In this document: piece by piece, positions 1 to 64,000 of the stretch
How the letters are laid out: every line of letters starts with the position of its first letter
How positions within the stretch are numbered: the first letter of the stretch is position 1
Source of the DNA: an uncultured Victivallales bacterium
GTDB taxonomy: Bacteria > Verrucomicrobiota > Lentisphaeria > Victivallales > UBA1829
Assembly (NCBI GenBank): GCA_944390735.1
Contig: CALXRL010000007.1
Location: forward strand, 62,001 to 126,000
DNA: 64,000 nt
Reading direction: 5' to 3'
Notes under the pieces: generated by a model
The model's database searches: none
Seen by the model: only the letters and a program-made list of their open reading frames with translations
What the model was told of the DNA's origin: nothing
Program-made: the position numbers and the translations under genes

Positions 1-1269
1 CGGATTGGAAAGGCAGACCCCGAGATATCCGAGATATCTGGCCAGAAGCAGAGCTCCGACAATGCGCAGCACCAGTTCCGCCGCCCCCGCCATCATCGGA
101 ATAAAGGAGTGCCCCATTCCCTGCAGCACGTTCCGGTAGATCAGCAGCATTCCCAGAATGATGTAGCAGCTCGCCGACGTGTTCAGGAAGATCTGCGACC
201 CGTGCACAATCTCCTCCAGCGTCTCCGGATGTTCCGTTTTCAGGAAGAGCCGGGTCAGCGGCGAGGCAAAGAAAATCAGGAAGGCGCCCATGCCGATGCT
301 GAACAGAATGGAGATCGCCGAACATTTCCAGACCCCTTTCCGGATGCGTTCCAGATTTCCCGCTCCGTAGTTCTGCGCGGTGAATGTCGCCATCGCAATG
401 CTGAACGAGAACAGCGGCTGGATCGCAATCTGTTCGATTTTCGACGCCACCGTATAGGCGGCAATTGAGACGGATCCGAAGGAGTTCAGCACGGTCTGCA
501 GAATCACAACCCCCACCGCCGTGATGGAAAACTGGAGCGCCATCGGCACCGAGATCCGGAGATGTTCCAGACAGAACGGCAGATCCAGTTTCCAGTCGCT
601 TCGTTTGAGTTTCAGAATCGGGAATTTCCGGCTGACATAGAAGAGACAGAGAAATCCGGAAACCGCCTGCGAAATGACGGTCGCCCATCCCGCTCCCGCC
701 ACCCCGCTCTGGAAATAGAGAATGAAGAGGTAGTCCAGAGCCACGTTGAGAAGGGAGGCCACGATCAGAAATACCAGCGGCGTGACGCTGTCCCCCAGGG
801 CTCGGATGATGCTGGAGATCATGCCGTAAAAGACGATGGTCCATGTTCCGGCGAAAATCACCACCAGATAGCGGTAGGAATTTTCAATGATGTTGTCCGG
901 CGTGTTCATCCATTCGAGCATCGGCCGGCAGAGCAGCACGCAGAGCACGGTCATGAATACCGTGATGATGGTGCACAGAATGGTCGAGGTCGTCACCGAG
1001 CGCCGGACGCCGTCGAAATCCCCCGCGCCGAAGCGCTGCGCCGTGATGACCGCCAGACCGTTTGTGAGCCCGAAAAAGAATCCGAAAACCAGAAACATGA
1101 CCGCTCCGGTGGTGCCGACCGCCGCCAGAGCCTCGTCTCCGAGGGTCCGTCCGACGATTGCCGTATCCGCCATGTTGTAGCACTGCTGGAAGATGTTGCC
1201 GATCAGCAGGGGAATGGAAAACTGAAGCAGCAGTTTTGTGGGATTCCCCACGGTCATGTCCTTAATCAT
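1..1269 (-). CDS. MATE family efflux transporter (3' end outside window)
   Basis: Multidrug and toxin extrusion family carrier, expected to export cationic drugs or metabolites across the inner membrane using an ion gradient. I translated 423 codons from the ATG at 1269; the frame stays open to base 1, so the last few tens of residues lie outside the window. The start MIKDMTVGNPTKLLLQFSIP, the motif around QQCYNMADTAIVG and the following FFFGLTNGLAVITAQRFGAG are the usual MATE N-terminal helices, where a pair of helices meets the membrane. The ATG overlaps the stop of the upstream HAD phosphatase gene in an ATGA, so the two are translationally coupled in one operon. The substrate cannot be inferred. 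Truncation is only by the window edge. Confidence 0.9.
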   Translation of the reverse strand, partial: MIKDMTVGNPTKLLLQFSIPLLIGNIFQQCYNMADTAIVGRTLGDEALAAVGTTGAVMFLVFGFFFGLTNGLAVITAQRFGAGDFDGVRRSVTTSTILCTIITVFMTVLCVLLCRPMLEWMNTPDNIIENSYRYLVVIFAGTWTIVFYGMISSIIRALGDSVTPLVFLIVASLLNVALDYLFILYFQSGVAGAGWATVISQAVSGFLCLFYVSRKFPILKLKRSDWKLDLPFCLEHLRISVPMALQFSITAVGVVILQTVLNSFGSVSIAAYTVASKIEQIAIQPLFSFSIAMATFTAQNYGAGNLERIRKGVWKCSAISILFSIGMGAFLIFFASPLTRLFLKTEHPETLEEIVHGSQIFLNTSASCYIILGMLLIYRNVLQGMGHSFIPMMAGAAELVLRIVGALLLARYLGYLGVCLSNP

Positions 1270-2081
1270 GCGGTTGCCTCCGGAAGAATCAGGGCGCGAA
1301 AGCGCCGGATGGCGTTCAGAACGCCGTTGTCATCGTTGGATTCCGTTTGATACGCACAGAGTTTTTTCAGATCCGGATGTGCGTTTTCCATCGCGAAACT
1401 GTACCGGCAGGAGTGCATCATGCCGGCATCGTTGAGATAGTCGCCGAACGCCATGGTCTCCTCCGGGGAGATGCGCAGACGGGTCTGAAGAACGCGAAGT
1501 GCGGTTCCCTTGTCGGTCCCGTGGCTCATGAGATCCACCCACATCCGTCCGGAGAGAACGACATTGAAGCGGTCGGAGAAGCGTTTCATTTCCGGCAGCG
1601 TCCTCTGTTCGGCGTTTTCCGCATCGAACGCGGCCAGCTTGCAGATGTGATCGGATTTCGCTCCGTCAAGAACGTCCGGAAGCACTTCCAGTTTCTGATA
1701 GTAGAGTTTCACGTTCCGGACAAAGAACTCCTCCGTGTTCTCAATGTACGCCGATCGGAGTCCGCAGACCACCGGATGAACGCCCCGGATGCCGCGGATC
1801 GCTTCGATCGTTTCCGGAAGAAGCGACGGATCCAGTTCGCGGAAAAAAAGCGGCTGTTCATTTTCAAAGATGGCTGCGCCGTTTTCCGAAAGGAAAAAGA
1901 GGTCTTCCGCCTCCTCCCGCGAAAAATAGGCTCGCAGATTATAATACTGTCTTCCGCTGGCGATGGCAAGCCGGATCCGGTTGGCCTTCAGCTCCCGCAG
2001 AATTCCGGAAAATCCTTCCGGAAGCTGTTTCCGGGAATCCAGAAGGGTTCCGTCCATGTCGGTGGCGATGAGTCTGATCAT
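1266..2081 (-). CDS. Cof-type HAD-IIB family phosphatase
   Basis: Cytosolic haloacid dehalogenase phosphatase of 271 residues, the usual length of Cof/YidA-type sugar-phosphate phosphatases. Motif I is DMDGTLL with nucleophile D8 and acid D10; the IASGR stretch near residue 40 fits motif II; K191 is in the motif III position; GDYLND at 213-218 is motif IV, which holds magnesium. The C2-type cap domain lies between about residues 85 and 185. The gene is followed without a gap by the MATE exporter, so it is the first gene of a two-gene operon; a link between the two functions is not evident. The ribosome site before the ATG is poor (GGAAC). The substrate is unknown; members of this family act on many sugar phosphates and on flavin mononucleotide. 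Confidence 0.88.
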   Translation of the reverse strand: MIRLIATDMDGTLLDSRKQLPEGFSGILRELKANRIRLAIASGRQYYNLRAYFSREEAEDLFFLSENGAAIFENEQPLFFRELDPSLLPETIEAIRGIRGVHPVVCGLRSAYIENTEEFFVRNVKLYYQKLEVLPDVLDGAKSDHICKLAAFDAENAEQRTLPEMKRFSDRFNVVLSGRMWVDLMSHGTDKGTALRVLQTRLRISPEETMAFGDYLNDAGMMHSCRYSFAMENAHPDLKKLCAYQTESNDDNGVLNAIRRFRALILPEATA

Positions 2082-2114
2082 AAGTGTTCCACAGGATGAT
2101 GTTGATGGGGCTAT

Positions 2115-2142
2115 AATATATCATGCCGGAGAAAAAACGCAA
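2115..2142 (-). promoter_or_regulatory. Candidate sigma70-type promoter for the HAD/MATE operon
   Basis: Read on the minus strand, TTGCGT (2142-2137) and TATATT (2120-2115) are 16 bases apart and lie 34-61 bases before the start codon at 2081. The -35 box is weak, so this is a moderate prediction. Confidence 0.4.
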
Positions 2143-2429
2143 GAGTGTTTTCCGAAACCCTCTCTTCTCCGGAACAGCCGTCGGAATATGACCGGATTTC
2201 CGGGGCGGGAGAGTGCGGGATCGGGGTCCCTTTCGGAGGCCGCAAGTCCCTTTCGGAAAACGTGTTACGCCGTGTTTTCCCGGGAGAAGACGTTGTGCGG
2301 CCTGGGTCGGGAAGCTCCCCGGCTCCTCTCTTCCCGCTCCGAATTTCCCCCGTGAATGGACAAACAGCATGGCGGATGGAAAGAGAATCGGCTTCCGAAT
2401 TTTTCCGTCTGTTTTTCCCGTTCCCCCTC
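2143..2429. other. Intergenic region between divergent operons, with a short direct repeat
   Basis: No credible gene here: the short open frames have no ribosome site or recognisable product. The only structure I see is a perfect 12-base direct repeat GTCCCTTTCGGA at 2226-2237 and 2246-2257 (20-base period, two helical turns), which could be a tandem binding site or chance. Confidence 0.4.
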
Positions 2430-2458
2430 TTGACTTTTCCGGCGGATTGGTATATAAT
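2430..2458 (+). promoter_or_regulatory. Sigma70-type promoter of the LacI/pseudopilin/glycosidase unit
   Basis: TTGACT at 2430-2435 and TATAAT at 2453-2458 are separated by exactly 17 bases, a near-consensus housekeeping promoter. The predicted start of transcription is near 2465, inside the palindrome at 2463-2476. It precedes the LacI-type gene and the two genes that follow it. Confidence 0.8.
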
Positions 2459-2462
2459 GATA

Positions 2463-2476
2463 ATAAAGCGCTTTAT
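2463..2476. promoter_or_regulatory. Palindromic operator on the transcription start
   Basis: ATAAAGCGCTTTAT is a perfect 14-base palindrome with a central CG, the symmetry expected of a LacI-family operator. It begins 5 bases after the -10 box, so a bound repressor would block initiation. The simplest reading is autoregulation by the LacI-type protein encoded 30 bases downstream. Confidence 0.6.
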
Positions 2477-2505
2477 CAAAAAACAAGGAAAAGGTGGTTC
2501 GAGGA

Positions 2506-3507
2506 ATGGTTCGTTTGAAGGATGTGGCGGAACGCGCCGGGGTGTCGCTGGGAGCCGCGTCGGTGGTTCTGAGCGGAGGCCGGACAAAAAGCATCCGGGT
2601 ATCCGCGGAGAAGCGGGAACGGATTCTGGCGGCTGCCAGGGAGATGAATTATATTCCGAATTTTTCCGCGCAGATGCTCTGCGGGTTTTCTTCGCATACG
2701 CTCGGGGTTCTGATCGACAGCGAGGATGCGTTTGTCCGTTTCCGGCAGCTGGCCGCGATCGAGCGGGAGGCGGACCGGCGCGGATATCGGCTTCTGATTG
2801 CCGAGACGCATGAAAATCCGGACAAGCAGCTTCGCAACTGCCGGACGCTGTTTCAATATGGAGTGGATGCCGTGATCTGTCATGCCAACAGCATCGAGTC
2901 GGAACTTTTGTCTCAGGAGAAGATCATTTTCTACGGGGCGGAGCCTCTGCCGGGTCTTCCCACGGTCTACAATGACCTGCGCATGGGATACGCGGAGGCG
3001 GCGGCGCAGTTCCGGAGGGAGCGGCGGCGGAAGACCGCGCTCCTGATCGGCGAACAGGAACAGAAGTATGATGCCCTGCGCGCACGGCGAAAAGCCTTCC
3101 GGGAGGTCTGTCCGGAGGGGGTGATCTGCACGATTCCCGATCAGGGGAACGATCCCGGGACGCTCCGCCGTCTTCTCTGCGAATTCGTGGAGCGGAGGAT
3201 GATTCCGGAATGCGTGGATTCCGTGATCGCCCAGAACGATCTCTGGGCAATGACTCTGACGGATGAACTGCTCCGTCGCGGGAAACGGATTCCCGGGGAG
3301 ATTTCGCTGGTGGGACAGGACAATTCCGAATTCTGCGGCTGCCGCTCTCCCGCGCTGTCGACGATTGATCCGAATCTGGAGGCCTTCGGCCGGGCGGTCG
3401 TGGAGCTGGCTCTGGAACGGATTCTTCATCCGGAAACGCCGATCCGGTCGATTGCGGTTCCGACAAAACTTATTTTCCGGGAAACCACACAGAACAAGGA
3501 GATATGA
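2506..3507 (+). CDS. LacI family transcriptional regulator
   Basis: Repressor or activator of 333 residues. The N-terminal helix-turn-helix begins MVRLKDVAERAGVSLGAAS (about residues 1-45) with the hinge region after it; from about residue 60 follows the periplasmic-binding-protein-like sugar-sensing domain starting at LGVLIDSEDAF and ending with the usual LIFRET tail. I chose the ATG at 2506, 11 bases after an AGGAAAAGG sequence; an in-frame GTG at 2494 would add four residues (MVRG). The gene lies just upstream of a pseudopilin gene (3508) and a secreted glycosidase (4184), so it probably controls them in response to a sugar. The promoter carries a palindrome that is likely its own operator. 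Effector unknown. Confidence 0.9.
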   Translation: MVRLKDVAERAGVSLGAASVVLSGGRTKSIRVSAEKRERILAAAREMNYIPNFSAQMLCGFSSHTLGVLIDSEDAFVRFRQLAAIEREADRRGYRLLIAETHENPDKQLRNCRTLFQYGVDAVICHANSIESELLSQEKIIFYGAEPLPGLPTVYNDLRMGYAEAAAQFRRERRRKTALLIGEQEQKYDALRARRKAFREVCPEGVICTIPDQGNDPGTLRRLLCEFVERRMIPECVDSVIAQNDLWAMTLTDELLRRGKRIPGEISLVGQDNSEFCGCRSPALSTIDPNLEAFGRAVVELALERILHPETPIRSIAVPTKLIFRETTQNKEI

Positions 3508-4179
3508 ATGAAAACTCTTTTTTCCATGATCGAGCTTTTAGTTGTGATTGCAGTTATTTCCATTCTGGCGTCTCTGCTGCTTCCTGCGCTGAATGCGGCG
3601 CGGGAGTCGGCTTACAGCACCCAGTGTGTCAGTCAGATGAAACAGATCGGCATGAGTCTGTCCCAGTATCTCGGGGAGTCGGACGAGGTCTTCCCGACGG
3701 TGTATCTGTATACCACCAAGGAGAACTGGGCAAGGACGCTGTCGGAGAACCGGTATCTGGATCTTCGACTTCTTCCGTGTCCCTCCGCGCGGAATCCGGA
3801 ATATGACAAGCTCCGCTACCGCCGTCCGTTTTACAACTGGGAGTTTCTGCCGTGCGGCATGAACTGGAGTCTCAACGGAGGGATCCGCCAGAACCGGATC
3901 CGGAATGCCTCTTCGAAAGTGCTGGTGGCGGAGAGCGTCGGATGCCGGGAGTTCGCGCCGACTCCGGAAAGTCTGGGGCATGTGCGGATCTCCAGGCAGC
4001 GGGAGAGTTCCGGTTTCGGTGTTCCGTTTGCCCGGCACCGCGGTCTGCACGGATGCAACGTGCTGTGGGCCGATGCGCATGTGACAACGGTGAACGCTCC
4101 GACCGTCGGCGCGGCCGCCAGCGACTATTTCTACGCCATCCCGATGGCAACGGACAAAAACTGGAACCCGGAGGATTGA
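3508..4179 (+). CDS. Pseudopilin-like protein with prepilin N-terminal methylation motif (DUF1559-like)
   Basis: Exported protein of 223 residues. Residues 5-30 ([20 protein letters not shown]) form the class III/IV prepilin signal, with E9 at the +5 position needed for processing by a type IV prepilin peptidase. The body has four-helix features, scattered cysteines and near the C-terminus a [17 protein letters not shown] stretch, a variant of the H-X9-DG motif of DUF1559-type pseudopilins that are greatly expanded in Planctomycetes, Verrucomicrobia and Lentisphaerota. The residue just before the processed Phe is Leu, not the usual Gly. AAGGAG lies 6 bases before the ATG. The gene starts directly after the LacI-type gene and is followed 4 bases later by the glycosidase, so all three are one transcription unit. 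The family has no proven function. Confidence 0.85.
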
Positions 4180-4183
4180 ACGG

Positions 4184-7100
4184 ATGAAAATTCTGCATAT
4201 TGTTCTTCTTCTCTTCGCGCTTTCCGCATTACGCGCCGCGGAAACGGAACCCGTCGTGCGGATCGACCGCCGGGGAACGTTTTCCATTGCAAAGCATCGT
4301 TTCCAGATGGTCTTTTTCAACTGGCAGTGGGTTTCCCGGCCGCAGGATACGCCGATCCCCGGAATCTACCGGGTGGAGGAGCGAACGGCGGATGCGGTGC
4401 GCATCGGGGTGACTCTTCCGGAAGGCGGAGAGGGATGGCTCACCCATCGGATGAAAAAAACGGCGGAGAATCGCTGGAGTCTCCGGACCGGACTTGCGTT
4501 TCAGAAGGAGCCCGCCGTGCGGTCCGGAGTGATGGTCCTGCGTCTTCCGGCCGCGGAGCACAGGGGACTGAAACTGCGGATCGACGGACGGGAGATCGTC
4601 TGTCCGGTGCATCCGCCGAAGGAGTCCGCGATTCTTTTCCGGAAGCAGACGTCCGAACTCAGCATTCCGGCCGAAGACGGGGAATGGATCTTCCGCGGGA
4701 ACTTTTTCCTGCTGATTCAGGACAACCGCTGTTTTCGCAACGGCAGCGACTTTGAATTCCGCTTTTCGCTGACGCCGCTTACGCAGAACTCCTGGTATCC
4801 CGCGGAACTCCACTTGGAGCTCGAACACCGGCTTCCGAAGTGGCAGTGGGTCGATTTGCGTCCGGTCATGAACATGGGATTGGCGGACCGGACCGCCGGG
4901 GACGGCCGAGGCGGCTGGACCGATCAGGGGCCGGAAAACGATTTGAGCATGCTCTGGAACGCCCCGGAAAAGATTCCCGGCGAGTTTCATCTGGTTCGTC
5001 CGGAGGAGAATGCGGGAAAGGCGTGTCTGATGCTCCGGGGACGGAACCGGCCGTTCTTTCCGCCGGAGGCGGAGGTTCTTCTCTCATCGGCTCCCCGGGG
5101 ACGGTATCTGTATCTTCTGCATGCCCTGGCGTGGGGCGGAACGACTTCGGCGCTCGGCGAGGTGGTCGTGACCTATGCCGACGGCTCCTCCTCGAAGATC
5201 GCGGTAAAATCCGGCCGCGATGTCGGCAACTGGTGGAGACCCTCGGTGCTCGAAAACGGAATTCCCGCCTGGATCGGCGAGAATGCAAGCAGTTACATCG
5301 GGCTGTACCGTTCCATGTTTGAAATCCGGCCGCTTCCGGTAAAGAAGCTCCGGTTCCGTTCCGCGGGGAATGCGGTCTGGGGGATTCTCGGTGCGACGAT
5401 CGGCGATTATGAGATTCCGCGCAGTCCGCGGATTCCGTCTTATATTCTGGCGGGGAAGGAGTGGCAGGCTCTGACGTTTGAAAAAGAGGTGCGCAGGGGA
5501 TCCGTGCTCGATTTTTCCGATCGCCTTGACGCTCCCGCGGGAAAATACGGGCCGGTGGTGATCCGGAACGGGCGTTTCGAGTTCCGGGACCGTCCCGGCA
5601 TTCCGGCTCGTTTTTACGGAACCAATCTCTGTTCCCAGGCGGTCTATCCGGATCCCGTCTGGGCGGAACGGATCGCGGATCGTCTCGCGAAAGCGGGATT
5701 CAACGCGGTCAGACTGCATCATCACGACGCGCTGATGGTGAACCGGAACAAGACCACGGAACTGAATGCCGGAGACATGGAGAAGCTCGACTATCTGATC
5801 GCCTGTCTGAAAAAACGCGGCATCTACATTCAGACGGATCTGTTTGTTTCGCGCCGGCCCGCCGCCGGAGAGATTCCCGGATATCCCCGCAGAATGGAGA
5901 ATTTTGATCTTTATAAAGCGCTCCTCTATTTTCAGGATCCGGTCTTTGAGAACTGGAAGAGATACGTCGGAAATTTTCTGAACCATGTGAATGTTCATAC
6001 GGGATTCGCGGTGAAGGACGAACCGGCTCTGATCTCCCTGACTCTGGTCAACGAGGGGAACATCCATAAAAAATGGGATGCGGATCCCCTTTCCCGGAAA
6101 TGCGCTCTGAAAGAGTTCGGGCAGTGGCTCGGAACGCGCGGGGAAGCGGCGGAAGACCGGGCGCGGCGTTCTCTGCTTTTTGATCGTTTCCTGACGGAAG
6201 TCTATCAGCGTCGTCATCGGCAGATGGTGGAATATGTGCGCTCCCTGGGATGCGTGAAGCCGCTGTCCGATCAGAATATGGGCTGTTCCCCCCAGCTCTC
6301 CTCGATGCGCATGAGCTATGATTTTGTGGAGAATCATCTTTATTACAACCATCCGGAATTTGCCGGTCCGTCGTGGGGACTGCCCTCGTATACGCGGAAT
6401 GATTCGGTGCTCAAGCTTCATGCGGAGGTGCCCGCGTGGCTGTTCCCGAGCCGGATCTATGGAAAACCGTTTCTGGTGACCGAATTCGATTTCGTCCGGC
6501 CGAATCCGCATCGGGCGGACGGTGCGCTTCTGTTCGGAGTCTACGGTGCGCTTCAGCAGTGGGACGGCCTGTTTCAGTTCGCCTACACCCATGGATTGGA
6601 GAAGATCAAGTATTCCAGAAGAACCGATGCTTATTTTGATCTGGCCACGGATCCTGTCAAGCTGCTGTCGCAGTATCTGGGAACGGCGTTTTTCCGGAAC
6701 GGCGAGCTGGAGTATTCGCGAAACGACGCCTGCGCCGTCGTGCTTCCCTCCGGACGGTTCATCCGGAACGAGGAGCTGAATCCGCCGGAATATGGACGAA
6801 TCGGTCTCTGCCGGATGCTCGGGACTGCGGCAACTCCGGCCCGAGCCTTCCGGACGCTTCCCGGAACGCGTCCGGAACTGCGCGCATTCCTGAAAAAACT
6901 GGCGCCTGACGGCTGTTACCGCGCGGCGGGCGGCGCTGTTGTTCTGGATCCATCCCGCCGCGTTTTCCGTGCGGTTTCGCCGCAGGCGGAGGCATTCATT
7001 CTTCCCGCGGGCGCTCAGGAGAAGGGCCGTTTCTGCCGTGTGAAAAACCGGATCGGCGATGCGGTGTTCGGGATCATTTCCGTCGACCGGAAGCCGCTCG

Positions 7101-7411
7101 CCGAATCGAAACGGATGCTCCTGCTTCATCTGACGGATACCGCCGCGACCAAACAGCGCTATTCCGATCAGGATCATCGCTGTCTGGAGGACTGGGGAAC
7201 CATTCCGTTTCTGGCCGCGCGCGGAGAAGCGGATCTGACGCTTGTTCCGGAAAACGGAAAAACCTATCGTCTGTATGCGGTGGACACCTCCGGAAGACGG
7301 CTGGAGGAGATTCCCTTCCAGAACCTTCCAGGCGGAGCTCTGACGGCGGAACTGAAGGTGTTCCGGAAGTGCGGTTCCGTTCTCGCCTATGAACTGGAAC
7401 GGGTCGATTGA
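4184..7411 (+). CDS. Large secreted glycoside hydrolase, clan GH-A (cellulase-like) catalytic domain
   Basis: Exported enzyme of 1075 residues. Residues 1-19 (MKILHIVLLLFALSALRAA) are a signal peptide. The first 440 residues are beta-rich and probably include carbohydrate-binding jelly-roll folds. A TIM-barrel domain starts around residue 475 (RFYGTNLCSQ) with HHHD near 515; LVNEGN places the acid/base glutamate at E624 after an asparagine, and LVTEFDF places the nucleophile at E767, the spacing and motifs of clan GH-A (GH5-like). A C-terminal beta domain follows from about 920. GGAGG lies 9 bases before the ATG. It is the third gene of the LacI-pseudopilin unit. It probably cleaves a plant or host glycan; the exact substrate and family cannot be set from the sequence alone. 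Confidence 0.8.
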   Translation: MKILHIVLLLFALSALRAAETEPVVRIDRRGTFSIAKHRFQMVFFNWQWVSRPQDTPIPGIYRVEERTADAVRIGVTLPEGGEGWLTHRMKKTAENRWSLRTGLAFQKEPAVRSGVMVLRLPAAEHRGLKLRIDGREIVCPVHPPKESAILFRKQTSELSIPAEDGEWIFRGNFFLLIQDNRCFRNGSDFEFRFSLTPLTQNSWYPAELHLELEHRLPKWQWVDLRPVMNMGLADRTAGDGRGGWTDQGPENDLSMLWNAPEKIPGEFHLVRPEENAGKACLMLRGRNRPFFPPEAEVLLSSAPRGRYLYLLHALAWGGTTSALGEVVVTYADGSSSKIAVKSGRDVGNWWRPSVLENGIPAWIGENASSYIGLYRSMFEIRPLPVKKLRFRSAGNAVWGILGATIGDYEIPRSPRIPSYILAGKEWQALTFEKEVRRGSVLDFSDRLDAPAGKYGPVVIRNGRFEFRDRPGIPARFYGTNLCSQAVYPDPVWAERIADRLAKAGFNAVRLHHHDALMVNRNKTTELNAGDMEKLDYLIACLKKRGIYIQTDLFVSRRPAAGEIPGYPRRMENFDLYKALLYFQDPVFENWKRYVGNFLNHVNVHTGFAVKDEPALISLTLVNEGNIHKKWDADPLSRKCALKEFGQWLGTRGEAAEDRARRSLLFDRFLTEVYQRRHRQMVEYVRSLGCVKPLSDQNMGCSPQLSSMRMSYDFVENHLYYNHPEFAGPSWGLPSYTRNDSVLKLHAEVPAWLFPSRIYGKPFLVTEFDFVRPNPHRADGALLFGVYGALQQWDGLFQFAYTHGLEKIKYSRRTDAYFDLATDPVKLLSQYLGTAFFRNGELEYSRNDACAVVLPSGRFIRNEELNPPEYGRIGLCRMLGTAATPARAFRTLPGTRPELRAFLKKLAPDGCYRAAGGAVVLDPSRRVFRAVSPQAEAFILPAGAQEKGRFCRVKNRIGDAVFGIISVDRKPLAESKRMLLLHLTDTAATKQRYSDQDHRCLEDWGTIPFLAARGEADLTLVPENGKTYRLYAVDTSGRRLEEIPFQNLPGGALTAELKVFRKCGSVLAYELERVD

Positions 7412-7514
7412 ATGTTCCGCGGAAGGGGTGGCGGCTTCTCCGGTCGCGATTTCCCTTCCTCCCGGCGGACTCCGTATGCCGGAGTCCGGGAGGAAGAGGG
7501 GGAGCGGAGGATGG

Positions 7515-8135
7515 TTATTTTCTTTTTTTCTGTGGTTTCCGGAAATCACCTGCTGCTTCACGGAGGAGATGCGGCGGGGGGTCCGAAGCGAGAAGTTCGC
7601 GGGTTCTCCGCTCAATGAGAGCGTTTTTGGAGGCCTGCTGCTTTTCGTAGCGCTGTTTCATGTCGGCGAGACGTTTTTCCATCTGCCGGAGGGATCGTTC
7701 CGTGTCGTTGAGGATTTTTTTCTGAAAGAGGTGGTGCCGTTCGGTATCTTTCCGGATGGTCTCCTGAATTTTTTTCCGGGCGGCCTCCTTGAGTTCCGGA
7801 GTCTTTGCGTCGAGATAGGACTGACGGAGCGCAAGCATGGCTTTTGCTTTTTCCTGCCGGCGCTGACGGAAGAGTTTCCGCATTTCGCGGGCGAATTCCG
7901 GCGGATTTTCGATGGAGAGTTTGCGCAGCCGGGTGCGTTCCTCCTGAGAGAACTCATCGGAGTCCAGAACCCGGAGCAGAGGATGTCCCGGCTTGAAGGG
8001 TTTTTCCGGGTGCGGAGCCGGATGATGTTTCGGCGGGGGAGGCGGATTGCCCTCCGGCCCCTCCTGTGCCGCGAGAAACGGCGGAAGAAGCGGGGAGAGA
8101 AGAATCAGAGACAGCAGAAAAGTCGTTTGTTTCAT
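7515..8135 (-). CDS. Secreted charged helical protein downstream of sigma/anti-sigma genes
   Basis: About 206 residues. I start at MKQTTFLLSLILLSPLLPPF, a signal peptide with cleavage near AAQEG; an ATG 24 bases earlier (8159) would prefix MEIRSPIL and spoil the signal. After a Pro/His-rich linker (PPPPPKHHPAPHPEKP) the rest is almost purely alpha-helical and highly charged, from LRVLDSDEFSQEERTRLRKL to the C-terminus, with coiled-coil spacing around residues 110-185. The layout resembles Spy/CpxP-like periplasmic stress proteins with an LTxEQ-type helix, but I cannot prove the family. It overlaps no catalytic motif. It is the last gene of the ECF sigma factor, anti-sigma factor unit, so it may be an envelope sensor or target of that pathway. 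Confidence 0.7.
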   Translation of the reverse strand: MKQTTFLLSLILLSPLLPPFLAAQEGPEGNPPPPPKHHPAPHPEKPFKPGHPLLRVLDSDEFSQEERTRLRKLSIENPPEFAREMRKLFRQRRQEKAKAMLALRQSYLDAKTPELKEAARKKIQETIRKDTERHHLFQKKILNDTERSLRQMEKRLADMKQRYEKQQASKNALIERRTRELLASDPPPHLLREAAGDFRKPQKKRK

Positions 8136-8149
8136 GAGGATGGGGCTCC

Positions 8150-8599
8150 TTATTTCCATGTGTCATATACGTTTGAGATTGCCGTGTATCCGCTTGCAAC
8201 GTCGCAGGAGAGGGCGATCAGATTGTCGTCGAAATCGCTGGTGCTCCAGGAGGATGCGGAGAGCGCCGCACTCTGTCCCGCGGCGGGGCGGCCGACCGGT
8301 GCGGTCTGCGGGAGTGCCGCGTAGAATGCAAAGCCGAAGCAGACCGCGAACGAAGCGGCCACCGGGAGGACGATCTTCCAGATCCTCCATTTTCTGTGGA
8401 CGATCTGTTTTTGTGCCGCCTGAAGGATGACCGCATCCAGGGCCTGGGGAACTTCCGGACCGGGATCGTCGTTCTTCAGAGCGAGAGTCCGGCGGAAGAG
8501 GGCGCAGTCGGGGCAGGCTTCCAGATGCCGTTCCTGTTCGGGGGAGAGGGTTTCTCCTTCCGCGAGCGCAATCATCACATTGTCGCAGTTTGTTTTCAT
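8150..8599 (-). CDS. Zinc-finger anti-sigma factor (membrane-anchored)
   Basis: 149 residues. The N-terminal part has the anti-sigma zinc-binding signature HLEACPDC (H-x3-C-x2-C, about residues 25-32), typical of the ZAS domain that sequesters ECF sigma factors. A single transmembrane segment (IVLPVAASFAVCFGFAFYAA) lies around residues 75-97, leaving a short periplasmic C-terminus of about 50 residues. The gene starts 19 bases after the stop of the ECF sigma factor gene and overlaps the next gene only if the earlier start of that gene is used. This is the normal sigma/anti-sigma pair: the protein would hold the sigma factor at the membrane until an envelope or redox signal releases it. Confidence 0.85.
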   Translation of the reverse strand: MKTNCDNVMIALAEGETLSPEQERHLEACPDCALFRRTLALKNDDPGPEVPQALDAVILQAAQKQIVHRKWRIWKIVLPVAASFAVCFGFAFYAALPQTAPVGRPAAGQSAALSASSWSTSDFDDNLIALSCDVASGYTAISNVYDTWK

Positions 8600-8618
8600 T
8601 TTCCGCCGCCTTTCTGAG

Positions 8619-9179
8619 TTAAGAGATCCATTCGTTCAATTGTTTCCTCAAATTTTTGAGAGCGTACTGCATTCTGCCGAGCACGGTGTTGATCGAGCAG
8701 TTCTGCACCTCCGCGATCTCCTTGAAGGAGATTCCCTGCTGCCGGAGAAGGAAGACTTCCTTCTGTTCCGCCGTCAGGGTTTCGGTTGCTTTCCTGAGTG
8801 CTTTTTCCAGCTCCCTGTTATGCAGTTTCATCCATGGCTCCGTATGGGAGACGGGCTCGCTGACGGCGATGTTTTCATCGTCCAGCGGGAGTTCCGACGC
8901 CGTCTTCTCCTTGCGGAAGTGGTCGATCGCCAGATTATGGGCGATCATTGTCAGCCACGCGAAGAACTTCTGCTTGCTTTCATATTTTTCCAGTTTCCGG
9001 ATGACGCGCAGCCAGGTCTGCTGGAAGAGATCGTCCGCCAGCGCATGGTTCCCCGTCATCCGGTTCAGATAGGCGTAAAGCGGACGCTTGTATCTGGCGT
9101 AGAGGGTGTCGAAGGAGCGGACATCTCCGGCCAGATAGGCCTGAATCAGCGCTTCATCGTCTTCCATTGCATCATCCAT
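8619..9179 (-). CDS. ECF-type RNA polymerase sigma factor
   Basis: Sigma-70 family factor of 186 residues. Region 2 runs from about LIQAYLAGDVRSFDTLYARY through NHALADDLFQQTWLRV to KFFAWLTMIAHNLAIDHFRK; region 4 is LTAEQKEVFLLRQQGISFKE followed by EIAEVQNCSINTVLGRM, which contacts the -35 element. I start at MDDAMEDDEAL (9179), preceded by GAGG; an in-frame ATG at 9200 would add seven residues, and starts further up would run through the promoter. The zinc-finger anti-sigma factor gene follows immediately. Its own promoter looks like a housekeeping one rather than an obvious ECF site, so autoregulation is not visible. Confidence 0.92.
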   Translation of the reverse strand: MDDAMEDDEALIQAYLAGDVRSFDTLYARYKRPLYAYLNRMTGNHALADDLFQQTWLRVIRKLEKYESKQKFFAWLTMIAHNLAIDHFRKEKTASELPLDDENIAVSEPVSHTEPWMKLHNRELEKALRKATETLTAEQKEVFLLRQQGISFKEIAEVQNCSINTVLGRMQYALKNLRKQLNEWIS

Positions 9180-9200
9180 TCTCTCATCCTCTTTGTGCAT

Positions 9201-9210
9201 GGAACGTTCC
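9201..9210. promoter_or_regulatory. Palindrome in the leader of the sigma factor gene
   Basis: GGAACGTTCC is a perfect 10-base palindrome in the 5' leader of the sigma gene; a second AACGTT lies at 9216-9221. It may be a protein-binding site for the divergent AraC regulator or for another factor. Only the symmetry is seen. Confidence 0.3.
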
Positions 9211-9243
9211 GGGAGAACGTTTATTGTGTTCTTTTTCCCCTGT

Positions 9244-9271
9244 AATATAAAATTTTCCCGAAAAAGTTCAA
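9244..9271 (-). promoter_or_regulatory. Promoter of the ECF sigma operon
   Basis: On the minus strand TTGAAC (9271-9266), 16 bases, then TATATT (9249-9244). The leader to the ATG at 9179 would be about 60 bases. Confidence 0.55.
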
Positions 9272-9281
9272 CTCCGCCGCC

Positions 9282-9310
9282 TTGCTGTTTCGGCTTTTTC
9301 CTGATATAAT
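9282..9310 (+). promoter_or_regulatory. Promoter of the AraC-type gene
   Basis: TTGCTG at 9282-9287, a 17-base spacer and TATAAT at 9305-9310; the start codon is at 9338, after GGGAGG. It lies back to back with the sigma factor promoter, 10 bases apart. Confidence 0.65.
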
Positions 9311-9337
9311 AATGCGGAAGTATGGAAAAAGGGAGGC

Positions 9338-10222
9338 ATGACAATGGAAAAAACGAAACCGGAAACAACATTGCTTCCCCTCTGTTTCTGTCCGGTGGAA
9401 CTGGACCGGGGATGGTATTCGGTGTCCACGGTGCCGTATATGCAGCTCTCGCAGGAGATTACGTTTCTCCATACGCATGACTGCTGCGAGTTCGGAATTT
9501 GTCTGGAGGGGGCGGGTGTGTTTCTGGTCGGTGCGAAGATCCTGCCGTTTCAGCGGGGGGACTGCATGTTCATTGCGGGAGGGGAGCCGCATCTGGCGAC
9601 GAGTCTTCAGAATACGACGAGCCGTTGGCGCTGGCTGTATCTGGATGAGGCGCGTCTGCTGGATCGGGAACCGGCTCTGGCGGATCTTGCCCGCTTCCGG
9701 GGCGGCGCTTTCCGGAACTGTTTTTCCGGGGAGCGGAGCGGGGAGGCCGGACTGATCCGCAAAATGTTTGAATGCGCACTCGCGGAGAAGCTTCCGTTCC
9801 GGGAGGCGAAAATGCGGGCGCTCCTGACCCTTTTTTCCATTGAGCTGCATCGGCGCGTTCCTCCGGAGGGATCGTGCGGAGCGGAGAGCGGAAGCCTTCT
9901 GAGCATTCAGCGCATCCAGTTGGCGCTGAACGAGATGCTGAGTCATTACGGGGAGGCGGTTTCCATGGAACGTCTTGCGGCATCCTGTTCGCTGAGTCCC
10001 AATCAGTTCCGGCGGGTGTTCGCGAAGGCGACGGGCTGTCCGCCGCAGACTTATCTGAATCGTCTCCGCATTGCCATGGCCTCCTCGATGCTGCTCCGGA
10101 CGGATCTGACCGTTGCGCAGATTGCGCTTCGCTGCGGCTTTCCCACGCTCTCCTGTTTCAACCGGCAGTTTCGCCTTGTGAAAGGAACGACGCCCCGGAA
10201 ATTCCGATCCGGAAGAGTTTGA
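9338..10222 (+). CDS. AraC family transcriptional regulator
   Basis: 294 residues. The N-terminal half is a cupin sensor domain: HTHDCCEFGICLEGAG near residue 45 and PFQRGDCMFIAGGEPH near 68-83 are typical of AraC-type cupins that bind sugars. The C-terminal 100 residues hold the two helix-turn-helix motifs, MERLAASCSLSPNQFRRVF and, in the second, VAQIALRCGFPTLSCFNRQF, followed by the KGTTPRKFR signature. GGGAGG is 7 bases before the ATG. The following genes encode a YgiN-like monooxygenase and a FucP-type sugar symporter, each with its own promoter that contains an inverted repeat, so this regulator is a good candidate for controlling them. The effector is probably a sugar. Confidence 0.9.
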   Translation: MTMEKTKPETTLLPLCFCPVELDRGWYSVSTVPYMQLSQEITFLHTHDCCEFGICLEGAGVFLVGAKILPFQRGDCMFIAGGEPHLATSLQNTTSRWRWLYLDEARLLDREPALADLARFRGGAFRNCFSGERSGEAGLIRKMFECALAEKLPFREAKMRALLTLFSIELHRRVPPEGSCGAESGSLLSIQRIQLALNEMLSHYGEAVSMERLAASCSLSPNQFRRVFAKATGCPPQTYLNRLRIAMASSMLLRTDLTVAQIALRCGFPTLSCFNRQFRLVKGTTPRKFRSGRV

Positions 10223-10307
10223 CGCGCGTTCCCTGCGTGTGTTCCGGGGTTTCCCGGGGCTTTCCGGAGCGGAAGATCTTTTTTCAGATTTTTTCCGGCG
10301 CGGCAGA

Positions 10308-10335
10308 TTGAAATATCGGTTTTCCGGGATATAAT
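10308..10335 (+). promoter_or_regulatory. Promoter of the YgiN-like monooxygenase gene
   Basis: TTGAAA at 10308-10313, a 16-base spacer and TATAAT at 10330-10335. The inverted repeat at 10335-10351 sits on the predicted start of transcription. Confidence 0.65.
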
Positions 10336-10351
10336 GAATGCAATTCATTCA
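10335..10351. promoter_or_regulatory. Inverted repeat at the transcription start (candidate operator)
   Basis: TGAATG (10335-10340), 5-base spacer, CATTCA (10346-10351). The arms are perfect and directly follow the -10 box, so a bound protein would block the promoter. Confidence 0.4.
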
Positions 10352-10383
10352 GGAAAACCACGGACACGGAAAGGAGAATGAAC

Positions 10384-10665
10384 ATGTTTCAGATCATTGC
10401 AATTGTCACACTGAAAGACGGCGCCGCCGAAACCTTCAAACCTCTGATTGCGCCGCTGGTCGCCGCTTCCAGAATGGATCAGGGCAATCACGGATATGAA
10501 TGCCGTCAGGATGCGCTGAATCCGAATGTCTTCCTTTTCCAGGAAACGTGGGAGAGCGATGCCGCGCTGGAGGCCCATATGGCCACTCCCCATTTCAAAA
10601 AGTTCGGGAAGGAAACCGAATCGCTGCTTGCCTGTCCGATGGTTCTGCATAAACTGATGCTCTGA
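10384..10665 (+). CDS. YgiN-like antibiotic biosynthesis monooxygenase (ABM) domain protein
   Basis: Small cytosolic protein of 93 residues consisting of one ferredoxin-like ABM domain: FQIIAIVTLKDGAAETFKPL at the start, NVFLFQETWESDAALEAH near the middle and TPHFKKF, the usual layout of YgiN/LsrG-type dimers that oxidise quinols or act on small carbonyl compounds. I chose the ATG at 10384 because AAGGAG ends 7 bases before it; the ATG at 10378 is only one base from it. The gene stands alone with its own promoter between an AraC regulator and a FucP-type transporter. The reaction is unknown. Confidence 0.8.
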   Translation: MFQIIAIVTLKDGAAETFKPLIAPLVAASRMDQGNHGYECRQDALNPNVFLFQETWESDAALEAHMATPHFKKFGKETESLLACPMVLHKLML

Positions 10666-10836
10666 TTGTTCCGCGTTTCGATGCGGGATCGTCGCGGAAC
10701 AGACGATTGATGTGACGGGAGTCCGACGTTTTTTTTCATTCCATCCGAAAAGCATTCCGTTCGTCCCGGACGGGATCGGAACGCTTCTCCCGGAGAGCGC
10801 GGAAAAAGATTCCGGCGGAAAAAACAGGGGCCGCTA
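10666..10836. other. Intergenic region with a GC-rich hairpin after the monooxygenase gene
   Basis: GTTCCGCG (10668-10675) and CGCGGAAC (10693-10700) form an 8-base perfect stem with a 17-base loop directly after the stop codon. No T run follows, so it is not a standard intrinsic terminator, though it may stabilise the 3' end. Nothing else is seen up to the fucP promoter. Confidence 0.35.
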
Positions 10837-10865
10837 TTGAAAAAACTCCCGGGAGGACCTACAAT
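10837..10865 (+). promoter_or_regulatory. Promoter of the FucP-type transporter gene with a palindrome in the spacer
   Basis: TTGAAA at 10837-10842, a 17-base spacer and TACAAT at 10860-10865. The spacer contains the perfect palindrome CTCCCGGGAG (10846-10855), well placed for a repressor or a MerR-like activator. The leader to the ATG is about 95 bases. Confidence 0.6.
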
Positions 10866-10966
10866 AACAAAACAGGGAAACACCGTCTTCACTCCCTTTT
10901 CCGGAGCGGCGGTTTTTCCCGTCCGGAAACCTGGGATCAGAGAACGAACAGAAAGGAATTGTGACA

Positions 10967-12289
10967 ATGAGCAGGGAAAAACAGCCGCTTTTGTGGAAGG
11001 ATGGAGTCAGCTATCTGGTGCCGTTCATTCTGATTACCTCCTGTTTTGCGCTGTGGGGATTTGCAAACGACATTACCAATCCGATGGTGAAGGCCTTTTC
11101 CAAGATTTTCCGTATGAGTGTGACGGACGGCGCCTTGGTGCAGGTCGCTTTTTACGGCGGATATTTTGCGATGGCGTTTCCCGCCGCCATGTTCATCCGG
11201 AAATACTCCTATAAAGCGGGGATTCTGATGGGGCTGGGGCTTTATGCGTTCGGTGCAATGCTCTTTTTTCCGGCGAAAATGACCGGCAACTACTATCCGT
11301 TTCTGATTGCGTATTTCATTCTGACCTGCGGTCTTTCCTTTCTGGAGACCAGTGCGAATCCCTACATTCTTTCGATGGGAACGAAGGAGACGGCGACACG
11401 GCGTCTGAATCTTGCGCAGTCGTTCAATCCGATGGGATCGCTGCTTGGCATGTATGTGGCCATGCACTTTATTCAGGCGCGGATGAGTCCGCTGGACACC
11501 GCCCAGCGAGCGGCGCTGACGGATGCGGAATTTGAAGCGGTCAAACAGTCCGATCTGTCGATTCTGATCGGGCCGTATCTGCTGATCGGAATTGTGATTC
11601 TGGCGCTCTTCCTTCTGATCCTTTTCAAGAAGATGCCGACGAATAACGATCAGTCGCACGAGATTAATTTTCTGCCGACTCTGAAACGGATTTTTTCCAT
11701 TCGGCGTTATCGGGAAGGGGTGCTGGCGCAGTTCTTCTATATCGGGGCGCAGATTATGTGCTGGACGTTCATCATTCAGTATGGAACCCGTCTTTTCACC
11801 GGCATGGGAATGGATGAAAAGAGTGCGGAGGTGCTGTCTCAGAAATACAACATTTATGCCATGATTATTTTCTGTCTGAGTCGATTTGTCTGCACGTTCC
11901 TTCTGCGGTATCTGAATCCGGGGAAGCTGCTGATGATTCTGGCGGTCGCCGGCGGCGTTTTCTCGGCGGGAACGATTCTGTTTCAGAACATGCTTGGAAT
12001 GTACTGTCTGGTGGCGATTTCCGCGTGCATGTCGCTGATGTTCCCGACCATTTACGGAATTGCGCTGGAAGGTCTTGGCGATGACGCCAAATTCGGTGCC
12101 GCCGGTCTCATCATGGCGATTCTTGGCGGATCGGTGCTGCCTCCTCTTCAGGCGGCGATCATTGATATGGGATCGATTGGCGGGTTCCCCGCAGTCAATC
12201 TCTCCTTTGTTCTGCCGCTGATCTGTTTTGTTGTGATTGTCATCTACGGGTTCCGTTCCGGAAAAGAGCGTGCGGCCAGATCGGCGTAA
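10967..12289 (+). CDS. fucP: FucP-type MFS sugar:proton symporter
   Basis: Inner-membrane transporter of 440 residues with twelve predicted membrane helices, matching the L-fucose:H+ symporter family in length and motifs: LITSCFALWGFANDITNPMV at the start, with N and D of the substrate path, and YFILTCGLSFLETSANPYIL in helix 4-5, followed by NLAQSFNPMGSLLG. I start at the ATG at 10967 with AAAGGAA 8 bases ahead; the GTG at 10961 is too near the ribosome site. It has its own promoter and is downstream of an AraC regulator. FucP relatives also carry glucose, galactose or other sugars, so fucose is likely but not proven; no fucose isomerase or kinase is in the window. Confidence 0.85.
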   Translation: MSREKQPLLWKDGVSYLVPFILITSCFALWGFANDITNPMVKAFSKIFRMSVTDGALVQVAFYGGYFAMAFPAAMFIRKYSYKAGILMGLGLYAFGAMLFFPAKMTGNYYPFLIAYFILTCGLSFLETSANPYILSMGTKETATRRLNLAQSFNPMGSLLGMYVAMHFIQARMSPLDTAQRAALTDAEFEAVKQSDLSILIGPYLLIGIVILALFLLILFKKMPTNNDQSHEINFLPTLKRIFSIRRYREGVLAQFFYIGAQIMCWTFIIQYGTRLFTGMGMDEKSAEVLSQKYNIYAMIIFCLSRFVCTFLLRYLNPGKLLMILAVAGGVFSAGTILFQNMLGMYCLVAISACMSLMFPTIYGIALEGLGDDAKFGAAGLIMAILGGSVLPPLQAAIIDMGSIGGFPAVNLSFVLPLICFVVIVIYGFRSGKERAARSA

Positions 12290-12361
12290 GGCTGCGGATG
12301 GTGTCGTGAGCCTTTGCGGAGATCGCAAAGGCGGGGAAGAAGTTTAGGGAAAGAGAAGAGC

Positions 12362-12406
12362 GCGAGAGGAGAAGAACCGCTTTTCAAAGCGGTGTTCTCC
12401 TCTCGC
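12362..12406. terminator. Long hairpin between convergent genes
   Basis: GCGAGAGGAGAA (12362-12373) pairs with TTCTCCTCTCGC (12395-12406), then after a small internal loop ACCGCTTT (12376-12383) pairs with AAAGCGGT (12386-12393). The stem is about 20 pairs. Only ATTTATTG follows on the plus strand, so it is either a weak bidirectional terminator for the convergent fucP and hydG genes or part of the repeat next to it. Confidence 0.5.
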
Positions 12407-12419
12407 ATTTATTGATTCC

Positions 12420-12476
12420 GTGCGTTGCACGGCCAGCGTCTCGCCGCTGGACCGCGACAAGGGCACTCTGCCCTTG
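12420..12476. repeat. Cluster of three short perfect hairpins, candidate dispersed extragenic repeat
   Basis: Three stem-loops in 57 bases: GTGC/GCAC at 12420-12430, CCAGCG/CGCTGG at 12433-12450, and CAAGGGCA/TGCCCTTG at 12458-12476. On the minus strand the order of hairpins followed by plain sequence resembles REP-like extragenic elements. Only one copy is in the window, so dispersion is not shown. Confidence 0.4.
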
Positions 12477-12539
12477 ACCCGGGAAAACTGCTTTCGCATT
12501 TTTCCCGAATCCGCAGGAGTCGGGAGGAGGATCCCGGGA

Positions 12540-13958
12540 TCAGAACCGGAAATCACGTTTTCCGTCGTGCAATTCTTTGAGATGTTCCTGTGCAATGGCT
12601 CTGACTTTTTCATTGGTGATGCGCGGAATTTCCGCCGCAATGACCTTTTCCCCTTTTTTCTGAGTGTCGGGGGAAGCGTAGTCTTCGAGATACTCCTTGA
12701 GGGTCATAAGCGCATTCGGCTGACAACAGTTGGCAATCTGTCCCGTTTTGGCAAGCTTCATGAAGCGGTCCCCGGTTCTGCCTTCCCGGTAACAGGCGGT
12801 GCAGAAGCTCGGAATGTAGCCGAGGGTCAGAAGCCAGTTGACCACTTCATCGAGGGTTCGGGTGTCATTGACGTCGAATTGAGCGGAGTTTTCCTCTTCG
12901 GTCTCTTTTTTCACATAGCCGCCGACGCTTGTGCGGGATCCTCCGCTGATCTGCGAAACGCCGAGCCGCAGCACCTTTTCCCGCGCCGCCTGCGATTCTC
13001 TTGTGGAGATGATGAGTCCTGTGTAGGGAACCGCAATGCGGAGGATCGCAACGATTTTTTCAAAGATTTCATCGGAAATCGCATTGGAGAACATCGCCGG
13101 ATTGATGTCGTCCGCGGCCCGGATTCTCGGAACGCTGATGGTATGCGGTCCGACTCCTTTGGCCGCTTCCAGATGTTCCGCGTGCATCAGGAGTCCGACG
13201 AAGTCGTAGCGGTAGAGATTCAAGCCGAACAGGACGCCGATTCCCACATCGTCGATTCCGCCGTCCATGGCGCGGTCCATTGCCTCGGTGTGATAGGCGT
13301 AGTCGTGCTTCGGCCCGGTCGGATGCAGTTCTTCGTAGGCTTTTTTGTTGTAGGTTTCCTGGAAGAGGATGTAGGTTCCGATTCCCGCCTCCTTGAGTTT
13401 GCGGTAGTTTTCCACCGTGGTGGCGGCAATGTTCACATTTACGCGGCGGATGGCCCCGTTCTTGTGCTTGATGCTGTAAATGGTTTTGATGCTTTCCAGC
13501 ACATATTCGATCGGATTGTGAATGGGATCCTCGCCGGTTTCGAGCGCAAGACGCTTGTGCCCCATATCCTGAAGGGCGATCACTTCCTGACGAATCTCCT
13601 CCTGCGTCAGTTTTTTCCGGCGGATGTGCTTGTTTTTCGCATGATAAGGACAATAGGTGCACCCGTTGATGCAGTAGTTGGAGAGGTAGAGCGGAGCGAA
13701 CATGACGATCCGGTTCCCGTAGATTTTCTGCTTGATTTCGCGGGCGAGTTCGAACATCTTCTCATTTTTTTCGGGAATTGTGCATTCGAGAAGGACTGCC
13801 GCCTCCCGATGGGGAAGCCCTTTACAGGCACGCGCCTTTTCGAGGATGGCGTCGATGAGTTCGGCATTGTTCGCATTTTCCTTCGCGTAGGCGAGGGTGT
13901 CCCGGATCTCCTGATCGTCAATGAATTCCGTAGCCACGGATGATTTCGGTTGATACAT
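12540..13958 (-). CDS. hydG: [FeFe]-hydrogenase H-cluster maturase HydG (radical SAM tyrosine lyase)
   Basis: 472 residues, normal for HydG. The enzyme cleaves tyrosine to p-cresol and dehydroglycine and makes the CO and CN ligands of the H-cluster. The radical SAM cluster motif CINGCTYC gives C96, C100 and C103 (C-x3-C-x2-C); the second, C-terminal cluster motif is FCTACYREGRTG followed by NCC about 20 residues on, the C-x2-C-x22-C pattern that binds the dangler iron. I start at MYQPKSSVAT with GGGAG nine bases ahead; MTIRREKHN upstream lies inside the preceding gene. The TM1266-like regulator ends one base before this ATG, so the two are cotranscribed. HydE, HydF and a catalytic hydrogenase are not in the window. 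Confidence 0.95.
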   Translation of the reverse strand: MYQPKSSVATEFIDDQEIRDTLAYAKENANNAELIDAILEKARACKGLPHREAAVLLECTIPEKNEKMFELAREIKQKIYGNRIVMFAPLYLSNYCINGCTYCPYHAKNKHIRRKKLTQEEIRQEVIALQDMGHKRLALETGEDPIHNPIEYVLESIKTIYSIKHKNGAIRRVNVNIAATTVENYRKLKEAGIGTYILFQETYNKKAYEELHPTGPKHDYAYHTEAMDRAMDGGIDDVGIGVLFGLNLYRYDFVGLLMHAEHLEAAKGVGPHTISVPRIRAADDINPAMFSNAISDEIFEKIVAILRIAVPYTGLIISTRESQAAREKVLRLGVSQISGGSRTSVGGYVKKETEEENSAQFDVNDTRTLDEVVNWLLTLGYIPSFCTACYREGRTGDRFMKLAKTGQIANCCQPNALMTLKEYLEDYASPDTQKKGEKVIAAEIPRITNEKVRAIAQEHLKELHDGKRDFRF

Positions 13959-13959
13959 G

Positions 13960-14238
13960 TTATGCTTCTCCCTTCGTATTGTCAAGTTGAGTTGTCTGTT
14001 TGGAATAGACCGTTTTCACGCTGACGCCCTTCAGCATTCCCAGTTTTCCGGAAAGCGAACTGATGATGTCGTTCGGAGCATCCAGCACGACGCTGATGAT
14101 GGCGACTCCCTTCGGCCGATAGGGAATTCCCATCCGGCCGATGATGTATTCGGAATAATCATGCAGAATGCGGTTGATCTCTTCCGTGACGCCGCTGTTT
14201 TCCACAATGATTCCGGCCAGAGCGATTCTTGTTTCCAT
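13960..14238 (-). CDS. TM1266-type iron-only hydrogenase system regulator
   Basis: 92 residues made of a single ACT/NikR-C-like domain, the putative iron-only hydrogenase system regulator family named after TM1266. Beginning METRIALAGIIVENSGVTEE it keeps the beta-alpha-beta pattern, the HDYSEYIIGRMGIPY stretch and the end domain. Such proteins have no DNA-binding domain and are found with hydE/hydG/hydF genes, so a role in sensing a small ligand during maturation is likely but unproven. GGAGG precedes the ATG by about 9 bases. The stop is followed after one base by hydG. It is transcribed from an AT-rich region on its 5' side that also contains a GC hairpin. Confidence 0.85.
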   Translation of the reverse strand: METRIALAGIIVENSGVTEEINRILHDYSEYIIGRMGIPYRPKGVAIISVVLDAPNDIISSLSGKLGMLKGVSVKTVYSKQTTQLDNTKGEA

Positions 14239-14505
14239 GTTTTTTCCGTCCTCCGCTGATAAAAGAAAACCCCCGTGTACCGGGAAGGTGCGCGGGGATC
14301 ATGGACAAAAAAACTGCCGGATCTGCGTTCCGTCTTCCATCTCGGGAAAGGAGCTTCCCTGAATTTCAGAACGATCGCATTTGCAGGATCTTCGCTTCAG
14401 ATGCGCGCATCTTGTTTTCAGATCGTTGCTCTTAAGATACCATAAAGATTTTTTTTTGCAAGTGATTCTTGAAAAAAAGAAACGAATTTGGACATGGTTC
14501 TTTCT
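14239..14505. other. Leader and intergenic region between hydG unit and phosphatase gene
   Basis: No credible gene. Next to the TM1266-like gene, CCCCG (minus strand, near 14297) and CGGGG (near 14275) could form a hairpin followed by GTTTTCTTTT, which may attenuate transcription of the hydG unit. Around 14451-14480 an AT-rich inverted repeat (TTTTTTTTGCAAG, tgatt, CTTGAAAAAAA) lies just past the stop of the phosphatase gene and is the best candidate for its terminator. I did not find a clear -10/-35 pair. Confidence 0.35.
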
Positions 14506-15687
14506 TCAGAGGAATCGGACATGAACCTCCTTCATATACTGATCGCGGAGAACGTGTTCCAGGCGCTTGACGATGTTTCTGCGCAGTTCCAGATCCAGCG
14601 GCAGATTCGGATCCTGATATGCCTCGTTGATTTTCGTTCCGACGAGGAGTTCAATGACATCGTTTTTCCGGAGCAGACTGACCAGTCTTCCTGCGGGATC
14701 CAGCTTCTGAAGGTCTCCTTTTTCGAGATAGGCTGCCGCGCGGGTCAGCGTGAAGATTCCTTCGGTGACAAGATCAATTCCCGGGATTTTGGAGGCCGGC
14801 GGCAGATCGCCCGCATAGGAGTCGAAGTCCGGAGTTTTCCGGACGTTCAGTTCCCGTGCGACGATCTCCGCGGAGGTTCCTCCGCAGATGACTTTGGTTC
14901 CCTGGAATTCGCGGAAGAGGCGGCCGACTTCCGCATCGTGTTTCGGATCGACCGGCGGTCCTGTGAAAAGCAGAAGTTTCTGCGGCATGCGGAAATGAAT
15001 GCAGCCCACGGTGATGTCATCCATCGGGCGAAGATGCGGCTCCTGTGCGATGGCTTCTCTCAGAATGCGTTCGGAAAGTTCCTGGGCCCCTGCATTTGGG
15101 AATTTTGCAAGTTGTTCGACCGCATAGTGTTCGACGCCTTCGCTCTGCCAGCCGAGCGGGAGGCGTGTTGTGCCGAGTCCCGCCTGGGTGACTCCGTCGG
15201 AGAAGAAGAGCAGATGATCCTGCGGATGCGCCTGAAAATGAAAGGCGGTCATCATGCGGTCGCGGTATTTGGGCGAGACGAATGCGCAGCCCGTGACACG
15301 ATGAGGCTTGCCTCTGCGAAGCAGAAGGAACGGGGGATTTCCCATTTCCACCAGATTGATCCATCCTCCGGGGCGGATGTCGACAATCGTGAATGTGGAG
15401 TAGCTGATTTTGCGTTCGCGGCAGACGGGCAGGGCATCCATGATGATCTCCGCCGAGTGAACGATTTCCCGGTCCTCGGCGACAAAGCGCAGCGCCATGG
15501 TGGCGGTCATGGTTGCAAGGATGTTGGCCTTGACGCCGTGTCCGAGTCCGTCGGCGAGGACGGCGAGCATGCGGTCCTCGTCGGGAAGACGGCGGAAAAT
15601 GAGAACGTCGCCGCAGATGCGTTCGTCGAAATGGGTGCAGTGACTGCTGCCGGTATCGATGAAGAGTTTGTCGGCGGATTCGCTCAT
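14506..15687 (-). CDS. PP2C/SpoIIE family serine phosphatase linked to sensory hydrogenase
   Basis: 393 residues. The first 230 residues are a PPM/SpoIIE phosphatase: CGDVLIFRRL near the start, MLAVLADGLGHGVKANILAT with metal-binding D49 or so and GHG, FSDGVTQAG and the MDDITVGCI signature with its aspartates. The remaining 160 residues hold a second domain starting near LLLFTGPPVDPKHDAEVGRL, seen with this phosphatase beside [FeFe] hydrogenases; its function is unknown to me. The ATG overlaps the stop of the hydrogenase gene in an ATGA. The pair fits the known group C hydrogenase arrangement in which hydrogen sensing is passed to a Ser/Thr phosphatase. The dephosphorylated target is not evident. 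Confidence 0.88.
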   Translation of the reverse strand: MSESADKLFIDTGSSHCTHFDERICGDVLIFRRLPDEDRMLAVLADGLGHGVKANILATMTATMALRFVAEDREIVHSAEIIMDALPVCRERKISYSTFTIVDIRPGGWINLVEMGNPPFLLLRRGKPHRVTGCAFVSPKYRDRMMTAFHFQAHPQDHLLFFSDGVTQAGLGTTRLPLGWQSEGVEHYAVEQLAKFPNAGAQELSERILREAIAQEPHLRPMDDITVGCIHFRMPQKLLLFTGPPVDPKHDAEVGRLFREFQGTKVICGGTSAEIVARELNVRKTPDFDSYAGDLPPASKIPGIDLVTEGIFTLTRAAAYLEKGDLQKLDPAGRLVSLLRKNDVIELLVGTKINEAYQDPNLPLDLELRRNIVKRLEHVLRDQYMKEVHVRFL

Positions 15688-17432
15688 TTTCCGAAATTCT
15701 CCATGACTTCTTTTTCTTCGAGGATCCGGCTGTCGGCGTAGTCGTCTGCGATGGAGCGGAGGAGGAGTTCGGTATCGGCCATCTGTTCGCCGAGACGGCT
15801 GGCAATCTCCTGGACGGATGCGAGGTTCTTTTCGATGACCTGTCTGGCGCGTGCCGCGATCTGTTCCCTGCGCAGTTCCGTTCCGGTCACATCGAAGATC
15901 GCCGCCCCGACGACTTCGCCCGGATCAATGATGAAGATGTTCACGTTGAAGAGTTTGTTCCCGACTTTCATGGAATCGCGCCGGAGTTCCTTCCCCGTGT
16001 TCAGCACCGAGTCGAAGAGGGAGGCGAACGGCACGATCCGCCGCAGATCGGCTCCGGCGAGTCCGGGGGAGGCTTCAAAGGCGATTTCCGTATCCTCTCC
16101 GAAGAGTCTGGCGAAGTTCCGGTTGCATTCGATGATCTGGAGTTTCCGGTCTGTGATGACCACGCCGGAGGAGATGGAGCGCAGAAGGGCGTTGGCCTTT
16201 TTCTGCGCCTGTTTTTTCAGGTAGGAGACGCACATGGAGGGTTCGGCGCGTCCGGCGAGCATGGCTCTGGCGAAATTGCGGCAGGTGTCATAGCCGCAGC
16301 TGTCGCAGTTGAGTTCATCTTCCGGAGTGGTTTTGCCGATGCTGCGCAGGGCCTCCGTGAGTTCGCGGGAATCGGGAACGGGCTGTTCGGTTGCGTTGGA
16401 GCGGAAGGTTTCGGCGATCGGTCCTTCGGTGATCCGCTCCTTCGGATGGTCGGGAAACCGGGCGCCGCAGAGAACTCGCAGACGTTCCAGAAGCCCCGGC
16501 GAGCTGTGTTCCGTGCAGGGGCCGTGAACGCATCCGCCCTGACAGGCCAGAAGTTCCACAAAGACGCTCTCTTCCGTCTGCAGGGAGTCGAGTCCGGCAA
16601 GCGCGATCTTGAAATTCCGGCAGCCTGTGAGAGTGGCGTAATGGATGCGGCTGTTTCGGGTCTGGAAGCGGATGGTGTCGTTCATTCCGCCCTCGATGGG
16701 ATAGCGGGCGCCTTCCTCGGCGCGTTCGGGAACGAAGTCGGCCGCAGGATCCTCCGCAAACTGTTCCGGCGAGAGGTTCGCTTCCCGGAAGAGCTGTTTC
16801 AGCTCCGGATAGGTGAGGGCCGCGTCCAGAAGTTCCGGATGGCGGTCCGCCTCGTTTTTCTTGGCGATGCAGGGGCCGGCAAAGACGACGCGGATTTCGT
16901 TCCCGAACCGGTCGCGCAGAAGACGGCAGTGCGCCAGAAGCGGCGAGGAGACCTTTGTAATCTTTTCCGACAGATTCGGCAGATATTTGCAGATGTAGTC
17001 CACCGCCGCCGGACATGCAGAGGAGAGAAGCAGATCCGCTTTTCCTCCGTCGAGTTCGCCGCTGACGTTGGCGGAGACCAGCTGCGCTCCGAGCGCCGTT
17101 TCGCTGACTCCGGCAAATCCGAGTTGTTTCAGCGCCTGAATCATCCGGGAGGGAGTTGTGTTTTGGAACTCGCTGATCCACGAGGGAGCGAGCGAGAGAT
17201 AGACCGGACGCTCCTCCGAGAGCATCTGCCGGACAAGTTCGGTGTCGTTGCGGACCTGTTTCGCCTTGACCGGACAGACCTCAACGCATCGGCCGCAGGC
17301 AATGCACATTTCCGGAATGACGGCGGCATGACCGTCGCGGACCCGGATTGCCTTCACCGGACAGTGCCGGACGCATTTGTAGCAGTCCTGACACTCCGCC
17401 TCCAGGGTATAGACCGGATAAGAATGATTCAT
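15684..17432 (-). CDS. Sensory [FeFe] hydrogenase (group C type) with PAS domain
   Basis: 582 residues. Two [4Fe-4S] ferredoxin clusters lie at residues 13-55 (CQDCYKCVRHCP, CIACGRCVEVCP). The H-cluster domain has its three motifs: SSACP at 137-141, where C140 is retained but the usual proton-relay Cys before it is Ala139; GPCIAKKNE with C188; and LLACQGGC with C297 and C301. Cysteines 376, 379, 384 and 401 form another Fe-S motif (C-x2-C-x4-C). A PAS domain follows from about 410 (ALLRSISSGVVITDRKLQII) and a helical tail to the end. The Cys-to-Ala change is typical of sensory, low-activity hydrogenases (HydS). GGGGAGG precedes the ATG. The phosphatase gene follows in the same operon. No membrane segment is seen, so it is cytosolic. 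Confidence 0.92.
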   Translation of the reverse strand: MNHSYPVYTLEAECQDCYKCVRHCPVKAIRVRDGHAAVIPEMCIACGRCVEVCPVKAKQVRNDTELVRQMLSEERPVYLSLAPSWISEFQNTTPSRMIQALKQLGFAGVSETALGAQLVSANVSGELDGGKADLLLSSACPAAVDYICKYLPNLSEKITKVSSPLLAHCRLLRDRFGNEIRVVFAGPCIAKKNEADRHPELLDAALTYPELKQLFREANLSPEQFAEDPAADFVPERAEEGARYPIEGGMNDTIRFQTRNSRIHYATLTGCRNFKIALAGLDSLQTEESVFVELLACQGGCVHGPCTEHSSPGLLERLRVLCGARFPDHPKERITEGPIAETFRSNATEQPVPDSRELTEALRSIGKTTPEDELNCDSCGYDTCRNFARAMLAGRAEPSMCVSYLKKQAQKKANALLRSISSGVVITDRKLQIIECNRNFARLFGEDTEIAFEASPGLAGADLRRIVPFASLFDSVLNTGKELRRDSMKVGNKLFNVNIFIIDPGEVVGAAIFDVTGTELRREQIAARARQVIEKNLASVQEIASRLGEQMADTELLLRSIADDYADSRILEEKEVMENFGK

Positions 17433-17470
17433 GAATACCTCCCCGTCGGTTTTGAGATCGTTTCTTTTAG

Positions 17471-17499
17471 AGTATACCTTGCCGTTCGGGAAGATGCAA
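17471..17499 (-). promoter_or_regulatory. Promoter of the sensory hydrogenase operon
   Basis: On the minus strand TTGCAT (17499-17494), 17 bases and TATACT (17476-17471), about 38 bases before the start codon at 17432. Confidence 0.65.
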
Positions 17500-17532
17500 A
17501 TTCCGTTTGGAATTTTTTGAAGAAAAACGCCT

Positions 17533-17552
17533 GGGGAAAGCGCGGTTTCCCC
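17533..17552. other. Hairpin between divergent promoters
   Basis: GGGGAAA (17533-17539) and TTTCCCC (17546-17552) with loop gcgcgg; one more pair outside after a mismatch. It lies between the hydrogenase and CocE promoters and belongs to neither gene's end, so its role is open. The rest of 17500-17666 shows no gene. Confidence 0.3.
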
Positions 17553-17666
17553 GGCGCGGAAAATCGAAGGGATGCGCCATGGAGACGGATGGAGCGCCGT
17601 CTCCTTCCGCCGGAGCGTTTTCCCGGGCGCGGAAAGGAAATCCTCTGTATTTTTCCGGGATTTTTC

Positions 17667-17695
17667 TTGCTTCGCTTCCGGTTTTCCTTTATATT
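17667..17695 (+). promoter_or_regulatory. Promoter of the CocE/NonD hydrolase gene
   Basis: TTGCTT at 17667-17672, a 17-base spacer and TATATT at 17690-17695; the leader to 17794 is about 90 bases. Confidence 0.5.
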
Positions 17696-17793
17696 ACGAA
17701 AGCGGAGGAAAGAAGAGATGCCGTCCGGAGCGGAGCGTTCCGTTTCCGCCTGTTGGTTTCGGCGGATTTCCTCCCCGAAAAAAAGGAGAAGCC

Positions 17794-19446
17794 ATGAACA
17801 GCATTTTGACCGGGATGGTTCCCATGCGCGACGGGTGCCGATTGTTTACCACCATCCATTTTCCGGAAGGGCAGGGGCCGTTTCCGGTGATTCTGGTCCG
17901 GAATCTGTACCGGGCGAAGGGCAGCATCGCCTCCCGGCAGGAGGTGACCGGGAGAGGGATCGCTCTGGTGGAACAGGATGTCCGCGGAAGCGGTCTTTCG
18001 GAGGGTCGATGGGAGAAGCCCTGGATTCAGGAGGCGGAGGACGGCGAGGATTGTCTCCGCTGGATCGTTGCACAGCCGTGGTGCAATGGCCGCATTGCCA
18101 TGCGCGGCGGATCGTATCTGGGGGCGACGCAGTGGTTTGCCGCCGGAAGCGGCGTGGAGGCGCTGGTCGCCATTTCGCCCGGCATAGCGCCCTGCAACTA
18201 TCATGAGAGTCCCAAATATCAGGGAGGGGCCTTTATTCTGCAGCAGAACATCGCCTGGGCGCTGGGCAACTGGAGGAAGAATCTGCCGTGCGACAACACG
18301 CCGCCGATGGATGTGGACAAGCTGTCGAATTTCCTTCCGCTGATCGGGATCGATCAGGCTGCGGGGCTCGGAGAGGTTCCCTTCTGGCGGACGTGGCTGG
18401 AGCATCCCTGCTACGACGACTACTGGAGAGCATTCGATCTGGCTTCGTTTGTCGACCGGATCAAGGCGCCCGCGTTTATCTGGAGCGGCTGGTTCGACAT
18501 CTACACCCAGGGCGCGCTCGACAGTTTCTGCCTGATGCGGACAGCTGCCGGAAGTCCGGAAGCGCGGGCCCTGACCTTCTGCGTGATCGGTCCGTGGGCG
18601 CACAGCGAGCCCGCCGGAGAGATCCCGCTGGGCGATGGCGAATTCTCCCGCCGCCGATTTGTCAAAGAACCGGAACAGGCGTTTCTGGAAGCCCGCCTGA
18701 AAGGCGTGGAGACTCCTTCGATGCCGCCGCTGCGCTATTTCCTGCTCGGAAAGAACGAATGGCGAACCGCTGAAACCTGGCCGCCCGCCGGTGTTTCCGA
18801 CCGCAGCTTCTATCTTCACAGCGGGGGAACGGCCAATACCCGCTTCGGCGACGGGGTTCTTTCCGAGGAACTGCCCGGGGAGGAGCTGCCCGACTGTTTC
18901 CTCAGTGATCCGCGCCATCCTGTTCCGACAACCGGCGGTCACGGCATCTGTGTCCCGAACGGTTCGCATGACCAGTCCGAGGTGGAGGAACGCAGCGATG
19001 TGCTGGTTTACACGTCGGACGTCCTCAAGGAGAGTCTCACCATTGCCGGACGGATCTTTGTCTGTCTCCATGCTTCGAGCACCGCACCGGACACCGATTT
19101 CACCGCCAAACTTGTCGATGTCTATCCGGACGGGCGCGCGTTCAACATTGCCAACGGCATTCTGCGGGCGCGTTACCGCAACTCCATGGAGACGCCCGAA
19201 CTGCTGAAACCCGGAGAGGTCTGCGAATATAAAATTGATCTCTGGAGCGTGGCGAACTGTTTTCTTCCGGGGCATCGGATCCGTCTGGAGATTGCCGGAA
19301 GCGATTTCCCGGAGTTCAGCAGAAACAATCAGACCGGTCGTTCCATCGCGGAGGATACGGAACTGCGCATCGCCCGGCAGACGGTTCTTCACGACGCCCG
19401 GCATCTTTCACGACTGATTCTTCCCGTGCTGGAAGAGTCAAAATAA
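17794..19446 (+). CDS. CocE/NonD family hydrolase (X-Pro dipeptidyl-peptidase S15-like)
   Basis: Serine hydrolase of 550 residues. It starts with the alpha/beta-hydrolase domain; the nucleophile is S107 in GGSYLG, the acid D235 in SGWFDIY and the base H270 in GPWAHS, the order and spacing of the CocE/X-Pro dipeptidase family. The last 200 residues form the C-terminal jelly-roll (X-Pro_dipase_C, around SDVLVYTSDVLKESLTIAG to RIRLEIAGSDFPEFSRN). I start at MNSILTG with AAAGGAG 6 bases ahead; earlier in-frame codons lie upstream of the promoter-defined leader. No signal peptide. Members cleave esters or X-Pro peptides; the substrate is unknown. It stands alone and ends at a hairpin. Confidence 0.88.
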   Translation: MNSILTGMVPMRDGCRLFTTIHFPEGQGPFPVILVRNLYRAKGSIASRQEVTGRGIALVEQDVRGSGLSEGRWEKPWIQEAEDGEDCLRWIVAQPWCNGRIAMRGGSYLGATQWFAAGSGVEALVAISPGIAPCNYHESPKYQGGAFILQQNIAWALGNWRKNLPCDNTPPMDVDKLSNFLPLIGIDQAAGLGEVPFWRTWLEHPCYDDYWRAFDLASFVDRIKAPAFIWSGWFDIYTQGALDSFCLMRTAAGSPEARALTFCVIGPWAHSEPAGEIPLGDGEFSRRRFVKEPEQAFLEARLKGVETPSMPPLRYFLLGKNEWRTAETWPPAGVSDRSFYLHSGGTANTRFGDGVLSEELPGEELPDCFLSDPRHPVPTTGGHGICVPNGSHDQSEVEERSDVLVYTSDVLKESLTIAGRIFVCLHASSTAPDTDFTAKLVDVYPDGRAFNIANGILRARYRNSMETPELLKPGEVCEYKIDLWSVANCFLPGHRIRLEIAGSDFPEFSRNNQTGRSIAEDTELRIARQTVLHDARHLSRLILPVLEESK

Positions 19447-19466
19447 CGGGGATGCCGCCTCTTTGG

Positions 19467-19497
19467 AGCGCTGCGTTTTCTCGGGAAACGCAGCGTT
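19467..19497 (+). terminator. Terminator-like hairpin after the CocE gene
   Basis: CGCTGCGTTT (19469-19478) pairs perfectly with AAACGCAGCG (19486-19495) around the loop tctcggg, with two more pairs outside. The T tract after it is short (TTCATTTCC), so termination is plausible rather than certain. Confidence 0.55.
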
Positions 19498-19571
19498 CAT
19501 TTCCGCATGAAGCCGGATGCGTCGGGAAAACCGGACGGCGCATCCCGGCATCCGGATTCCGATTCGTTCCT

Positions 19572-19682
19572 CCGGGGGAGGGGACTTCTCTCTTTTTCCG
19601 GGAAGGTCGGACTTCGACGGGGATCGTATCGGAGCAGATTCCCGGGGGAGGGGATTTTTCCCGTTTTCCGGGAGGTCAGACC
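19572..19682. repeat. Two imperfect tandem copies of a 41-base GC-rich sequence
   Basis: CCGGGGGAGGGGA at 19572-19584 and 19642-19654 begins each copy; both continue with a pyrimidine-rich stretch, TTTTCCGGGA and GGTC-GAC (to about 19613 and 19682), a 70-base period. The second copy reaches over the stop codon of the aldo/keto reductase gene. Function unknown. Confidence 0.45.
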
Positions 19683-20785
19683 TCCAGCGGAAGATCGTTG
19701 CAGGCCCGCTTGACCGTTGCGATGCGGCGGATGATCGGCAGCTTCTGTGTGCATTTGGATTCGCAGCAGCCGCATTCGATGCAGTTGCGCAGGGAGGGAT
19801 CCTCCTTTTCGATTTTCCAGTGCCAGTGGAGACGGTCGGTGATCGCCTGAGCCGTTTTCCCTTTGAGAAGGAAGTGGTTGAAGGCATCCATGAGTTTGAC
19901 GATCGGCACGTTCATCGGACAGGGCATGCAGTAGCCGCAGGAGGTGCAGAGTTTGTTCATGGACTCTTCTTCTAATGCGCGGTTGCGCAGGGTTTCCCGG
20001 TAGTGTTCCGGGAGGGGATGACAGCCGTCCAGCGCGCGGATCGCCTCCGCCAGCTGCGCGGCCGAGGAGAGCCCCACCAGCGAAACGGTGATGTCCGGAT
20101 CGTTCAGCAGAAAGCGGAGCGCCGCTTCCACCACACTCTCCTGCTCCTCGGTTTTCAGATAGCGGAAGTAATCCGGATTCTGCGGAATGAGTCCTCCTCC
20201 GAGGGGATTCATGACCACGACTCCCATGTTCCGTTCCGCCGCGCTTCTGATTCCTTTTTCCCGATAGGGGAAATTGATTGCCGAACAGCCGAGCAGAACT
20301 CCTTCGAAGGGATATTCCTGGAAGACCTCCGTCATTTCCTCTCCGCTCATATGGGTGGAGAGCGCGATATGACCGATGAGTCCTTCCTCCTTGAGTTTTT
20401 CCATTTCGCGGAGAACGCCGTGATCGACCCGGTAGTGGAAATCCCCCGGATCCATGACGCACCACATGTGCAGGATGTCGATGGATTCCAGGCCCATCCG
20501 TTTGAGGGAGCGTTCCACATCCTTGCGCACCTCGTCGGCGTTCATGCCCATGGATTTGGTGGAGACGCAGAAGCGGTCGCGGGGCATGGTCCGGAAGGCG
20601 AGTCCGAAGACCTCCTCGGATCGCCCGTAGCCCGGAGCGGTGTCAAAATAGTTGATTCCGCAGTCGAAGGCGCTTTTCAGCAGCGCCGCGGCCTCTTCCG
20701 CGGAGAGTTCCTCCGGCAGACGCATTCCGCCGAATCCGATTGCCGATACCTGTTTCCCCGTTTTTCCGTATTCCCGGTAACGCAT
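19676..20785 (-). CDS. Aldo/keto reductase with C-terminal 4Fe-4S domain
   Basis: 369 residues. Residues 1-270 are an NAD(P)H-dependent aldo/keto reductase barrel: MRYREYGKTGKQVSAIGFGG at the start, the catalytic INYFDTAPGYGRSEE with D and Y, then K in VSTKSMGMN and H in HIALSTHMSG. Residues after 280 carry cysteine motifs CTSCGYCMPCP and CIECGCCESKC, a ferredoxin-like [4Fe-4S] domain found on many anaerobes' AKRs (the [4Fe-4S] cluster AKR subgroup). Substrate unknown. The ribosome site AAGGAG for this ATG lies in the last codons of mutL, so the two are cotranscribed. The 3' end overlaps a short repeat at 19642-19682. Confidence 0.88.
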   Translation of the reverse strand: MRYREYGKTGKQVSAIGFGGMRLPEELSAEEAAALLKSAFDCGINYFDTAPGYGRSEEVFGLAFRTMPRDRFCVSTKSMGMNADEVRKDVERSLKRMGLESIDILHMWCVMDPGDFHYRVDHGVLREMEKLKEEGLIGHIALSTHMSGEEMTEVFQEYPFEGVLLGCSAINFPYREKGIRSAAERNMGVVVMNPLGGGLIPQNPDYFRYLKTEEQESVVEAALRFLLNDPDITVSLVGLSSAAQLAEAIRALDGCHPLPEHYRETLRNRALEEESMNKLCTSCGYCMPCPMNVPIVKLMDAFNHFLLKGKTAQAITDRLHWHWKIEKEDPSLRNCIECGCCESKCTQKLPIIRRIATVKRACNDLPLEV

Positions 20786-20792
20786 GATTATG

Positions 20793-22796
20793 CTATCTCC
20801 TTCCGAACCTGCGTTCGATTTCCTGTTTTGAGAGATGGATCACGGTCGGTCTGCCATGCGGACAGCAGAACGGCAGATCGCACTGCGCCATCTGTTCCAG
20901 CAGGGCGCTGCACTCCTCCATATTCAGTTTGTCATGGGCTTTGACGGCGGCTTTGCAGGCTGCCTGTGCCAGTTTTGCCGCATCGGTCCGGCCGGTGAAT
21001 GTTCCATCCTCGGTGATTCGCGCCAGAATATCCTGAAAGACTCCGCCCGCGTTGTCCTGGCGCATGGCCGCGGGAATCGCATTGAGTTTTACGGTGTTTT
21101 CCCCAAAGGTGTCCACTTCGAATCCCAGACGTTCAAAAATCTCGTGATTCTTCTCAATGAACATCCGTTCCGCGCGGGAGAGATCCAGCGTGATGGGGAT
21201 CAGCAGCTTCTGGGACAGGGTCTCCCGGTTCTTCTTCAGCAGCTTTTCATAGAGCACCCGTTCGTGCGCGGCATGCTGATCGATCAGGACGATTCCATCC
21301 TTCATGGTGGCGATGATATAGGAGTTTTCGAAGAATCCGAGCACCTTCAGTCCTTCGCGTCCCGGGAAGCTCCTGGTTCCGGCATCGGCGGTCTGCGCCG
21401 GGGTCAGATAGGTTCGGGCGGTTTCCCGGACCGGTCCGGAGGTCTCCTCCTGATCCCGGAAGAGATCGGGAACGGTCCGGACCTGCAGAATGCCGATCGG
21501 CCGGTAATCGACTTTGGCGGCCAGCAGGATCCGGTCGAAACTGGTTCGGGGCGCCGTCGGCTGCGGAGCGGCCGCTCCCTGCGGCATCGCGGATGCGGCG
21601 GAAAACGCGGGGCGCGGACGGAACTGCACGGAAGAGGTCGTTCCGTCAGCCGGAAGAGATTGTTCCTCTTCCGGCTCGTCTGACGGGGGATGCGGGGATG
21701 TCGAAGAGGGGATCGGCGTCTCCCGGGACGGATTTGCATCTCCGGAGAACTCCTCCGGGGATCGGCGGTCTTCCGGGGATCCGGCCAGAAAGGGATTGTC
21801 CTCCCGCGCGGCCGCGGAAAGCGCCTCCGCGACGGCGGATCGCACCGCCAGCGCCACTTCAAATTCATTGCGGAACCGCACTTCGCGTTTCGCCGGATGC
21901 ACATTGATGTCCACCAGAGCCGGGTCCAGAGAGAGAAAAAGCACCGCGGGATGATAGCGTCCCTTGTCCAGCATGGGTCCGCATCCCTCCTTGATTCCCC
22001 GGTAGATCGGGAGCGATTCGACGGGACGGTCGTTGACAAACGTTCTCTGTTCCTGGCGGGTCGGCCGGGTGACGCCCCGCCGGGTGATGCAGCCCCGGAC
22101 GCGGATGCGTTCGGTTTCATAGCTGATGGGAACCATGGCATCGGCCAGGTCGCGTCCGTAGATGTCGCGGATGCGCGGCATGAGATCCTCCCCCGCGCCG
22201 CTGGAGAGGATTCTGCGGTTGTCGATCATCAGTTCAAAGGCGACATCCGGATGCGCCAGCGAGATCAGCGAAACCACTTCGGTGATATGGCGTTCTTCCG
22301 TGGAATTGGACTTCAGAAACTTCTTTCTGGCGGGAATGTTGTAGAAGAGATCGCGAACGGTGGTCTCGGTTCCCGGCGCGCACCCGACCGGGACGGAATC
22401 CTGCATGACTCCTCCCTGCACGGAGACCTGTATCCCTTCCTGCGAATCGCGTTTCCGCGTGCGGACCGTCATTCTGGAAACCGAGGCGATGCTCGGCATG
22501 GCCTCTCCGCGGAATCCGAAGGAGCTGATGTGCAGAATATCCTCTTCCGTGGCGATTTTGCTGGTGGCATGAGGTTCGAAACAGAGGATGGCGTCATCCG
22601 GATCCATGCCGTCGCCGTCGTCGGATACGGAGATCAGACGCTGTCCCGCCCGCTCCACCCGCACCGCGATGCGTTTTGCGTGCGCGTCCAGCGCGTTTTC
22701 CACCAGTTCCTTGACCACCGAGGCCGGCCGTTCAATGACTTCGCCCGCCGCAATTTTATTGCTGACGTGATCCGGCAGAATTTTTATGATGCTCAT
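20793..22796 (-). CDS. mutL: DNA mismatch repair protein MutL
   Basis: 667 residues. The N-terminal GHKL ATPase is complete: IAAGEVIERPASVVKELVEN with catalytic E, the DDGDGM motif, GFRGEA, and HPAKREVRFRN near residue 315. A Pro/Ser-rich linker of about 110 residues (from 350 to 470) joins it to the C-terminal dimerisation domain, which carries the endonuclease motif DQHAAHERVLYE near residue 500, ACKAAVKAHD and the end motif CCPHGRPT. So this is the nicking type of MutL, found in bacteria without MutH. The start codon overlaps the TPR gene's stop in an ATGA. MutS is not in the window. It nicks the new strand during mismatch repair. Confidence 0.96.
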   Translation of the reverse strand: MSIIKILPDHVSNKIAAGEVIERPASVVKELVENALDAHAKRIAVRVERAGQRLISVSDDGDGMDPDDAILCFEPHATSKIATEEDILHISSFGFRGEAMPSIASVSRMTVRTRKRDSQEGIQVSVQGGVMQDSVPVGCAPGTETTVRDLFYNIPARKKFLKSNSTEERHITEVVSLISLAHPDVAFELMIDNRRILSSGAGEDLMPRIRDIYGRDLADAMVPISYETERIRVRGCITRRGVTRPTRQEQRTFVNDRPVESLPIYRGIKEGCGPMLDKGRYHPAVLFLSLDPALVDINVHPAKREVRFRNEFEVALAVRSAVAEALSAAAREDNPFLAGSPEDRRSPEEFSGDANPSRETPIPSSTSPHPPSDEPEEEQSLPADGTTSSVQFRPRPAFSAASAMPQGAAAPQPTAPRTSFDRILLAAKVDYRPIGILQVRTVPDLFRDQEETSGPVRETARTYLTPAQTADAGTRSFPGREGLKVLGFFENSYIIATMKDGIVLIDQHAAHERVLYEKLLKKNRETLSQKLLIPITLDLSRAERMFIEKNHEIFERLGFEVDTFGENTVKLNAIPAAMRQDNAGGVFQDILARITEDGTFTGRTDAAKLAQAACKAAVKAHDKLNMEECSALLEQMAQCDLPFCCPHGRPTVIHLSKQEIERRFGRR

Positions 22797-23521
22797 TTGT
22801 TTTTCTCCGCTTCCCGGATAATGCTGCGGAACTCCGGCAGATCCCGGATGTTGTCGAACGCGGGATCCCAGGAGGACTCCACGATTCCCGGTCCCAGAAT
22901 GTTTGCCGCCCGTCTGAAATAATCCATGGCGGTATTTTTGTTGTTCGCCAGAGAATGAATTTTAGCCACGCTCAGCGCCGTCGCCGCGTTCGAAGGATCC
23001 AGTTCCAGACTCCGTTTGGAGACCTGGATCGCCTCCTTGAACTTGTTCTGTTTGGCCAGCACCGTTCCCAGATTCATGTGCGCGTTGGGATCGCTCGGGA
23101 AAAAGAGGGTCTGACGGCGGAACATCAGTTCCGCGTTCTTGTAGTCACCCCGGTGGTGCAGCAGCGCTCCCAGATGCGAAAGCGCCACGGGATTGTTGGG
23201 ATGAAACACCAGAATGGTTCGGAATTTGTCTTCGGCGGCATTGAAATCTCCTCTGGCCCAGTCCGCCAGCGCGGCCGCGGTCAGATACTGCACATCGGGT
23301 TTGGAGAGATCCGTGTTTTTCGGCTCGTCCGGAATGCCCGTGGCCAGCGACGGATCCACCATCAGACTGTTCTTCGCCGCAAATTCCGTTTTCTTCGCCG
23401 CCTCCGTTTCCATCGTGGTCTTGATGTTGGAGACGATCAGGGTCGTCAGAATAATCAGTGCAAAAATCAGGATGAACGGCGCAAGCGGATTGGAAAATCC
23501 CGATTTCAGAAACGCTTTCAT
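22793..23521 (-). CDS. Membrane-anchored TPR repeat protein
   Basis: 242 residues. A single N-terminal transmembrane segment (FILIFALIILTTLIVS, about residues 15-32) is followed by tetratricopeptide repeats: AAALADWARGDFNAAEDKFR, NPVALSHLGALLHHRGDYKN, AHMNLGTVLAKQNKFKEAIQ and AATALSVAKIHSLANN, so four helical hairpins between about 75 and 215. I start at MKAFLKSGFS (23521), which overlaps the stop of the ABC ATPase gene in ATGA; an ATG 27 bases earlier lies inside that gene. It probably scaffolds a protein complex at the membrane, but no partner can be named. It is joined to mutL by an ATGA as well. Confidence 0.8.
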   Translation of the reverse strand: MKAFLKSGFSNPLAPFILIFALIILTTLIVSNIKTTMETEAAKKTEFAAKNSLMVDPSLATGIPDEPKNTDLSKPDVQYLTAAALADWARGDFNAAEDKFRTILVFHPNNPVALSHLGALLHHRGDYKNAELMFRRQTLFFPSDPNAHMNLGTVLAKQNKFKEAIQVSKRSLELDPSNAATALSVAKIHSLANNKNTAMDYFRRAANILGPGIVESSWDPAFDNIRDLPEFRSIIREAEKNK

Positions 23522-24525
23522 GCCGGTTTGCCTCCCAGTCTGTGACATGCGCAGAAGTGACCGGGAGCCAGTTCCCGCATCGGCGGGACAATCTCTTCAC
23601 ACTCCCGGCGTTCCGGGAAGGGAAATTTTGCTTTCAGGGCGCAGCGGTCGCAGAAGCGGCAGCCGGTCGGAAAATGCGCCGGAAGCGGAACCGATCCCGG
23701 AATGGTCGAGAGCATGCCGGTTTTCCTGCCCAGCGCCGGAACCGCTTTCAGCAGCGCCGCGGTGTAGGGATGAAGCGGATGATCTATGACCTCCCGGACC
23801 GGAGCCGTTTCCACAATGCGTCCCGCATACATCACGCAGACCCGGTCCGCCATTTCGGAGACGATCCCGAGATTGTGCGTCACCAGAATGATGGACATCC
23901 CATGACGGTCCCGCAGATCCGCCAGCAGCTCCAGAATCTGCGCCTGAATGGTGACGTCGAGTGCCGTGGTCGGTTCATCCGCAATCAGAATCGAAGGGCG
24001 GCTCGCCAGCGCCATCGCGATCATGACGCGCTGAAGCATTCCCCCCGACATCTCGTGCGGGTACCGTTTCGCCCGATCCTCCGGTCCCGGAATGCCCACC
24101 TGTTTCAGCAGCCGGACCACTTCCGCATCCACATCCGTCACTTCCGGACGGTGCAGTTCAATCGCCTCCGCAATCTGCGCTCCCACCCGGAACACCGGAT
24201 TCAGCGAGACCGAAGGCTCCTGAAAAATATAGGCAATCTCCCCTCCGCGGATTTTCCGGAGCTGACCGGGTGTGAGCCGCAGCGTGTCCACCCGTGTTCC
24301 GTCGCGTTTCGACAGCAGAACCTCTCCGCGCGCGATCCGCGCCGGCGGGGATGGCAGCAGACGCGCCAGCGACATGCACGTGACGCTTTTTCCGCATCCG
24401 CTCTCGCCGACCAGCGCCAGAATTTCGCCTTTCTTCAGAAAAAAGGAGACATCCGTCACTGCCGGCAGCCAGATGTTGTCGGATTGAAATTCAATGGTGA
24501 GATGGTTGACTTCCAGTTCGTTCAT
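23518..24525 (-). CDS. Oligopeptide/dipeptide-type ABC transporter ATPase (OppD/DppD-like)
   Basis: 335 residues. Walker A is GESGCGKS (about 40-47), the signature MSGGMLQRVMIAMAL precedes Walker B ILIADEPTTALD, and the H-loop is LVTHNLG. The C-terminal extension RFCDRCALKAKFPFPERREC is the cysteine-rich oligo_HPY domain of peptide-type importers. No permease, binding protein or second ATPase gene (OppF) is next to it, unusual for this family. It begins 4 bases after a small membrane protein gene and ends in the ATGA of the TPR gene. The likely permease is elsewhere in the genome. Confidence 0.88.
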   Translation of the reverse strand: MNELEVNHLTIEFQSDNIWLPAVTDVSFFLKKGEILALVGESGCGKSVTCMSLARLLPSPPARIARGEVLLSKRDGTRVDTLRLTPGQLRKIRGGEIAYIFQEPSVSLNPVFRVGAQIAEAIELHRPEVTDVDAEVVRLLKQVGIPGPEDRAKRYPHEMSGGMLQRVMIAMALASRPSILIADEPTTALDVTIQAQILELLADLRDRHGMSIILVTHNLGIVSEMADRVCVMYAGRIVETAPVREVIDHPLHPYTAALLKAVPALGRKTGMLSTIPGSVPLPAHFPTGCRFCDRCALKAKFPFPERRECEEIVPPMRELAPGHFCACHRLGGKPA

Positions 24526-24529
24526 CGTT

Positions 24530-24883
24530 TCAGTCCTCCTCCGGATAACTCCAGAGGAAAAGAAATTTCCGGTTCCGGAGGCGTTTCAGTTCCGCGGCAG
24601 TTTTTTCCCGATGGTTCCGCATCTCCTCTTCCAGTTTTTCCTCGAGCAGTTTTTTCTGTTCCGGCGTCATCCGGTCCGGAGAGAGTTTCAGTTTCCCGGC
24701 GATTCTCCGCTCCGCCTCCTGCCGTGGGAACGGCGCCTTCAGTTCCCGGATCTGCTGCCGGTGGAGATTCAAATGGATGCGGTAGGAGTTGCGGATCGCC
24801 GCAAAGATTCCGGCCGCAAGCAGGATCCCGAGGACTAGATAAAATAAAACGATGCTGCGCGTGGATATCTGTTCTTTCGGCAT
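24530..24883 (-). CDS. Small single-pass membrane protein with coiled coil
   Basis: 117 residues. I start at MPKEQISTRSIVLFYLVLGI, with AGGAG 9 bases ahead. One transmembrane segment lies at about 11-31. The rest is a long charged alpha helix (MTPEQKKLLEEKLEEEMRNH and following) with heptad spacing. No family is recognised. It is the first gene of the unit with the ABC ATPase, TPR protein, MutL and aldo/keto reductase, and ends 4 bases before the ATPase gene. It might be an accessory of the ABC transporter, but this is only a position argument. Confidence 0.65.
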   Translation of the reverse strand: MPKEQISTRSIVLFYLVLGILLAAGIFAAIRNSYRIHLNLHRQQIRELKAPFPRQEAERRIAGKLKLSPDRMTPEQKKLLEEKLEEEMRNHREKTAAELKRLRNRKFLFLWSYPEED

Positions 24884-24956
24884 AACGCTTGTCTCCTGAT
24901 TGTAGTATGGAAAAATACTGCCGGATGGGACATTTTGCAAGAGGAGGGGCCGCAAT

Positions 24957-25703
24957 TTATAAAACAATTGTCCCCGTATACAGAAGAAGCAGTTCCGCCG
25001 CCGCTCCGTAGATGTGAATCTGACGTAACGTGGCGCGTCCGGTGTGCAGCCGGATGCTTCTCTGCTGTACCCGGAGAATCAGAAAGGCGGCAAACGCCGT
25101 CAGAATTCCGGCCGCGATCGTCGCCAGATGGAAGGAGAGAAGCGCCGTCACCGCGAATGCCGCTCCGGTCAGAGCCGCGGGAAGCAGACGTTTTTCCTCC
25201 GGAATTTCCAGCAGCGGAATTTCTCCATCCGCGCCGTATCCCGTCAGTTCCGCCCGGATGAAGTACGCTCCCGGAAATACATAGAGAAACACCGCGGGAC
25301 GGTGAAACGCGATCATTCCGAATGCCGTCATCCGCAGAAGATAGAGCGAGACAAACACAAAAACCGGCGTCAGTTTCCGTTCCGGTTCCGCCTGTTTCGT
25401 CAGTGCCAGGGCAATGGGGAGATTGCCCGCCCTCATCGCCAGAAACGAGGTCAGATTCCTCAGTCCGCTCCAGTTCGTGGCAATCTCGTAGAGCAGCGGA
25501 AAGAGAATCGCCGCAAGAAGCGCCGCCGTCAGATGTCCGAACAGCACCGTTGCCGTCCATGCCGCCAGCGTGAACAGGAATCCCGCGATGATCCCGAGCA
25601 GGGGAAAGAGCGCCGCCGCCGGTTCCGCCTCTTCCGCATCGAATTTCCGGAAGAGAAACACATTGGCCGTCGCCGCCAGTTCACAGAGGAAATCCCGGTT
25701 CAT
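24957..25703 (-). CDS. CobS-like multi-pass membrane protein, metal motif missing
   Basis: 248 residues and about six membrane helices. The layout matches adenosylcobinamide-GDP ribazoletransferase (CobS): an ALFPLLGIIAGFLFTLAAWT start, LYEIATNWSGLRNLTSFLAM where CobS has its DG-L-AD-xx-DG metal motif, and an end RQIHIYGAAAELLLLYTG like the last CobS helix. The aspartates needed for the magnesium-dependent transfer are absent, so cobalamin synthesis is doubtful. It is coupled by ATGA to olsA, in the ornithine lipid unit, which suggests a lipid head-group or transport role. I hold the family link as plausible, the function open. Confidence 0.5.
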   Translation of the reverse strand: MNRDFLCELAATANVFLFRKFDAEEAEPAAALFPLLGIIAGFLFTLAAWTATVLFGHLTAALLAAILFPLLYEIATNWSGLRNLTSFLAMRAGNLPIALALTKQAEPERKLTPVFVFVSLYLLRMTAFGMIAFHRPAVFLYVFPGAYFIRAELTGYGADGEIPLLEIPEEKRLLPAALTGAAFAVTALLSFHLATIAAGILTAFAAFLILRVQQRSIRLHTGRATLRQIHIYGAAAELLLLYTGTIVL

Positions 25704-26470
25704 TCCACCTCTCCGATTCCCGTGTGTTCCCGATAGGATTGCAGCATGATCTCCCGGGTCTTCGCCGCGAGCTCCTTCCGGTCGCTTCCTTCCGGCCGGA
25801 TCGGAGCGGAGAGATAGAGATCCGCCTGAATGCGTTCCAGACCAAGCAGTTCCCAGAGATGCGGCAGAAGTTCCTGATCCCCGAACCAGGCCGGATTCAT
25901 GGATCCGGCCGGCACCCGGTAGGTCGTAATCATCGGAAGCAGGGGGCGCCTGTCCTTGATGACGGCTTCAAATGGCGTGGATTTGAACGGACGAAGTCCG
26001 TGGAGACCATCCGTGCTGGTTCCCTCAGGATAGACAATCAGCGGGATGCCGAGACGCATGGTTTTTTCAAATTCCTCCAATGTCCGTCTGGATTTTGCCG
26101 GGGACTTCCGGTCGATCCAGACCGGACACGAGAGCCCCACATACCAACCGAGAAACGGCCAGGAGCGGATCTCCTGTTTCGGCGCGAACCGGACCCCCAT
26201 CAGCGAGGCGTGCACCAGAATATCCAGATACCCCAGATGATTTGAAACAATCAGAACCCCCTGCGATTGCGGAATCTCCCCGTGCACATGGACCTGAATG
26301 TTCAAGATCTTCAGAATGCCGCGAGCCCAGTCTCTGGCCTCCCGCGCCGCCAGACGGATCCGGTCGTCCGGATTTTTCCCGAGTCTGCGCACATGCGCTC
26401 CCGCCGCCCGGTAGAGAAACCAGCCGATCAGCCGGAGAATCCGGCCCGTTTTTCGGAGGAAAATCAGCAT
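25700..26470 (-). CDS. 1-acyl-sn-glycerol-3-phosphate acyltransferase-like O-acyltransferase (OlsA/PlsC)
   Basis: 256 residues, PlsC family. The catalytic VSNHLGYLDILVH has the NHx4D motif near residue 77; YPEGTSTDG is the substrate-binding motif III; PVWIDRKSP fits the second block. A hydrophobic N-terminal segment (about residues 10-25) anchors it to the inner membrane. It overlaps the upstream OlsB-like gene by 7 bases and the CobS-like gene by an ATGA. As the neighbour of an OlsB-like enzyme it is best read as OlsA, which acylates lyso-ornithine lipid, though a plain lysophosphatidic acid acyltransferase cannot be excluded. Confidence 0.82.
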   Translation of the reverse strand: MLIFLRKTGRILRLIGWFLYRAAGAHVRRLGKNPDDRIRLAAREARDWARGILKILNIQVHVHGEIPQSQGVLIVSNHLGYLDILVHASLMGVRFAPKQEIRSWPFLGWYVGLSCPVWIDRKSPAKSRRTLEEFEKTMRLGIPLIVYPEGTSTDGLHGLRPFKSTPFEAVIKDRRPLLPMITTYRVPAGSMNPAWFGDQELLPHLWELLGLERIQADLYLSAPIRPEGSDRKELAAKTREIMLQSYREHTGIGEVE

Positions 26471-27297
26471 TTGCGTTCGTTGTTTTTTTCAGGATCGACG
26501 CTGAAATGTTTCCGGTAGCGCGAGGGAACCTGTTCCACATCCAGAATGATGAAGAAGTCAATGGAGCCGAACTGATAGTCAAACGCCGGTTCTCCGCAGA
26601 TTTTCGCGCCCAGGCGCAGATATCCTTTGAAGAGAGGGGGAATCATCTCATGGATTCGTTTTCGGTCCGCGGCCGCCTCCAGGATTTCCGCTTCCGGGGG
26701 GCGCGGCAGTTCGTAGCCCTCTCTGGGGAATGCGCGGATGCTCTGCGCAAAGCAGTTGTTCTCTCTGAAATACTCATACAGGGCCCAGCCCGCGACCGGT
26801 TCCGTCACTTCCAAACTCACGCAGCCGAGCAGATAGCGCTGTTTGCTCCGGTAGATCAGTTCCGAGATTCCGCTCCAGAGAAGCGCCATCACCGAACCGT
26901 TTCTGGAGTCCTGCGCCACGCAGGATCTGCCCACCTCGATGCTCGCCGACGCAATCTCCGAGAGCCCTTCAATTCGGTATTCCTGTTCCGAATAGAAGCC
27001 CAGACGGGAGTGCGCCGCAATGGATCCGAAATGGATCCGGTACGTTCCCACCACCCGTCCGCTGTCCTTCCGGACCACGATCAGATGAAGACAGAAATCA
27101 TCGAATTCATCCTTGTCGATTCCGTTTCTGGAGGTGCTCAGGCCCTTGCCCTGTTCGACGTTGAACACATTGTACCGCAGCTTAAATGCGTTTTCGATTT
27201 CCTCATCCGTAATGGCAAACTTGATCAGATACTGATCTTTCTCTGCAATAAGCGGCGGATCGGCTATTTGCCGCCGGATGGTAGCCATGTCGTGCAT
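26464..27297 (-). CDS. Ornithine N-acyltransferase (OlsB-like)
   Basis: 277 residues, GNAT fold. The stretch AFKLRYNVFNVEQG, then VVRKDSGRVVGTYRIHFGSI, then RSCVAQDSRNGSVMALLWSG and ALYEYFRENN all match the acyl-ACP-dependent N-acyltransferases of the OlsB/hemolysin type, which attach a 3-hydroxy fatty acid to ornithine. The next gene is a PlsC-type acyltransferase overlapping by 7 bases, so olsB and olsA probably make ornithine lipid, a phosphorus-free membrane lipid. GGGAG is 6 bases before the ATG and a sigma70-type promoter lies at 27350-27377. The pathway is normally induced by phosphate shortage, but no Pho box was seen. Confidence 0.82.
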   Translation of the reverse strand: MHDMATIRRQIADPPLIAEKDQYLIKFAITDEEIENAFKLRYNVFNVEQGKGLSTSRNGIDKDEFDDFCLHLIVVRKDSGRVVGTYRIHFGSIAAHSRLGFYSEQEYRIEGLSEIASASIEVGRSCVAQDSRNGSVMALLWSGISELIYRSKQRYLLGCVSLEVTEPVAGWALYEYFRENNCFAQSIRAFPREGYELPRPPEAEILEAAADRKRIHEMIPPLFKGYLRLGAKICGEPAFDYQFGSIDFFIILDVEQVPSRYRKHFSVDPEKNNERKC

Positions 27298-27349
27298 TGC
27301 ATTCTCCCTGGGTAACTCAAAAAACGTTCCTGCATCTCTTTCAAGCGTT

Positions 27350-27377
27350 ACTATAAACCGATTTTCCCAAAACTCAA
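27350..27377 (-). promoter_or_regulatory. Promoter of the olsB-olsA-cobS-like operon
   Basis: On the minus strand TTGAGT (27377-27372), 16 bases, TATAGT (27355-27350). It follows the ftsW stop by about 20 bases, so the lipid genes are transcribed separately. Confidence 0.5.
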
Positions 27378-27396
27378 CCGCGTTTGATGATTTTTT

Positions 27397-28482
27397 TTAA
27401 GCCTGCGGCGGGGCGGCTTCTCCGCAGCCGGAGGCGCTGCAGGCCAGGGCGAAGAGGATCATGGTCCCGAGAAGCGAGCTTCCGCCGTAGCTGAAGATCG
27501 GCAGCGTAAGTCCCGTCGGAGGCAGAAGCGCCGTGTTGACTCCGATGTGCAGAAGCGCCTGTATCGCACAGAGGGCGCCCGAGGAGAAGATCAGAATCCG
27601 CGCCGCGGGATCTCCGGTTCGCAGCGCCGTCTCCCGGAACAGCCGGACCATTGCCAGAAAGCCGCCCAGAATCAGAAGTCCTCCCGCTCCGCCGCCGGAT
27701 TCCACGATCGCCGCAAACGCCGAATCGCTGTGCGCCAGCGGAAGATAGGCGTTCGACCAGAGCGCCCCCTCCCATTCCGAGCCGAACAAGCCCCCGTGTG
27801 CCAGCGTATACTGGAACTGCTTGATGTGCCAGCCGGCTCCGTACAGATGGGCGTCCGGATTCAGATATCCCGCGATTCGCGCCGCCGCATAGTCGTATTT
27901 CAGAAGAAACACCGCTGCGCAGGGGAGCGCTCCGGCCGCCAGAAAAAACAGGTAGCGGCGGCGGAACGTGGACACAAACACCACCGTCGCCAGCGCGAGA
28001 AAATAGACGCTCGCCGTGCCGAAATCCGGCTGCAGAAGAAGGATCCCGCAGAACGCCGCTCCCGCTCCCGCCATCCGGAGAAAGCGGCTTCGTTCACTCT
28101 TTGTTTCCTCCGCCGCGATGGTCGACAGCAGAAGCAGATACGCTCCCTTCGCCAGCTCCGACGGCTGAAGCAGAACGCCTCCTCCCAGGGAAAACCATCC
28201 CCGCATGCCGTTGATCGTCGTGCCGAAGATCAGCACCAGAATCAGGGAGGTGAACGCGAGAACGGCAAGAGCGGCCGCATAGCGCACATAGAACCGGAAC
28301 GGAATCCGGGCCAGCGCCAGAAAGACAATCACTCCGCTTCCCAGCCACACCAGCTGCCGGAGCGCAAAATAAAACGGATCCTCCCCGAATGAGCGGGCAC
28401 TGTAAATCGCCAGACAGCCGCCCAGACCGAGGATCGTGAGTCCGATGGCTCCGGTAAGAAACGTCGGATTTCCGAATTTCAC
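27397..28482 (-). CDS. ftsW: Peptidoglycan glycosyltransferase FtsW/RodA/SpoVE (SEDS family)
   Basis: 361 residues with about ten membrane helices. It begins with MKFGNPTFLTGAIGLTILGL (GTG start). Conserved SEDS features are seen: IFGTTINGMRGWFSLGG, then QPSELAKGAYLL, then LLQPDFGTASV with the catalytic-loop D, DSAFAAIVESGG and SYGGSSLLGTM near the end. SEDS proteins polymerise lipid II. I used the GTG at 28482, overlapping the stop of the previous gene as GTGA, with AGGAG 8 bases ahead. The preceding gene encodes a PBP dimer domain, the normal partner. It could also be RodA; the mraZ context favours FtsW. Confidence 0.88.
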   Translation of the reverse strand: MKFGNPTFLTGAIGLTILGLGGCLAIYSARSFGEDPFYFALRQLVWLGSGVIVFLALARIPFRFYVRYAAALAVLAFTSLILVLIFGTTINGMRGWFSLGGGVLLQPSELAKGAYLLLLSTIAAEETKSERSRFLRMAGAGAAFCGILLLQPDFGTASVYFLALATVVFVSTFRRRYLFFLAAGALPCAAVFLLKYDYAAARIAGYLNPDAHLYGAGWHIKQFQYTLAHGGLFGSEWEGALWSNAYLPLAHSDSAFAAIVESGGGAGGLLILGGFLAMVRLFRETALRTGDPAARILIFSSGALCAIQALLHIGVNTALLPPTGLTLPIFSYGGSSLLGTMILFALACSASGCGEAAPPQA

Positions 28483-29210
28483 GGCGTTTCTCCTTTCTCT
28501 TCCGCGTTTCCCGGACGGGTGGAAGACGATTCCGGCGGCAGCATGACATCTTTTCCGTTTTCCGGCGGGACAAGAATTTCGATTGTTCCCGACACCCAGT
28601 TTCCGTTCCGGTCGAGCATCACGCGGAATTTTCCCGGTTTCCCGGCAAGGATCGCATCGTATTTCCGCTCGATTCCGCTGATGCCGCGGAGGGCGGGACT
28701 TCCCGTTTCCGCGGCGGTTTCCCCGAGTTTTTCCCGCAGTCCGGGCAGCCGGGCTCTGCGGCGGATCATCCGTGGGACCACGGCCAGTTCGCGCCACGCG
28801 GAAAGCTGCGGTTCCAGTTTCAGAATGTCGGAAGGCGAGATTCCGGAGATCAGCAGAAGAACGTTCTCCTTTTCCTCCGGCGCCAAGACAGGCAGACAAG
28901 AGGTCACGTCGGAAATCATCCGCTCCAGACGATTCGGCGCGGGCAGGGGCTTGCGCACGATCAGATCATGGGAAAGTTCGGTCCAGGCAAGAAGTTTTGA
29001 ATCGGAGGAGAGGATTCTTCCGCGGATCGGCGGCAGGGATCCCTCCCGCCAGGCCAGTCGCCGGCTCTCCCGCAGAAGGCCGTCGCGCCGGTACCAGGAG
29101 TAGTACAGAAGATGTCCCGCCGCCAGCAGTCCGCATCCGCACAGAAGCAGGAACAGCAGTCCGCTTCTTCTGCGGAACTCTTCAGCGGACGTGACGGTTC
29201 CGGAATTCAT
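28479..29210 (-). CDS. PBP dimerisation (pedestal) domain-only protein, FtsI/PBP2-like without transpeptidase domain
   Basis: 243 residues: a short cytosolic tail, one transmembrane segment at about 16-38 (LLFLLLCGCGLLAAGHLLYY) and then a PBP dimer domain. PPIRGRILSSDSKLLAWTEL is the domain start (normally RG-I-DRNG-LA), and GISGIERKYDAILAGKPGKF is its typical end (GIE-xYD--L-G-G). The frame ends at residue 243, so the Ser-x-x-Lys transpeptidase domain of FtsI/PBP2 is absent; the following gene starts inside its stop as GTGA. So this is a complete gene, not a sequencing break, that may act as an FtsW activator. It follows a small membrane protein gene after a 17-base gap. Confidence 0.72.
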   Translation of the reverse strand: MNSGTVTSAEEFRRRSGLLFLLLCGCGLLAAGHLLYYSWYRRDGLLRESRRLAWREGSLPPIRGRILSSDSKLLAWTELSHDLIVRKPLPAPNRLERMISDVTSCLPVLAPEEKENVLLLISGISPSDILKLEPQLSAWRELAVVPRMIRRRARLPGLREKLGETAAETGSPALRGISGIERKYDAILAGKPGKFRVMLDRNGNWVSGTIEILVPPENGKDVMLPPESSSTRPGNAEEKGETP

Positions 29211-29227
29211 TTCAGTCCGCCGCAGGC

Positions 29228-29503
29228 CTACCTGCCGATTTCATGCAGATTGACGCATCCGATGCGCAGCGCCAGTTCCGGGGATTTCCGGACCAGATCG
29301 TTCCAGGCGGCGCGTTCATCCGCGGGCACGGCAGGCAGCAGTCGTTCGCAGGCGGCGCGGCAGACGGATATGTTTACCGCACGTCTGGAGCGCGTTTTCG
29401 ATTCTCCGTTGCGCCGTCCCGCACCGAGCAGCAGGAGCGAAAGCGCAAGAACGGCAAAGCAGAATGCGTACCGGAATTTCCGGTTTCTGATCCATGTGCT
29501 CAT
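29228..29503 (-). CDS. Small single-pass membrane protein in FtsL position
   Basis: 91 residues: MSTWIRNRKF, a transmembrane helix at about 11-28 (YAFCFAVLALSLLLLGAG) and a charged periplasmic part ending CVNLHEIGR. GAGG lies 6 bases before the ATG and the gene is 32 bases after mraZ and 17 bases before the pedestal-domain gene. Size, topology and place match FtsL, but no leucine-zipper repeat is visible, and two cysteines are found in the soluble part. I therefore call it by position only. Confidence 0.6.
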   Translation of the reverse strand: MSTWIRNRKFRYAFCFAVLALSLLLLGAGRRNGESKTRSRRAVNISVCRAACERLLPAVPADERAAWNDLVRKSPELALRIGCVNLHEIGR

Positions 29504-29535
29504 ATCCGACCTCGCTTTCCTCTGTGTTGCGGATC

Positions 29536-30000
29536 TTATTGAAGATCCTGTTCCATTTCCTGTTCGCTCTTTCGTCTCATATGTTCGCCGATTCTGCGCT
29601 GTTCTTCCTCCCAGCGCTCGACGCTCCACAGTTCCACTCCGATTTCCACGCCCGCGACGATTGCATCTCCGCCGTTTTTGAGTCCGGCATGTTCCTTGAA
29701 CATCTGCGGCAGAGTGATCCGTCCCTGGGCCGATATCTTCTCCGACTGGCTCCATCCGCCGAATCTCCGGAGGGTTCTGCGGAAGACAATGCTCTCCGCA
29801 GCCTTCTCCGCCGGATTCGACTCGTTTTGTCGCATGGCCAGATAGACATCTTCGGGATAAACCGCGATCGCCCCCTCCGGCAGACAGTGCAGCACGACCT
29901 CTCCGCCTCTGGCGGCGAAGTCCTCCAGAATCCGCGGACTCAGCTTGATCCTGCCGTTGGCATCCACCGAGCAGCGGTCTATTCCGCAAAAAGAGAGCAT
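29536..30000 (-). CDS. mraZ: Transcriptional regulator MraZ
   Basis: 154 residues, two AbrB-like half-domains as in MraZ: FCGIDRCSVDANGRIKLSPR with the DxxGR motif and SEKISAQGRITLPQMFKEHA with the second. The protein is the usual first gene of the division and cell wall cluster and represses that operon as a ring-shaped multimer. GGAG is 9 bases before the ATG. Four TGGAA repeats, 10 bases apart, span the promoter just upstream, the expected layout of an MraZ operator. What is odd is that rsmH and the mur genes do not follow; see the finding on this cluster. Confidence 0.92.
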   Translation of the reverse strand: MLSFCGIDRCSVDANGRIKLSPRILEDFAARGGEVVLHCLPEGAIAVYPEDVYLAMRQNESNPAEKAAESIVFRRTLRRFGGWSQSEKISAQGRITLPQMFKEHAGLKNGGDAIVAGVEIGVELWSVERWEEEQRRIGEHMRRKSEQEMEQDLQ

Positions 30001-30018
30001 CGGGAAATCTCCGGTTTA

Positions 30019-30060
30019 TTCCATTCTATTCCATTATATTCCATTTTCTTCCAAAATCAA
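30019..30060 (-). promoter_or_regulatory. mraZ promoter overlapped by four TGGAA direct repeats (MraZ operator)
   Basis: On the minus strand TTGATT (30060-30055) and TATAAT (30038-30033) are 16 bases apart. Four TGGAA copies lie at 30053-30049, 30043-30039, 30033-30029 and 30023-30019, a 10-base period, so on one helix face. Known MraZ sites are TGGG-type repeats with the same period. This is a clear autoregulatory arrangement. Confidence 0.75.
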
Positions 30061-30359
30061 GAGCTTTTCTGAAAAAAACACGTTTTTTTTGGAGAGCGGA
30101 GGGATCCGTCGCATGGTTTCCCGGCAAATCCTCCGTGGGAGCGCAGCGGCCTTTTCCCCGGGGAGGAGTCGGATGGGGGGGCCGGAGGAGTGGAAATGTC
30201 GGACGTTTTCCGTCGGTTCCGGGAAATTCCCGGATTTCCGTGGAAGGGGCCCGTGTGTTCGTTCTCTTCTTCCACAAAGTCCGTTCCGGTGGAGTCCGGA
30301 TTTCCATGGAAGGGGAGGGCGGAGAGCGAGGAGAGCTTCCTCCTTTCCGCGTGGGAGAC
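30061..30359. repeat. GC-rich intergenic region with a near-perfect 20-base direct repeat
   Basis: CCGGATTTCCGTGGAAGGGG (30230-30249) recurs at 30296-30315 with one change (19 of 20 bases). Spacing is 66 bases. Both have a GGAA-type core reminiscent of an inverted TTCC/GGAA element. No gene with a ribosome site is seen in this region. Confidence 0.5.
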
Positions 30360-31652
30360 TCAATGTTCGCGGTATGTGTATTCGCCCCTGGGAAAGAGAG
30401 CGGGTACCAGGATCAGGAAGATCCCGGCAAAGAGAACGGCCGCCGCATCAATCAGCAGCAGAGTCTGATAACGGCAGACTCGCATGGCTCCGAGCTGCCA
30501 CTCGGCCGCCAGCATTCCCGATCCGAGCAGAAGCGAGGTGAGGATGCGTGACAGTCCGGAGGCTCCGTAGGAGAACGCTCCGCTGAACGCCATTGCCATG
30601 ACCTTGTTTCCCGGCGTTGCCAGTGCCATCATCTCCGCGGAGGCGAGAATGGTTCCCCCCGCGATGGCAAAACTGTAAGTTGGAATCACAAATGCAAGGA
30701 GCAGATAGACTTGTACACTTCCTTTCCCCGGGAAAAACAGAATCAGATTTCCGAGAAACAGGATCGCATGGAAGAGCAGAAAGGTCCGCTTCAAACGCAG
30801 CTTGCGAAGCAGTGTTCCGACACCCAGGTAGCCCAGAAGCATTCCCAGCAGGGAGAGCGCCGAGATCAGCACCACCACGTTGTCCGGCGCGTGAAACTCA
30901 TTCTTGAGGGAGAGAAGCACCAGCGGAACCGTTCCGGACGATGCCAGATTCAGCATGAAGAGATAGAGAGAGAATCCGGTCAGGGATTTGTTTCCGATTG
31001 CCTGAAGCAGTCCGTCGCGGAAGCCGAACGACTCCTGTTTCTGCACGGGAAACTCCGGGATGCGGGCGATGAAGAAGCCGCGTCCGCAGAAAATGAGTGC
31101 GGCAAGAAAAAGAATCCCCTGCAAGGTTCCGACCGGAGGATTCTTTCCGATCAGAAGGCTGATGAGAAACAGAAAGAGCGTTGCCGTCAGCTGATGGCAG
31201 AATCGCATGCGGCTGAAGAAGCCGGTGCATCGTTCCCGGATCAGAAAGGTGTCGAGCATCGGGAACCAGGCCGCGATGAATCCGGTCAGGCTGAACCCGA
31301 ACCAGACGATGGAGCCGAGGAGAACCGCCACTTTCCACTCCCCGAAAAAGGGGGCCGACGCCGCTGAAAAATAGGCGAGGGACGCCGAAGCACATGCCGT
31401 CAGGATCAGTCTGCGTTTTCCGAAGCGCATCACCAGATACGCCATGGGGATGATGCACAACCCGTTGAAAAAAGGCAGAACCGAGGTGGTCAGAAGCGAG
31501 AGCATGTCGCCGGCGCCGAGCATTCCGGCAAAGAGAAGAATGACGGCACTGTCCGTCAGTGTGACTTCGCCGAGAAAACCGCAACAGGAGGAGAGAATCG
31601 CGGCACGTTCCGCCGCCGGAACCGCGGACGGGGACGGAGAAGCACCTCTCAT
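30360..31652 (-). CDS. Major facilitator superfamily transporter
   Basis: 430 residues with about twelve membrane helices. It shows the MFS loop 2-3 signature MRFGKRRLILTACAS (G-x-x-x-D/R-R/K-x-G-R-R-like) and a symmetric half repeated at GVGTLLRKLRLKRTFLLFHA. An N-terminal cytosolic stretch rich in Ser/Pro/Ala precedes helix 1. The start codon overlaps the stop of the LacI-type gene in ATGA, so the regulator and transporter form one operon; a sugar or related carbon source is likely as substrate. It is not FucP-like. No glycosidase accompanies it. Confidence 0.8.
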   Translation of the reverse strand: MRGASPSPSAVPAAERAAILSSCCGFLGEVTLTDSAVILLFAGMLGAGDMLSLLTTSVLPFFNGLCIIPMAYLVMRFGKRRLILTACASASLAYFSAASAPFFGEWKVAVLLGSIVWFGFSLTGFIAAWFPMLDTFLIRERCTGFFSRMRFCHQLTATLFLFLISLLIGKNPPVGTLQGILFLAALIFCGRGFFIARIPEFPVQKQESFGFRDGLLQAIGNKSLTGFSLYLFMLNLASSGTVPLVLLSLKNEFHAPDNVVVLISALSLLGMLLGYLGVGTLLRKLRLKRTFLLFHAILFLGNLILFFPGKGSVQVYLLLAFVIPTYSFAIAGGTILASAEMMALATPGNKVMAMAFSGAFSYGASGLSRILTSLLLGSGMLAAEWQLGAMRVCRYQTLLLIDAAAVLFAGIFLILVPALFPRGEYTYREH

Positions 31653-32644
31653 GATCCGTGTTCCGCTTTCCGAACCGATCCGGCAATGCGCAAAGTCGGC
31701 TTGATGCAGGTCCGGACGGGGGTCCGGCGAGCCATCAGAGGGCGGTTCACAATGTAGAATTCGGTCCAGTCGAGGATCTCCCCGGGGAGAAATTCAATGC
31801 GGTCGAACTGCGTGAGAATTTCCGGATCCTGGGCGACGTTTTCCGGATGGTCGTAGCTCATGATGCTCAGATTCCCGAGCTTCTCCCGGTGTTCCCGGAG
31901 AAATTCCAGATGGAACTTCTGCGCGGCTCCTCCGGTGAGAAGGAAGATGGCCGTCGGCATCGGCCGGACGCTGTCGAAATAGCGGGCGCAGACTTCCGGC
32001 AGGGAGTCGCCGCGCTTTTCCAGAATACGGTCGATGCGGCACTCCGGATCCAGCGACTTCATCCGGGCAAAGAAACTGTGATAGCGGTCGAAGCGGGTCG
32101 GATGCTGCTCGGAAAGATATACTGCGACATGCCGGTGCCCGAAGGAATGGAGATGTTCCGCCGCAAGTTCCCCGCCGAGATGATTGTCGGAGGAGACGAC
32201 AATGTCGGCGGAGCAGGGAGTGTAGACGGAGATCTGGTAGATCTCCGGATTGTTTTCCCGCGCCTCCCGGATCACCGCGTCCTCCGGAACGGAACAGTAG
32301 ACGATGATGTCGCTTTCCGCCGCCGCGTCCAGAAATTTCCGCGGATTTTTCCGGTGGTCGGTGGCGATGCAGGTGTAGTCGTGATGGGAGAGGCGCTGCA
32401 TCAGTTCCGTTCCGTAATGATGCAGATAGATGTGGTCGCAGAAATCAAAGATGATCCGGATCTCCCGGGATGATTTATGCGTGAAGAACCCGTAGCGGTT
32501 CAGGGCTTCGGTCACGCGTTTTCTGGTTTCCGGCCGCACGGAGGGTTCGTTGTTCAGCACCCGGTAGAGGGTCATGACGCTGATCCGCAGCTCCCGTGCG
32601 ATTTCCCTGAAGTTGATTTTGCCGATTCCGTTTTTCATGCCCAT
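31649..32644 (-). CDS. LacI family transcriptional regulator (with MFS transporter)
   Basis: 331 residues. The DNA-binding helix-turn-helix is NFREIARELRISVMTLYRVL with the hinge NEPSVRPETRKRVTEAL, followed by a periplasmic-binding-like sugar domain from IRIIFDFCDHIYLHHYG to the end. Normal LacI motif is varied but recognisable. Two close starts are possible, 32644 and 32638 (MKNGIGKINF); GGAG lies 13 bases ahead of the first. The MFS transporter gene overlaps its stop by 4 bases, so this regulator likely controls uptake of one sugar. I saw no clear palindromic operator, and no confident promoter, upstream. Confidence 0.85.
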   Translation of the reverse strand: MGMKNGIGKINFREIARELRISVMTLYRVLNNEPSVRPETRKRVTEALNRYGFFTHKSSREIRIIFDFCDHIYLHHYGTELMQRLSHHDYTCIATDHRKNPRKFLDAAAESDIIVYCSVPEDAVIREARENNPEIYQISVYTPCSADIVVSSDNHLGGELAAEHLHSFGHRHVAVYLSEQHPTRFDRYHSFFARMKSLDPECRIDRILEKRGDSLPEVCARYFDSVRPMPTAIFLLTGGAAQKFHLEFLREHREKLGNLSIMSYDHPENVAQDPEILTQFDRIEFLPGEILDWTEFYIVNRPLMARRTPVRTCIKPTLRIAGSVRKAEHGS

Positions 32645-32859
32645 ACGTGCCGTTTTCTCCGTGTGTCCGGATAAGGATACGTCTGTCCGGAGAATTTTTC
32701 AACTGCCGGAAGGAGGTTTTTCCGCCCGGAAAATGTGAAAAGCGTCACATCCTTGTCCGGGATTCCTCCCGGGAGAGGCGCGGTTGCGGCGGCGCGGAAC
32801 GGCAGGGAACGATCCCGCAGGGCGCGGCACGGAACGGATGTCCCCGGGTATCGGGGAGG
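32645..32859. other. Intergenic region upstream of the LacI/MFS unit
   Basis: Nothing definite is seen between the LacI-type start and the terminator at 32860-32892: no clear promoter pair, no palindrome, and no open frame with a ribosome site. Confidence 0.3.
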
Positions 32860-32892
32860 AAAAACGCATCCGGGATCATGCGGATCCCGGAT
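32860..32892 (-). terminator. Intrinsic terminator of the NIF3-type/M50/XseA unit
   Basis: On the minus strand ATCCGGGATC (32892-32883) pairs with GATCCCGGAT (32877-32868) around a 5-base loop, then GCG and five T. An alternative 10-base stem, AACGCATCCG (32920-32911) with CGGATGCGTT (32872-32863), overlaps it and would exclude it. Confidence 0.75.
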
Positions 32893-32946
32893 ATTGCGGC
32901 GCCGGCCGAACGGATGCGTTTCCGCCGTTGCCGGAGGGATCGGAAG

Positions 32947-33276
32947 TCAGAGCAGTCCCTGATCGATCAGCTGCTGATCGCGTTTTTTCTGCTGTTCCAG
33001 CACCGGATTGGTCACGCGCTTGATGATGGACTGCGAAACCGGTTTTTTGACGGGCTGCGGCTTAGCCTTCCGCGTTTTCTGTTTTGCGGTGTTTTGAGCG
33101 GGGGCGAAGCATTTGCATTTTTTCGTCTTGTCGCATTTGCAGACGGCGTCTCCGGTGCAGGCGCACTTCGGAACATTTTTTTGCGGTTCCGCTTTCTTCG
33201 AAGCGGGTTCCGCGGCGGAGAGAATTCCCGTGCCGAGCAGCAGGACGGCGCAGGCGGCGAGGATTGGATGTCTCAT
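32947..33276 (-). CDS. Small secreted lysine- and cysteine-rich protein at the xseB position
   Basis: 109 residues. Residues 1-21 (MRHPILAACAVLLLGTGILS) are a signal peptide cleaved near SAAEP. The mature part is highly basic and has a six-cysteine knot, KCACTGDAVCKCDKTKKCKC (about 37-56), followed by Lys/Pro/Gln-rich sequence. The cysteine pairs resemble metal-binding or disulfide motifs, but no family is recognised. Its start overlaps the xseA stop in an ATGA. That is where xseB normally sits, yet the sequence is not XseB (no FEEAL or LE-x-L-x-x-YEEG motif). Confidence 0.65.
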   Translation of the reverse strand: MRHPILAACAVLLLGTGILSAAEPASKKAEPQKNVPKCACTGDAVCKCDKTKKCKCFAPAQNTAKQKTRKAKPQPVKKPVSQSIIKRVTNPVLEQQKKRDQQLIDQGLL

Positions 33277-34481
33277 GGTTTCACTTCTCCTTTCGATTCC
33301 ATTCTGACCCTTCCGTGAGCGAGGATTGCGGTTGCCTCGCTTCCGGCGGGGATCTGTGAAGGTAATGTAACCGCTTTTCCCCGATTATCAAGCAGCACCG
33401 CATATCCGCGGTTCAGGATCCGGACCGGATTGAGGGTCTGGAGTTTGTCGTTCAGACGCAGCAGACGGTGTTCCTGCTCCTGAGCGGCGCGGAAGAGCAG
33501 ATTTTCCATGTCCTTGACGGTGTAGTCGATGCTCTGCATGCGTTCCTGCAGCATCTGAACGGGACGCATCAGGGCTTTGGCGGAGCGGAGGCGGTCCAGA
33601 CGGTTCTGCGCCCGCTGCCAGGTGAGTTCCGCCGCGTTCCGGAGACGCTGAAGGAGAAGTTCGGTATCCTCGCGCATTTCCTGAAAATCGGGAAGAAGCA
33701 CTTCCGCCGCCGCGGTGGGGGTCGGCGCCCGGCGGTCGGCGACCAGATCGCAGATGGTCGTGTCAATTTCGTGTCCGACCGCGCTGACCACGGGCAGACT
33801 GCTCTCCGCGACTGCCCGCGCAAGCACCTCCTCGTTGAACGGCCAGAGATCCTCCAGACTTCCGCCTCCTCGCGTGATCAGAATCACATCCGCGCAGTGA
33901 TAGCGGTTGAAAAAGCGGACCCCCTGCGCAAGAAGCTGTTCCGCGCCCTTTCCCTGCACGGGCGCCGGAAAAACCCGGAACCGGAGCGGCGGAAAGCGCT
34001 TCAGCGCAACCTTGATGAAATCCTTGATCGCCGCGCCCTCCGGCGAAGTGATGATTCCGATGCAGCGGGGAACAAAGGGCAGGGGCTTTTTGCGATCGGA
34101 ATCGAAAAGGCCTTCGGCCGCAAGGCGTTTTTTCATCTCCTCGAATTTCTGCTGAAGCGAACCGGTCCCGAGCAGCTTGATCTCCCGCAGCGTGAGCTGA
34201 CATTCCCCGCGGGGGGCGTAGAACGCGATCCTGCCATAGGCCTCGACCTGAATGCCGCTGTGCAGCTCCAGTTCCGTGCATTTCGATGCGCCGTTGAAGT
34301 AGACGGCGCGGATCTGGGCGTGTTCATCCTTCAGCGTCAGATAGACATGCCCGGAACGGTGAATGGTCAGTCCGCTGATCTCGCCGAGAACGCAGACCGG
34401 CAGAAAGGTGTTTTCCAGCAGATCCTTGATTGCCTCGTTGAGCTGGGTGACCGTCCAGACCGGGATTTTCGCTTCCATCAT
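33273..34481 (-). CDS. xseA: Exodeoxyribonuclease VII large subunit XseA
   Basis: 402 residues. The N-terminal OB-fold (VTQLNEAIKDLLENTFLPVC, GEISGLTIHRSGHVYLTLKD, about 1-100) binds single-stranded DNA; the catalytic core follows with GIITSPEGAAIKDFIKVALK, ILITRGGGSLEDLWPFNEE and VGHEIDTTICDLVADRRAPTP near 230-270, the family's signatures. A coiled coil follows, and the end is GYAVLL and GRVRM-type. I chose the ATG at 34481; the next ATG, 3 bases on, is equally possible. It degrades ssDNA from both ends together with XseB, which is not seen next to it. The M50 protease gene precedes it by about 20 bases. Confidence 0.94.
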   Translation of the reverse strand: MMEAKIPVWTVTQLNEAIKDLLENTFLPVCVLGEISGLTIHRSGHVYLTLKDEHAQIRAVYFNGASKCTELELHSGIQVEAYGRIAFYAPRGECQLTLREIKLLGTGSLQQKFEEMKKRLAAEGLFDSDRKKPLPFVPRCIGIITSPEGAAIKDFIKVALKRFPPLRFRVFPAPVQGKGAEQLLAQGVRFFNRYHCADVILITRGGGSLEDLWPFNEEVLARAVAESSLPVVSAVGHEIDTTICDLVADRRAPTPTAAAEVLLPDFQEMREDTELLLQRLRNAAELTWQRAQNRLDRLRSAKALMRPVQMLQERMQSIDYTVKDMENLLFRAAQEQEHRLLRLNDKLQTLNPVRILNRGYAVLLDNRGKAVTLPSQIPAGSEATAILAHGRVRMESKGEVKP

Positions 34482-34500
34482 TGCCGGAATTCTCCGAACC

Positions 34501-35127
34501 TCATCCTGCCGCAAACTGGAGAATCCGGGCGAGCACCCATCCGGCCAGATCAAAAAGATAGTCGATGCCGACGAAAAGCAGCAGCATCAACAGCAGCAGC
34601 GCACCGTTGATAAATTCGGAATCAAGATGTCTGACCGGAAAAATTTCCGAAAGGATTGCCCATCCGTCCAGACCGGGGATCGGCAGCATGTTGAGAATGA
34701 AAAGCACCAGATTGTAAAGCCCGAGAATTTGAAAATACAACCCCAGCAGTTCCGGAAAGACAATTCCGTTCCTGTCCAGCAGGATCATCAGGCACAGCGC
34801 CGCCGCTGAAAGGAAAAAGAGGACCAGATTGGTCAGCGGACCGGCAAAGGTGGTCAGGATCGCTCCCTTTCTGGTCAGTTTCGAGCGGTCCACCGGAACC
34901 ATTCCCCAGGCGATGCCGATGAGGAGGAACATCACAAGGGAGAGCCATCCCATCTGCCGGAGGGGATTGAGCGTGAGGTGACCCTGGCGCGCCGCAGTGT
35001 CATCCCCCATCCAGAGTGCGGTCTGCGCGTGAAAATACTCATGCAGACAGATGGAGGGAATCACGCTCAGAACCACCAGCAGAAACAGGGTGGGATTGGT
35101 GGAGAGGGTGGTGATAAAAAAATTCAA
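34501..35127 (-). CDS. M50 family site-2-type membrane metalloprotease
   Basis: 208 residues, six membrane segments. The zinc motif HEYFH has H29, E30 and H33; the third ligand lies in NMLPIPGLDGW near residue 150. Both are the signature of M50 (S2P/SpoIVFB-like) intramembrane proteases. The short version without PDZ or CBS domains is common in bacteria. Its start overlaps the stop of the NIF3-type gene in ATGA, and xseA follows. The substrate is unknown; such proteases often cleave membrane-bound anti-sigma factors. Confidence 0.88.
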   Translation of the reverse strand: MNFFITTLSTNPTLFLLVVLSVIPSICLHEYFHAQTALWMGDDTAARQGHLTLNPLRQMGWLSLVMFLLIGIAWGMVPVDRSKLTRKGAILTTFAGPLTNLVLFFLSAAALCLMILLDRNGIVFPELLGLYFQILGLYNLVLFILNMLPIPGLDGWAILSEIFPVRHLDSEFINGALLLLMLLLFVGIDYLFDLAGWVLARILQFAAG

Positions 35128-35432
35128 GCCTTGACTTCCCAGTATTGATACGCCGGAGTCTCATAGGGATGAGTCTCCTTGAGGGCCGCGATGACGGCTT
35201 CCACGCACTCGTCCGCGCAGACCATTTCGACCTTCCATTCCGTATCCTTTTCGGCGCTGCCGAGCTCTCCGGAATAGGGATTGCTTCCTTCCAGCGGACG
35301 GAACTGACCGATTCCCTTGGTCTGCCAGCAGCAGCAGTCGTAGTTTTCGAGATGGCCCGCTCCCGCTTCGAACATGGCTTTCTTTACGGTTTCGAGGTGC
35401 GATTCCGGGGTATAAAACTCAATTTTGTACAT
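35124..35432 (-). CDS. Stand-alone NIF3/YqfO middle domain (PII/CutA-like) protein
   Basis: 102 residues. It corresponds to the domain that is inserted in YqfO/NIF3-type proteins: MYKIEFYTPESHLETVKKAM, AGHLENYDCCCWQTKGIGQF, RPLEGSNPYSGELGS, a glutamate strand, and ETHPYETPAYQYWEV with the HPYE motif. The fold is PII/CutA-like; alone it is thought to form trimers and bind metal or a small ligand. No ferredoxin or NIF3 core is attached. It is the first gene of the unit with the M50 protease and XseA. Function is unknown. Confidence 0.8.
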   Translation of the reverse strand: MYKIEFYTPESHLETVKKAMFEAGAGHLENYDCCCWQTKGIGQFRPLEGSNPYSGELGSAEKDTEWKVEMVCADECVEAVIAALKETHPYETPAYQYWEVKA

Positions 35433-35578
35433 GCTGAATCCTTTCGTGTACGGTTAGTTTCGTGAATATAGCGCGTCATAGATGAAATGTACATGCGGAA
35501 ATGTCAAAAAAAGTGAAAAAAAACCGTTTTTTTTCCGGGAATCAGCGTTTTCCGGGGATTTTTCCGGGGAAAGACGGC

Positions 35579-35836
35579 TCAGTCATCCAGTTTTTCGATC
35601 CGGTTCTTTTTGACGATGCCGGCCTCCTGCATCCGGTCCAGCAGAGCTTTCATCGTGTCGAAGGTCTTCAGAAATCCCGGAAGGTTCATGACGATGCGAA
35701 GATTTTTTTCCGGACGCGGCGCGGAGCCGTTCCCGCTGGGATCCGGCTGAAGGGTCGCAAAATCGCAGCGGACGAGGCCTCCGACAAAATGGAGCTGGGT
35801 GAGTCCGTCTCCGTAATATTCTTTTTTTACATTCAT
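35579..35836 (-). CDS. Small hypothetical protein
   Basis: 85 residues starting MNVKKEYYGDGLTQLHFVGG, with AGGAG 8 bases ahead. It has an N-terminal beta strand pair (LTQLHFVGGLVRCDFATLQP), a Pro/Asn-rich loop and a C-terminal helix (MNLPGFLKTFDTMKALLDRM). It resembles small DUF3467-like proteins in size and layout, but the match is not certain. The gene stands alone on the minus strand between the NIF3-type gene and the GH2-like gene. Confidence 0.6.
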   Translation of the reverse strand: MNVKKEYYGDGLTQLHFVGGLVRCDFATLQPDPSGNGSAPRPEKNLRIVMNLPGFLKTFDTMKALLDRMQEAGIVKKNRIEKLDD

Positions 35837-36060
35837 GCTGTTGTCTCCTGTCCAAAACGGCATGGGGGAACAATAGCGGAGGTTTCCGGATTTGCAAGCC
35901 GGGAAACGTCCGGTTTCTGTTTTTTTGACGGAAAAAACGGGGGATTCCGGTGCTCCGGAGGAAAGAGCGGACGGGGAAAAACCGTGCCCGCGGAGGTGAG
36001 GGCGGAAAGAAAAAGGCCCCTTTCCCCTCTCCGGATGAGCGGGTTTTTCTCTTTGCCCCG
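35837..36060. other. Intergenic region before the GH2-like gene
   Basis: No gene is seen. It is rich in short GC runs; no operator with clear symmetry stands out apart from the promoter that follows. Confidence 0.3.
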
Positions 36061-36089
36061 TTGATATTTGACGCGTGTTGTGTTATAAT
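36061..36089 (+). promoter_or_regulatory. Promoter of the GH2-like gene
   Basis: TTGATA at 36061-36066, a 17-base spacer and TATAAT at 36084-36089. Transcription would start near 36096, which excludes the ATG at 36095 as the main start and supports the one at 36173. Confidence 0.7.
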
Positions 36090-36172
36090 GAATCATGACC
36101 GGGGAGGGGAAGAGATCGGGCCGGAGCGGTCCGGAAACGGAAAATTGCAGCGGAGGCGGGACTCCTCAGACC

Positions 36173-39100
36173 ATGAACAGAAAAACGTGGACGGTTTTTT
36201 TTCTTCTGATGATCGGTGTCGCCGTCTTTGCCGGCGGGAAGCGCGGGAATCTTCTGCTTTCTCCGGGTGGAAATCCGCTCAAAGGATGGAACGCAAAACA
36301 GGGAACGGACCTTTTCCTCGAACAGGGACGGCTTCGAATGGTGATCCACGGGAGCGGACAGGCGGGATTCCGGCTGCCCCTTCCTCCGGACTGCCGATAT
36401 CTGCTCCTGACCATGAAAATGCGGGCGACCGGTCTGATCCCCGGAAAGGAGTCCTGGCAGAACGGACGGATGGCCATGCGCTTTTCCAACAGAAAAGGGG
36501 AGGAAATCGGTGGATGGCCGAAGGTTTTCAGCGCATCCGGAACGCAGAAGGAGTTTGTCGAGTGCCGTCGGGTCTACGCGGTTCCGGCCGGGGCGGCGGA
36601 GCTTCGGCTGAATCCGGGAAATTTCGGAACAGCGGGAACTATCGAGTTCGCGGATGTGTGTCTGAAACGCATCCCGCCGGAAGAATATGCTTCGATTCTC
36701 CGGTCGCGGATCCCCTTTTACCGGAATCTTCTGACTCCGGAGAGCTTCCGCAAGCGTCGTCTGCCCGCGGGAATGCGCATGACATGGCGCGGCGGAAAGC
36801 CTTCGTTTTTTCTGGATTGCGGACGCTGTCAGCTTTCCATTCCGATTTCTCTGCCTCCGGAGATCGCGGCGCTGCCTCCCGAGGAACCGGGAGTCGAACT
36901 GCGCGTTCGTTACCGGATCCGGACGGAAGGGGTCGTGCGGGGAAAACTGAGCTGGCAGAATGCCCGGCTGGATCTGATGTTCCGGGACCGCGCCGGAAAG
37001 CTCTTCGGCGGATATCTGAAGATTCCGACCTTTCTCGGGTCGCATGACTGGACGGAAATCGACCGGACCTATGAGATTCCGCATGGCGCTCCGGTTCTGC
37101 GGGTCGTTCCGGCCAATTACGGGGACGCGGGATCGGTGGAGATCGAAAACGTGGAACTCCTGCTGATTCCGGAGGTGCGCAATCTGCCGCCGCCGGACGG
37201 ATCGGAGCCGGAGGCGCTGTTCCGTCTGGAGGATGCCGCGCGGATCCGGACCGCGTTTCGGGAGAAGGTGTCGCTGAACGGTCTCTGGCGCTTCCGTCCC
37301 GTATTCGAGGCGTCGGAGGAGAGGCGTCCTCCGCGCGACGGCTGGGGATGGTTCAAGGTGCCTGCCGCGTGGCCGGATCTCAGCAATCCCTTGAACGATC
37401 ACGTCTTTTATCTTCCGGCTCGTGAATCGGCGGCGCTCCGGAAACAGGCGCTCCGGCTCGGATGGTATGAACGGGACTTCACCATTCCTGCCGATTGGAA
37501 AGGTCGCCGCATCAAGCTGGAGTTCGATCTGGTGCAGGGCGTTGCGCTTTTTTTCCTGGATGGCGTTCCGGCGGGATCGCTGACCTTTCCCGGCGGGGAG
37601 CTCGATATCACATCCCTGGCAAAACCGGGCAGGAAACAGAATCTGCAAATCCGCTTTTCCGCCGATCCCGCGCAGTTCCGTCATTTTATGGGGAGGAGCC
37701 GGGAATACAGCTCCTTCCGCGAGCTGGCAAACAAGGGACTGGTCGGCGATGGATGGCTGATTTCCCTTCCGATACGGTATGAGATCGGAGATGTGCGCGT
37801 GGAGACCCGGCCGGTAAGGGACGGAACGATCCGCTTCGATACCGGTTTTTCGCGTCTCCCCGCGGGAACCTACTCGCTGGAAGCCGAGATCCGCGAAGGG
37901 AAAAGGATCGTGAAGCGTTTCCGGTCGGAGACGTTCCGCTGCGATGGAAAGAAAGAGGAGTTCCGCTTTCTCTTTGGCGGTGAGTGGCGCAATGCGAAAC
38001 TCTGGGATATCGACACCCCGGAACATCTTTATTCGCTGGAAATGATTCTCCGCGATGCAGCGGGAACAGAGCTTGACCGCTTTTTCCCGCAGGAGTTCGG
38101 CGTGCGGGAGTTCGCCATCCGCGGACGCGACTTCGTACTCAACGGCCGGACGATTCATCTTCGCGCCCTTCCGGTCAATCATACGGGAATCGCAGCGGAT
38201 TCCACCCGGGAGAAGATCCGCCATCTTGCGCGGACGGCAAAAAAAATCGGCATCAATTATCTGTTCGACGGCGACCGCTGCTACCACTTCCGGATCGGCG
38301 GAAACTGTTACAGCGATCACTTCCGCACCGAACTTTCGAAACACGGAATTCTGACCTCTCTTTCGATGCCCCACGCGATTACCGATTTCAATGCGAAGTT
38401 CGACGATCCCGACGTTGCCGCCGCCTATCGGAAACTTTGCCTCTATCGGATCCGTCGAGTGCAGAACGTTCCGGGACTTGTGCTTTATGCGGTCAACCAC
38501 AATGCGCTCGGCTATGCCGACATGCAGAACCCGCTGACCATGGGGACCGACTGGCTCCCCGAACACGCCGGATTCGGATCGGACCGTCGGAGTGCCGGAC
38601 GGAAGGCGGAGGCGATCATCCGTTCCCTGGATCCGACCCGTCCGGTTTATCATCATGATGCGGGAAATCTGGGCAGCATCTCCGCCCAGAATTTCTATCT
38701 GAACTGGGTTCCCGCGCAGGAGCGTTCCGACTGGCTGGAGCACTGGGAGAAGAACGGCAGCATGCCGATTCTGTTTGTCGAATACGGCATTCCGCATGTT
38801 GCCAGCTGGTCGAGCAATCGGGGGCCCGGATTCATCTGGCGCTCTCCGGAAGTGCAGGGAACCTGGCTTGATGAATACAACGCGGAGTATCTCGGCGAGG
38901 AGGCGTATGCCCTCAACGATGCAAAACAGCGGATGTTCCGCCGCGAATATTCCGCCGCAAAAAACAATACGCCGACCCGTTTTCTGACTTCCGGCAGCAT
39001 TCTGCGCGATCCTTCCACACACAAGGTCCGGTCCGGAATGCTGAAACGCAATCTGCGTGATCTGCGTGCGCGCGGCCTTTCCGGATTCCAGCCGTGGGAT

Positions 39101-41371
39101 CATACGAGTTTTTATGATATCGAGAAAGCGGTAAAGAGCGGCCCTCATCCGGATCGTTTCCGGAATCTGAAGGCGCCGGGACCGGTCGCGGATCGGATTC
39201 GGACGTCGTCGTATTTTCTGAGCGATCCGTTCAGCACGTTCCGGGCCAATCCGACCGGGGCGGCGCTGGAATACGGATATCGCGAACTGCTCGGATGGAT
39301 TGCCGGAAAGCCGGGAGATTTCACGGAACAGTCCTGCCGGTTCCGTCCGGGAGAGAAGGTGGAAAAATCCCTGATGATCCTCAATGACAGCCGTCGGGAT
39401 CAGACGGTCGTTTGCCGCTGGAAAACCGATTCCATGAAACAGTGGTCCGCCTCGACGGTCCGGATCAAGCCCGGAGGACGCGCCGAAGTGCCGATTCGCT
39501 TCACTGCCCCAGAGGCAGACACGGAACGCTCCGGACGGATCAACGCGGAATTCAAGTTCGCAAATGGAGAAATTCTCCGGGATACCTTCCCGTTTGCGGT
39601 TCTTCCGGCACGCAGAGCGCATCTGAGTTCCCGGATCGGACTCTGGGATCCGGAGAAAAGTGCCGCGCCGCTGCTGGAGAAGCTGGGCGTGAAGTTCCGT
39701 CTGCTGCGCGGGGAGGGGGCGCGGGAGCTGGAGAATCTGGATATGATCGTGATCGGACGGTTTGGACTGGAGAGTCTGCCGTTCGATCTTTCCGGTCGTC
39801 TGAAGAGCGGTCTGCGGCTTCTGATCCTGGAACAGACGCTTGAGCAGTTGAACCGTCTTGGAATCCGCGGAGCGGAGCATGGACTGCGGACTCTGTTTCC
39901 GGTCGGGAAACGCGCGTTTCCCGTTCTGTCCGACTGGCGGGGCAGTTCGACTACGCGTCCGTATTTCATGCCGGGTGCGGAAGTCAACCGCCAGTATCCC
40001 AAAAGCTCCTGGAACGGATTCCTGAATACGCACATCTGGTACTGCGGACAGCGCGGCAATGTGGCGGATCTTCTGCCGGAAAAACCGTCGCGCGGCAACT
40101 GGCTGCCCCTGTATCACGGCGGGTTCGATCTGCAGTATGCTCCGGCGATTCTTTTCCGCGAAGGGAAGGCGAAGATTCTCTTTTCCCAGCTGAATCTCTC
40201 CGGACGCACGGAGGCGGAAATTCAGGCGGAACATGTTCTGGCGGAACTGCTGGAAATCCTCGAGAAGAGCGAGACGCCGGAAAATCGTCCCGTTTTCTTT
40301 CTCGGCTCGGAAGCCGGAACCCTTCTCGCCGACCTGCGCATCGCCGCCGTTCCCGTTCCGGAAACGCTTCCGGCGAATGCGCTTCTGGTTATCTCGTCGG
40401 GCAACGCTCTTCCGGCAAACATCCGGCAAACGTTGCAGAACGGAGGCGCTTTGCTGGCGCTCGGATGGAACAGTGCCGAGATCCGCCGTCTTCTTCCGGA
40501 CTCCGGCGTGGTGGAAGGCACCTTCTGCACCGATCTAGCTCCGGAACTGAACGAGGTAGCGGAATTTGCCGGCATCTGCAACGCGGATCTCCATGTGCGC
40601 TACGAGGAGACCTTTGCGGCGTTCCCCGCGGATTCCCCCGGCGGACGGCTGCTGCAAATTGCCGGAATGGGAAAAGGTAAACTCGTGTTTTATCAGCTTC
40701 CGCCGTATCGGATCAACGGGAAAGAGTTCATCAAGCGGACCACGGTCCGCCGAAGTTACCATACACTTTCGCGCCTTCTTGCAAATCTCGGTGCGAGGGC
40801 TCGGACCGGACTGATCGACTCGTTCCGTGCCGCGCCCGGAAAACCGACGGAAACGGCGCTTTCCCCGGCCGGAATCCGGGAGGGAATCAAGGATTCGGAA
40901 GGGAAACTCCGGAAGGGAACTCGGCTTTCCGATTTCCGTTCGGTGCGGCAATGGCGGAAGATCCGGGTGCCGGGGATGTTCAATGAGGAGATCCCGGAAC
41001 TGCGCGGCAGACACGGATTTTTCTGGGATCGGAAGAGTTTTGAACTTCCTGCGGAGCTTGCCGCAGAGCCGCTGGAACTGGAGATCGGCGCCATCGATGA
41101 CGAAAGCTGGATCTGGCTCGACGGCAAATTCCTCGGGGCGGTGACAAAACAGACCAATCCGAAGGATTACTGGCTGGCAATCCGCCGTTACCGTTTTGCG
41201 CCCGGGGCTCTGAAACCGGGACGCCATGAGCTTGTGATCCTCTGCAACGATGTCTATCATCTCGGAGGCATCAGCGGGCATCCGCGTCTTTCTTCCGCTC
41301 GCGATCTTTTTCCGATGCATGTCGATCAGGCAATCCCGGAGGATGATCCCTACCGGTATTATCACTGGTGA
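36173..41371 (+). CDS. Very large secreted GH2-like glycosidase, candidate acid/base residue missing
   Basis: 1732 residues. Residues 1-21 (MNRKTWTVFFLLMIGVAVFA) are a signal peptide. Two related jelly-roll modules follow (about 25-185 and 190-350; both contain a SWQN sequence and end in a beta-sandwich strand), then a GH2 sugar-binding domain (LNGLWRFRP near 395; RLGWYERDFTIP near 420), an immunoglobulin-like domain and a barrel domain from about 640 (RGRDFVLNGRTIHLRALPVN). The nucleophile is likely E870 (LFVEYGIP). The acid/base place is N775-H776 (AVNHN) where GH2 has Asn-Glu. The C-terminal 800 residues hold beta domains and a galactose-binding-like end. It stands alone with its own promoter. 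Substrate unknown; it could be inactive. Confidence 0.75.
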   Translation: MNRKTWTVFFLLMIGVAVFAGGKRGNLLLSPGGNPLKGWNAKQGTDLFLEQGRLRMVIHGSGQAGFRLPLPPDCRYLLLTMKMRATGLIPGKESWQNGRMAMRFSNRKGEEIGGWPKVFSASGTQKEFVECRRVYAVPAGAAELRLNPGNFGTAGTIEFADVCLKRIPPEEYASILRSRIPFYRNLLTPESFRKRRLPAGMRMTWRGGKPSFFLDCGRCQLSIPISLPPEIAALPPEEPGVELRVRYRIRTEGVVRGKLSWQNARLDLMFRDRAGKLFGGYLKIPTFLGSHDWTEIDRTYEIPHGAPVLRVVPANYGDAGSVEIENVELLLIPEVRNLPPPDGSEPEALFRLEDAARIRTAFREKVSLNGLWRFRPVFEASEERRPPRDGWGWFKVPAAWPDLSNPLNDHVFYLPARESAALRKQALRLGWYERDFTIPADWKGRRIKLEFDLVQGVALFFLDGVPAGSLTFPGGELDITSLAKPGRKQNLQIRFSADPAQFRHFMGRSREYSSFRELANKGLVGDGWLISLPIRYEIGDVRVETRPVRDGTIRFDTGFSRLPAGTYSLEAEIREGKRIVKRFRSETFRCDGKKEEFRFLFGGEWRNAKLWDIDTPEHLYSLEMILRDAAGTELDRFFPQEFGVREFAIRGRDFVLNGRTIHLRALPVNHTGIAADSTREKIRHLARTAKKIGINYLFDGDRCYHFRIGGNCYSDHFRTELSKHGILTSLSMPHAITDFNAKFDDPDVAAAYRKLCLYRIRRVQNVPGLVLYAVNHNALGYADMQNPLTMGTDWLPEHAGFGSDRRSAGRKAEAIIRSLDPTRPVYHHDAGNLGSISAQNFYLNWVPAQERSDWLEHWEKNGSMPILFVEYGIPHVASWSSNRGPGFIWRSPEVQGTWLDEYNAEYLGEEAYALNDAKQRMFRREYSAAKNNTPTRFLTSGSILRDPSTHKVRSGMLKRNLRDLRARGLSGFQPWDHTSFYDIEKAVKSGPHPDRFRNLKAPGPVADRIRTSSYFLSDPFSTFRANPTGAALEYGYRELLGWIAGKPGDFTEQSCRFRPGEKVEKSLMILNDSRRDQTVVCRWKTDSMKQWSASTVRIKPGGRAEVPIRFTAPEADTERSGRINAEFKFANGEILRDTFPFAVLPARRAHLSSRIGLWDPEKSAAPLLEKLGVKFRLLRGEGARELENLDMIVIGRFGLESLPFDLSGRLKSGLRLLILEQTLEQLNRLGIRGAEHGLRTLFPVGKRAFPVLSDWRGSSTTRPYFMPGAEVNRQYPKSSWNGFLNTHIWYCGQRGNVADLLPEKPSRGNWLPLYHGGFDLQYAPAILFREGKAKILFSQLNLSGRTEAEIQAEHVLAELLEILEKSETPENRPVFFLGSEAGTLLADLRIAAVPVPETLPANALLVISSGNALPANIRQTLQNGGALLALGWNSAEIRRLLPDSGVVEGTFCTDLAPELNEVAEFAGICNADLHVRYEETFAAFPADSPGGRLLQIAGMGKGKLVFYQLPPYRINGKEFIKRTTVRRSYHTLSRLLANLGARARTGLIDSFRAAPGKPTETALSPAGIREGIKDSEGKLRKGTRLSDFRSVRQWRKIRVPGMFNEEIPELRGRHGFFWDRKSFELPAELAAEPLELEIGAIDDESWIWLDGKFLGAVTKQTNPKDYWLAIRRYRFAPGALKPGRHELVILCNDVYHLGGISGHPRLSSARDLFPMHVDQAIPEDDPYRYYHW

Positions 41372-41532
41372 AATGCGGAGAGGTCATCCGCCGTCCGCGG
41401 CGGGACGGATCGGAAATTTCCGTTTGCATTTTCCTCCGGGACGTTTTAATGTACCATCGGAAAGAACCGCTTCCGCTTCCTGATCTTTTTTCGTATTCGG
41501 AAATGAAAAATCGCAAAGGGGAGAGAAATGGG

Positions 41533-41874
41533 ATGAAACTGGCACTTCACGACGTTGGACGGGTGGTCGGACTGGCCTTTGTCATGATGATCTGGGAAAT
41601 GATTCCTCTCAGTCTGTATGTCGGGTATCTGATGGTTTCGACCGCAATGGGCGGAGGCCATCCCCGGCCGGCGGATTCCCGGCTGCTGTTCGGTCTGATT
41701 CCCGCGGGGATTTTTTCTGTTTACGGGACGGCGACTTATCTTCTGCTCCGTCAATTCCCAGTGTACCGGAAGCTGCTGCGGGACTGGAGAACCTATGCGG
41801 CGGCCGGATTGGTTCATGCTCTCTGGATCGCCGCGGTTCTGCTGGTCGTCCTGCTGGATTTCCGGATCCGGTGA
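41533..41874 (+). CDS. Small three-helix membrane protein
   Basis: 113 residues. Three transmembrane segments are visible: VVGLAFVMMIWEMIPLSLYV, LFGLIPAGIFSVYGTATYLL and LVHALWIAAVLLVVLLDF. The ends are cytosolic and basic. GGGGAG lies 9-10 bases ahead of the ATG at 41533; an in-frame ATG at 41503 (MKNRKGERNG) is also possible. No family is recognised. The gene follows the GH2-like gene by 160 bases. Confidence 0.6.
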   Translation: MKLALHDVGRVVGLAFVMMIWEMIPLSLYVGYLMVSTAMGGGHPRPADSRLLFGLIPAGIFSVYGTATYLLLRQFPVYRKLLRDWRTYAAAGLVHALWIAAVLLVVLLDFRIR

Positions 41875-41977
41875 AAAAGGCGATGCTTGCGAAGACGGGG
41901 AAGTCCTGTGTGGAACAACTCCCCTCGGGATGGCGTTGTCAGAGCCCGGGGGAGGTGTCCGGAACGGCTCCGCGTGG

Positions 41978-42484
41978 TCAGAAACGGATCACAATCGGAG
42001 CGCGGGAGAAGGAGTAGATGGTGGCGGTGGCGTCCTTGAAATAGAGAACCTGGGTATTGCTGTCGTCGGGACTGTACATCTTTTTCAGGGAGGGATAGGC
42101 ATCGAGCATGGAAGCCTTGGCCTCCCGGCGGTCGTCGTTGACGAGGGTGCCGGAAAGACGGATCCATTCATCGCCCTTCATGGCGCAGAGTTCGGTTTTG
42201 CCGTTGACGGCGAGCTGTTTGGAAACGTTTTTCTTTTTTCCTGTCTGAAGATAGAGCTTCCCGTCAAAGATATGGATGGTGCCGAACGGCCGCACTCTTG
42301 GCTGGTCTCCGTCGACGGTTGCAATGTAATAGACTCCGGCGTCCTTCAGGAAGCGGCAGACGTCGGCCATGGTTTTTCTCTCTTCGGGGGCCGGAGGCGT
42401 CGTTTCGCCCGTAGAGAGACATCCGCAGATTTGCAGCGCCGCTGTGCAGAAGAGCGCCGCCAGTGCACTTTTCCCGTAATTCAT
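41978..42484 (-). CDS. Exported PPOX-fold (pyridoxamine 5'-phosphate oxidase-like) protein
   Basis: 168 residues. Residues 1-22 (MNYGKSALAALFCTAALQIC) are a signal with a lipobox-like ICGC, so it is probably a lipoprotein or periplasmic. The rest is a split-barrel FMN-binding domain: VCRFLKDAGVYYIATVDGDQ, PRVRPFGTIHIFDGKLYLQT and GKKKNVSKQLAVNGKTELCA, typical of PPOX/NimA-like proteins. Such proteins are normally cytosolic; an exported form is unusual. FMN or heme binding is likely, the reaction unknown. It faces the next gene, cpaB, with about 250 bases between, and has no obvious operon partner. Confidence 0.75.
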   Translation of the reverse strand: MNYGKSALAALFCTAALQICGCLSTGETTPPAPEERKTMADVCRFLKDAGVYYIATVDGDQPRVRPFGTIHIFDGKLYLQTGKKKNVSKQLAVNGKTELCAMKGDEWIRLSGTLVNDDRREAKASMLDAYPSLKKMYSPDDSNTQVLYFKDATATIYSFSRAPIVIRF

Positions 42485-42664
42485 GATTGCAATCTCCCTG
42501 TGTTCCCTGTTGTTTGTTCCGTGTTTTGTTCAGAAGCGGAGAAGCGGATTGTTCCATTTCCGCTCCCCGGTTCGACATCGCAGACAAAATAGCACGGACT
42601 CTTCGGAAATGCAAGAGGGGGATTCTCCGGAATTTTTCCGCTGGAAAAAATCCCGAAGACCTGC
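42485..42664. other. Intergenic region before the Tad operon
   Basis: Divergent regulatory region of the PPOX gene and the Tad operon. Besides the promoter at 42665-42692 I see no strong symmetry, terminator or gene. Confidence 0.3.
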
Positions 42665-42692
42665 TTGAAAATGCGGACATCGAAGATAAATT
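42665..42692 (+). promoter_or_regulatory. Candidate promoter of the Tad operon
   Basis: TTGAAA (42665-42670), 16-base spacer, TAAATT (42687-42692). The leader to the cpaB ATG at 42736 is about 37 bases, with GGAG ahead of it. Confidence 0.45.
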
Positions 42693-42735
42693 ACAAAGGC
42701 GTGATGACTGCGAAACAACGGATTTGGAGCTGTAA

Positions 42736-43536
42736 ATGAAGAACATAATTCCTCTTGTGGTCTCGGTTGTTCTGGGACTTGCCGCTGTTTATCTGGTAAG
42801 CAAACTTCTGTTCGAAAAGGAGAAAACCGATACCGAGAACAAAGTTTCGGTGGTGGTTGCGGCACGGGCGCTGGATGCGCACGATGAATTGTCGCAGGGC
42901 TCCCTGACGTACAAGGACGTTCCGCAGTCGGCGGTTCCCCGGAACGCGCTGCTCTGGGAAAACGTGAGTCTGGCCTACGGGCAGCAGCTGCCCCACGCGG
43001 TTTCGCAGGACGATTACATCTTAATGACCGACATCCGGATTCAGACGACCCTCAGCGACTGTGCCCGTCAGGGGGAATGGACCGTTCCCGTCACCTTTTC
43101 CGATCCGGCGCTCGTCAAAATGCTGATGCCGGATGATGAGATCGCCATCATCTCCTCCTATGTTTCCCGGGATGTCGCCGTGGACAGAAATATGACGGTC
43201 AGCGACGGTTCCGGAGTGAAGATGACCGAATCGAGGGAGACCTCGGTTCTTCTGCCGTGCGTCCGGGTGATCGGCATTGCCAACGAACGCGGTTCCTTCC
43301 GGGAGGGCGGCAGTTCCGGCGGCACGATTTTTGTCTCTCTTCCGCCGCAGCAGGCGATGATCCTGATCGCGGCGCAGAGGGAATCCGAACTCTATCCGGT
43401 TCTGCGGAAGCGGAACGATTCCGCCGCGCTCAACCGGAAGGACGGCGGAGTGGTCAATGCCGAAACCTTTATGAAAATCCGCAAAGGGCTGGTTCCCGCG
43501 GAACTGCCCGCGGTTCCCAACAAAGATCATCGCTGA
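42736..43536 (+). CDS. cpaB: Flp pilus assembly protein CpaB (RcpC)
   Basis: 266 residues. A single N-terminal membrane segment (IIPLVVSVVLGLAAVYLVSK, about 4-23) is followed by a SAF domain: VVAARALDAHDELSQGSLTY and KDVPQSAVPRNALLW, the CpaB signature, then the RcpC-type domain with DPALVKMLMPDDEIAIISSY. CpaB helps the secretin and the inner platform assemble in the periplasm. It is the first gene of the operon. The ATG has GGAG 5-6 bases ahead; cpaC follows 13 bases after the stop. Confidence 0.87.
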   Translation: MKNIIPLVVSVVLGLAAVYLVSKLLFEKEKTDTENKVSVVVAARALDAHDELSQGSLTYKDVPQSAVPRNALLWENVSLAYGQQLPHAVSQDDYILMTDIRIQTTLSDCARQGEWTVPVTFSDPALVKMLMPDDEIAIISSYVSRDVAVDRNMTVSDGSGVKMTESRETSVLLPCVRVIGIANERGSFREGGSSGGTIFVSLPPQQAMILIAAQRESELYPVLRKRNDSAALNRKDGGVVNAETFMKIRKGLVPAELPAVPNKDHR

Positions 43537-43548
43537 GAGGTGTCGCTG

Positions 43549-45144
43549 ATGAGAACAATCCTGTTTACCGCTTTTGCCGTAGTGTTGCTTGCGCTGCCGA
43601 GTCCGGGATTCGGAGCGGAAACCGGGAATTTCGGAGGGAACGTCGCCTCCGGGGCCGTGGTGTCCCTGCCGCCGGAACGGGTTGCGCTTTCCACCGGGGA
43701 GATTCGGAAATTCGAGCTTCCTTTTGTCGTGGAGAGCGTCCGTTCGAGCACGGAGCATGTGCGCGTTTCCCGGAGAGAGGGACAGTCAATCGAACTGGAG
43801 GCGGTTTCCGCGGGAAGCGCGGTGGTAACCGTTGTCTCGGGGGAGCTCCGCAAGGAGTTTCAGGTGACGGTCTCCAGTTCCATCATGCCGGTTTACCGGG
43901 AGCTCAGCCGGGAGCTGGGGGATCTGCCGGAAGTCGGGGTGGAGCTCGACGGCAATCTCCTCACGCTGCGCGGAGAGATCACGAAAATCGTGCACTGGGA
44001 GTATTTCCGGAGGGTGGTGAAACGGTATGAGGACCGCTGTCGGAACTATGTGACCTTCCGTCCCGGTCCGGCTCTGTTCACCGAGTTGAAAAAACAGATG
44101 GAAAACGCCGGGTTCCAGGTGGGCGATTCGGTATCGCCGGATGCGCCGGGCAGTGTGAAATTTCAGGTTTCAAACGGGACGCTGACCGTTTCGGGCTGGG
44201 TGCTGTGCGAAAACGATATTGCGACCGTCAAACGGATTCTCGCCTCGCAGGTGTGGCTCTCTCCGGAGTGGAACGGCAACTCGATGAGAGCTGTGACGGA
44301 TCTGACGGTCGCGGATACCCAGCTGGATGTGGGAATCGTCTTTGTCGGCGTGACGCGCACGCAGCTGGAGCGGTTGGGCAACTCCTCCGCCGACGGAACC
44401 GTGCTTTCCTGGAATCTGATCGCCTGGTTCCGCGCTCTGGCGGGCGGTGCTCCGGATTCCCTCGCCGGAACGTCCGGCGGACAGGGACTCTACTCCTATT
44501 TGAATACCGATCTGAAAGGATCGCTCGTCTTTTTCGGAAACAACGGCATTGCCGATTTCCGGGACGGGGGACACGTCACATTGACCAGCAACAGCAAAAA
44601 CTTTGCCGTGTATGAAAACGGCGGTGCGCTGAATGTCAAGGTGTACAGTCAGGATACCGCTGAACTCAAACCCATCAATTTCGGATTGAAGCTGAAGGTG
44701 CGGGGCGGACTGATCCGCTCCAATGAGGTCCGCCTGGAGTTCGATCTGGAAAAGAGCCTTGCGCCGATCAAGCAGGATGAGGATTATTTCCAGCGTTCGA
44801 CGAAGACCACTGCGGAAATTGTCTGTCCGCTGAACAAGACGGCCGTGATTGCCGGTCAGCGCGAACTGACCTATTCCGGCAGCGGTCCCGAAGGCTACGC
44901 GTTTCTCCGGCATATTCCGGTAATCAGCTGGTTTGCGGCTTCCGAGGAGAATCAGGGGGAGGAACTTCAGCTGCTGATTCTTGCCTGTCCCCGGATTGCG
45001 AACCGGAAGGTGCAGATGACCTCTGTGCCGTCCGACGAGACGGCTCTGGTGGAAAAGACCGTTTCCCGTTCCGTCCGTGCCAAAGCGGAAAAGGCGCATG
45101 AACGGGAATCCCGGAACTGGTTCCTGAAACTCTTCACCTGGTAA
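43549..45144 (+). CDS. cpaC: Tad secretin CpaC (RcpA)
   Basis: Outer-membrane channel protein of 531 residues. Signal peptide at 1-22 (MRTILFTAFAVVLLALPSPG). The N-terminal pilus-formation domain (VSLPPERVALSTGEIRKFEL to VVTVVSGELRKEFQVTVSS) is followed by a BON-like part (VELDGNLLTLRGEITKIVHW) and the secretin core, ending with GFLRHIPVISWFAAS-like sequence (seen as YAFLRHIPVISWFAASEENQ) and LQLLILACPRI, the usual end of the CpaC secretin. The ATG at 43549 has GAGAGG 8 bases ahead; a GTG at 43540 is less good. It probably forms the pore through which the Flp pilus leaves. Confidence 0.88.
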   Translation: MRTILFTAFAVVLLALPSPGFGAETGNFGGNVASGAVVSLPPERVALSTGEIRKFELPFVVESVRSSTEHVRVSRREGQSIELEAVSAGSAVVTVVSGELRKEFQVTVSSSIMPVYRELSRELGDLPEVGVELDGNLLTLRGEITKIVHWEYFRRVVKRYEDRCRNYVTFRPGPALFTELKKQMENAGFQVGDSVSPDAPGSVKFQVSNGTLTVSGWVLCENDIATVKRILASQVWLSPEWNGNSMRAVTDLTVADTQLDVGIVFVGVTRTQLERLGNSSADGTVLSWNLIAWFRALAGGAPDSLAGTSGGQGLYSYLNTDLKGSLVFFGNNGIADFRDGGHVTLTSNSKNFAVYENGGALNVKVYSQDTAELKPINFGLKLKVRGGLIRSNEVRLEFDLEKSLAPIKQDEDYFQRSTKTTAEIVCPLNKTAVIAGQRELTYSGSGPEGYAFLRHIPVISWFAASEENQGEELQLLILACPRIANRKVQMTSVPSDETALVEKTVSRSVRAKAEKAHERESRNWFLKLFTW

Positions 45145-45159
45145 CAAGGATACGGGCGT

Positions 45160-46893
45160 ATGCTGCAGCTCAGAATTACAGGCGCGGACGGGGAAGCGAA
45201 ACTCTGTTCTCTGGACGGACGGAGCGTTCTGTCGATCGGCCGTTCGGAATCAGAGGATCTCTGTCTTCCGGACCGGAAGGTTTCGCGCCGTCATGCGAAG
45301 CTCTCCCTGGAGAACGGACGGTGCTTTCTGGAGGATCTTTCCAGCCGGACCGGAACCCGGGTGAACGGCGTTTCTCTTTCCAGCCGGACCGAAATTTTTC
45401 CCGGTGACCGAATTCAACTCGGGGAAACGGAACTGGTGCTGGAACGGATCGGAACCGATCCGGGCGAGGAAGTGAAGAAGTCGCCTGAGACCCGGAGTCT
45501 CTCCGCCGAACCGTCGGCGCGGGAGGAAAAGGGGGCCGGAACCGTTGCGCGGGAGGACCGGTCCGACCGGCATCTTCCGCTGTATGCCGCGCAGAGTTCG
45601 CTGGTGGCGTTGTACAGTGAAACCATGATCCGTCTGGCCCGGCAGGTGCAGAACCGTGTGCTGGAGCTTCTGAATATCGGCAACACGTCGGTGCGGGAGA
45701 TGACCAGCAGCGAAATGCGTCCGAAGGTGGAGAGCACGGTGGAACAGATTCTGAGGGAGATCCGTCATGAGATTCCTCCGGAGGTGGATACGGAGCAATT
45801 CCGGCGGATTCTGCTGGATGATCTGATCGGTCTGGGACCGCTCTCTCCGCTGCTGCGCGACCCGAATGTTTCGGAGATCATGATCAACGGTCCGGAAAAG
45901 ATTTTTGTGGAAAGCCGGGGACTGCTCTACCGGACCGCGGCAAAATTCAACGGGGAGATCCATCTTCAGTCCATCATTCAGCGGATTGTGGAGCCGCTGG
46001 GACGGCACATCGACGCGGCGTCTCCGATGGTGGATGCCAGACTGGAGGACGGGGCCCGGGTGAATGCGGTCATCCCGCCGCTGGCGCTTGACGGTTCGCT
46101 GGTCACGATCCGGAAGTTCCCGTCGAAAAAACTGACGGACGAGGATCTGATCCGGTTCGGCAGTCTGACCCGTCCGATGGCGCTGTTTCTCCGGGAGGCG
46201 GTTCGGGCCCGCAGGAACATTCTGGTGTCCGGAGGAACCGGATCCGGAAAGACGACGCTTCTGAATATTCTTTCGCAGTTCATCCCGGAGAAGGAGCGGA
46301 TCATTACGGTGGAGGATTCGGCGGAACTGAAACTCAGTCATGAGAATCTCTGCCGTCTGGAGGCGCGTCCGGCGAACGTGGAGGGACAGGGGCGTGTCAC
46401 GATCCGCGATCTTGTCATCAATACGCTGCGGATGCGTCCGGACCGGATCATCGTGGGCGAGTGCCGCGGCGCGGAGGCGCTGGACATGCTTCAGGCCATG
46501 AATACCGGACACGACGGCTCCATGACCACCTGTCATGCGAACAATCCGCGCGATGCGCTTTCGCGTCTGGAAAACATGGTCATGATGGCGGGATTCGAAC
46601 TGCCCTCCTCGGCGATCCGGGAACAGATTGCCTCGGCGATTCATCTGATCGTTCAGCAGACCCGTCTTCCGGACGGGTCCAGAAAGATCGTCAAGATCAG
46701 CGAAGTGACCGGTCGCGAAGGCAGTACCATTCTGCTTCAGGACATCTTCACGTTCGAGCAGGAGGGGTTCGATGAGAAGTTCCATGTGATCGGCCGTCAC
46801 ACGGCGACGGGCAATATTCCGAAGTTCATAGACGAACTCCGTCAGGCGGGGGATCTGGAACTGGATCTCTCGGTGTTTGTGCCGCAGGGATAG
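45160..46893 (+). CDS. cpaF: Tad ATPase CpaF fused to an N-terminal FHA domain
   Basis: 577 residues. Residues 1-105 are an FHA domain: [20 protein letters not shown], then [11 protein letters not shown] and SRTGTRVNG, which binds phosphothreonine. A Glu/Ser-rich linker follows, then the TadA-type ATPase from about 155 with Walker [10 protein letters not shown] at 358-366, Walker [19 protein letters not shown] and [15 protein letters not shown]. It drives pilus assembly on the cytosolic face. CpaF normally has no FHA domain. It precedes tadB in the operon. It would answer to a Ser/Thr kinase, and such a gene is at the end of the opposite operon. A second CpaF without FHA is at 54665. Confidence 0.88.
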
Positions 46894-46907
46894 AAAGGAG
46901 GTGCGGA

Positions 46908-47807
46908 ATGAATTCCGTTACAGTGCTGCAGCGTTACGGTGTGTATCTGCTGGTTCTGTTTGCCGTTGCGCTGCTGATTTACATTCTGATTTCGCTTCTT
47001 CAGTCGTTCAGTCTGGAGCATGCCGACCGGAAGAACCGGGAGGATCGCTCGGAGGGGGTGGCGAACAATGTCTACTACTTCATCGACCGCACATCGCTTC
47101 AGCAGATTCAGTTTTCCGCCGGGGTTCTGCTGGCGGGCGGACTGATTGCCGCCCTGGTGTTCTGTCAGGTGTACGAGCTTCTGGTGATTGTGCCGGCCGC
47201 GGCGGTTGCCTTTGTGCTGGGGCTTTCGGCGCCGTGGTTCTATTATTCGCGGAAGGCGCGCCGCCGCGCGGAACTCTTTGAGAACAGTATTCTGGATCTT
47301 TCGCTGGGGCTGACCAGCGGGCTTCGCGCCGGACAGGCGCTGCCGCAGGCGCTGGAGGTCTTCTCGCGCAGAAGCGAGGGACCGCTGAAAGAGGAACTGA
47401 TGATTGTGATCCGCGAGTACCGGCTCGGACTGGATCTTCCGGAGGCGCTGCAGCGGATGTACCGGCGGATTCCATGCGAGGATCTGCAGCTTCTGATCAT
47501 CTCCATCCGCCTGACGACGCAGTCCGGAGGGAGTCTGGTGGATGTGCTGGAGAAGATCACGCAGATGATCCGGGGTCGCACGGAATTTCAGCAGAAGCTC
47601 CGGGCGCTGACGGCGCAGGGACGGTTCGAGGCGCTGGCCATGTCGCTGGCTCCGCTGGCTGCCTTCACTCTTCTCTTTTTCATCAACAACGATCTGATGC
47701 TGCCGATGGTGCAGACGCTGATCGGCTGGTGTGCCATCGGCGTGATGCTGACGCTGGAGGCCATCGGATATTTTGTCATTCGGGCCATAGTCGACATCAA
47801 GGTGTGA
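46908..47807 (+). CDS. tadB: Tad inner-membrane platform protein TadB
   Basis: 299 residues with four membrane segments: one near residue 15, a pair at 65-110 and the last two at the C-terminal end. The T2SS-F domain lies at about 125-255: ENSILDLSLGLTSGLRAGQA, LPQALEVFSRRSEGPLKEEL and ISIRLTTQSGGSLVDVLEKI, the TadB signature. It makes the platform with TadC. AAAGGAGG lies a few bases before the ATG and 46908 follows cpaF by 14 bases. Confidence 0.88.
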   Translation: MNSVTVLQRYGVYLLVLFAVALLIYILISLLQSFSLEHADRKNREDRSEGVANNVYYFIDRTSLQQIQFSAGVLLAGGLIAALVFCQVYELLVIVPAAAVAFVLGLSAPWFYYSRKARRRAELFENSILDLSLGLTSGLRAGQALPQALEVFSRRSEGPLKEELMIVIREYRLGLDLPEALQRMYRRIPCEDLQLLIISIRLTTQSGGSLVDVLEKITQMIRGRTEFQQKLRALTAQGRFEALAMSLAPLAAFTLLFFINNDLMLPMVQTLIGWCAIGVMLTLEAIGYFVIRAIVDIKV

Positions 47808-47811
47808 GCGC

Positions 47812-48708
47812 ATGAAACAGATTTTTATCTACGCATTGACATTCATGGCGGTGATGCTGCCGACACTCTTTTTTGTGGTTCTGTCGGACCGTCCGGAACG
47901 GGAAAAGGAAAAGAAGGAGTCGCTTCCGCTGCTGTTCCGTCTGGTGAAACCGGCGACGGATCTTCTGGAGGCGGCGGGTACGGGAACTCTGATCCGGACC
48001 TTTCTGCCGGGCCATTCGCTGGCGCTTCAGAAGACGCTGACGTTCGCGGCGTTGAAACTGAGCGTGGCGGCGGTCTACTGCACCCAGCTGTTTCTGGGTG
48101 TGGTGTTTGCGCTTGCGGCGGCCTTGGTGACCTCGCTGCTGGTGGAACAGGAGAACCGGATGTCGATTCTGGTTGCGGCGCTGATTGCGGCGCTGATCGG
48201 AGGTAGTCTGCCGGGGATCGTGATCGGGAATCTGGCGCAGGCCAGACGGATGGCGATTCTGAAGGCGATTCCCTATTCCATCGACCTGATTGCCTCCGCG
48301 ATGCGGGGCGGTCTGGATTTTTCCGCGGCGATCCGCTTTTACGTCAAGCTGGGGATTGCGGGGCCGCTGACGGAGGAGTACTCGCAGATGCTCCGGGAAA
48401 TGGAGCTTGGTGTGATCCGGACCACGGCGCTTCAGAATATGGCGGAGCGCATTCAGATCCGGGAGTTCACCTCGTTTGCGGCCGCGGTCGTGCTGGGAAC
48501 CGAGCTCGGCGCGCCGCTGACGGACACCATGGAAATTCAGGGCGAGGAGATGCGCAAGGCACGGTTTGCACTGGCGGAATGCAAGGCGCAGCGGGCACCG
48601 TCGCTGATGCTGCTGCCGATGGCGCTGTTTATTCTTCCCGCGGTATTCATCATTATTCTGACACCGGTCTTTCTGAAAATGAAAGAGGCCGGCGTTCCGC
48701 TGTTCTGA
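47812..48708 (+). CDS. tadC: Tad inner-membrane platform protein TadC
   Basis: 298 residues, T2SS-F domain: IPYSIDLIASAMRGGLDFSA, RFYVKLGIAGPLTEEYSQML and AVVLGTELGAPLTDTMEIQG are the conserved stretches; membrane segments lie near residues 5-25, 85-125 and at the C-terminus (RAPSLMLLPMALFILPAVF). It follows tadB with only 4 bases between, and pairs with it as the assembly platform. Confidence 0.87.
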   Translation: MKQIFIYALTFMAVMLPTLFFVVLSDRPEREKEKKESLPLLFRLVKPATDLLEAAGTGTLIRTFLPGHSLALQKTLTFAALKLSVAAVYCTQLFLGVVFALAAALVTSLLVEQENRMSILVAALIAALIGGSLPGIVIGNLAQARRMAILKAIPYSIDLIASAMRGGLDFSAAIRFYVKLGIAGPLTEEYSQMLREMELGVIRTTALQNMAERIQIREFTSFAAAVVLGTELGAPLTDTMEIQGEEMRKARFALAECKAQRAPSLMLLPMALFILPAVFIIILTPVFLKMKEAGVPLF

Positions 48709-48718
48709 GGAGGTTGGC

Positions 48719-50248
48719 ATGAAGGAGAAACCGTCGAACTACAGGATCCGCTTCATCGCCGGGGAGCTGGCAGGACGGACGTTTGCCGTTCGGAATTCCG
48801 GAACCACAATCGGCCGGAGACGGGATGCCGATCTCCGGCCCGGAGGAAGCGACATCGGATCGGAGCACGTCACGCTGCTGCCGCAGTCGGATATCGGCGT
48901 GCTGCTGCATGTGCATGAGAATGAAATCGCCTGGGTGAACGGCGAGGAGGTGGCTGGCGGAGAGGATCGGCGTCTTTTGCCGGGGGCGGATGTGCGGATC
49001 GGCCGCGAGCTCACATTCGTGCTGGAAGCCGATGATTCCCCCGTTCCGCTTGCCGGGATGCCTTCCGGATCCTCCGACGGTCCGGACGCCGGGGTGGAGG
49101 AAGTGACCGAGGCGCTCGCGGAGGAGGAAACGGTCTCTTCGGATTCGGAGCCTGCGGCGGAGGCGGAAAGATCGTCCGCGCCCGATCCGGACTGCACACG
49201 CTATGCGTCCGCCGCGGAGCTGGAGGATCTGCGGAAATTCAATCGCAGTCAGAAGCGCAGGCGGCGAGTGGTGCTGGGAACGGGGATTCTGCTCTTCTTC
49301 CTGATTATCGGAGGAGCGTATGCGATTTCCGTTCTGGAACTGGAGAATCCGGTCACATGGCCCGGAGAGGTGTCCGGCGTGTTCAACGACGGGGAGTACC
49401 GCATGGAGATTGCGCCCGGAGGAAAATGTATGGTCTACTATCCCCGGATGTCGGCGACGGTGACGAAGACCGACGGGAACAACTGCGAAATCATGACCGC
49501 GCTCGGCCGGCATCTGGATGTTCCGTTCCATCTTGTTTTTACAACGGAGACCGTGCCGAACGGGTTCCGCGTTCCCAGGAAAAAGAGTTTTGACGCGTGG
49601 AGAAAACGGATGTCCGAACAGAAGGGGTTTGCGTTTCTGGAGGAGCCGAAACAGGAGTTCTATCGTCCGGAGGAGGGCGGTTTCCCCTATTACCGTCTTC
49701 CGTATACGAGACAGGACCGGAATCTGCGCTGGCAGGGATATGCCAGTTACATGCGGTATTTTGACAAGGAACTGGTGCTGCTGCGGGAGGTGCCGGCGAA
49801 CCATTTCTGGCGTTCCGACCGGGTGCTTCGGAGTTTCGGGGCGTTTGTCGTTTCCCCGTCGATGGCGGACCGGTACTGGGAGATTCCGGAGGAGCGGATG
49901 CCCGGCGATTCCACGCAGCTGCTTCAGCGGGCGGCGCTGGAATTGCGGAAAAACATTGCCGTCGCCGTCTGGGATGAGGTGGACTGGAGTCTGCGGACCT
50001 TGCTTTGCCGGGCGTATGAGACCGGGGATCCGGTGCTGACAGCGGCGGTTTCTCCGCTCTGGAAGGATTTCCGGGAACGGCAGCAGATCTGGTATTCGCA
50101 GTGCTGTCTTGCGTATCAGACCTACCGGATGGCGGACAATGCCAAGGGAATGAACCGGATCATCAACGAGTGTCTCCGCCGATTCCCTTCTCCGGACGAT
50201 CACCGACATGTGAAGATCATGAAAAATATTTGGACGATTGAAGAATGA
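48719..50248 (+). CDS. Membrane protein with N-terminal FHA domain (Tad locus)
   Basis: 509 residues. An FHA domain lies at about 10-105: FAVRNSGTTIGRRRDADLRP and a less conserved SEHVTLLP are seen, with the phosphopeptide-binding arginine and serine. Then comes an acidic Ser-rich linker (110-165), one transmembrane segment at about 190-210 (VVLGTGILLFFLIIGGAYAI) and a 290-residue extracytoplasmic domain with no family I recognise, beginning ENPVTWPGEVSGVFNDGEYR. The layout (FHA inside, unknown domain outside) suggests a phosphothreonine-controlled link between the cytosol and the pilus machine. The start has GAGGAGG-like sequence ahead and the stop overlaps the next gene. Confidence 0.75.
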   Translation: MKEKPSNYRIRFIAGELAGRTFAVRNSGTTIGRRRDADLRPGGSDIGSEHVTLLPQSDIGVLLHVHENEIAWVNGEEVAGGEDRRLLPGADVRIGRELTFVLEADDSPVPLAGMPSGSSDGPDAGVEEVTEALAEEETVSSDSEPAAEAERSSAPDPDCTRYASAAELEDLRKFNRSQKRRRRVVLGTGILLFFLIIGGAYAISVLELENPVTWPGEVSGVFNDGEYRMEIAPGGKCMVYYPRMSATVTKTDGNNCEIMTALGRHLDVPFHLVFTTETVPNGFRVPRKKSFDAWRKRMSEQKGFAFLEEPKQEFYRPEEGGFPYYRLPYTRQDRNLRWQGYASYMRYFDKELVLLREVPANHFWRSDRVLRSFGAFVVSPSMADRYWEIPEERMPGDSTQLLQRAALELRKNIAVAVWDEVDWSLRTLLCRAYETGDPVLTAAVSPLWKDFRERQQIWYSQCCLAYQTYRMADNAKGMNRIINECLRRFPSPDDHRHVKIMKNIWTIEE

Positions 50249-52641
50249 AAAAGCTGTTTCAGAGACATGACGGAAAATCCGGAGACGCGGATCAGAACGT
50301 CTCTTCGGCCTCTTCTTCCGCAGCCTCCGCGCCGGGGAAAAAAAGAGCGGGCGGAAAACACGCCTGTGTGCATCTTCTGGAGTTCCGGTGCCGGGGAAAA
50401 CTGCTTTACTCGGCAAAGACCGACGACCTGGGACCGGTGGTGCGGATCGGCCGCGGTGCGGATAATGACTGGATCGTCCCGCCGCAGGACCGGGTCTCCG
50501 CCGATCATCAGGCGGAACTGCGGATCGGCTCCAGAGAGCTGCGTCTTCAGGCCTGTGGAAAGGAAGTGTTTCATCTTCGCGGACGGGCGATGGCGTCGGC
50601 TGTTCTGCGCTCGGGGGACCGGGTCTCCATCGGGGACTGCGAACTCTTTGTCAAATCCGCGGAGGTGCAGGATGCTGCGCCCTGCGATGTGCATCGCCTT
50701 GAGTTCCTGAACGGACCGCGCGAAGGAGAGATGATCCGTCTGGAGAAGAATCTGGTGCGCATCGGTTCGGCGCCGGAAAATGATGTGGTCCTCCGGGATG
50801 ATGTGGTGTCGCATTTCCATGCGGAGATCCGGATCACCGAGAACGGGGAGTCCTGGATCCGGGATCTCAACAGCGTCAACGGAACGTTCGTCAACGGCGA
50901 CCGGCTCGGACGCCAGGAGCGCATGCTGATGGATTCCGATGAGATCGCCATTGCCTTTTTCGACCTGCGTTTTCTGGATCGTCATGTTCCCCACACCCGT
51001 TCGCAGATCGGGCGCAAGATCCTCATCATGGGGGGAACGATGCTGGCCATTCTTCTCTGTTTTGCTCTGTTTTATGCGTCGACCCCGGAAGCCGCACAGG
51101 TCCTGAGTGCGGCGGAGTTCTACATCCGTCGCGCGGATTTCGGCGCGGCCCGCCGGGTTCTCGACCGGATGCCGGAATCCAGAAACTTTCAGCAGTATGA
51201 AAAGCATTATCAGGAGCATCTGAAGAACATTGCCCGCTACGAGCGGACCTTTGCATCGTGGCAGGAGTTCAAGCGTCTGCTGAAAAGTTCGGAATGGCAG
51301 GACGCCGCCAAGTGTTTCGGGCTCCTCGAAGTGGACAACCGCTTCGCCTGGAACTGGGAGGATGCGACGGTGGATGAACGCATGGCTCTGGTTCGTCATG
51401 CGAAGTCGCTGCTGGATCAGCTGTTCCGGATGCGGACCCTGCTGGCCTCCATGGACTCCGATCCGGAAGCGCAGCGGGAGATGCTGCGGGAATGGGAGCG
51501 GAATCCTCTCTCCCGTCCCGCAAAACAGGAGCCGGAGTGGCTCCAGCCGCTGCGTACGGAGATCGGGGGACTTGAAAAGGAACTGAAGAACAACTGCGCT
51601 ATTTTTGAGAAAATGAATCTGGCGCTGGACTCGCTGAAGGAGGAGTCGGTGGATTTCCGCAAGCTCATCGCGGATCTCCGGGAGATGCAGACAAAGGCGT
51701 CCGGAAGCGTCCGGGTCCGTGCCCGGGATCTCACCGACGTCCTGAGCCAGCTGGAGAAAAATCAGACCGATCTCTCGGCAAATCAGATGGCGCTGACCTC
51801 GATGCGCTTCGGGGAGATCCGCGAGAATCTCGCGTTCGTTTCCCCCGACGAGTGCATGATCCATTCCCGGATCATGGAGAAACGCAATCAGCTGGTCCGT
51901 CGTCAGGAGTCGCTGCTCCGGAACGGAAAAACGCTGAAGTTCTTCCTGGAAAAATGGAAGAAGGCCGGACTGACTCCGGATCGCGTCCCGGAAATGGTCG
52001 ACCGGTTCGCCTCCGTGGAAAGCCTGAAAAAAGCGCTGCGTTTTGAATGCCTGAATGGAAAAATGCCGGATCCGCGCCGGAAGACTCCCGCAGGTGAGTA
52101 CGACCGGATGTTCGGAATCCGTTTCTTCTATGAGATCATTCAGCAGTCGGCGGTTCTTCCGACCAATCTTTATTCCGCCGATGCGGCATCCGGTCTGACA
52201 CTTCTTCCGGAGTGCATTGCACTTGCCTCGCTCTACCGGACGGTGGAGGAGACGCATCTCTGGCTTTCACTCCCGGAGAATCAATGGATGCTCCGCGGAA
52301 AAACGCTGGCGCTTCGCCGGCAGTGTGATCTTCTGCGGAAGCGCCGGACCGACATGCTTGCGCTTCTGAACCGGATGGCGGAGAGCGCGCCCGGAACCCG
52401 CACCTATTTTGTGGCGAAGGCGGCCTGGTTCTACTTCTCGCTGCCCTCCACGGTCCCGAGGAAGGAGATGGAACGCTATGCGGCGGCCTGGAAAAAATAT
52501 CGCGCCGGACAGCAGGATCGTCTGGAAAGTTACGATCCTCTGAAGCCGCGCGAGGCCGAACAGCTCGGAAAAGCCATCCTGGCCGACGGCATTCCGGGAG
52601 ATCCCGTGGTCAACTGGGTATGGAGTCAGAAAAATGACTGA
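50245..52641 (+). CDS. Membrane protein with two FHA domains and long coiled-coil domain (Tad locus)
   Basis: 798 residues. Two FHA domains: about 60-145 (VVRIGRGADNDWIVPPQDRV, SADHQAEL) and 150-245 (NLVRIGSAPENDVVLRDDVV, SHFHAEIRI, then LNSVNGTFVNGDRLGRQERM), both with the GR or G-S-x-x-N motif of phosphothreonine binding, although the first lacks the classical NG end. A transmembrane segment at about 255-278 is followed by a long helical domain of about 520 residues, rich in leucine and charged residues, with predicted coiled coils. The start overlaps the FHA gene before it in ATGA; the small pilin-like gene starts 8 bases before the stop. Its likely role is to gather phosphorylated proteins at the pilus base. 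Confidence 0.78.
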   Translation: MKKLFQRHDGKSGDADQNVSSASSSAASAPGKKRAGGKHACVHLLEFRCRGKLLYSAKTDDLGPVVRIGRGADNDWIVPPQDRVSADHQAELRIGSRELRLQACGKEVFHLRGRAMASAVLRSGDRVSIGDCELFVKSAEVQDAAPCDVHRLEFLNGPREGEMIRLEKNLVRIGSAPENDVVLRDDVVSHFHAEIRITENGESWIRDLNSVNGTFVNGDRLGRQERMLMDSDEIAIAFFDLRFLDRHVPHTRSQIGRKILIMGGTMLAILLCFALFYASTPEAAQVLSAAEFYIRRADFGAARRVLDRMPESRNFQQYEKHYQEHLKNIARYERTFASWQEFKRLLKSSEWQDAAKCFGLLEVDNRFAWNWEDATVDERMALVRHAKSLLDQLFRMRTLLASMDSDPEAQREMLREWERNPLSRPAKQEPEWLQPLRTEIGGLEKELKNNCAIFEKMNLALDSLKEESVDFRKLIADLREMQTKASGSVRVRARDLTDVLSQLEKNQTDLSANQMALTSMRFGEIRENLAFVSPDECMIHSRIMEKRNQLVRRQESLLRNGKTLKFFLEKWKKAGLTPDRVPEMVDRFASVESLKKALRFECLNGKMPDPRRKTPAGEYDRMFGIRFFYEIIQQSAVLPTNLYSADAASGLTLLPECIALASLYRTVEETHLWLSLPENQWMLRGKTLALRRQCDLLRKRRTDMLALLNRMAESAPGTRTYFVAKAAWFYFSLPSTVPRKEMERYAAAWKKYRAGQQDRLESYDPLKPREAEQLGKAILADGIPGDPVVNWVWSQKND

Positions 52642-52843
52642 AAAGCGCAGCCTTGCAAGAAAACGCAGCATTCTTCTGGAATATGTGATTCTTCTCTGTT
52701 CGATTCTGCCTCTGGTGTTTGCCGCATCCGCCTCGGTCTATTCGCTGTCCGGGACGGCGGGCGGGTCCTTCGGGCCGATCGGAAAGGGGATTGTGGCCCT
52801 CTACCAGCGCATTGTCACCATCGTCTCCCTGCCGATCCCATGA
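52634..52843 (+). CDS. Small Flp-pilin-like protein at the end of the Tad operon
   Basis: 69 residues. The sequence ARKRSILLEYVIL has Glu and Tyr at positions 5 and 6 after a putative R/S cleavage, as in Flp pilins (processed G/xxxxEY), followed by a hydrophobic helix to about residue 40 and a short tail. It is clearly related in layout to the two pilins at 60000-60470 but not a close copy. It overlaps the previous gene by 8 bases and the next by an ATGA. It could be a minor pilin or an unrelated small membrane protein. Confidence 0.6.
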   Translation: MTEKRSLARKRSILLEYVILLCSILPLVFAASASVYSLSGTAGGSFGPIGKGIVALYQRIVTIVSLPIP

Positions 52844-53712
52844 CCATGACGCCCGGGGACTGGAAACAACTGCGCGACGCACCCGCGGAGAAACAGTCCG
52901 CCCTGCTGGCGGAATTCGATTCGGCGGGACTCTTCCCGGCTCCCGAAGAGGAGACCGGAGCTTTTTCGGACCGTCTGCATCGCCTGAACATCGAACTGGA
53001 AAGCCTGAGCCGGGGAGACTCCGATGTGCAGGATCTTCTCTCCTCTTCGCCGGAGATCCCCGCTTCTCTGCGCGCCGCAGCGGAGGAGCTGACGTGGAAA
53101 ATCTACCGCTTCCGCGCGGACTGGGTTCCGGGAGCCTTTTCTTCCCGGGAGACCGGGTTTTTCTCCGCGGGCGTTCTGCTGGAGGTCGATCATCTGCTTC
53201 CCCTGATCTTTCTTCACGGGGCGTTTGTTCGCCGGAACCGGAGAGGCGGGTATGACGCGGTCGAGACGCTCGCGCACGAGATGGTGCATGCGGTCCGCAT
53301 TGCATTTCCCGCATCGGCGTATGAGGAGTTGTTCCCCTGTCAGGTTCATGCGTCCCGTTTCCGCCGGATGGCGGGAAATCTGTTCCGGCACTGGAGTGTT
53401 CCGCTCTTCTTTTTCGGGGGGATTGCGGCATCCGCCGTTCTTGCCGCGATGTCATGCAATGGCTGGTTTCTTCCGCTGGCGCTGCCTCTGCTGACGGCGG
53501 TCCGGGAGGGGGAACTCAGACGGCGTTTCCAGAAGGCCTCATCGAATCTGCGGCTGGCCGGTGTGGAGGCGCTTCCCGTTCTGCTTCGGCTTTCCGACCG
53601 GGAGATCCGGGAGATCGCCGCGCTTTCTCCCGGAACCATTGCGGAAAAAGGAAATTCCTCTCCCCGCTGGCGGATGCTCCTGGATCGCTTCCGGATCCCG
53701 GAAGCGGAATAG
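52840..53712 (+). CDS. Membrane protein with HEMVH zinc-metalloprotease motif
   Basis: 290 residues. LAHEMVHAVR places H146, E147 and H150 in an HExxH zinc site; a third ligand could be E or H downstream, for instance in the EELFPCQVHA stretch at about 157-166, but I cannot be sure. Two membrane segments follow at about 187-225 (PLFFFGGIAASAVLAAMSCN, then FLPLALPLLTAV). No family is recognised. It is the last gene of the plus-strand Tad operon, with the ATG overlapping the pilin-like gene. It could process pilins or a regulator. Since the Tad prepilin peptidase in the window is TadV (an aspartic enzyme), this would be a second, different protease. Confidence 0.6.
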   Translation: MTMTPGDWKQLRDAPAEKQSALLAEFDSAGLFPAPEEETGAFSDRLHRLNIELESLSRGDSDVQDLLSSSPEIPASLRAAAEELTWKIYRFRADWVPGAFSSRETGFFSAGVLLEVDHLLPLIFLHGAFVRRNRRGGYDAVETLAHEMVHAVRIAFPASAYEELFPCQVHASRFRRMAGNLFRHWSVPLFFFGGIAASAVLAAMSCNGWFLPLALPLLTAVREGELRRRFQKASSNLRLAGVEALPVLLRLSDREIREIAALSPGTIAEKGNSSPRWRMLLDRFRIPEAE

Positions 53713-53750
53713 CTCCCCGTTTCGCGGAAGAGAACGGAGGGGGAGGGCAG

Positions 53751-53787
53751 GTCGCGGAAAAACGCCTAGGAGCTTTTCTCCCGCGAC
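53751..53787. terminator. Hairpin between the convergent Tad operons
   Basis: GTCGCGG (53751-53757) pairs with CCGCGAC (53781-53787), and GAAAA/TTTTC extend it with a 2-base bulge. It lies after the HEMVH gene and reaches into the last codons of the kinase gene, so it can act as a bidirectional terminator. Confidence 0.45.
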
Positions 53788-54668
53788 TTCTCCTGTTCAT
53801 GCGGATTCCTCCGAATGTCGCCGAACTCTTCGGGAAGCTCCATGGCATTCAGTTCCCGCAGAACGTCGTCGGCACTGGCCGGACGGAGAGCGGGCGTGCG
53901 CTCCATCATGCGCCCCAGCAGGACGGCAAGCTTGTCCGTTGCCGCCTGCCGCAGAAGATCAAGCGGAGGCGCGGATCGGTCCGTGAGAACGGCTTTGACC
54001 GCCCCGGTGAAACTGGCGGAGGGCCGGCGGTAGCGCCGTCCGGTCAGAGCTTCAAAGAGAACCAGCGCAAGACTGTACAGATCGCTTCGTCCGTCGAGAC
54101 GGGTGGAATCCAGCGCCTGTTCCGGCGAGAGGTAGGAGGCCGTTCCGAACACACGTCCCGGCTCCTCCGGATCATTCGGAAGTTTCGCCAGTCCGAGATC
54201 CCCCAGCCGGATGCTTCCATCGGCCATCCGCCACAGATTTTCCGGTTTGACATCCCGGTGCACGATTCCCCGTCTGTGCAGCGCCGAAAGCGCCAGCAGC
54301 GTCTCCCGTAGCAGCCGAACCGCCTCGGCAAGCGGAAGCACGGCTCCTCCGGCCAGGCGGCGCCGCAGCGTCCCCCGTTCCGCATACTCCATCACGGCAT
54401 ACGGAAGTCCCTGAACCGTCTCCGCCGATTCCAGAACGTGAATCAGATACGGCGAAAGATTCTCTTGCAGAACAGCCGCAATTTCGCGGAACTGGGAGAT
54501 CCGCGGATGCTCCTTCCGCAGAAATTTGACCGCGAGCGCTTTCCCGCTCTCCCGTTCGCGCACGAACCAGATCTCGGATTGTTCCCGGATGCGCAGCGGA
54601 CGGATCAGCTGAAAGGAGGCAATCTGTTCCCCCGCAAAGAAAAAAGCCGATGGACCCGAATCCTTCAT
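53766..54668 (-). CDS. Ser/Thr protein kinase in the Tad locus
   Basis: Cytosolic Hanks-type kinase of 300 residues with a complete catalytic core: the ATP lysine in ALAVKFL (about 45), HRRGIVHRDVKPENLWR with the catalytic Asp, DLGLAKLP in the place of DFG, GTASYLSPEQALD in the activation segment and DGRSDLYSLALVLFEALTGR. The glycine-rich loop (RPLRIREQSEIWF) is much degenerated. No membrane segment or PASTA domain. I start at MKDSGPSAFFF, overlapping the stop of the second CpaF gene in ATGA. With four FHA domains in the facing operon, this kinase is the obvious source of phosphothreonine. Confidence 0.88.
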   Translation of the reverse strand: MKDSGPSAFFFAGEQIASFQLIRPLRIREQSEIWFVRERESGKALAVKFLRKEHPRISQFREIAAVLQENLSPYLIHVLESAETVQGLPYAVMEYAERGTLRRRLAGGAVLPLAEAVRLLRETLLALSALHRRGIVHRDVKPENLWRMADGSIRLGDLGLAKLPNDPEEPGRVFGTASYLSPEQALDSTRLDGRSDLYSLALVLFEALTGRRYRRPSASFTGAVKAVLTDRSAPPLDLLRQAATDKLAVLLGRMMERTPALRPASADDVLRELNAMELPEEFGDIRRNPHEQEKSREKSS

Positions 54669-55741
54669 GATGGCCGTTCCGGAAGTTCCAGATGCAGAAT
54701 CTCCGCCTGAGAGCGGAACGTCGGTTCCTCTCCCGCGACGAAACGTCCCGTGACACTGCCGTCCGGCGCCACGGATTCCGTCTTCCACTGCATCAGGGTC
54801 CGCATCCGGTACTCTCCGTGTTCCAGCGGCAGCACTTCGGCGATTTCGACAATCTTGCGGGAGCCGTCCGGCAGACGCATGGTATGCACAACACAGTTGA
54901 TCGCCGACGCCACCTGCATCCGGATTGCACTCAGCGGCAGCTGAATCCCGCTCATGATCGCGCAGGTCTCCATTCGGCTGAGCGCGTCGATCGGGCTGTT
55001 GGCGTGGATGGTCGACATGGATCCCGAGTGTCCCGTGTTCATCGCCTGAAGAAGATCCAGCGCTTCCCCTCCGCGGATCTCGCCGATGACCAGCCGGTCC
55101 GGACGGAGCCGGAGCGATGCAATCACCAGATCCCGGATCGAAAATTCTCCCTGTCCGTTTTTGTCCGGCTTCCGTGTTTCGAAGTAGACGCAGTGTTTCT
55201 GCTGAAGCTGAAGTTCGCTGGCGTCCTCCAGCACAAGAATGCGGTCGTTTTCCGGGATCAGTCCGCTCAGGGCGTTCAGCACGGAGGTCTTGCCCGAGGA
55301 GGTTCCCCCCGAAACAATCACATTTTTCCGCAGTTTCACAATCGCATTCAGCAGAAGAACGCCCTCACGGGGAATGCTTCCGAACTGCTCCAGCTTCTCC
55401 ATCGTCAGCATCTCCTTCTTGAATTTCCGGATGGAGAGAATCGTTCCGCAGCGGCTGATCGGCGGAATGGTGGCATGCACGCGCGATCCGTCGGGCAGTC
55501 TCGCATCCAGATCCGGATGCGCCTCGTCCAGCTGGCGATCCACCGATTTGGCAATGTTGACCGCGGCCGCTTTCAGCTGCGCCTCTCCGGAAAATTTCGC
55601 GGCGGTTTCCTCCAGTCTTCCGTTGCGTTCAATATAGATCTGCGAAGGCCCGTTGATGAGAATTTCCGAGACATGGTCGTCCTCCAGATATTCTTTCACC
55701 GGCGCCAGAAACAGAACCAGAAACGATGCGTTTTCATTCAT
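54665..55741 (-). CDS. cpaF: Second Tad ATPase CpaF (without FHA domain)
   Basis: 358 residues, the standard TadA/CpaF catalytic part: HVSEILINGPSQIYIERNGR in the N-domain, Walker A GGTSSGKTS, PDRLVIGEIRGGEALDLLQA and HANSPIDALSRMETC. It is shorter than the FHA-bearing copy at 45160 and clearly a paralogue. I start at MNENASFLV with AAGGAG 10 bases ahead; the earlier in-frame ATG lies in the preceding gene. It overlaps the gene before it and the kinase gene after it by 4 bases. Two ATPases might serve extension and retraction or two pilus types. Confidence 0.88.
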   Translation of the reverse strand: MNENASFLVLFLAPVKEYLEDDHVSEILINGPSQIYIERNGRLEETAAKFSGEAQLKAAAVNIAKSVDRQLDEAHPDLDARLPDGSRVHATIPPISRCGTILSIRKFKKEMLTMEKLEQFGSIPREGVLLLNAIVKLRKNVIVSGGTSSGKTSVLNALSGLIPENDRILVLEDASELQLQQKHCVYFETRKPDKNGQGEFSIRDLVIASLRLRPDRLVIGEIRGGEALDLLQAMNTGHSGSMSTIHANSPIDALSRMETCAIMSGIQLPLSAIRMQVASAINCVVHTMRLPDGSRKIVEIAEVLPLEHGEYRMRTLMQWKTESVAPDGSVTGRFVAGEEPTFRSQAEILHLELPERPS

Positions 55742-56223
55742 GGAATCATCTCTCCTTTCCAATCGGGTGTGCGATCCCGCCGATAGGAAAATCCTGTCCG
55801 GTCCGTTTGAATCTTCCACAGAAGCAGGGTCAGTTCATATTCATCATTGCGAAACGTCAGAATAACCTGCGGCATCCGGTGCGCATCCAGCGTGATCTGT
55901 TTCTCCGGAATCCAGGAGCTGTTCTGCAGCCATGCGGAAAGCCGTCCGCGCGCCGAGACAAAATTCGATGCGATCTCCCCCGTGTACTCCCAGCTGTTCT
56001 CCGGACAGGCGGAACTGGTGATCCCGTCCGGAAGCCGGAGCGGCGGAAGGTCGCGCCGGACCGGGGTCCGTTCCGAAAGAGCGTCGTTTCCCTTCCGGCG
56101 GATTTGTGCTTCCGCATTCCCCTTCTTCTCTCTTTCCTGATCCCCGTACCGGAACAATGTCAGGCCCAGTCCGCCGAGGAACACCAGAAGAAACACCGCG
56201 CAGCAGAGGGAGAGACCCTTCAT
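55738..56223 (-). CDS. Small membrane-anchored protein of the Tad locus
   Basis: 161 residues. A transmembrane segment at about 3-23 (LSLCCAVFLLVFLGGLGLTL) is followed by a charged linker with basic residues and an extracytoplasmic domain of about 110 residues that I do not recognise (SWEYTGEIASNFVSARGRLS and following). I start at MKGLSLCCAVF, which overlaps the stop of the preceding pseudopilin-like gene; ATGA also joins the next gene, cpaF. It may be a TadF-like minor pseudopilin, but the Glu at +5 is absent. Confidence 0.6.
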   Translation of the reverse strand: MKGLSLCCAVFLLVFLGGLGLTLFRYGDQEREKKGNAEAQIRRKGNDALSERTPVRRDLPPLRLPDGITSSACPENSWEYTGEIASNFVSARGRLSAWLQNSSWIPEKQITLDAHRMPQVILTFRNDEYELTLLLWKIQTDRTGFSYRRDRTPDWKGEMIP

Positions 56224-56915
56224 TTGGAGGTGCTCCATTTCTCATATTTGTCGAACCGTTCATAGAAATTGATTTTCTTCGGTTCCTTTTCCTGTTCCAC
56301 GGTGTCGTCGGTATGTTTCGGATCCTCCAGAAGTTTCAGATTCCACTCCCCGGGATAACGGCTGCTCGCGGATTCGAATTTCCAGATGCTGTTTTTGACG
56401 AGAAGACTCGCATCCCAGTGCCGCTTGTCCGTCGCGGAGGCCTTGCTGCGCATGATGATGCACTGCGTGTAGCGGTTTCCGTACCGGGAGGAGGTCATCT
56501 GAAGTTCCGGAAGGGAAAAGGGTTTCTTCTCCCCGCGGGCGGTATAGGGCATGTTGATCCAGTTGTCCAGAAACCCCGGACGAGTTTCGTAAAGCGTGGT
56601 CCTCGAACCGATGAACTGAAGATAGGAGTGCTCGTCGTTCAGCGCCCGCTGCTGATTCGTGGTGATAAGCGTGGCCCGGGGAAACATTTCCAGCAGCGCA
56701 AGGGCGGCTGGAACGCGCATCGAGAAACGGTTGCCCGCCATCCAGACCCCCCAGTGATCCGCCGAGCGGAGATTCGTCGCATCCAGCGATTTCAACCCCA
56801 GCCAGAGAATTCCCCCGAGCGTCGCCATGTAGAGCGGAAGAACCAGCACAAATTCCATCAGAACGGATCCGCGCGTGGATCGGAAAAAAGAACGGTTGTT
56901 TCGGATTGTCTTCAT
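56220..56915 (-). CDS. TadE/TadF-like pseudopilin
   Basis: 231 residues. Near the N-terminus RGSVLMEFVLVLPLYMA has the G/xxxxEF processing motif of TadE-type pseudopilins with Glu at +5, followed by a hydrophobic helix; the soluble body is beta-rich (for example WGVWMAGNRFSMRVPAALAL). TadV should cleave it after the Gly. It begins at MKTIRNNRSF, four bases after the tadG stop codon. It is one of two TadE-like proteins in the operon (the other at 58632). Confidence 0.78.
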   Translation of the reverse strand: MKTIRNNRSFFRSTRGSVLMEFVLVLPLYMATLGGILWLGLKSLDATNLRSADHWGVWMAGNRFSMRVPAALALLEMFPRATLITTNQQRALNDEHSYLQFIGSRTTLYETRPGFLDNWINMPYTARGEKKPFSLPELQMTSSRYGNRYTQCIIMRSKASATDKRHWDASLLVKNSIWKFESASSRYPGEWNLKLLEDPKHTDDTVEQEKEPKKINFYERFDKYEKWSTSK

Positions 56916-56919
56916 TCGA

Positions 56920-58635
56920 TCAGTGTCCCAGATATTCCCGGAGTTTATCCCATTGCAGTTTTCTGTCCTTGCCGCTGCTGTCCGTGATAAGGCCGGCCGG
57001 CGGATTGAGCTTTTCCCAGTCGGGGAGATTCTTCGATTCGATTTTTTTGCCGTCGGCTCCGACCCAGTTTTTCCGGTCGAGCATGATCTCCTTGAGGATG
57101 TTGCCGTTGCTGACCGTAAACGCCTGCGCGGGACCGGCGCCGACGCAGAGATCCCAGGCGTTGCGGACCGGAAGCAGAACGCCGTCCCAGTCGGTCTCCA
57201 CCAGATTCCACTCCTGATCCGCCGGGACGATGGTGTAACCGAGATTGTAATCGGAATTCTTGCGTTTTTTCTCCTTGTCCTTCTCATAGGATTTGAAGCC
57301 CGCCCGCGCGGAGGCGATGGCGCACATGTACTCCGGACGGTTCCCTCCCGCAACACTCGGATTGAACGCCGAAAGAATGGACGCCGCCGTCAGAGAGCGT
57401 CCCCCTCCGCTGAAAACCGAAAACGGATTGCTCGTCTTCCGCGCAATTGCCACCGTGATCGACCCGGCTTTCCCGAAAAACAGCGGCGTCAACATCAGCG
57501 GAATTGCCGGCGGAACCGCCAGCCCGATCGGAAGATCCTTCTTGATAAGCGGAAAGAAACTGTCATATCCATGGTATTTCGGATGTCCCCTCCCGCGGCC
57601 GCCGCCGGGAAAGAACGGCGGCATGTGAAGCTGAATCTCCCCGAGATTCACATGCACCCACCGGGTCCAGAACCAGTCCCATTCCGCATAAAGATGCGTG
57701 GCCGTCTGCCGGTAGACGCGCCAGAATCCCGCGATCCCTTTCCGGACGATCCAGTCATCCGTGCCGGGCCCGAACACCTTCTTCGGGGAGAAATCCTTCA
57801 GCGTGGGGTCCGCAAACGAGATGAATCTCTTTTCCGTATCCTCCGAGGGGATCATCGTGAGAAATGCCCCGGTCGGATTTCCCGTGGTCACATTGATCAT
57901 GTAATCATCCTTGCACTCCATCATGTTGGCGACCGCCACCTGCTGCGCGGCCTGTTTGACCTTCTCCGGCATCTCCTTGCGCAGACTGTTCAGTTTCGCC
58001 ATCATTTTCGTAATGTTCAAGCTGTATTCCAGGACCTTGGGCGTGTTGGTGATGGAGCCTTTCCCTTTGGCTTCCGCCGTGACGGTATAGGCCAGCTGTG
58101 CCAGCAGAAAACGGTCGAGGGTGCCCTGTCCGTTGAATTTTTTCGCCAGCTCCGGCACTCCGACCCCCGTTCCCAGGAGCAGCAGCGTGATGTTGCTGAC
58201 CAGAACATCGGTTCCGCAGTTGTAGTGAAGTCCGGGAACATGCATATGGCAGGGCTGATTCTTCTGCCGCACCATGTTGAAATCCTTCTGGAACTGGAGA
58301 AACACATATTTGCAGAAAAGATCCATGGCCAGATCCAGCGAGCGTTTCTGAAGATCAACATAGGTCCATGCCATCGCCTTGTTGACGGTCGCGATCCGGC
58401 TGAGATAATCCGCCTGCACCACGGCGGCGGAATATGCGGCGGCGTCCGCCGCATTCTGAAGTTCAATCTTGTTGCGCACCACCTCTCCGATTCCGTAGAT
58501 CCCGATGACCAGCAGGTAGATCGGCATGACAAACGCCAGCGTGATCGCCAGCGCCGCGCCTTTGCTGTCCACGGCCAGCTCCCGGCATTTGCCGGTGAAG
58601 ACCGTGAAGACTGTGGGCGATGCTGAGTATCTCAT
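56920..58635 (-). CDS. tadG: TadG-like pilus assembly protein
   Basis: 571 residues. The N-terminal Tad domain begins GAALAITLAFVMPIYLLVIG and has the characteristic LQNAADAAAYSAAV stretch at about 55-70. The long remainder is a soluble extracytoplasmic domain with several Pro/Gly-rich loops and no von Willebrand motif that I can see. TadG is a large membrane-anchored minor component that probably sits at the pilus base. The start codon overlaps the tadE stop in ATGA. Confidence 0.75.
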   Translation of the reverse strand: MRYSASPTVFTVFTGKCRELAVDSKGAALAITLAFVMPIYLLVIGIYGIGEVVRNKIELQNAADAAAYSAAVVQADYLSRIATVNKAMAWTYVDLQKRSLDLAMDLFCKYVFLQFQKDFNMVRQKNQPCHMHVPGLHYNCGTDVLVSNITLLLLGTGVGVPELAKKFNGQGTLDRFLLAQLAYTVTAEAKGKGSITNTPKVLEYSLNITKMMAKLNSLRKEMPEKVKQAAQQVAVANMMECKDDYMINVTTGNPTGAFLTMIPSEDTEKRFISFADPTLKDFSPKKVFGPGTDDWIVRKGIAGFWRVYRQTATHLYAEWDWFWTRWVHVNLGEIQLHMPPFFPGGGRGRGHPKYHGYDSFFPLIKKDLPIGLAVPPAIPLMLTPLFFGKAGSITVAIARKTSNPFSVFSGGGRSLTAASILSAFNPSVAGGNRPEYMCAIASARAGFKSYEKDKEKKRKNSDYNLGYTIVPADQEWNLVETDWDGVLLPVRNAWDLCVGAGPAQAFTVSNGNILKEIMLDRKNWVGADGKKIESKNLPDWEKLNPPAGLITDSSGKDRKLQWDKLREYLGH

Positions 58636-59312
58636 TTGGACAACGGATAAAATTTGGTTGCATACGGAATCGGAATCACACTGCTGGAGGTCAGCGTGAT
58701 ATACGGATAGCGGAGCTTCTCCTTCCCTCCAGCCCCGTTCACCTCCAGTTCATTGGCATAGCGGGCCAGCAGCGCGGGATTCCGTGCGTAGGAGTCCTCC
58801 TCCAGTTTCTTTTCCCACTCCTGCTCCTCCTTTGTCTTGTCTTTTTTGGCAAAGAAACTGATGATCCTGCCCGCAACCGGCACCAGAAGGAACATCTTGA
58901 ATTTGACGGTGCATTTGACTCCCCGCGGATCCAGATCGGTCAGCGGGATGTCCACTTCCACCTGCTGATCAAGATATTTGGTGTTCGGGAGACGTCCCCA
59001 GCCGTCGAGCAGAATGTATTTGTCCGCCGCCCGGTCTTTCGCATCGGCGGAATCCGCGGGAGATGCCGATACCACCGCAAGAATCCGTTTTGCCACGGCT
59101 TCCGCCCGGTTCTTTCTCTGAAGATTGTTCACCGTCATCGCCGACCGCGCCCCCATGTAGGCGGAATAATGCACCACCTGCCAGGTGATCATGATATAGG
59201 CAAACTGAACGGCAAACAGAAACAGGACAAACAGAATCGGAAAGCAGAGCACAAATTCCAGCAGCGCCGCTCCGTGTTCCGTTTTCTTGCCGTATTTTCC
59301 TGCGGATTTCAT
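58632..59312 (-). CDS. tadE: TadE-like pseudopilin
   Basis: 226 residues. GAALLEFVLCFPILFVLFLF near residues 14-33 is the TadE signature with G/AALLEF for cleavage by TadV; the body continues AVQFAYIMITWQVVHYSAYM and GARSAMTVNN, typical of TadE/TadG N-termini, then a charged soluble part with an EKKLEEDSYARNPALLARYA helix. Both ends overlap neighbours by 4 bases (tadV before, tadG after). Confidence 0.83.
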   Translation of the reverse strand: MKSAGKYGKKTEHGAALLEFVLCFPILFVLFLFAVQFAYIMITWQVVHYSAYMGARSAMTVNNLQRKNRAEAVAKRILAVVSASPADSADAKDRAADKYILLDGWGRLPNTKYLDQQVEVDIPLTDLDPRGVKCTVKFKMFLLVPVAGRIISFFAKKDKTKEEQEWEKKLEEDSYARNPALLARYANELEVNGAGGKEKLRYPYITLTSSSVIPIPYATKFYPLSK

Positions 59313-59857
59313 CGGGAAACCTCCAGAGAGTAGAGAAACTGAATCAGAAGATTCAGAAACAGTCCTGCCGCAATCGCCGCGCCGAAGGGTACCCGGCAGT
59401 TTTCGGTATCCGCGGGGGGCAGAGTGTTCCGTCCCTGTTCGCGGTCGTAGCGGAAATCAAACAGACACCGGCAGTAGTGTTTGACTCTGGCCGTGTTCAC
59501 TTTTCCGGCAAACAGCATCGCCAAAGCCAGCACGAGTCCCGCCATGGAAACCAGAAGAATCAGATTCAGCGTGTTGCCGGGACCCGCGATCAACCCGGCG
59601 GCAAAGAGCATTTTCACATCCCCCGCGCCCGCCGCCCGGAGAAAAAACGGAAGCAGAAGAAAAAGCGAGGAGAGAAACGCCGTTATCAGCGATCCCAGAG
59701 CATAATCCCTTCCGACGCCGAAGGCAATCGCCAGCATCACCAGAATTCCTCCGAACACCCAGCTGTTCGGCAGTTCGTGTTTCCGGAAGTCACGAATCGA
59801 CAGGCAGATCAGCCATGGCGTTGCCAGAATCAGTTTTCCAAGAGTCAGAAGATCCAT
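59309..59857 (-). CDS. tadV: Prepilin peptidase TadV/CpaA (A24 family)
   Basis: 182 residues, four or five membrane segments. The catalytic aspartates of the A24 family are D23 (SIRDFRKHELPN) and D80 in GAGDVK. It lacks the N-terminal methylase domain of PilD, as TadV does. It should cleave the Flp pilins and TadE-like proteins encoded here. The start is 17 bases past a strong terminator and the ribosome site is poor, so expression probably depends on read-through and is low. It overlaps tadE by ATGA. Confidence 0.88.
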   Translation of the reverse strand: MDLLTLGKLILATPWLICLSIRDFRKHELPNSWVFGGILVMLAIAFGVGRDYALGSLITAFLSSLFLLLPFFLRAAGAGDVKMLFAAGLIAGPGNTLNLILLVSMAGLVLALAMLFAGKVNTARVKHYCRCLFDFRYDREQGRNTLPPADTENCRVPFGAAIAAGLFLNLLIQFLYSLEVSR

Positions 59858-59873
59858 CCGAAGTTCGTTCCAT

Positions 59874-59907
59874 AAAAAAGACGGATCCCCGTTTGCGGGG
59901 CATCCGT
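59874..59907 (-). terminator. Intrinsic terminator between pilin genes and the tadV operon
   Basis: Reading the minus strand, ACGGAT (59907-59902) and CCCCG (59900-59896) pair with CGGGG (59891-59887) and ATCCGT (59886-59881), loop CAAA, one bulged base, followed by C and six T. This is the best intrinsic terminator in the window. It ends the pilin transcript; some read-through is needed for tadV and the genes after it unless a promoter is hidden here. Confidence 0.85.
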
Positions 59908-59935
59908 CCGGAGATTATTTGCCGCCGCCGGAAGA

Positions 59936-60187
59936 TCACTGATTGTAATTGTGCATCTTCTTTTCGTGGTCGTTGGCGGTTTGGATATCGCTGGCGGAGT
60001 TCTGTTTGAGTTCCTTCTGATAGTTTTCCGCTCCTTTGGCGTCGCTCATGGATTTGGTCGCCACATTCATCTCATGGGAGACGTTCTTTCCGAACATGAT
60101 GACGGCAACTACCACCGCGGCGGCAATCAGAACGGCAATGATGACATATTCCATCATCACGGCATGCTTTTTGACAAGGAGTCTCAT
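59936..60187 (-). CDS. Flp-type pilin (copy 2)
   Basis: 83 residues starting MRLLVKKHAVMMEYVI with GGAG 6 bases ahead (an ATG at 60199, MENP, contains that ribosome site). Cleavage before AVMMEY gives Glu5 and Tyr6 as in Flp pilins, although the residue before is His, not Gly. One hydrophobic helix (YVIIAVLIAAAVVVAVIMF) and a polar tail ending KKMHNYNQ. It is a close copy of the pilin at 60224 (the helix is identical and most of the tail). Two copies in tandem suggest high expression. Confidence 0.8.
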   Translation of the reverse strand: MRLLVKKHAVMMEYVIIAVLIAAAVVVAVIMFGKNVSHEMNVATKSMSDAKGAENYQKELKQNSASDIQTANDHEKKMHNYNQ

Positions 60188-60223
60188 CGGGTTCTCCATT
60201 CAGAAAGATGTTTCATTGATCAT

Positions 60224-60472
60224 TTATTTGTAATTGTGCATCTTCTTTTCGTGCTCGTTGGCGGCCTGGATATCGCTGGTGGTGCCGGATTTGACAGCCT
60301 CCTGGGAGTTCTCTGCACCCTTGGCATCGCTCATCGCCTGGGTCGCGACGTTCATCTCCTTGGAGACATTTTTGCCGAACATGATGACGGCGACCACCAC
60401 CGCGGCGGCAATCAGAACGGCAATGATGACATATTCCATCATCACGGCATGTTTTCTGGCAATGTGTTTCAT
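60224..60472 (-). CDS. Flp-type pilin (copy 1)
   Basis: 82 residues, MKHIARKHAVMMEYVI, the same hydrophobic helix as copy 2 and a tail ending KKMHNYK. GGAGGA sits 8 bases before the ATG, a strong ribosome site. It is the first gene after the promoter at 60515-60543. Putative TadV cleavage is between His8 and Ala9. Tails of both copies are rich in Ala, Asn, Gln and Lys (ATQAMSDAKGAENSQEAVKS), as in surface pilins. Confidence 0.82.
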   Translation of the reverse strand: MKHIARKHAVMMEYVIIAVLIAAAVVVAVIMFGKNVSKEMNVATQAMSDAKGAENSQEAVKSGTTSDIQAANEHEKKMHNYK

Positions 60473-60514
60473 AGGAAATCCTCCTCCATAAATGGTTAAG
60501 AAGTTTTTGCATAC

Positions 60515-60543
60515 TATATAGCGCTTTTTTCCGAAAATGTCAA
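60515..60543 (-). promoter_or_regulatory. Strong promoter of the pilin genes
   Basis: On the minus strand TTGACA (60543-60538), 17 bases, TATATA (60520-60515), with about 40 bases to the first ATG. Near-consensus -35 and spacing fit high pilin expression. Confidence 0.75.
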
Positions 60544-60741
60544 GGGTGTTTTCATTCTTTTTTTGTGATTTTCCGGGGAGGGCGGAAGACCTTTTTTCCC
60601 GGCGTTTTCCGGCAGGACGGAACGGTGAGGCGGACGAGCCGGAAAACCTCTTTTTCCCTCATCCGTCCGGGGGGAATGTTGCAGAACAATTGGAATCCGA
60701 TTAAATTTCCGTTTTTTTTCTTTCCCGGAGATTTTCCCCTC
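60544..60741. other. Intergenic region between divergent pilin and regulator promoters
   Basis: T-rich and GC-rich blocks alternate here. No gene or clear operator is seen. Confidence 0.3.
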
Positions 60742-60770
60742 TTGACATAGAACATGTTTTGCAGTATAAT
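60742..60770 (+). promoter_or_regulatory. Sigma70-type promoter of the GntR/LacI regulator unit
   Basis: TTGACA at 60742-60747, 17-base spacer, TATAAT at 60765-60770: a perfect consensus pair, followed directly by the inverted repeat at 60770-60787. Confidence 0.85.
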
Positions 60771-60787
60771 TATAACAAGTTTTATAA
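60770..60787. promoter_or_regulatory. AT-rich inverted repeat on the transcription start (candidate operator)
   Basis: TTATAACAAGTTTTATAA has 7 of 9 possible pairs; TTATAA forms each arm. It begins at the end of the -10 box, as the LacI operator at 2463 does in the other unit. The encoded GntR/LacI hybrid is the likely ligand. Confidence 0.45.
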
Positions 60788-60812
60788 TAAGTTGGCGCCG
60801 GGAGATTCTGGA

Positions 60813-61922
60813 ATGGGAAAAGGGTTGAAAAGCAAGACGGATGATGTGGAAAATCAGATTTGTCAACTGATTTTGAAGCGATCGCTGCCGGAGGGGGCGC
60901 AAATTCCGTCGGAATCCATGATCTGCGAGAATTATCATGTGAGCCGGATTACGGCGCGGCGGGCGGTGGCGAACCTGGTTTCGAAGGGGGTCCTCTACAC
61001 GGAGCACGGGAGGGGATCGTTCGTGAAATCGTTTGCACAGACGCAGAAGATTTACGGGGCGGATGTGCTGTCGCATACGATCGGACTTTTCATGCCGCGC
61101 GACGGCTATTTCATGTCGGCTGTTTACGGAGTGGAGGATGTGGTGAAAAATGCGGGATTCCGGATTTTTGTCTCGTCTTTTTCCTCGGAGAGTTTCCGGG
61201 ATCATGCGAAAGAGATTCTGGATTATGCGGCGGGGGGAATGGATGGAGCGATTATCAATACGCCGGAATCGTCGCCGTATCCATCGGAGTATCTGGAACT
61301 GTTTCAGAAGCTGAAGAATGTGGTGGTGTTCAACAGTCCGTCGCCGTCGCCGGAGATTGCGTCGGTCTCTTCCGATGACGTGGAGGGGATGACGCAGGTG
61401 ATGCGGTATCTGTTTTCCCTGGGGCACCGGCGGATTGCGTTTCTCGGGGGGGAGACGTGCGTGGCGACGACCCGGGATCGTCTATCCGGGTATCGTCAGG
61501 CGCTGATGGAGTGCCCCGGAGCGGAGAAGGAGATTGTTCTTTTCTGCAAGGAGTATGTGGCGGATGATGCCTGCCGTGTTCTGGGAAGATGTCTGGAATC
61601 CGATGCTCCTCTGCCCACGGCGCTGGTCTGTGCCACGGACGAACTGGCGTCGTATGCGTACCGGTCGCTGCTGAGTCACGGGATCCGGATTCCGGAGGAG
61701 ATTTCCGTGATTGGATATGGAAATCTGGATCTGGCCTACAAGCTGACGCCGCCGCTGACCAGTGTGGATCAGCATCCTCAGGAGCAGGGGCGTCTGGCCG
61801 GGGAACTGCTTTTGCGGCAGATTTTCCGGCAGGAGATTCCGGTTCGGCAGATGAGGGTCCAGCCAAGTCTGCATATCAAACAGTCCTGTGCCGTACCAAA
61901 ACAACAAGAAAGGAAAGGGTGA
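60813..61922 (+). CDS. GntR/LacI hybrid transcriptional regulator
   Basis: 369 residues. The N-terminal GntR-type winged helix is [20 protein letters not shown], then [20 protein letters not shown] and [20 protein letters not shown], up to about residue 75; the rest is a LacI-like sugar-binding domain ([20 protein letters not shown], then [40 protein letters not shown]). This combination is the AraR type. I start at the ATG at 60813 with GGGAG 8 bases ahead; a TTG in frame at 60759 lies in the promoter. A pseudopilin gene follows within 9 bases of the stop. It likely responds to a sugar released by the secreted enzymes after it. Confidence 0.9.
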
Positions 61923-61930
61923 CGGAACGT

Positions 61931-62722
61931 ATGAAATCGAGGGGAACTTTTTTCACATTGATAGAACTTCTGGTCGTGATTGCAATCATTGCAATTCTGG
62001 CATCCATGCTGCTTCCGGCTTTGAATCGCGGAATGGAGAAGGCCCGGCAGGTTTCCTGTATCAGCAATATGAAGAGCATTGGACTTGGATTTATCTCCTA
62101 CATGAACGATTTCGATTCCTATCTGCCGGGACAGAGCAATGGAACCAACTGTCATATCTGGTGGGGAATTGCGATCCGGGATTACGTCGGCAATTCCGGT
62201 CGAAAGGACAATTCCACGACCGCCATGGAGGAGGTCATGCCGGAAACGAGCGCGGTGAAAGGAATCTGGAAATGCCCTTCCTCCGGTTCGGATCAGGGCG
62301 GAATTCCTTATCGGACCAGCTACGGGGTGACGACCTGTCGCTGGACGGCCGCCCATGCGGAAGATCCGGCACGAACCGGCGGATTTGTCTATCACAGCGA
62401 TGGCGGCAGCGGAGCCGTCGGACGCAGTACGCCGCATAAGATGGTGAAATGTCCTCCGCCATCGGTCATGCTGATTGAAAAACGAGTCAAATCAAACAAA
62501 ATGGTCGGCAATATGAATTATCCCACGTATGCTTCGAACCGGACGCTGGGAGAGGGGGAAGTGACGGACTACTGTCCCTGGGGACGCCATCTGCTCAACC
62601 GGGGGAACTTTCTGAGTCTGGATGGTCGCGTTGTCTCCTATCCGACGACGTTCTGGCCCATTCCGAAACTCGGATTGGCGGCCTTCAAAATGGAAACATG
62701 GGTGTTCATTGGAATTCGATGA
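61931..62722 (+). CDS. Pseudopilin-like protein with prepilin motif (DUF1559-like), second module
   Basis: 263 residues. The N-terminus [20 protein letters not shown] is the canonical motif seen all over Lentisphaerota and Planctomycetes, with Glu in the +5 position; the residue before the cleavage Phe is Phe rather than Gly. The soluble domain has a [10 protein letters not shown] stretch and ends with [20 protein letters not shown], a variant of the H-X9-DG motif. It follows the GntR/LacI regulator by 8 bases and precedes two secreted proteins, so the module copies the one at 2506-7411. The family's role in glycan use is not proven. Confidence 0.87.
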
Positions 62723-62763
62723 CAGAATAAAAACGAAAGAATAGATGGAAGGAGAAGGAAAGT

Positions 62764-63315
62764 ATGAAAAAAATCTTTTTGGCGGCTCTCTGTTTCGCTC
62801 TCACCCTCGCTGCGGCGGCGGACATCAAAATGCAGATGGAATTCAGTACCGATGGCGGAAAAACCTGGAACGAGGATTTCCCCATCCTGAAAAAAGCAAA
62901 TCCGCATTGCAAGGTGAAAGTGAAATTTCAGGTCGATGAACCAAAGGAGATCAGCGGAAAAATCGTCACAAGCATGCTGTTTTCCAAAGAACGGGATTTC
63001 GCCAGCGCCAACCGCGGTCTGAATCATTTTGAAGGGCGCGGATGGTATCAGCAGTTGAAAGTCTCCTGGAAGAATGCGCGCACGGGCTCCCCGTATGTTT
63101 ATGATCTCGACCTTGGTCCCCGCAAGGAGGGAGTCATGGGACAGGAGAACAAATGGGACGGGAAAAAGAAGAAGTTTGTTTCGACGCCGCTGTCCGCCTG
63201 TCCGGCGCTCGTTCCCGGAAGCTACAAGTTCCATGTCCGGATCGGCTACACCACAAAAGAGGACAGGAAATACCACAAGAGCATTCAAAGTTTTGATATC
63301 GTAATTGAGGAATAA
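62764..63315 (+). CDS. Secreted protein of unknown function
   Basis: 183 residues. Signal peptide 1-19 (MKKIFLAALCFALTLAAAAD). The mature part is beta-rich, starting DIKMQMEFSTDGGKTWNEDF, and looks like an immunoglobulin or jelly-roll fold (ending YKFHVRIGYTTKEDRKYHKS). No family is recognised. GAAGGAGAAGGAAAG lies before the ATG, a strong ribosome site. It is the third gene of the module and may bind a carbohydrate. Confidence 0.72.
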   Translation: MKKIFLAALCFALTLAAAADIKMQMEFSTDGGKTWNEDFPILKKANPHCKVKVKFQVDEPKEISGKIVTSMLFSKERDFASANRGLNHFEGRGWYQQLKVSWKNARTGSPYVYDLDLGPRKEGVMGQENKWDGKKKKFVSTPLSACPALVPGSYKFHVRIGYTTKEDRKYHKSIQSFDIVIEE

Positions 63316-63321
63316 AGTGTC

Positions 63322-64000
63322 ATGGTGAGAACAGTCTTTTATGTGTTTCTGGGGGTGTTCGGCTTTTCCGTCGCGGCCGGAACGGTTTATCCGCCCTCGG
63401 CTCTGATGGAAAATGGAAAGAATGCCGGAATCCGGGGCGCTTCATTCCGTCCCGGAAACCGGGAAAGATACTGGAAGGTATCCGGATTTCCCGAGGGAAA
63501 ATATTCTGTCCGTCTGGAGATGTCCGGAATCCCGGGCAACTGCCTGTACCGCAACGGAGTCCGGCTGGAGTTCGATTCCGCCTCGCCGACTGTCAACGGC
63601 ATGTGTACCGCGCAGACAGCGTTTCTTGACGTGAAAAACGGAGATGAGTTCCTCGTCCGTTCCTCCTCCGGCACCGTGGGAACTTTGACGCTGGCGAAGG
63701 AGCGTCTTCCCTTCGCCCCTCAGAAGCATGTGGAGAAGAAAGCATGGGTGCGCGATATTCGCTACTCCTTTGAAAAAACGGTGTTCGGGGAGGAGCTGAA
63801 GCTTCATTTGAAAAACCGGACCGGTTCAAAGCAGACGTTGAATCTGGAGGTGAAAATCGTGGATTTCTTCCGCATTCCCGTGGCGGAATTCCGGGAGAAA
63901 ATCGAGGCAGGACGCTCGTTTGCAAAGACGTTCCATTATCCGAGGGGAACGTCGGACCAGTATCGTGCCATTCTGAAAGTGACCGATTCCGACGGCAATT
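63322..64000 (+). CDS. Secreted protein, probably a glycosidase or related enzyme (3' end outside window)
   Basis: 226 codons are visible from the ATG at 63322 and the frame is open at the right edge. Signal peptide at about 1-20 (MVRTVFYVFLGVFGFSVAAG). The visible part is beta-rich (KYSVRLEMSGIPGNCLYRNG, and LHLKNRTGSKQTLNLEVKI). The N-terminal jelly-roll and Ig-like domain of a large secreted glycosidase would look like this, but no catalytic motif is in view. It follows the 183-residue secreted protein after 6 bases. Confidence 0.65.
   Translation, partial: MVRTVFYVFLGVFGFSVAAGTVYPPSALMENGKNAGIRGASFRPGNRERYWKVSGFPEGKYSVRLEMSGIPGNCLYRNGVRLEFDSASPTVNGMCTAQTAFLDVKNGDEFLVRSSSGTVGTLTLAKERLPFAPQKHVEKKAWVRDIRYSFEKTVFGEELKLHLKNRTGSKQTLNLEVKIVDFFRIPVAEFREKIEAGRSFAKTFHYPRGTSDQYRAILKVTDSDGN

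Follow-up and report, generated by a model that had tools for sequence, protein, structure and literature searches.

A gene pair of an uncultured Victivallales bacterium probably encodes a two-protein signalling unit, in which HydS, by its sequence a group C sensory [FeFe] hydrogenase, would relay the state of its H-cluster in trans to a separately encoded SpoIIE-type PP2C phosphatase. The pair lies in a stretch of 64,000 nucleotides (the window), in which both ORFs, encoded on the minus strand, span precisely the initially annotated positions 14506-17432 (Table 1). Gene pairs of this kind are already known genetically from hfsABCD and from a Ruminococcus albus cluster, and the window pair adds a member.

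Table 1. Features of the HydS-PP2C gene pair, with positions in the window
Feature	Position	Strand	Details
HydS, group C [FeFe] hydrogenase-like sensor	15684..17432	(-)	582 aa
Two ferredoxin-type [4Fe-4S] sites, residues 14-57	17262..17393	(-)	Pfam Fer4_10 4.6e-9
H-domain, residues 76-305	16518..17207	(-)	PF02906 (Fe_hyd_lg_C) 2.5e-44
H-cluster motif 1 SSACP, Ala139 replacing the proton-relay Cys	17010..17024	(-)	aligned to 8a6t
H-cluster motif 2 GPCIAKK, with Gly186	16857..16877	(-)	Gly in 75/78 HydS
H-cluster motif 3, Cys297 and Cys301	16530..16556	(-)	
C-terminal Cx2Cx4Cx16C iron-sulfur motif, residues 376-401	16230..16307	(-)	PF04060 (FeS) 3.2e-9
PAS domain, residues ~415-515	15888..16190	(-)	PAS_8 1.7e-5
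Conserved tail, 42 aa, residues 525-566, proposed to act on the phosphatase	15735..15860	(-)	profile
Overlap of HydS stop and PP2C start	15684..15687	(-)	4 nt
SpoIIE-type PP2C phosphatase	14506..15687	(-)	393 aa; PF07228 2.1e-16
PP2C catalytic domain	14992..15582	(-)	conserved Asp residues
PP2C C-terminal alpha/beta domain, conserved, residues 231-393	14506..14997	(-)	

Results

Sequence features and phylogeny of HydS

HydS had been annotated as a group C enzyme, and its domain order and motifs agree with this assignment. It carries two N-terminal [4Fe-4S] motifs, a non-cysteine residue (Ala139) at the position of C299 in CpI and, after the H-domain, both the Cx2Cx4Cx16C motif, which is part of the group C definition, and a PAS domain, a group C criterion absent in group D according to excerpts of PMC8163306. 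The PAS domain and the additional Fe-S motif had been listed in the reverse order: the Fe-S motif comes first, the PAS domain second and a conserved helical tail last. The replacement of the proton-relay cysteine could be confirmed: in an alignment with the bifurcating HydA1 of 8a6t, Ala139 falls on the first Cys of TSCCP. Among 78 HydS sequences this position is Ala in 71 and Cys in 2; the retained relay cysteine in these two counts against the two-protein model. All four H-cluster cysteines (140, 188, 297, 301) are kept in the window protein, and Gly186 occupies the position of Met353 in CpI, a mapping read from the motif. Seven of the eight cysteines of the ferredoxin-type sites are kept in 78/78 HydS rows and Cys17 in 75/78, and the exact Cx2Cx4Cx16C motif occurs in 78/78. 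As far as TmHydS of Thermotoga maritima is described in the parts of the literature available, the window protein shares with it the Ala in the proton-relay position, the Gly corresponding to Met353 and the PAS domain, but differs at the position of Met497, which is occupied by Ser267 in TmHydS and by Leu295 in the window HydS.

The H-domain was placed in a tree of 80 rows that included 12 group A, 13 B1 and 30 phosphatase-linked HydS sequences but no characterised HydS; the A and B1 rows from the same genome were anchored by TIGR02512 and TIGR04105. The window HydS is nested within the 30 phosphatase-linked HydS (SH-aLRT 96), apart from the catalytic groups A and B1, with which a grouping had been named in the initial annotation as evidence against a sensory role. 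Bacteroidota HydSb, which are also phosphatase-linked, cluster with histidine-kinase-fused HydS away from the main HydS lineage, so that linkage to a phosphatase may not by itself define a single clade. In excerpts of the HydDB paper, [FeFe] group C3 is labelled 'phosphatase-linked (putative)' and has a linked serine/threonine phosphatase gene as in the window pair (PMC5037454). By this linked gene, the window pair would be of HydDB's putative C3 kind, a class already known.

At E<=1e-3, a profile of the tail matched 98 of 1193 ORFs, namely 96 HydS, with the training rows among them, and 2 truncated ORFs directly before PP2C. None of 4 histidine-kinase-fused relatives matched, and the tail is kept in 16/16 HydSb tested. 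Two divergent HydS with PP2C (L054, L055) had weak tail scores (E 0.0015-0.0079 and 0.018-0.094 over two profile searches), which is evidence against the main model. Judged by these profile matches, the 42-aa tail tracks phosphatase partnership, an observation that is new here.

The phosphatase

The second protein has the features of SpoIIE/RsbU-type PP2C phosphatases, with a PF07228 match and the residues D27, D46, D164, D223 and D224 invariant in 62/62 aligned PP2C sequences (window included). A Foldseek search with its AlphaFold2 model (pLDDT 89.5) gave 3pu9 as best match (3e-14) and SpoIIE 5mqh with 1.3e-12. The catalytic domain is followed by a conserved domain of ~160 aa for which no Pfam family was found and which is new here. 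It occurs in the same 78 of 288 genomes of the phylum as PP2C and, short pieces excepted, is sited at the PP2C C-terminus. Its fold matches (Foldseek best E 6.8e-3, VIA best Z 10.0) are too weak to suggest a ligand; resemblances to formylmethanofuran dehydrogenase subunit B, the complex I 75-kDa subunit and methylglyoxal synthase domains were likewise weak, and kinship is not claimed.

Conservation and genomic context of the gene pair

The two ORFs overlap, as annotated, and share 4 nt; the identical overlap is found in 17/73 relatives. Pairing is near-obligate across 80 loci: 73 of 75 gene-called PP2C are paired with HydS, and the remaining 2 lie at contig starts, preceded by a truncated ORF bearing the HydS tail. 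The loci with paired genes carry 13 phyla in their record titles, and no HydS-PP2C fusion was found among gene-called loci. Recoding was rejected for L078, where the stop precedes the true start, and for L068, which has one TAA near the end and one before the start.

The same genome holds a second pair on contig C80, in the order adhE-[2Fe-2S]-HydS-PP2C-[2Fe-2S]-group B1 hydrogenase cluster (B1 by TIGR04105, 522.7 bits), and a maturation set with HydG (in the window), HydF and HydE. Within 6 kb of the 80 loci we found a B1 hydrogenase at 48, HydABC genes at 17, AdhE at 14 and Rex at 19; AdhE accompanies 13/48 B1 loci versus 0/13 HydABC-only loci, and a [2Fe-2S] thioredoxin-like gene is present at 56/80. 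Gene context clusters on the HydS tree, with the window protein (win_HydS1) beside HydABC-context rows and the second HydS (own_HydS2) within a B1 clade. Tree position and gene order thus place the window pair, as it appears, in a lineage linked to bifurcating HydABC and the paralogous C80 pair in an adhE/group B1 lineage.

When unlabelled neighbours up to 7 kb from the 80 loci were clustered in search of the phosphatase target, no family extended beyond 7 loci, and among the printed cluster representatives, judged by eye, no likely target was seen. A GTPase cluster from 6 loci looked HydF-like by eye. No STAS or RsbW-like (HATPase_c_2) match lies on contigs C7 or C80; the strongest RsbW-like kinase match is on C52, adjoining another SpoIIE phosphatase, and STAS proteins are encoded on C44 (two) and C52 (a weaker one). 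STAS/anti-sigma partner switching of the RsbU-RsbV-RsbW type was rejected for the HydS-PP2C loci, as its parts exist in the genome but are absent from these loci, although PP2C may act on a distant partner. The lack of such a match on C7 and C80 counts against the two-protein model.

Loss of H-cluster ligands and of the hydrogenase

Between 1 and 4 H-cluster ligands are lost in 8/30 Bacteroidota HydSb loci examined, and within the 78-row HydS set such losses are confined to 3 Bacteroidota HydSb rows. In 4/4 HydSb loci checked, the motifs of PP2C are conserved and so is the C-terminal Fe-S motif, and the ligand-less H-domain is under purifying selection. Within the window's phylum, one genome without a hydrogenase (G181) retains only [2Fe-2S]-PAS/tail-PP2C, its [2Fe-2S] gene matching the thioredoxin-like [2Fe-2S] family weakly. 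No further hydrogenase-free PAS-PP2C locus was found in the order of G181, which stands alone (1/273 genomes). Both the ligand loss in Bacteroidota and the hydrogenase-free locus are new here. Based on these natural controls, we see about even chances that the core of the system consists of two proteins, PAS/tail and PP2C, which together form a 'split RsbP' and mostly come with a [2Fe-2S] thioredoxin-like protein, with the hydrogen-splitting domain as one exchangeable, grafted input.

Discussion

In the proposed mechanism, the H-cluster state of HydS would be set by H2, or by a redox balance mirroring H2, and the signal would pass from the H-cluster through PAS domain and helical C-terminal tail to PP2C, which is encoded by a gene of its own. 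We infer that H2 is the signal and the tail the transmitter, and that PAS domain and tail control the phosphatase in trans with the H-domain as exchangeable input. For RsbP/RsbU, a PAS-helix or helix linker has been proposed to control the SpoIIE-type PPM phosphatase (PMC12143880); PAS and tail of HydS may act in trans like the proposed cis action of the RsbP linker. In contrast to RsbP/RsbU, the phosphatase of the window pair lacks an N-terminal sensor, PAS and helix being part of another protein. HydS would probably restrain the phosphatase, PP2C would dephosphorylate a putative target protein, and the output may tune fermentative electron sinks. A simple electron relay via the C-terminal Fe-S site is disfavoured, since the C-terminal cluster of TamHydS (group D) is not reduced by H2 (PMC13104023). 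In the literature found, as far as it was accessible, H2-dependent phosphatase activity is not reported, which counts against the proposed mechanism.

The unit could instead read the general redox state, i.e. the potential of ferredoxin or of a [2Fe-2S] partner, with the H-cluster being one way to set its state. The frequent [2Fe-2S] thioredoxin-like gene, a weak match to which persists even at the hydrogenase-free locus, and the HydSb that have lost H-cluster ligands yet keep tail, PP2C motifs and C-terminal Fe-S motif speak for this possibility. We nevertheless consider it clearly less probable than relay of an H-cluster state, because the ligands are kept in the main HydS lineage, to which the window protein belongs, and the genome has the maturation genes. 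It is unlikely that the C-terminal domain of PP2C is the main sensor or a target-docking module and HydS a mere scaffold: this domain is conserved and shares the genome distribution of PP2C, but in the loci read it is accompanied by HydS or a PAS/tail partner, and its weak fold matches reveal no ligand.

The initial annotation had also drawn a special link to two neighbours, which are correctly named as HydG (12540-13985; TIGR03955) and TM1266 (13960-14238; TIGR03959). This link was not supported, as neither gene is conserved as a partner: tblastn detected neither in 20 kb around the pair in G025 (same genus) and G043 (same family), nor in the 10-17 kb surrounding the pair at four Victivallales loci, and within 6 kb of the 80 named loci a HydG-like gene occurs at 6 and a TM1266-like gene at none. 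One functional operon of HydS, PP2C, the TM1266-like gene and hydG, for which the common strand and the gap of 267 nt between PP2C and TM1266 would speak, is thus very unlikely. A terminator-like stem at 14270-14286 within this gap also argues against it but weighs little, since 13 terminator-like sites were found versus 7.5 +/- 2.9 expected. Promoter-like sites did not exceed chance (2 versus 1.5 expected), and 11 stretches of upstream sequence from this genome and its relatives contained no Rex-type site (TTGT-N10-ACAA or a weaker variant). Least probable is that HydS is a plain catalytic hydrogenase beside which the phosphatase gene lies by chance. The H2 turnover of TmHydS and TamHydS (PMC10055695, PMC8163306, both in excerpts) would fit this view, but the tree position, the pairing over 13 title-named phyla, PAS and tail, and Ala139 all speak against it.

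If PAS and tail of HydS act in trans on a separate PP2C, the signalling step is testable with three proteins and also with naturally occurring variants devoid of the H-cluster or of the entire hydrogenase. The relatives with missing hydrogenase parts hint at which sensor piece addresses the phosphatase. In many fermenters, by their titles including rumen and gut MAGs, the unit is linked by gene order to AdhE, Rex and the main hydrogenases, and its counterpart in Thermoanaerobacterium saccharolyticum already affects ethanol yield (PMC5707799). There, the hfsABCD operon combines the PAS-hydrogenase HfsB, the serine phosphatase HfsC and the hydrogenase HfsD, which was assigned to group B (PMC8924675). 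By gene content, the C80 operon with its B1 hydrogenase and two [2Fe-2S] genes beside the pair has hfsABCD-type parts plus adhE. Unlike hfsABCD, the window pair is alone, with no second hydrogenase or [2Fe-2S] gene adjoining. In support of the proposed unit, deletion of hfsA or hfsB leads to high ethanol and 2-3x adhE, an effect not seen when hfsC or hfsD is deleted (PMC5707799). Counting against the model, the ethanol phenotype does not need the phosphatase, as a full hfs deletion with overexpressed hfsD alone shows it in T. thermosaccharolyticum (PMC11837493) and hfsB/C genes are said to be disrupted in ethanol-evolved strains of T. saccharolyticum (PMC13277313). In Ruminococcus albus, an eight-gene, co-culture-responsive cluster unites HydS, phosphatase, AdhE and a ferredoxin hydrogenase. 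Excerpts of that report term the hydrogenase group A1, as opposed to B1 on C80, and give a 111-fold decrease of the cluster in co-culture (PMC6776011).

Results and discussion

The window encodes a group C [FeFe] hydrogenase-like sensor (HydS; this copy HydS1) and a SpoIIE-type phosphatase (PP2C) in frames that share 4 nt. The pair belongs to a known class backed by homologue genetics and by itself is of modest interest. However, comparison of sequences among relatives suggests that it is the PAS domain plus the conserved helical C-terminus behind it (residues 525-566, the tail) that faces the phosphatase, and that input from the hydrogenase may decay or vanish. These comparisons make the mechanism of the class directly testable. 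HydS1 consists of two [4Fe-4S] sites, the H-domain, a Cx2Cx4Cx16C motif, PAS and tail; its relay cysteine is replaced by Ala139, and the H-cluster cysteines 140, 188, 297 and 301 are all intact. The source genome (100 contigs, 4.29 Mb, completeness 92%) carries six H-domain genes, namely HydS1, a second copy (HydS2) and a catalytic group B1 enzyme on contig C80, and three enzymes of the bifurcating HydABC type on C12, C44 and C19, all exceeding the TIGR02512 cut-off. The maturases HydE, HydF and HydG are all encoded.

Features and loci discussed in the text
Feature	Position	Strand	Content or basis
HydS1	15684-17432	-	582 aa; gene reading
PP2C	14506-15687	-	393 aa; gene reading
FucP-type L-fucose permease	10961-12289		TIGR00885, 650 bits
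C80 operon	L037:9815-17572		adhE, [2Fe-2S], HydS2, PP2C2, [2Fe-2S], B1 hydrogenase
Hydrogenase-free row of genome G181	L046:8626-10595		[2Fe-2S]-like gene, PAS-plus-tail protein (167 aa), PP2C
Ligand-loss loci, Bacteroidota HydSb			L157, L167, L168, L170, L173, L176, L184, L185; L131 is the L157 gene
PP2C frame with internal TAA	L068:7974-9179		rumen Alphaproteobacteria MAG
RsbW-like kinase and HAMP-SpoIIE phosphatase	L152:6311-8649		source genome
Two STAS proteins	L151:9656-10640		source genome, another contig

Genome contigs were queried with the PP2C and the best 80 of at least 561 confirmed stretches were kept. A HydS was readable beside PP2C in 76 of these 80 loci, giving 78 proteins with the two own copies. 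Position 139 is Ala in 71 of the 78, Cys in two (L118, L125) and another residue in five; Gly186 is found in 75 and the C-terminal Fe-S motif in all 78. A quick IQ-TREE H-domain tree of 80 hand-chosen rows, which carries SH-aLRT supports only and holds no biochemically characterised HydS, recovered the catalytic groups A (12 rows) and B1 (13), HydS (30) and the phosphatase-linked HydS of Bacteroidota (HydSb, 21), all supported at 96 to 100, and the histidine-kinase-fused HydSk (4) as one group at 73. This placement is in line with the sensory descent proposed in the initial annotation: HydS1 falls within the HydS group, apart from A and B1, and does not group with catalytic hydrogenases. Among the best 80 stretches and the tree rows, the named loci closest to the source genome come from Victivallales MAGs. 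HydSb joins HydSk in the H-domain tree (99) and stands beside three other Bacteroidota HydS in a full-length tree built without HydSk (92); its position differs between the trees and is tentative. The Bacteroidota HydS of L162-L165 read as histidine-kinase fusions in which Asp takes the place of the relay Cys (SSDCP or STDCP); two genes resembling response regulators come next.

Pairing is tight. HydS lies directly upstream of 73 of the 75 gene-called PP2C in the best 80 of at least 561 stretches, and the remaining two (L123, L133) sit at the start of a contig, each preceded by a truncated ORF bearing the HydS tail. A 4-nt overlap is the most frequent spacing (17/73), and no HydS-PP2C fusion occurs among these gene-called PP2C. 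Judged by title, the 63 loci that name a phylum cover 13 phyla. Within the window's phylum, PP2C was found in 78 of 288 sampled genomes (E<=1e-15). Twenty neighbourhoods there, each spanning at most 20 kb and including the source genome's two, hold HydS in 19 cases; the exception is G181.

At E<=1e-3, a tail profile (73 training rows) picked out 98 ORFs from the 1193 in the neighbourhoods, comprising 96 of the 101 labelled HydS, training rows included, and two truncated ORFs just before PP2C. It missed L054 and L055 (both weak), L114 (fragment), and L117 and L131 (both contig-cut, HydSk kind). All 16 HydSb outside the training set were matched, whereas none of four HydSk, whose C-terminus reads by its motifs as a histidine kinase, and neither the one B1 nor the one A enzyme tested was; the tail thus tracks the phosphatase partner rather than the hydrogenase. 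For RsbP-type phosphatases, the available text of PMC12143880 proposes control by a PAS-helix linker in cis. HydS and PP2C would follow a similar PAS-helix logic, but in trans.

Natural variants point in the same direction. No match to PF02906 occurs anywhere in the genome of G181, which is 99% complete. Its PAS protein aligned to the HydS1 PAS/tail at 1e-11 and to L055 at 4e-21, and was matched by the tail profile at 7e-10; the neighbouring [2Fe-2S]-like gene reaches PF01257 at 6e-4, below the family cut-off. This hydrogenase-free arrangement is a single case among 273 genomes of its order. A HydSb query matched 92 of 198 genomes of one Bacteroidota order at 1e-60, with HydSk counted among the matches. 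In the 30 best-scoring loci, a biased sample, all four H-cluster cysteines are kept in 22, Cys297 alone is lost in five, three are lost in one and all four in two. Between the two species without the four ligands, pN is 0.117 and pS 0.676 across the H-domain, which is still kept by purifying selection. The accessory site is not whole in three of the 78 HydS (Cys17 to Ser in HydSb L101, L115 and L117), and L170 is without one intact N-terminal motif. In the H-domain tree, rows that lost three or all four ligands share a clade (99); six Cys297-loss rows make up another, weakly (88), with L127 apart. Because these rows sit in separate places, ligand loss probably happened at least twice.

HydDB places the class in C3 and gives its role as undetermined (PMC5037454, in part). 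According to the accessible text of PMC5707799, loss of hfsA or hfsB (HydS) in T. saccharolyticum leads to high ethanol with adhE transcript 2-3x, and loss of hfsC (phosphatase) or hfsD is without this effect. Excerpts of PMC11837493 describe overexpressed hfsD as sufficient by itself in T. thermosaccharolyticum, and hfsB/C are reportedly disrupted in evolved strains (PMC13277313, in part). As far as these excerpts go, both results argue against the phosphatase being needed, and the latter slightly lowers our confidence. In R. albus, a HydS-phosphatase-AdhE cluster was 111-fold down in co-culture, and the authors proposed direct sensing of H2 (PMC6776011, available text). The open-access texts, as far as accessible, yielded no report of an H2-dependent PP2C, a ligand-less HydS or a hydrogenase-free PAS-PP2C unit.

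Context was counted within 6 kb in the best 80 of at least 561 stretches, and all counts are lower bounds since contig ends cut many loci. [2Fe-2S] genes of one type occur in at least 56 loci and of the other in at least 46, B1 hydrogenase in at least 48, Rex in at least 19, HydABC genes in at least 17, AdhE in at least 14 and a HydG-like gene in at least six; TM1266 was found in 0/80 of these often truncated loci. HydG-like genes were labelled by BLAST using the window HydG as query, and the label may include HydE, as some loci have two such genes close together. AdhE accompanies 13 of 48 B1 loci versus 0 of the 13 loci with HydABC only; L124, the one remaining AdhE locus, has neither. On a 92-row HydS tree, where near-copies favour clustering of any label, HydABC context required 8 changes versus 15.4 when shuffled (0/500 as low) and B1 context 12 versus 18.3 (2/500). 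HydS1 groups with HydABC-context rows L040, L042 and L062 (joining forks 80 to 85), HydS2 within a B1-context clade (100). Unlike the C80 operon, the window pair has no adhE, [2Fe-2S] or B1 hydrogenase neighbour. Rex and a [2Fe-2S] gene precede the pair in four other Victivallales loci and in G043; in the same-genus G025 neither does. The initial annotation had noted hydG and a TM1266-like gene beside the pair. They are neighbours in the window, but neither was found in any of these six related loci, and the adjacency looks incidental. The FucP-type permease adjoins hydG.

The PP2C model (AlphaFold2, pLDDT 89.5) matches 3pu9 and SpoIIE 5mqh in its phosphatase domain. A second alpha/beta domain (residues 231-393; pLDDT 88.3 modelled alone) gave only stray weak Pfam matches among 52 aligned members, with a best E of 0.0086 and each family limited to four members at most. 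In the 288 phylum genomes it occurs in the same 78 as PP2C, at the PP2C C-terminus; the exceptions are fragments in G132 and G281, open frames of 41-42 aa. We regard this domain as a signature of the phosphatases linked to HydS. The PP2C frame of L068 has a single internal TAA near its end, with no sign of recoding. The source genome's RsbW-like kinase adjoins a HAMP-SpoIIE phosphatase and, with the two STAS proteins, probably forms a separate partner-switching system.

Follow-up and report, generated by a model that had tools for sequence, protein, structure and literature searches.

The window, a 64,000-nucleotide stretch of DNA from an uncultured Victivallales bacterium, contains two convergent Tad operons between positions 42736 and 60472. 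Pfam scans and a genome-wide search for FHA domains placed the operons and their core parts where an earlier note on this DNA had put them. The plus-strand operon opens with a CpaB/RcpC-like protein (42736–43536), which matches Pfam RcpC weakly (20.1 bits, below the cut-off) and is syntenic in the related loci designated type A below. A secretin (CpaC/RcpA, 43540–45144; Pfam Secretin) and an FHA-bearing motor ATPase follow, and then the platform proteins TadB (46908–47807) and TadC (47812–48708), both matching Pfam T2SSF. On the minus strand, the right end proposed in the note, 60472, coincides with tandem Flp major pilins (copy 1, 60224–60472; copy 2, 59936–60199). Both carry the EYVIIAVLIAAA motif and match Flp_Fap below the cut-off; they were detected by the genome-wide Pfam search, a pattern scan having missed both. 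Inward of the pilins lie a prepilin peptidase (TadV/CpaA, 59309–59857; Pfam Peptidase_A24), a TadE-like pseudopilin (58632–59312; Pfam TadE), a TadG-like protein (56920–58635; Pfam Tad), a second TadE-like pseudopilin (56220–56921; weak TadE match, below the cut-off) and P166 (55738–56238), a small protein that is syntenic in the window subtype of type A and matched no family in the Pfam scan. With a CpaF/TadA-type ATPase, TadB, TadC, secretin, prepilin peptidase, TadE/TadG and Flp pilin, the locus holds the components by which a Tad system is recognized. The Pfam scan found no TadZ/CpaE-type ATPase among the locus proteins; this protein is not treated as a feature of every Tad locus.

Two motor ATPases are encoded. 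FHA-CpaF (45160–46893, plus strand) joins an FHA domain (68 bits) to a T2SSE domain (210 bits), and CpaF2 (54665–55741, minus strand) is a second CpaF-like ATPase (T2SSE, 186 bits) that lacks an FHA domain and falls in its own clade. TIGR03819 was the top NCBIfam match for both, below its cut-off. The genome-wide search gave four FHA domains in the window, one on CpaF, one on P509 and two on P798. Of these, the CpaF domain (45232–45423) alone keeps the core phosphothreonine (pThr) residues: its Arg, Ser and His are intact, and the pThr site is preserved in all four members of the window subtype. Residue comparison showed key pThr residues to be missing from the other three. P509 (48719–50248, plus strand) is a membrane protein with a weak N-terminal FHA-like domain (23.3 bits) in which the pThr-site Ser is Gly; Thr residues in its linker (EE.TE.L, TRYAS) are kept in all four subtype members. 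P798 (50245–52641, plus strand), also a membrane protein, has domains at 50440–50634 (FHA-a, 68.4 bits) and 50755–50952 (FHA-b, 24.4 bits); FHA-a lacks the Asn-Gly motif with its Arg still present, and in FHA-b the phosphate-binding Arg is replaced by Ser. The FHA–CpaF fusion, the FHA membrane protein and the double-FHA protein of the note are therefore all real, though the domain of P509 is weak.

So is its Hanks-type kinase (53766–54668, minus strand; Pkinase, 112 bits), a short protein that probably starts at 54668 rather than 54788, a start that overlaps the CpaF2 stop. The catalytic Lys, HRD Asp and DFG Asp (DLG in the window copy) are kept in all four orthologues. The Gly-rich loop is absent, an RxRxxS-type loop standing in its place, and the alpha-C Glu position is occupied by Ile, Thr or Met. 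Neither CpaF2 nor a membrane protein at 52840–53712 (plus strand) was mentioned in the note. The latter has an HExxH motif kept in 4/4 members, is exclusive to the window subtype and matched no family in Pfam or NCBIfam. Its gene occupies the position after the double-FHA gene, where a PP2C phosphatase is often found in other type-A loci. We considered whether it is a degenerate PP2C; the conserved HExxH and the lack of a PP2C family match leave that idea unsupported, and its predicted model (pLDDT 48) was too poor for a structure search. No PP2C was found in the window locus or in the loci of its subtype, and no Thr repeats of the kind described below were found in the window locus or the subtype's kinases. 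The window module is a reduced version of the type-A module. With its short soluble form and no Gly-rich loop, local PP2C or Thr repeats, the kinase would be an atypical enzyme, or else a partner that docks on the FHA motor.

The note had named confinement of the association to this one genome as grounds for abandoning its reading. That ground falls away: we found 20 type-A loci across Victivallales, their CpaF proteins forming one clade (support 100). Because the arrangement recurs across the order, it is more than chance. A kinase is linked in 17 of the 20, the remaining three being on truncated contigs; a PP2C is present in 14 loci, its motifs intact in the copies examined for them; and most loci carry a second CpaF-like ATPase, CpaF2 forming a separate clade from the FHA-CpaF proteins. 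Two sets served as controls. The sister FHA-CpaF type in Victivallales, type B, had no kinase within 10 kb at any of 29 loci, 18 of which have < 8 kb on one side; the loci of the whole comparison are mostly from draft metagenome-type assemblies. CpaF loci without an FHA domain had a kinase in 0 of 43 cases. The difference in linkage between type A and the controls is significant (Fisher 3e-9; 2e-5 after dereplication by hand, with group counts set from trees). The CpaF FHA domain itself also differs: Arg, Ser and His are present in 20/20 type-A proteins, and the Arg is missing from 29/29 of type B. The type-B membrane protein nevertheless keeps a canonical FHA domain despite having no linked kinase. 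We do not claim coevolution of the FHA Arg with a linked kinase, because on the tree the two are inseparable from descent (two usable contrasts, sign test p=1).

The type-A kinases also carry candidate targets. A Thr motif occurs outside the catalytic domain 25 times against 0.3 expected, with a pattern that was defined only after the sequences had been inspected. The copies are spread over 11 of the 22 kinases in the type-A set, and 24 other kinases have none. The set includes one possible duplicate and three kinases from another contig (G009:C253) that lie outside the 17 linked loci and mostly cluster with non-Tad kinases; since these were left in, the count is conservative. One control kinase, L030 (G016:C77), turned out to be in a Tad locus, a location predicted from the tree and then confirmed; the pattern does not occur in it, and the zero count for the controls therefore stands. 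Type-A kinases derive from several kinase clades, many resemble PknB in architecture, with an extracytoplasmic part anchored in the membrane, and in two loci an FHA domain is fused to the kinase.

Taken as a whole, these results are best explained, we think with somewhat more confidence than doubt, by a Tad lineage that has its own Thr-phosphorylation module, made up of a kinase, usually a PP2C, and FHA readers on the motor and on two membrane proteins, which together would act as a switch on the motor. With a kinase, the usual phosphatase and a motor fused to a pThr-reading domain, type-A loci probably encode a pilus with a protein-phosphorylation switch. The note had proposed threonine phosphorylation as the control of pilus assembly or retraction. 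For the locus type, control by phosphorylation gains support from the joint presence of kinase, PP2C and intact FHA motor, which is not seen in two control sets, and from the Thr motifs carried by many of the kinases; for the window locus it is weakened by the lost Gly-rich loop and alpha-C Glu, the missing PP2C and the degeneracy of three of the four FHA domains.

What we observed is which genes are present, how they are linked, which residues and motif repeats they carry and how they group into clades; from this we infer phosphorylation, FHA binding and an effect on the pilus, most likely in the following course. An envelope or contact signal would lead the kinase to phosphorylate Thr motifs, chiefly those flanking its own catalytic domain. 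The FHA domains of the CpaF hexamer would bind the phospho-Thr, as would FHA-a of the double-FHA protein where intact, and binding would recruit or gate the CpaF motor. PP2C would reset the switch, and CpaF2 may power another stroke. More tentatively, and with rather more doubt than confidence, we suggest that type A is a self-contained phospho-switched pilus. In it the kinase writes and PP2C erases pThr on the kinase-flanking repeats, the motor FHA domain reads it, and CpaF2 provides distinct motors in place of a single bifunctional CpaF, the kinase of the window subtype having been rewired to a minimal form without a Gly-rich loop.

The most serious alternative is that the window-subtype kinase is a pseudokinase-like scaffold docked as a structural part on the FHA motor, with the FHA domains acting without phosphate, as in EssB–EssC of T7SSb, where the EssB pseudokinase docks on an FHA domain (PMC11217815). 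That precedent, the loss of the Gly-rich loop and alpha-C Glu, the lack of flanking Thr repeats and of a local PP2C, and the degenerate FHA domains all favour it. We nevertheless consider it unlikely, given that Lys, HRD, DLG/DFG, Asn and SPEQ are conserved in 4/4 orthologues that are ∼60–64% identical to the window copy, that dN/dS is 0.16–0.33 and that the pThr site of the CpaF FHA domain is intact throughout; it would also leave the canonical sister loci unexplained. Less probable still is that kinase and PP2C serve transcription or general envelope signalling and are merely co-inherited with the pilus, the FHA domains of the locus being structural. The PknB-like, membrane-anchored kinases could be used in general signalling, their origin from several clades fits, and archaellum ArnA and ArnC/D, in the available part of that account, use FHA and kinases on expression (PMC5300886). 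An intact pThr site on the motor itself in 20/20 type-A loci, the FHA–kinase fusions within two of them, and Thr motifs that are absent from 24 other kinases make such a reading improbable. Chance neighbourhood in a kinase-rich genome, where ∼13–15 kinases per 4.2 Mb give a ∼12–14% probability of one within ∼20 kb, is rejected as extremely improbable, since a kinase is linked in 17 of 20 type-A loci and in neither control set (within 10 kb for type B), and a PP2C is linked in 14 as well.

A phospho-switched type-A lineage would bear on how Tad pili alternate between extension and retraction. According to recent structural work, a single CpaF is bifunctional, and in the part available the FHA domain of class III CpaF has no tested role (PMC12019362). 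With kinase, phosphatase, reader and candidate target motifs all encoded by one Tad lineage, the question can be tested directly with purified parts.

FHA-CpaF and FHA-rich Tad systems are prior knowledge. The former was published as class III CpaF, mostly from betaproteobacteria, and shares the FHA–linker–ATPase architecture of type A (PMC12019362); most of the proteobacterial FHA-CpaF proteins that we examined have Lys for the Arg and/or no Ser, and mostly no kinase nearby. Kil of Myxococcus and Bdellovibrio is a Tad-like system for contact-dependent killing (PMC8460266, PMC12075869). It has a Tad core, an FHA-fused CpaF and several further FHA proteins, as the window does, and a phospho-signalling cascade has already been suggested for it (PMC8460266). 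Of the note's view that a standard Tad locus has neither kinase nor FHA domain, the FHA part holds only to some extent. Our literature search found no report of a kinase or phosphatase linked to a Tad locus. Kil differs in that a single ATPase is reported, against two in the window with CpaF2 in a separate clade, and no linked kinase is reported, none lying within 10 kb in two Myxococcaceae loci examined; the Myxococcus CpaF also falls elsewhere in the tree, outside the type-A clade. Type A suggests where the missing signalling partners of Kil in predatory bacteria might be sought.

To our knowledge, the FHA protein of the archaellum network is not fused to the motor. That network (ArnA FHA, ArnC/ArnD kinases) shares with type A the control of a type-IV-pilus-like machine by FHA and Hanks kinases, and differs, in the part of the account available, by acting on archaellum expression (PMC5300886). 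A kinase/FHA logic has been proposed for T7SSc–T7SSe, which share an N-terminal FHA domain on the secretion ATPase and, in some types, a linked kinase and PPM phosphatase (PMC11217815); unlike type A, these Gram-positive systems use an FtsK-type ATPase and no pilus motor. For T6SS such a logic is established, and the type-A switch on the motor would resemble its PpkA–Fha–PppA pathway. There, kinase, PP2C and FHA reader are encoded alongside the secretion machine, and Fha binds pThr of TssL, activating secretion (PMC3953482). In type A, unlike T6SS, the machine is a Tad pilus and the reader is part of the motor, and no PP2C was found in the window locus. If our reading is true, then among envelope machines pili would share with T6SS and T7SS a kinase/FHA switch.

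Pfam scans of the translated genes, together with a genome-wide FHA search that placed four of the genome's 12 FHA domains within this locus (42736–60472), bear out the gene content described in the earlier note, namely a Tad pilus locus carrying FHA domains and a Hanks-type kinase. From 42736, the plus strand encodes, in order, CpaB/RcpC (a weak match), a secretin, the FHA–T2SSE motor ATPase CpaF (45160–46893), two T2SSF platform proteins, an FHA-like transmembrane protein (P509; 48719–50248) and a transmembrane protein with two FHA domains (P798; 50245–52641). Downward from 60472, the minus strand encodes two Flp pilins, a prepilin peptidase, TadE, TadG, TadE, a small uncharacterised protein, another T2SSE ATPase that has no FHA domain (CpaF2; 54665–55741) and the kinase, which begins with the ATG at 54668, so that its start and the stop of CpaF2 overlap. 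CpaF2, the Flp pair and an HExxH protein at 52840 extend the earlier gene list; no TadZ/CpaE was detected by Pfam among the locus proteins scanned. The HExxH membrane protein (52840–53712) lies between the two operons and has no Pfam or NCBIfam match; its motif is strictly conserved, and it is seen only in the subtype to which the window belongs, where it comes after the 2xFHA gene. Just upstream of the locus, a 1758-aa open reading frame (36095–41371), whose product contains the sugar-binding domain of glycosyl hydrolase family 2, is unrelated to the pilus. At 61589–62722 there is a pseudopilin-like protein (25 letters of its terminal sequence not shown), of a type common in Lentisphaerota.

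The close relatives are Victivallales/Lentisphaeria genomes. FHA-CpaF was searched for across 41 genomes, and annotation of the fetched loci revealed two Victivallales classes, type A (20 loci) and type B (29 loci). Type-A loci contain CpaB, secretin, FHA-CpaF, TadB, TadC, an FHA and a 2xFHA transmembrane protein, TadE/TadG/TadE, prepilin peptidase and mostly CpaF2, which is missing at its usual position in G013:C6. Type-B loci contain FHA-CpaF, TadB and TadC, mostly with one more FHA protein where the contig extends far enough. In an ATPase tree built by a quick method, type A, type B and CpaF2 form separate groups, each with SH-aLRT support of 100. Tad pili have been described with one bifunctional ATPase, whereas type-A loci add CpaF2, a clade of its own. 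The window's genome carries two further FHA-CpaF Tad loci, a type-A locus that includes PP2C and a canonical kinase (G000:C68; L001, L063) and a type-B locus (G000:C90; L002); cross-talk between these and the window locus is possible. In another type-A locus (L113, ∼5.6–6.4 kb, G001:C2), the CpaB gene is broken up over three open frames that overlap, suggestive of a frameshift or an assembly error.

Of the 20 type-A loci, 17 have a linked kinase, 2 to 19 kb away from CpaF; the contigs of the remaining three (G009:C281, G042:C31, G043:C198) are truncated. No kinase was found within 10 kb in the 29 type-B loci (one lies at 12.9 kb), at least 8 kb of flank being available on both sides in 11 and on at least one side in 24; nor was one found at 43 CpaF loci from many phyla without detected FHA. 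The contrast is significant (Fisher P = 3e-9; 2e-5 after near-copies were grouped by hand), and chance would place a kinase within ∼20 kb of ∼12–14% of loci. The type-A kinases derive from several clades and vary in position: some precede CpaB, others follow CpaF2, and those of G002 and G010 are fused to an FHA domain. A previously unplaced kinase on G016:C77 grouped in the kinase tree with that of G000:C68, and its contig, when read, encoded prepilin peptidase, TadE, TadG, TadE, PP2C and the kinase. PP2C genes occur in 14 type-A loci, counting that of G006, which is on a second contig together with 2xFHA and CpaF2 genes; the sequences inspected have the usual motifs (DGMGG, MGAT/MGTT, GDSR, SDG).

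The phosphate-binding Arg, Ser and His of the CpaF FHA domain are kept in all 20 type-A loci, and the Arg is replaced by Ser, Ala or Thr in all 29 of type B. Throughout type A, the Arg of the second FHA in the 2xFHA protein is replaced by Ser, or in one case by Ala, and in the window's subtype the remaining two FHA domains are likewise degenerate. The membrane-protein FHA is canonical in most type-B loci, and Myxococcaceae FHA-CpaF keeps the Arg yet has no kinase within 10 kb; an FHA reader can therefore exist without a linked kinase. Because the tree offers only two usable independent contrasts, the correlation between Arg and kinase is by itself no evidence. In proteobacterial FHA-CpaF domains, Lys mostly takes the place of Arg and/or the Ser is missing.

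Short repeats are present in the regions around the catalytic domain of many type-A kinases (e.g. TEVTMVDAPG, TEMTMVP, ETALTIDQIP, TALTLDSPVP). The pattern T-x-[MLAVI]-T-[MIL]-[VITDM], chosen post hoc after inspection of the sequences, has 25 matches, spread over 11 of the 22 kinases in the type-A set, against 0.33 expected from shuffling; 24 other kinases have none, with 0.39 expected. Among the other recognised type-A locus proteins it matches once, in a CpaB; the G016:C77 kinase has a related repeat, DVT[IL]. The repeats differ in position between kinase clades, which argues for selection acting on them; we read them as putative autophosphorylated docking sites for FHA.

The earlier note proposed that threonine phosphorylation switches the pilus. 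This proposal is borne out in part, and best in the type-A sister loci by their kinase, PP2C and FHA residues; we consider a kinase/PP2C/FHA-motor mechanism reasonably probable. It is least certain in the window's own subtype (the window, G005:C2, G013:C6 and G027:C50), because there the kinase has its Gly-rich loop replaced and the αC Glu lost, and no PP2C was found in the four loci. These kinases are short (∼280–300 aa), without long tails or Thr repeats. Structure prediction gives them a kinase fold (pLDDT 90.6; best PDB match PknB). In this subtype the kinase might instead be a pseudokinase scaffold, a live rival to which we give a lower probability: Lys, HRDVKP[ED]N, DLG/DFG and SPEQ are retained, and dN/dS of 0.16–0.33 indicates purifying selection, weaker than that on the CpaF motor and TadG.

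Beyond Victivallales, a planctomycetotal Tad locus (L134, 2.6–11.4 kb) has FHA-CpaF, TadB, TadC, two FHA transmembrane proteins and a kinase in which the stretch NELTVTD precedes the catalytic domain. Four Bdellovibrionota loci (L167, L183, L185, L168) have FHA, 2xFHA and PP2C-like genes, along with a CpaF joined to a ParA-like domain. In L183, L185 and L168 (∼8.9–11.2 kb) the fusion partner is a ParA/TadZ-like ATPase at the N-terminus of CpaF, and ∼5 kb upstream, adjoining FHA proteins, is the PP2C-like gene, whose GD motif is degenerate.

The earlier note held that standard Tad loci have neither kinase nor FHA. The FHA part does not stand, since FHA-CpaF has been published as class III CpaF (PMC12019362), and the Kil system is FHA-rich, with a phospho-cascade suggested by its authors (PMC8460266). 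As to the kinase, the literature searched showed neither a kinase nor a phosphatase linked to a Tad locus, an absence that is weak, as only openly licensed papers were covered. By the tests run, the window locus is a Tad system outside Kil, because it has two ATPases and a different CpaF clade. In its working, the module most resembles the PpkA–Fha–PppA pathway (PMC3953482) and T7SSc-e (PMC11217815).
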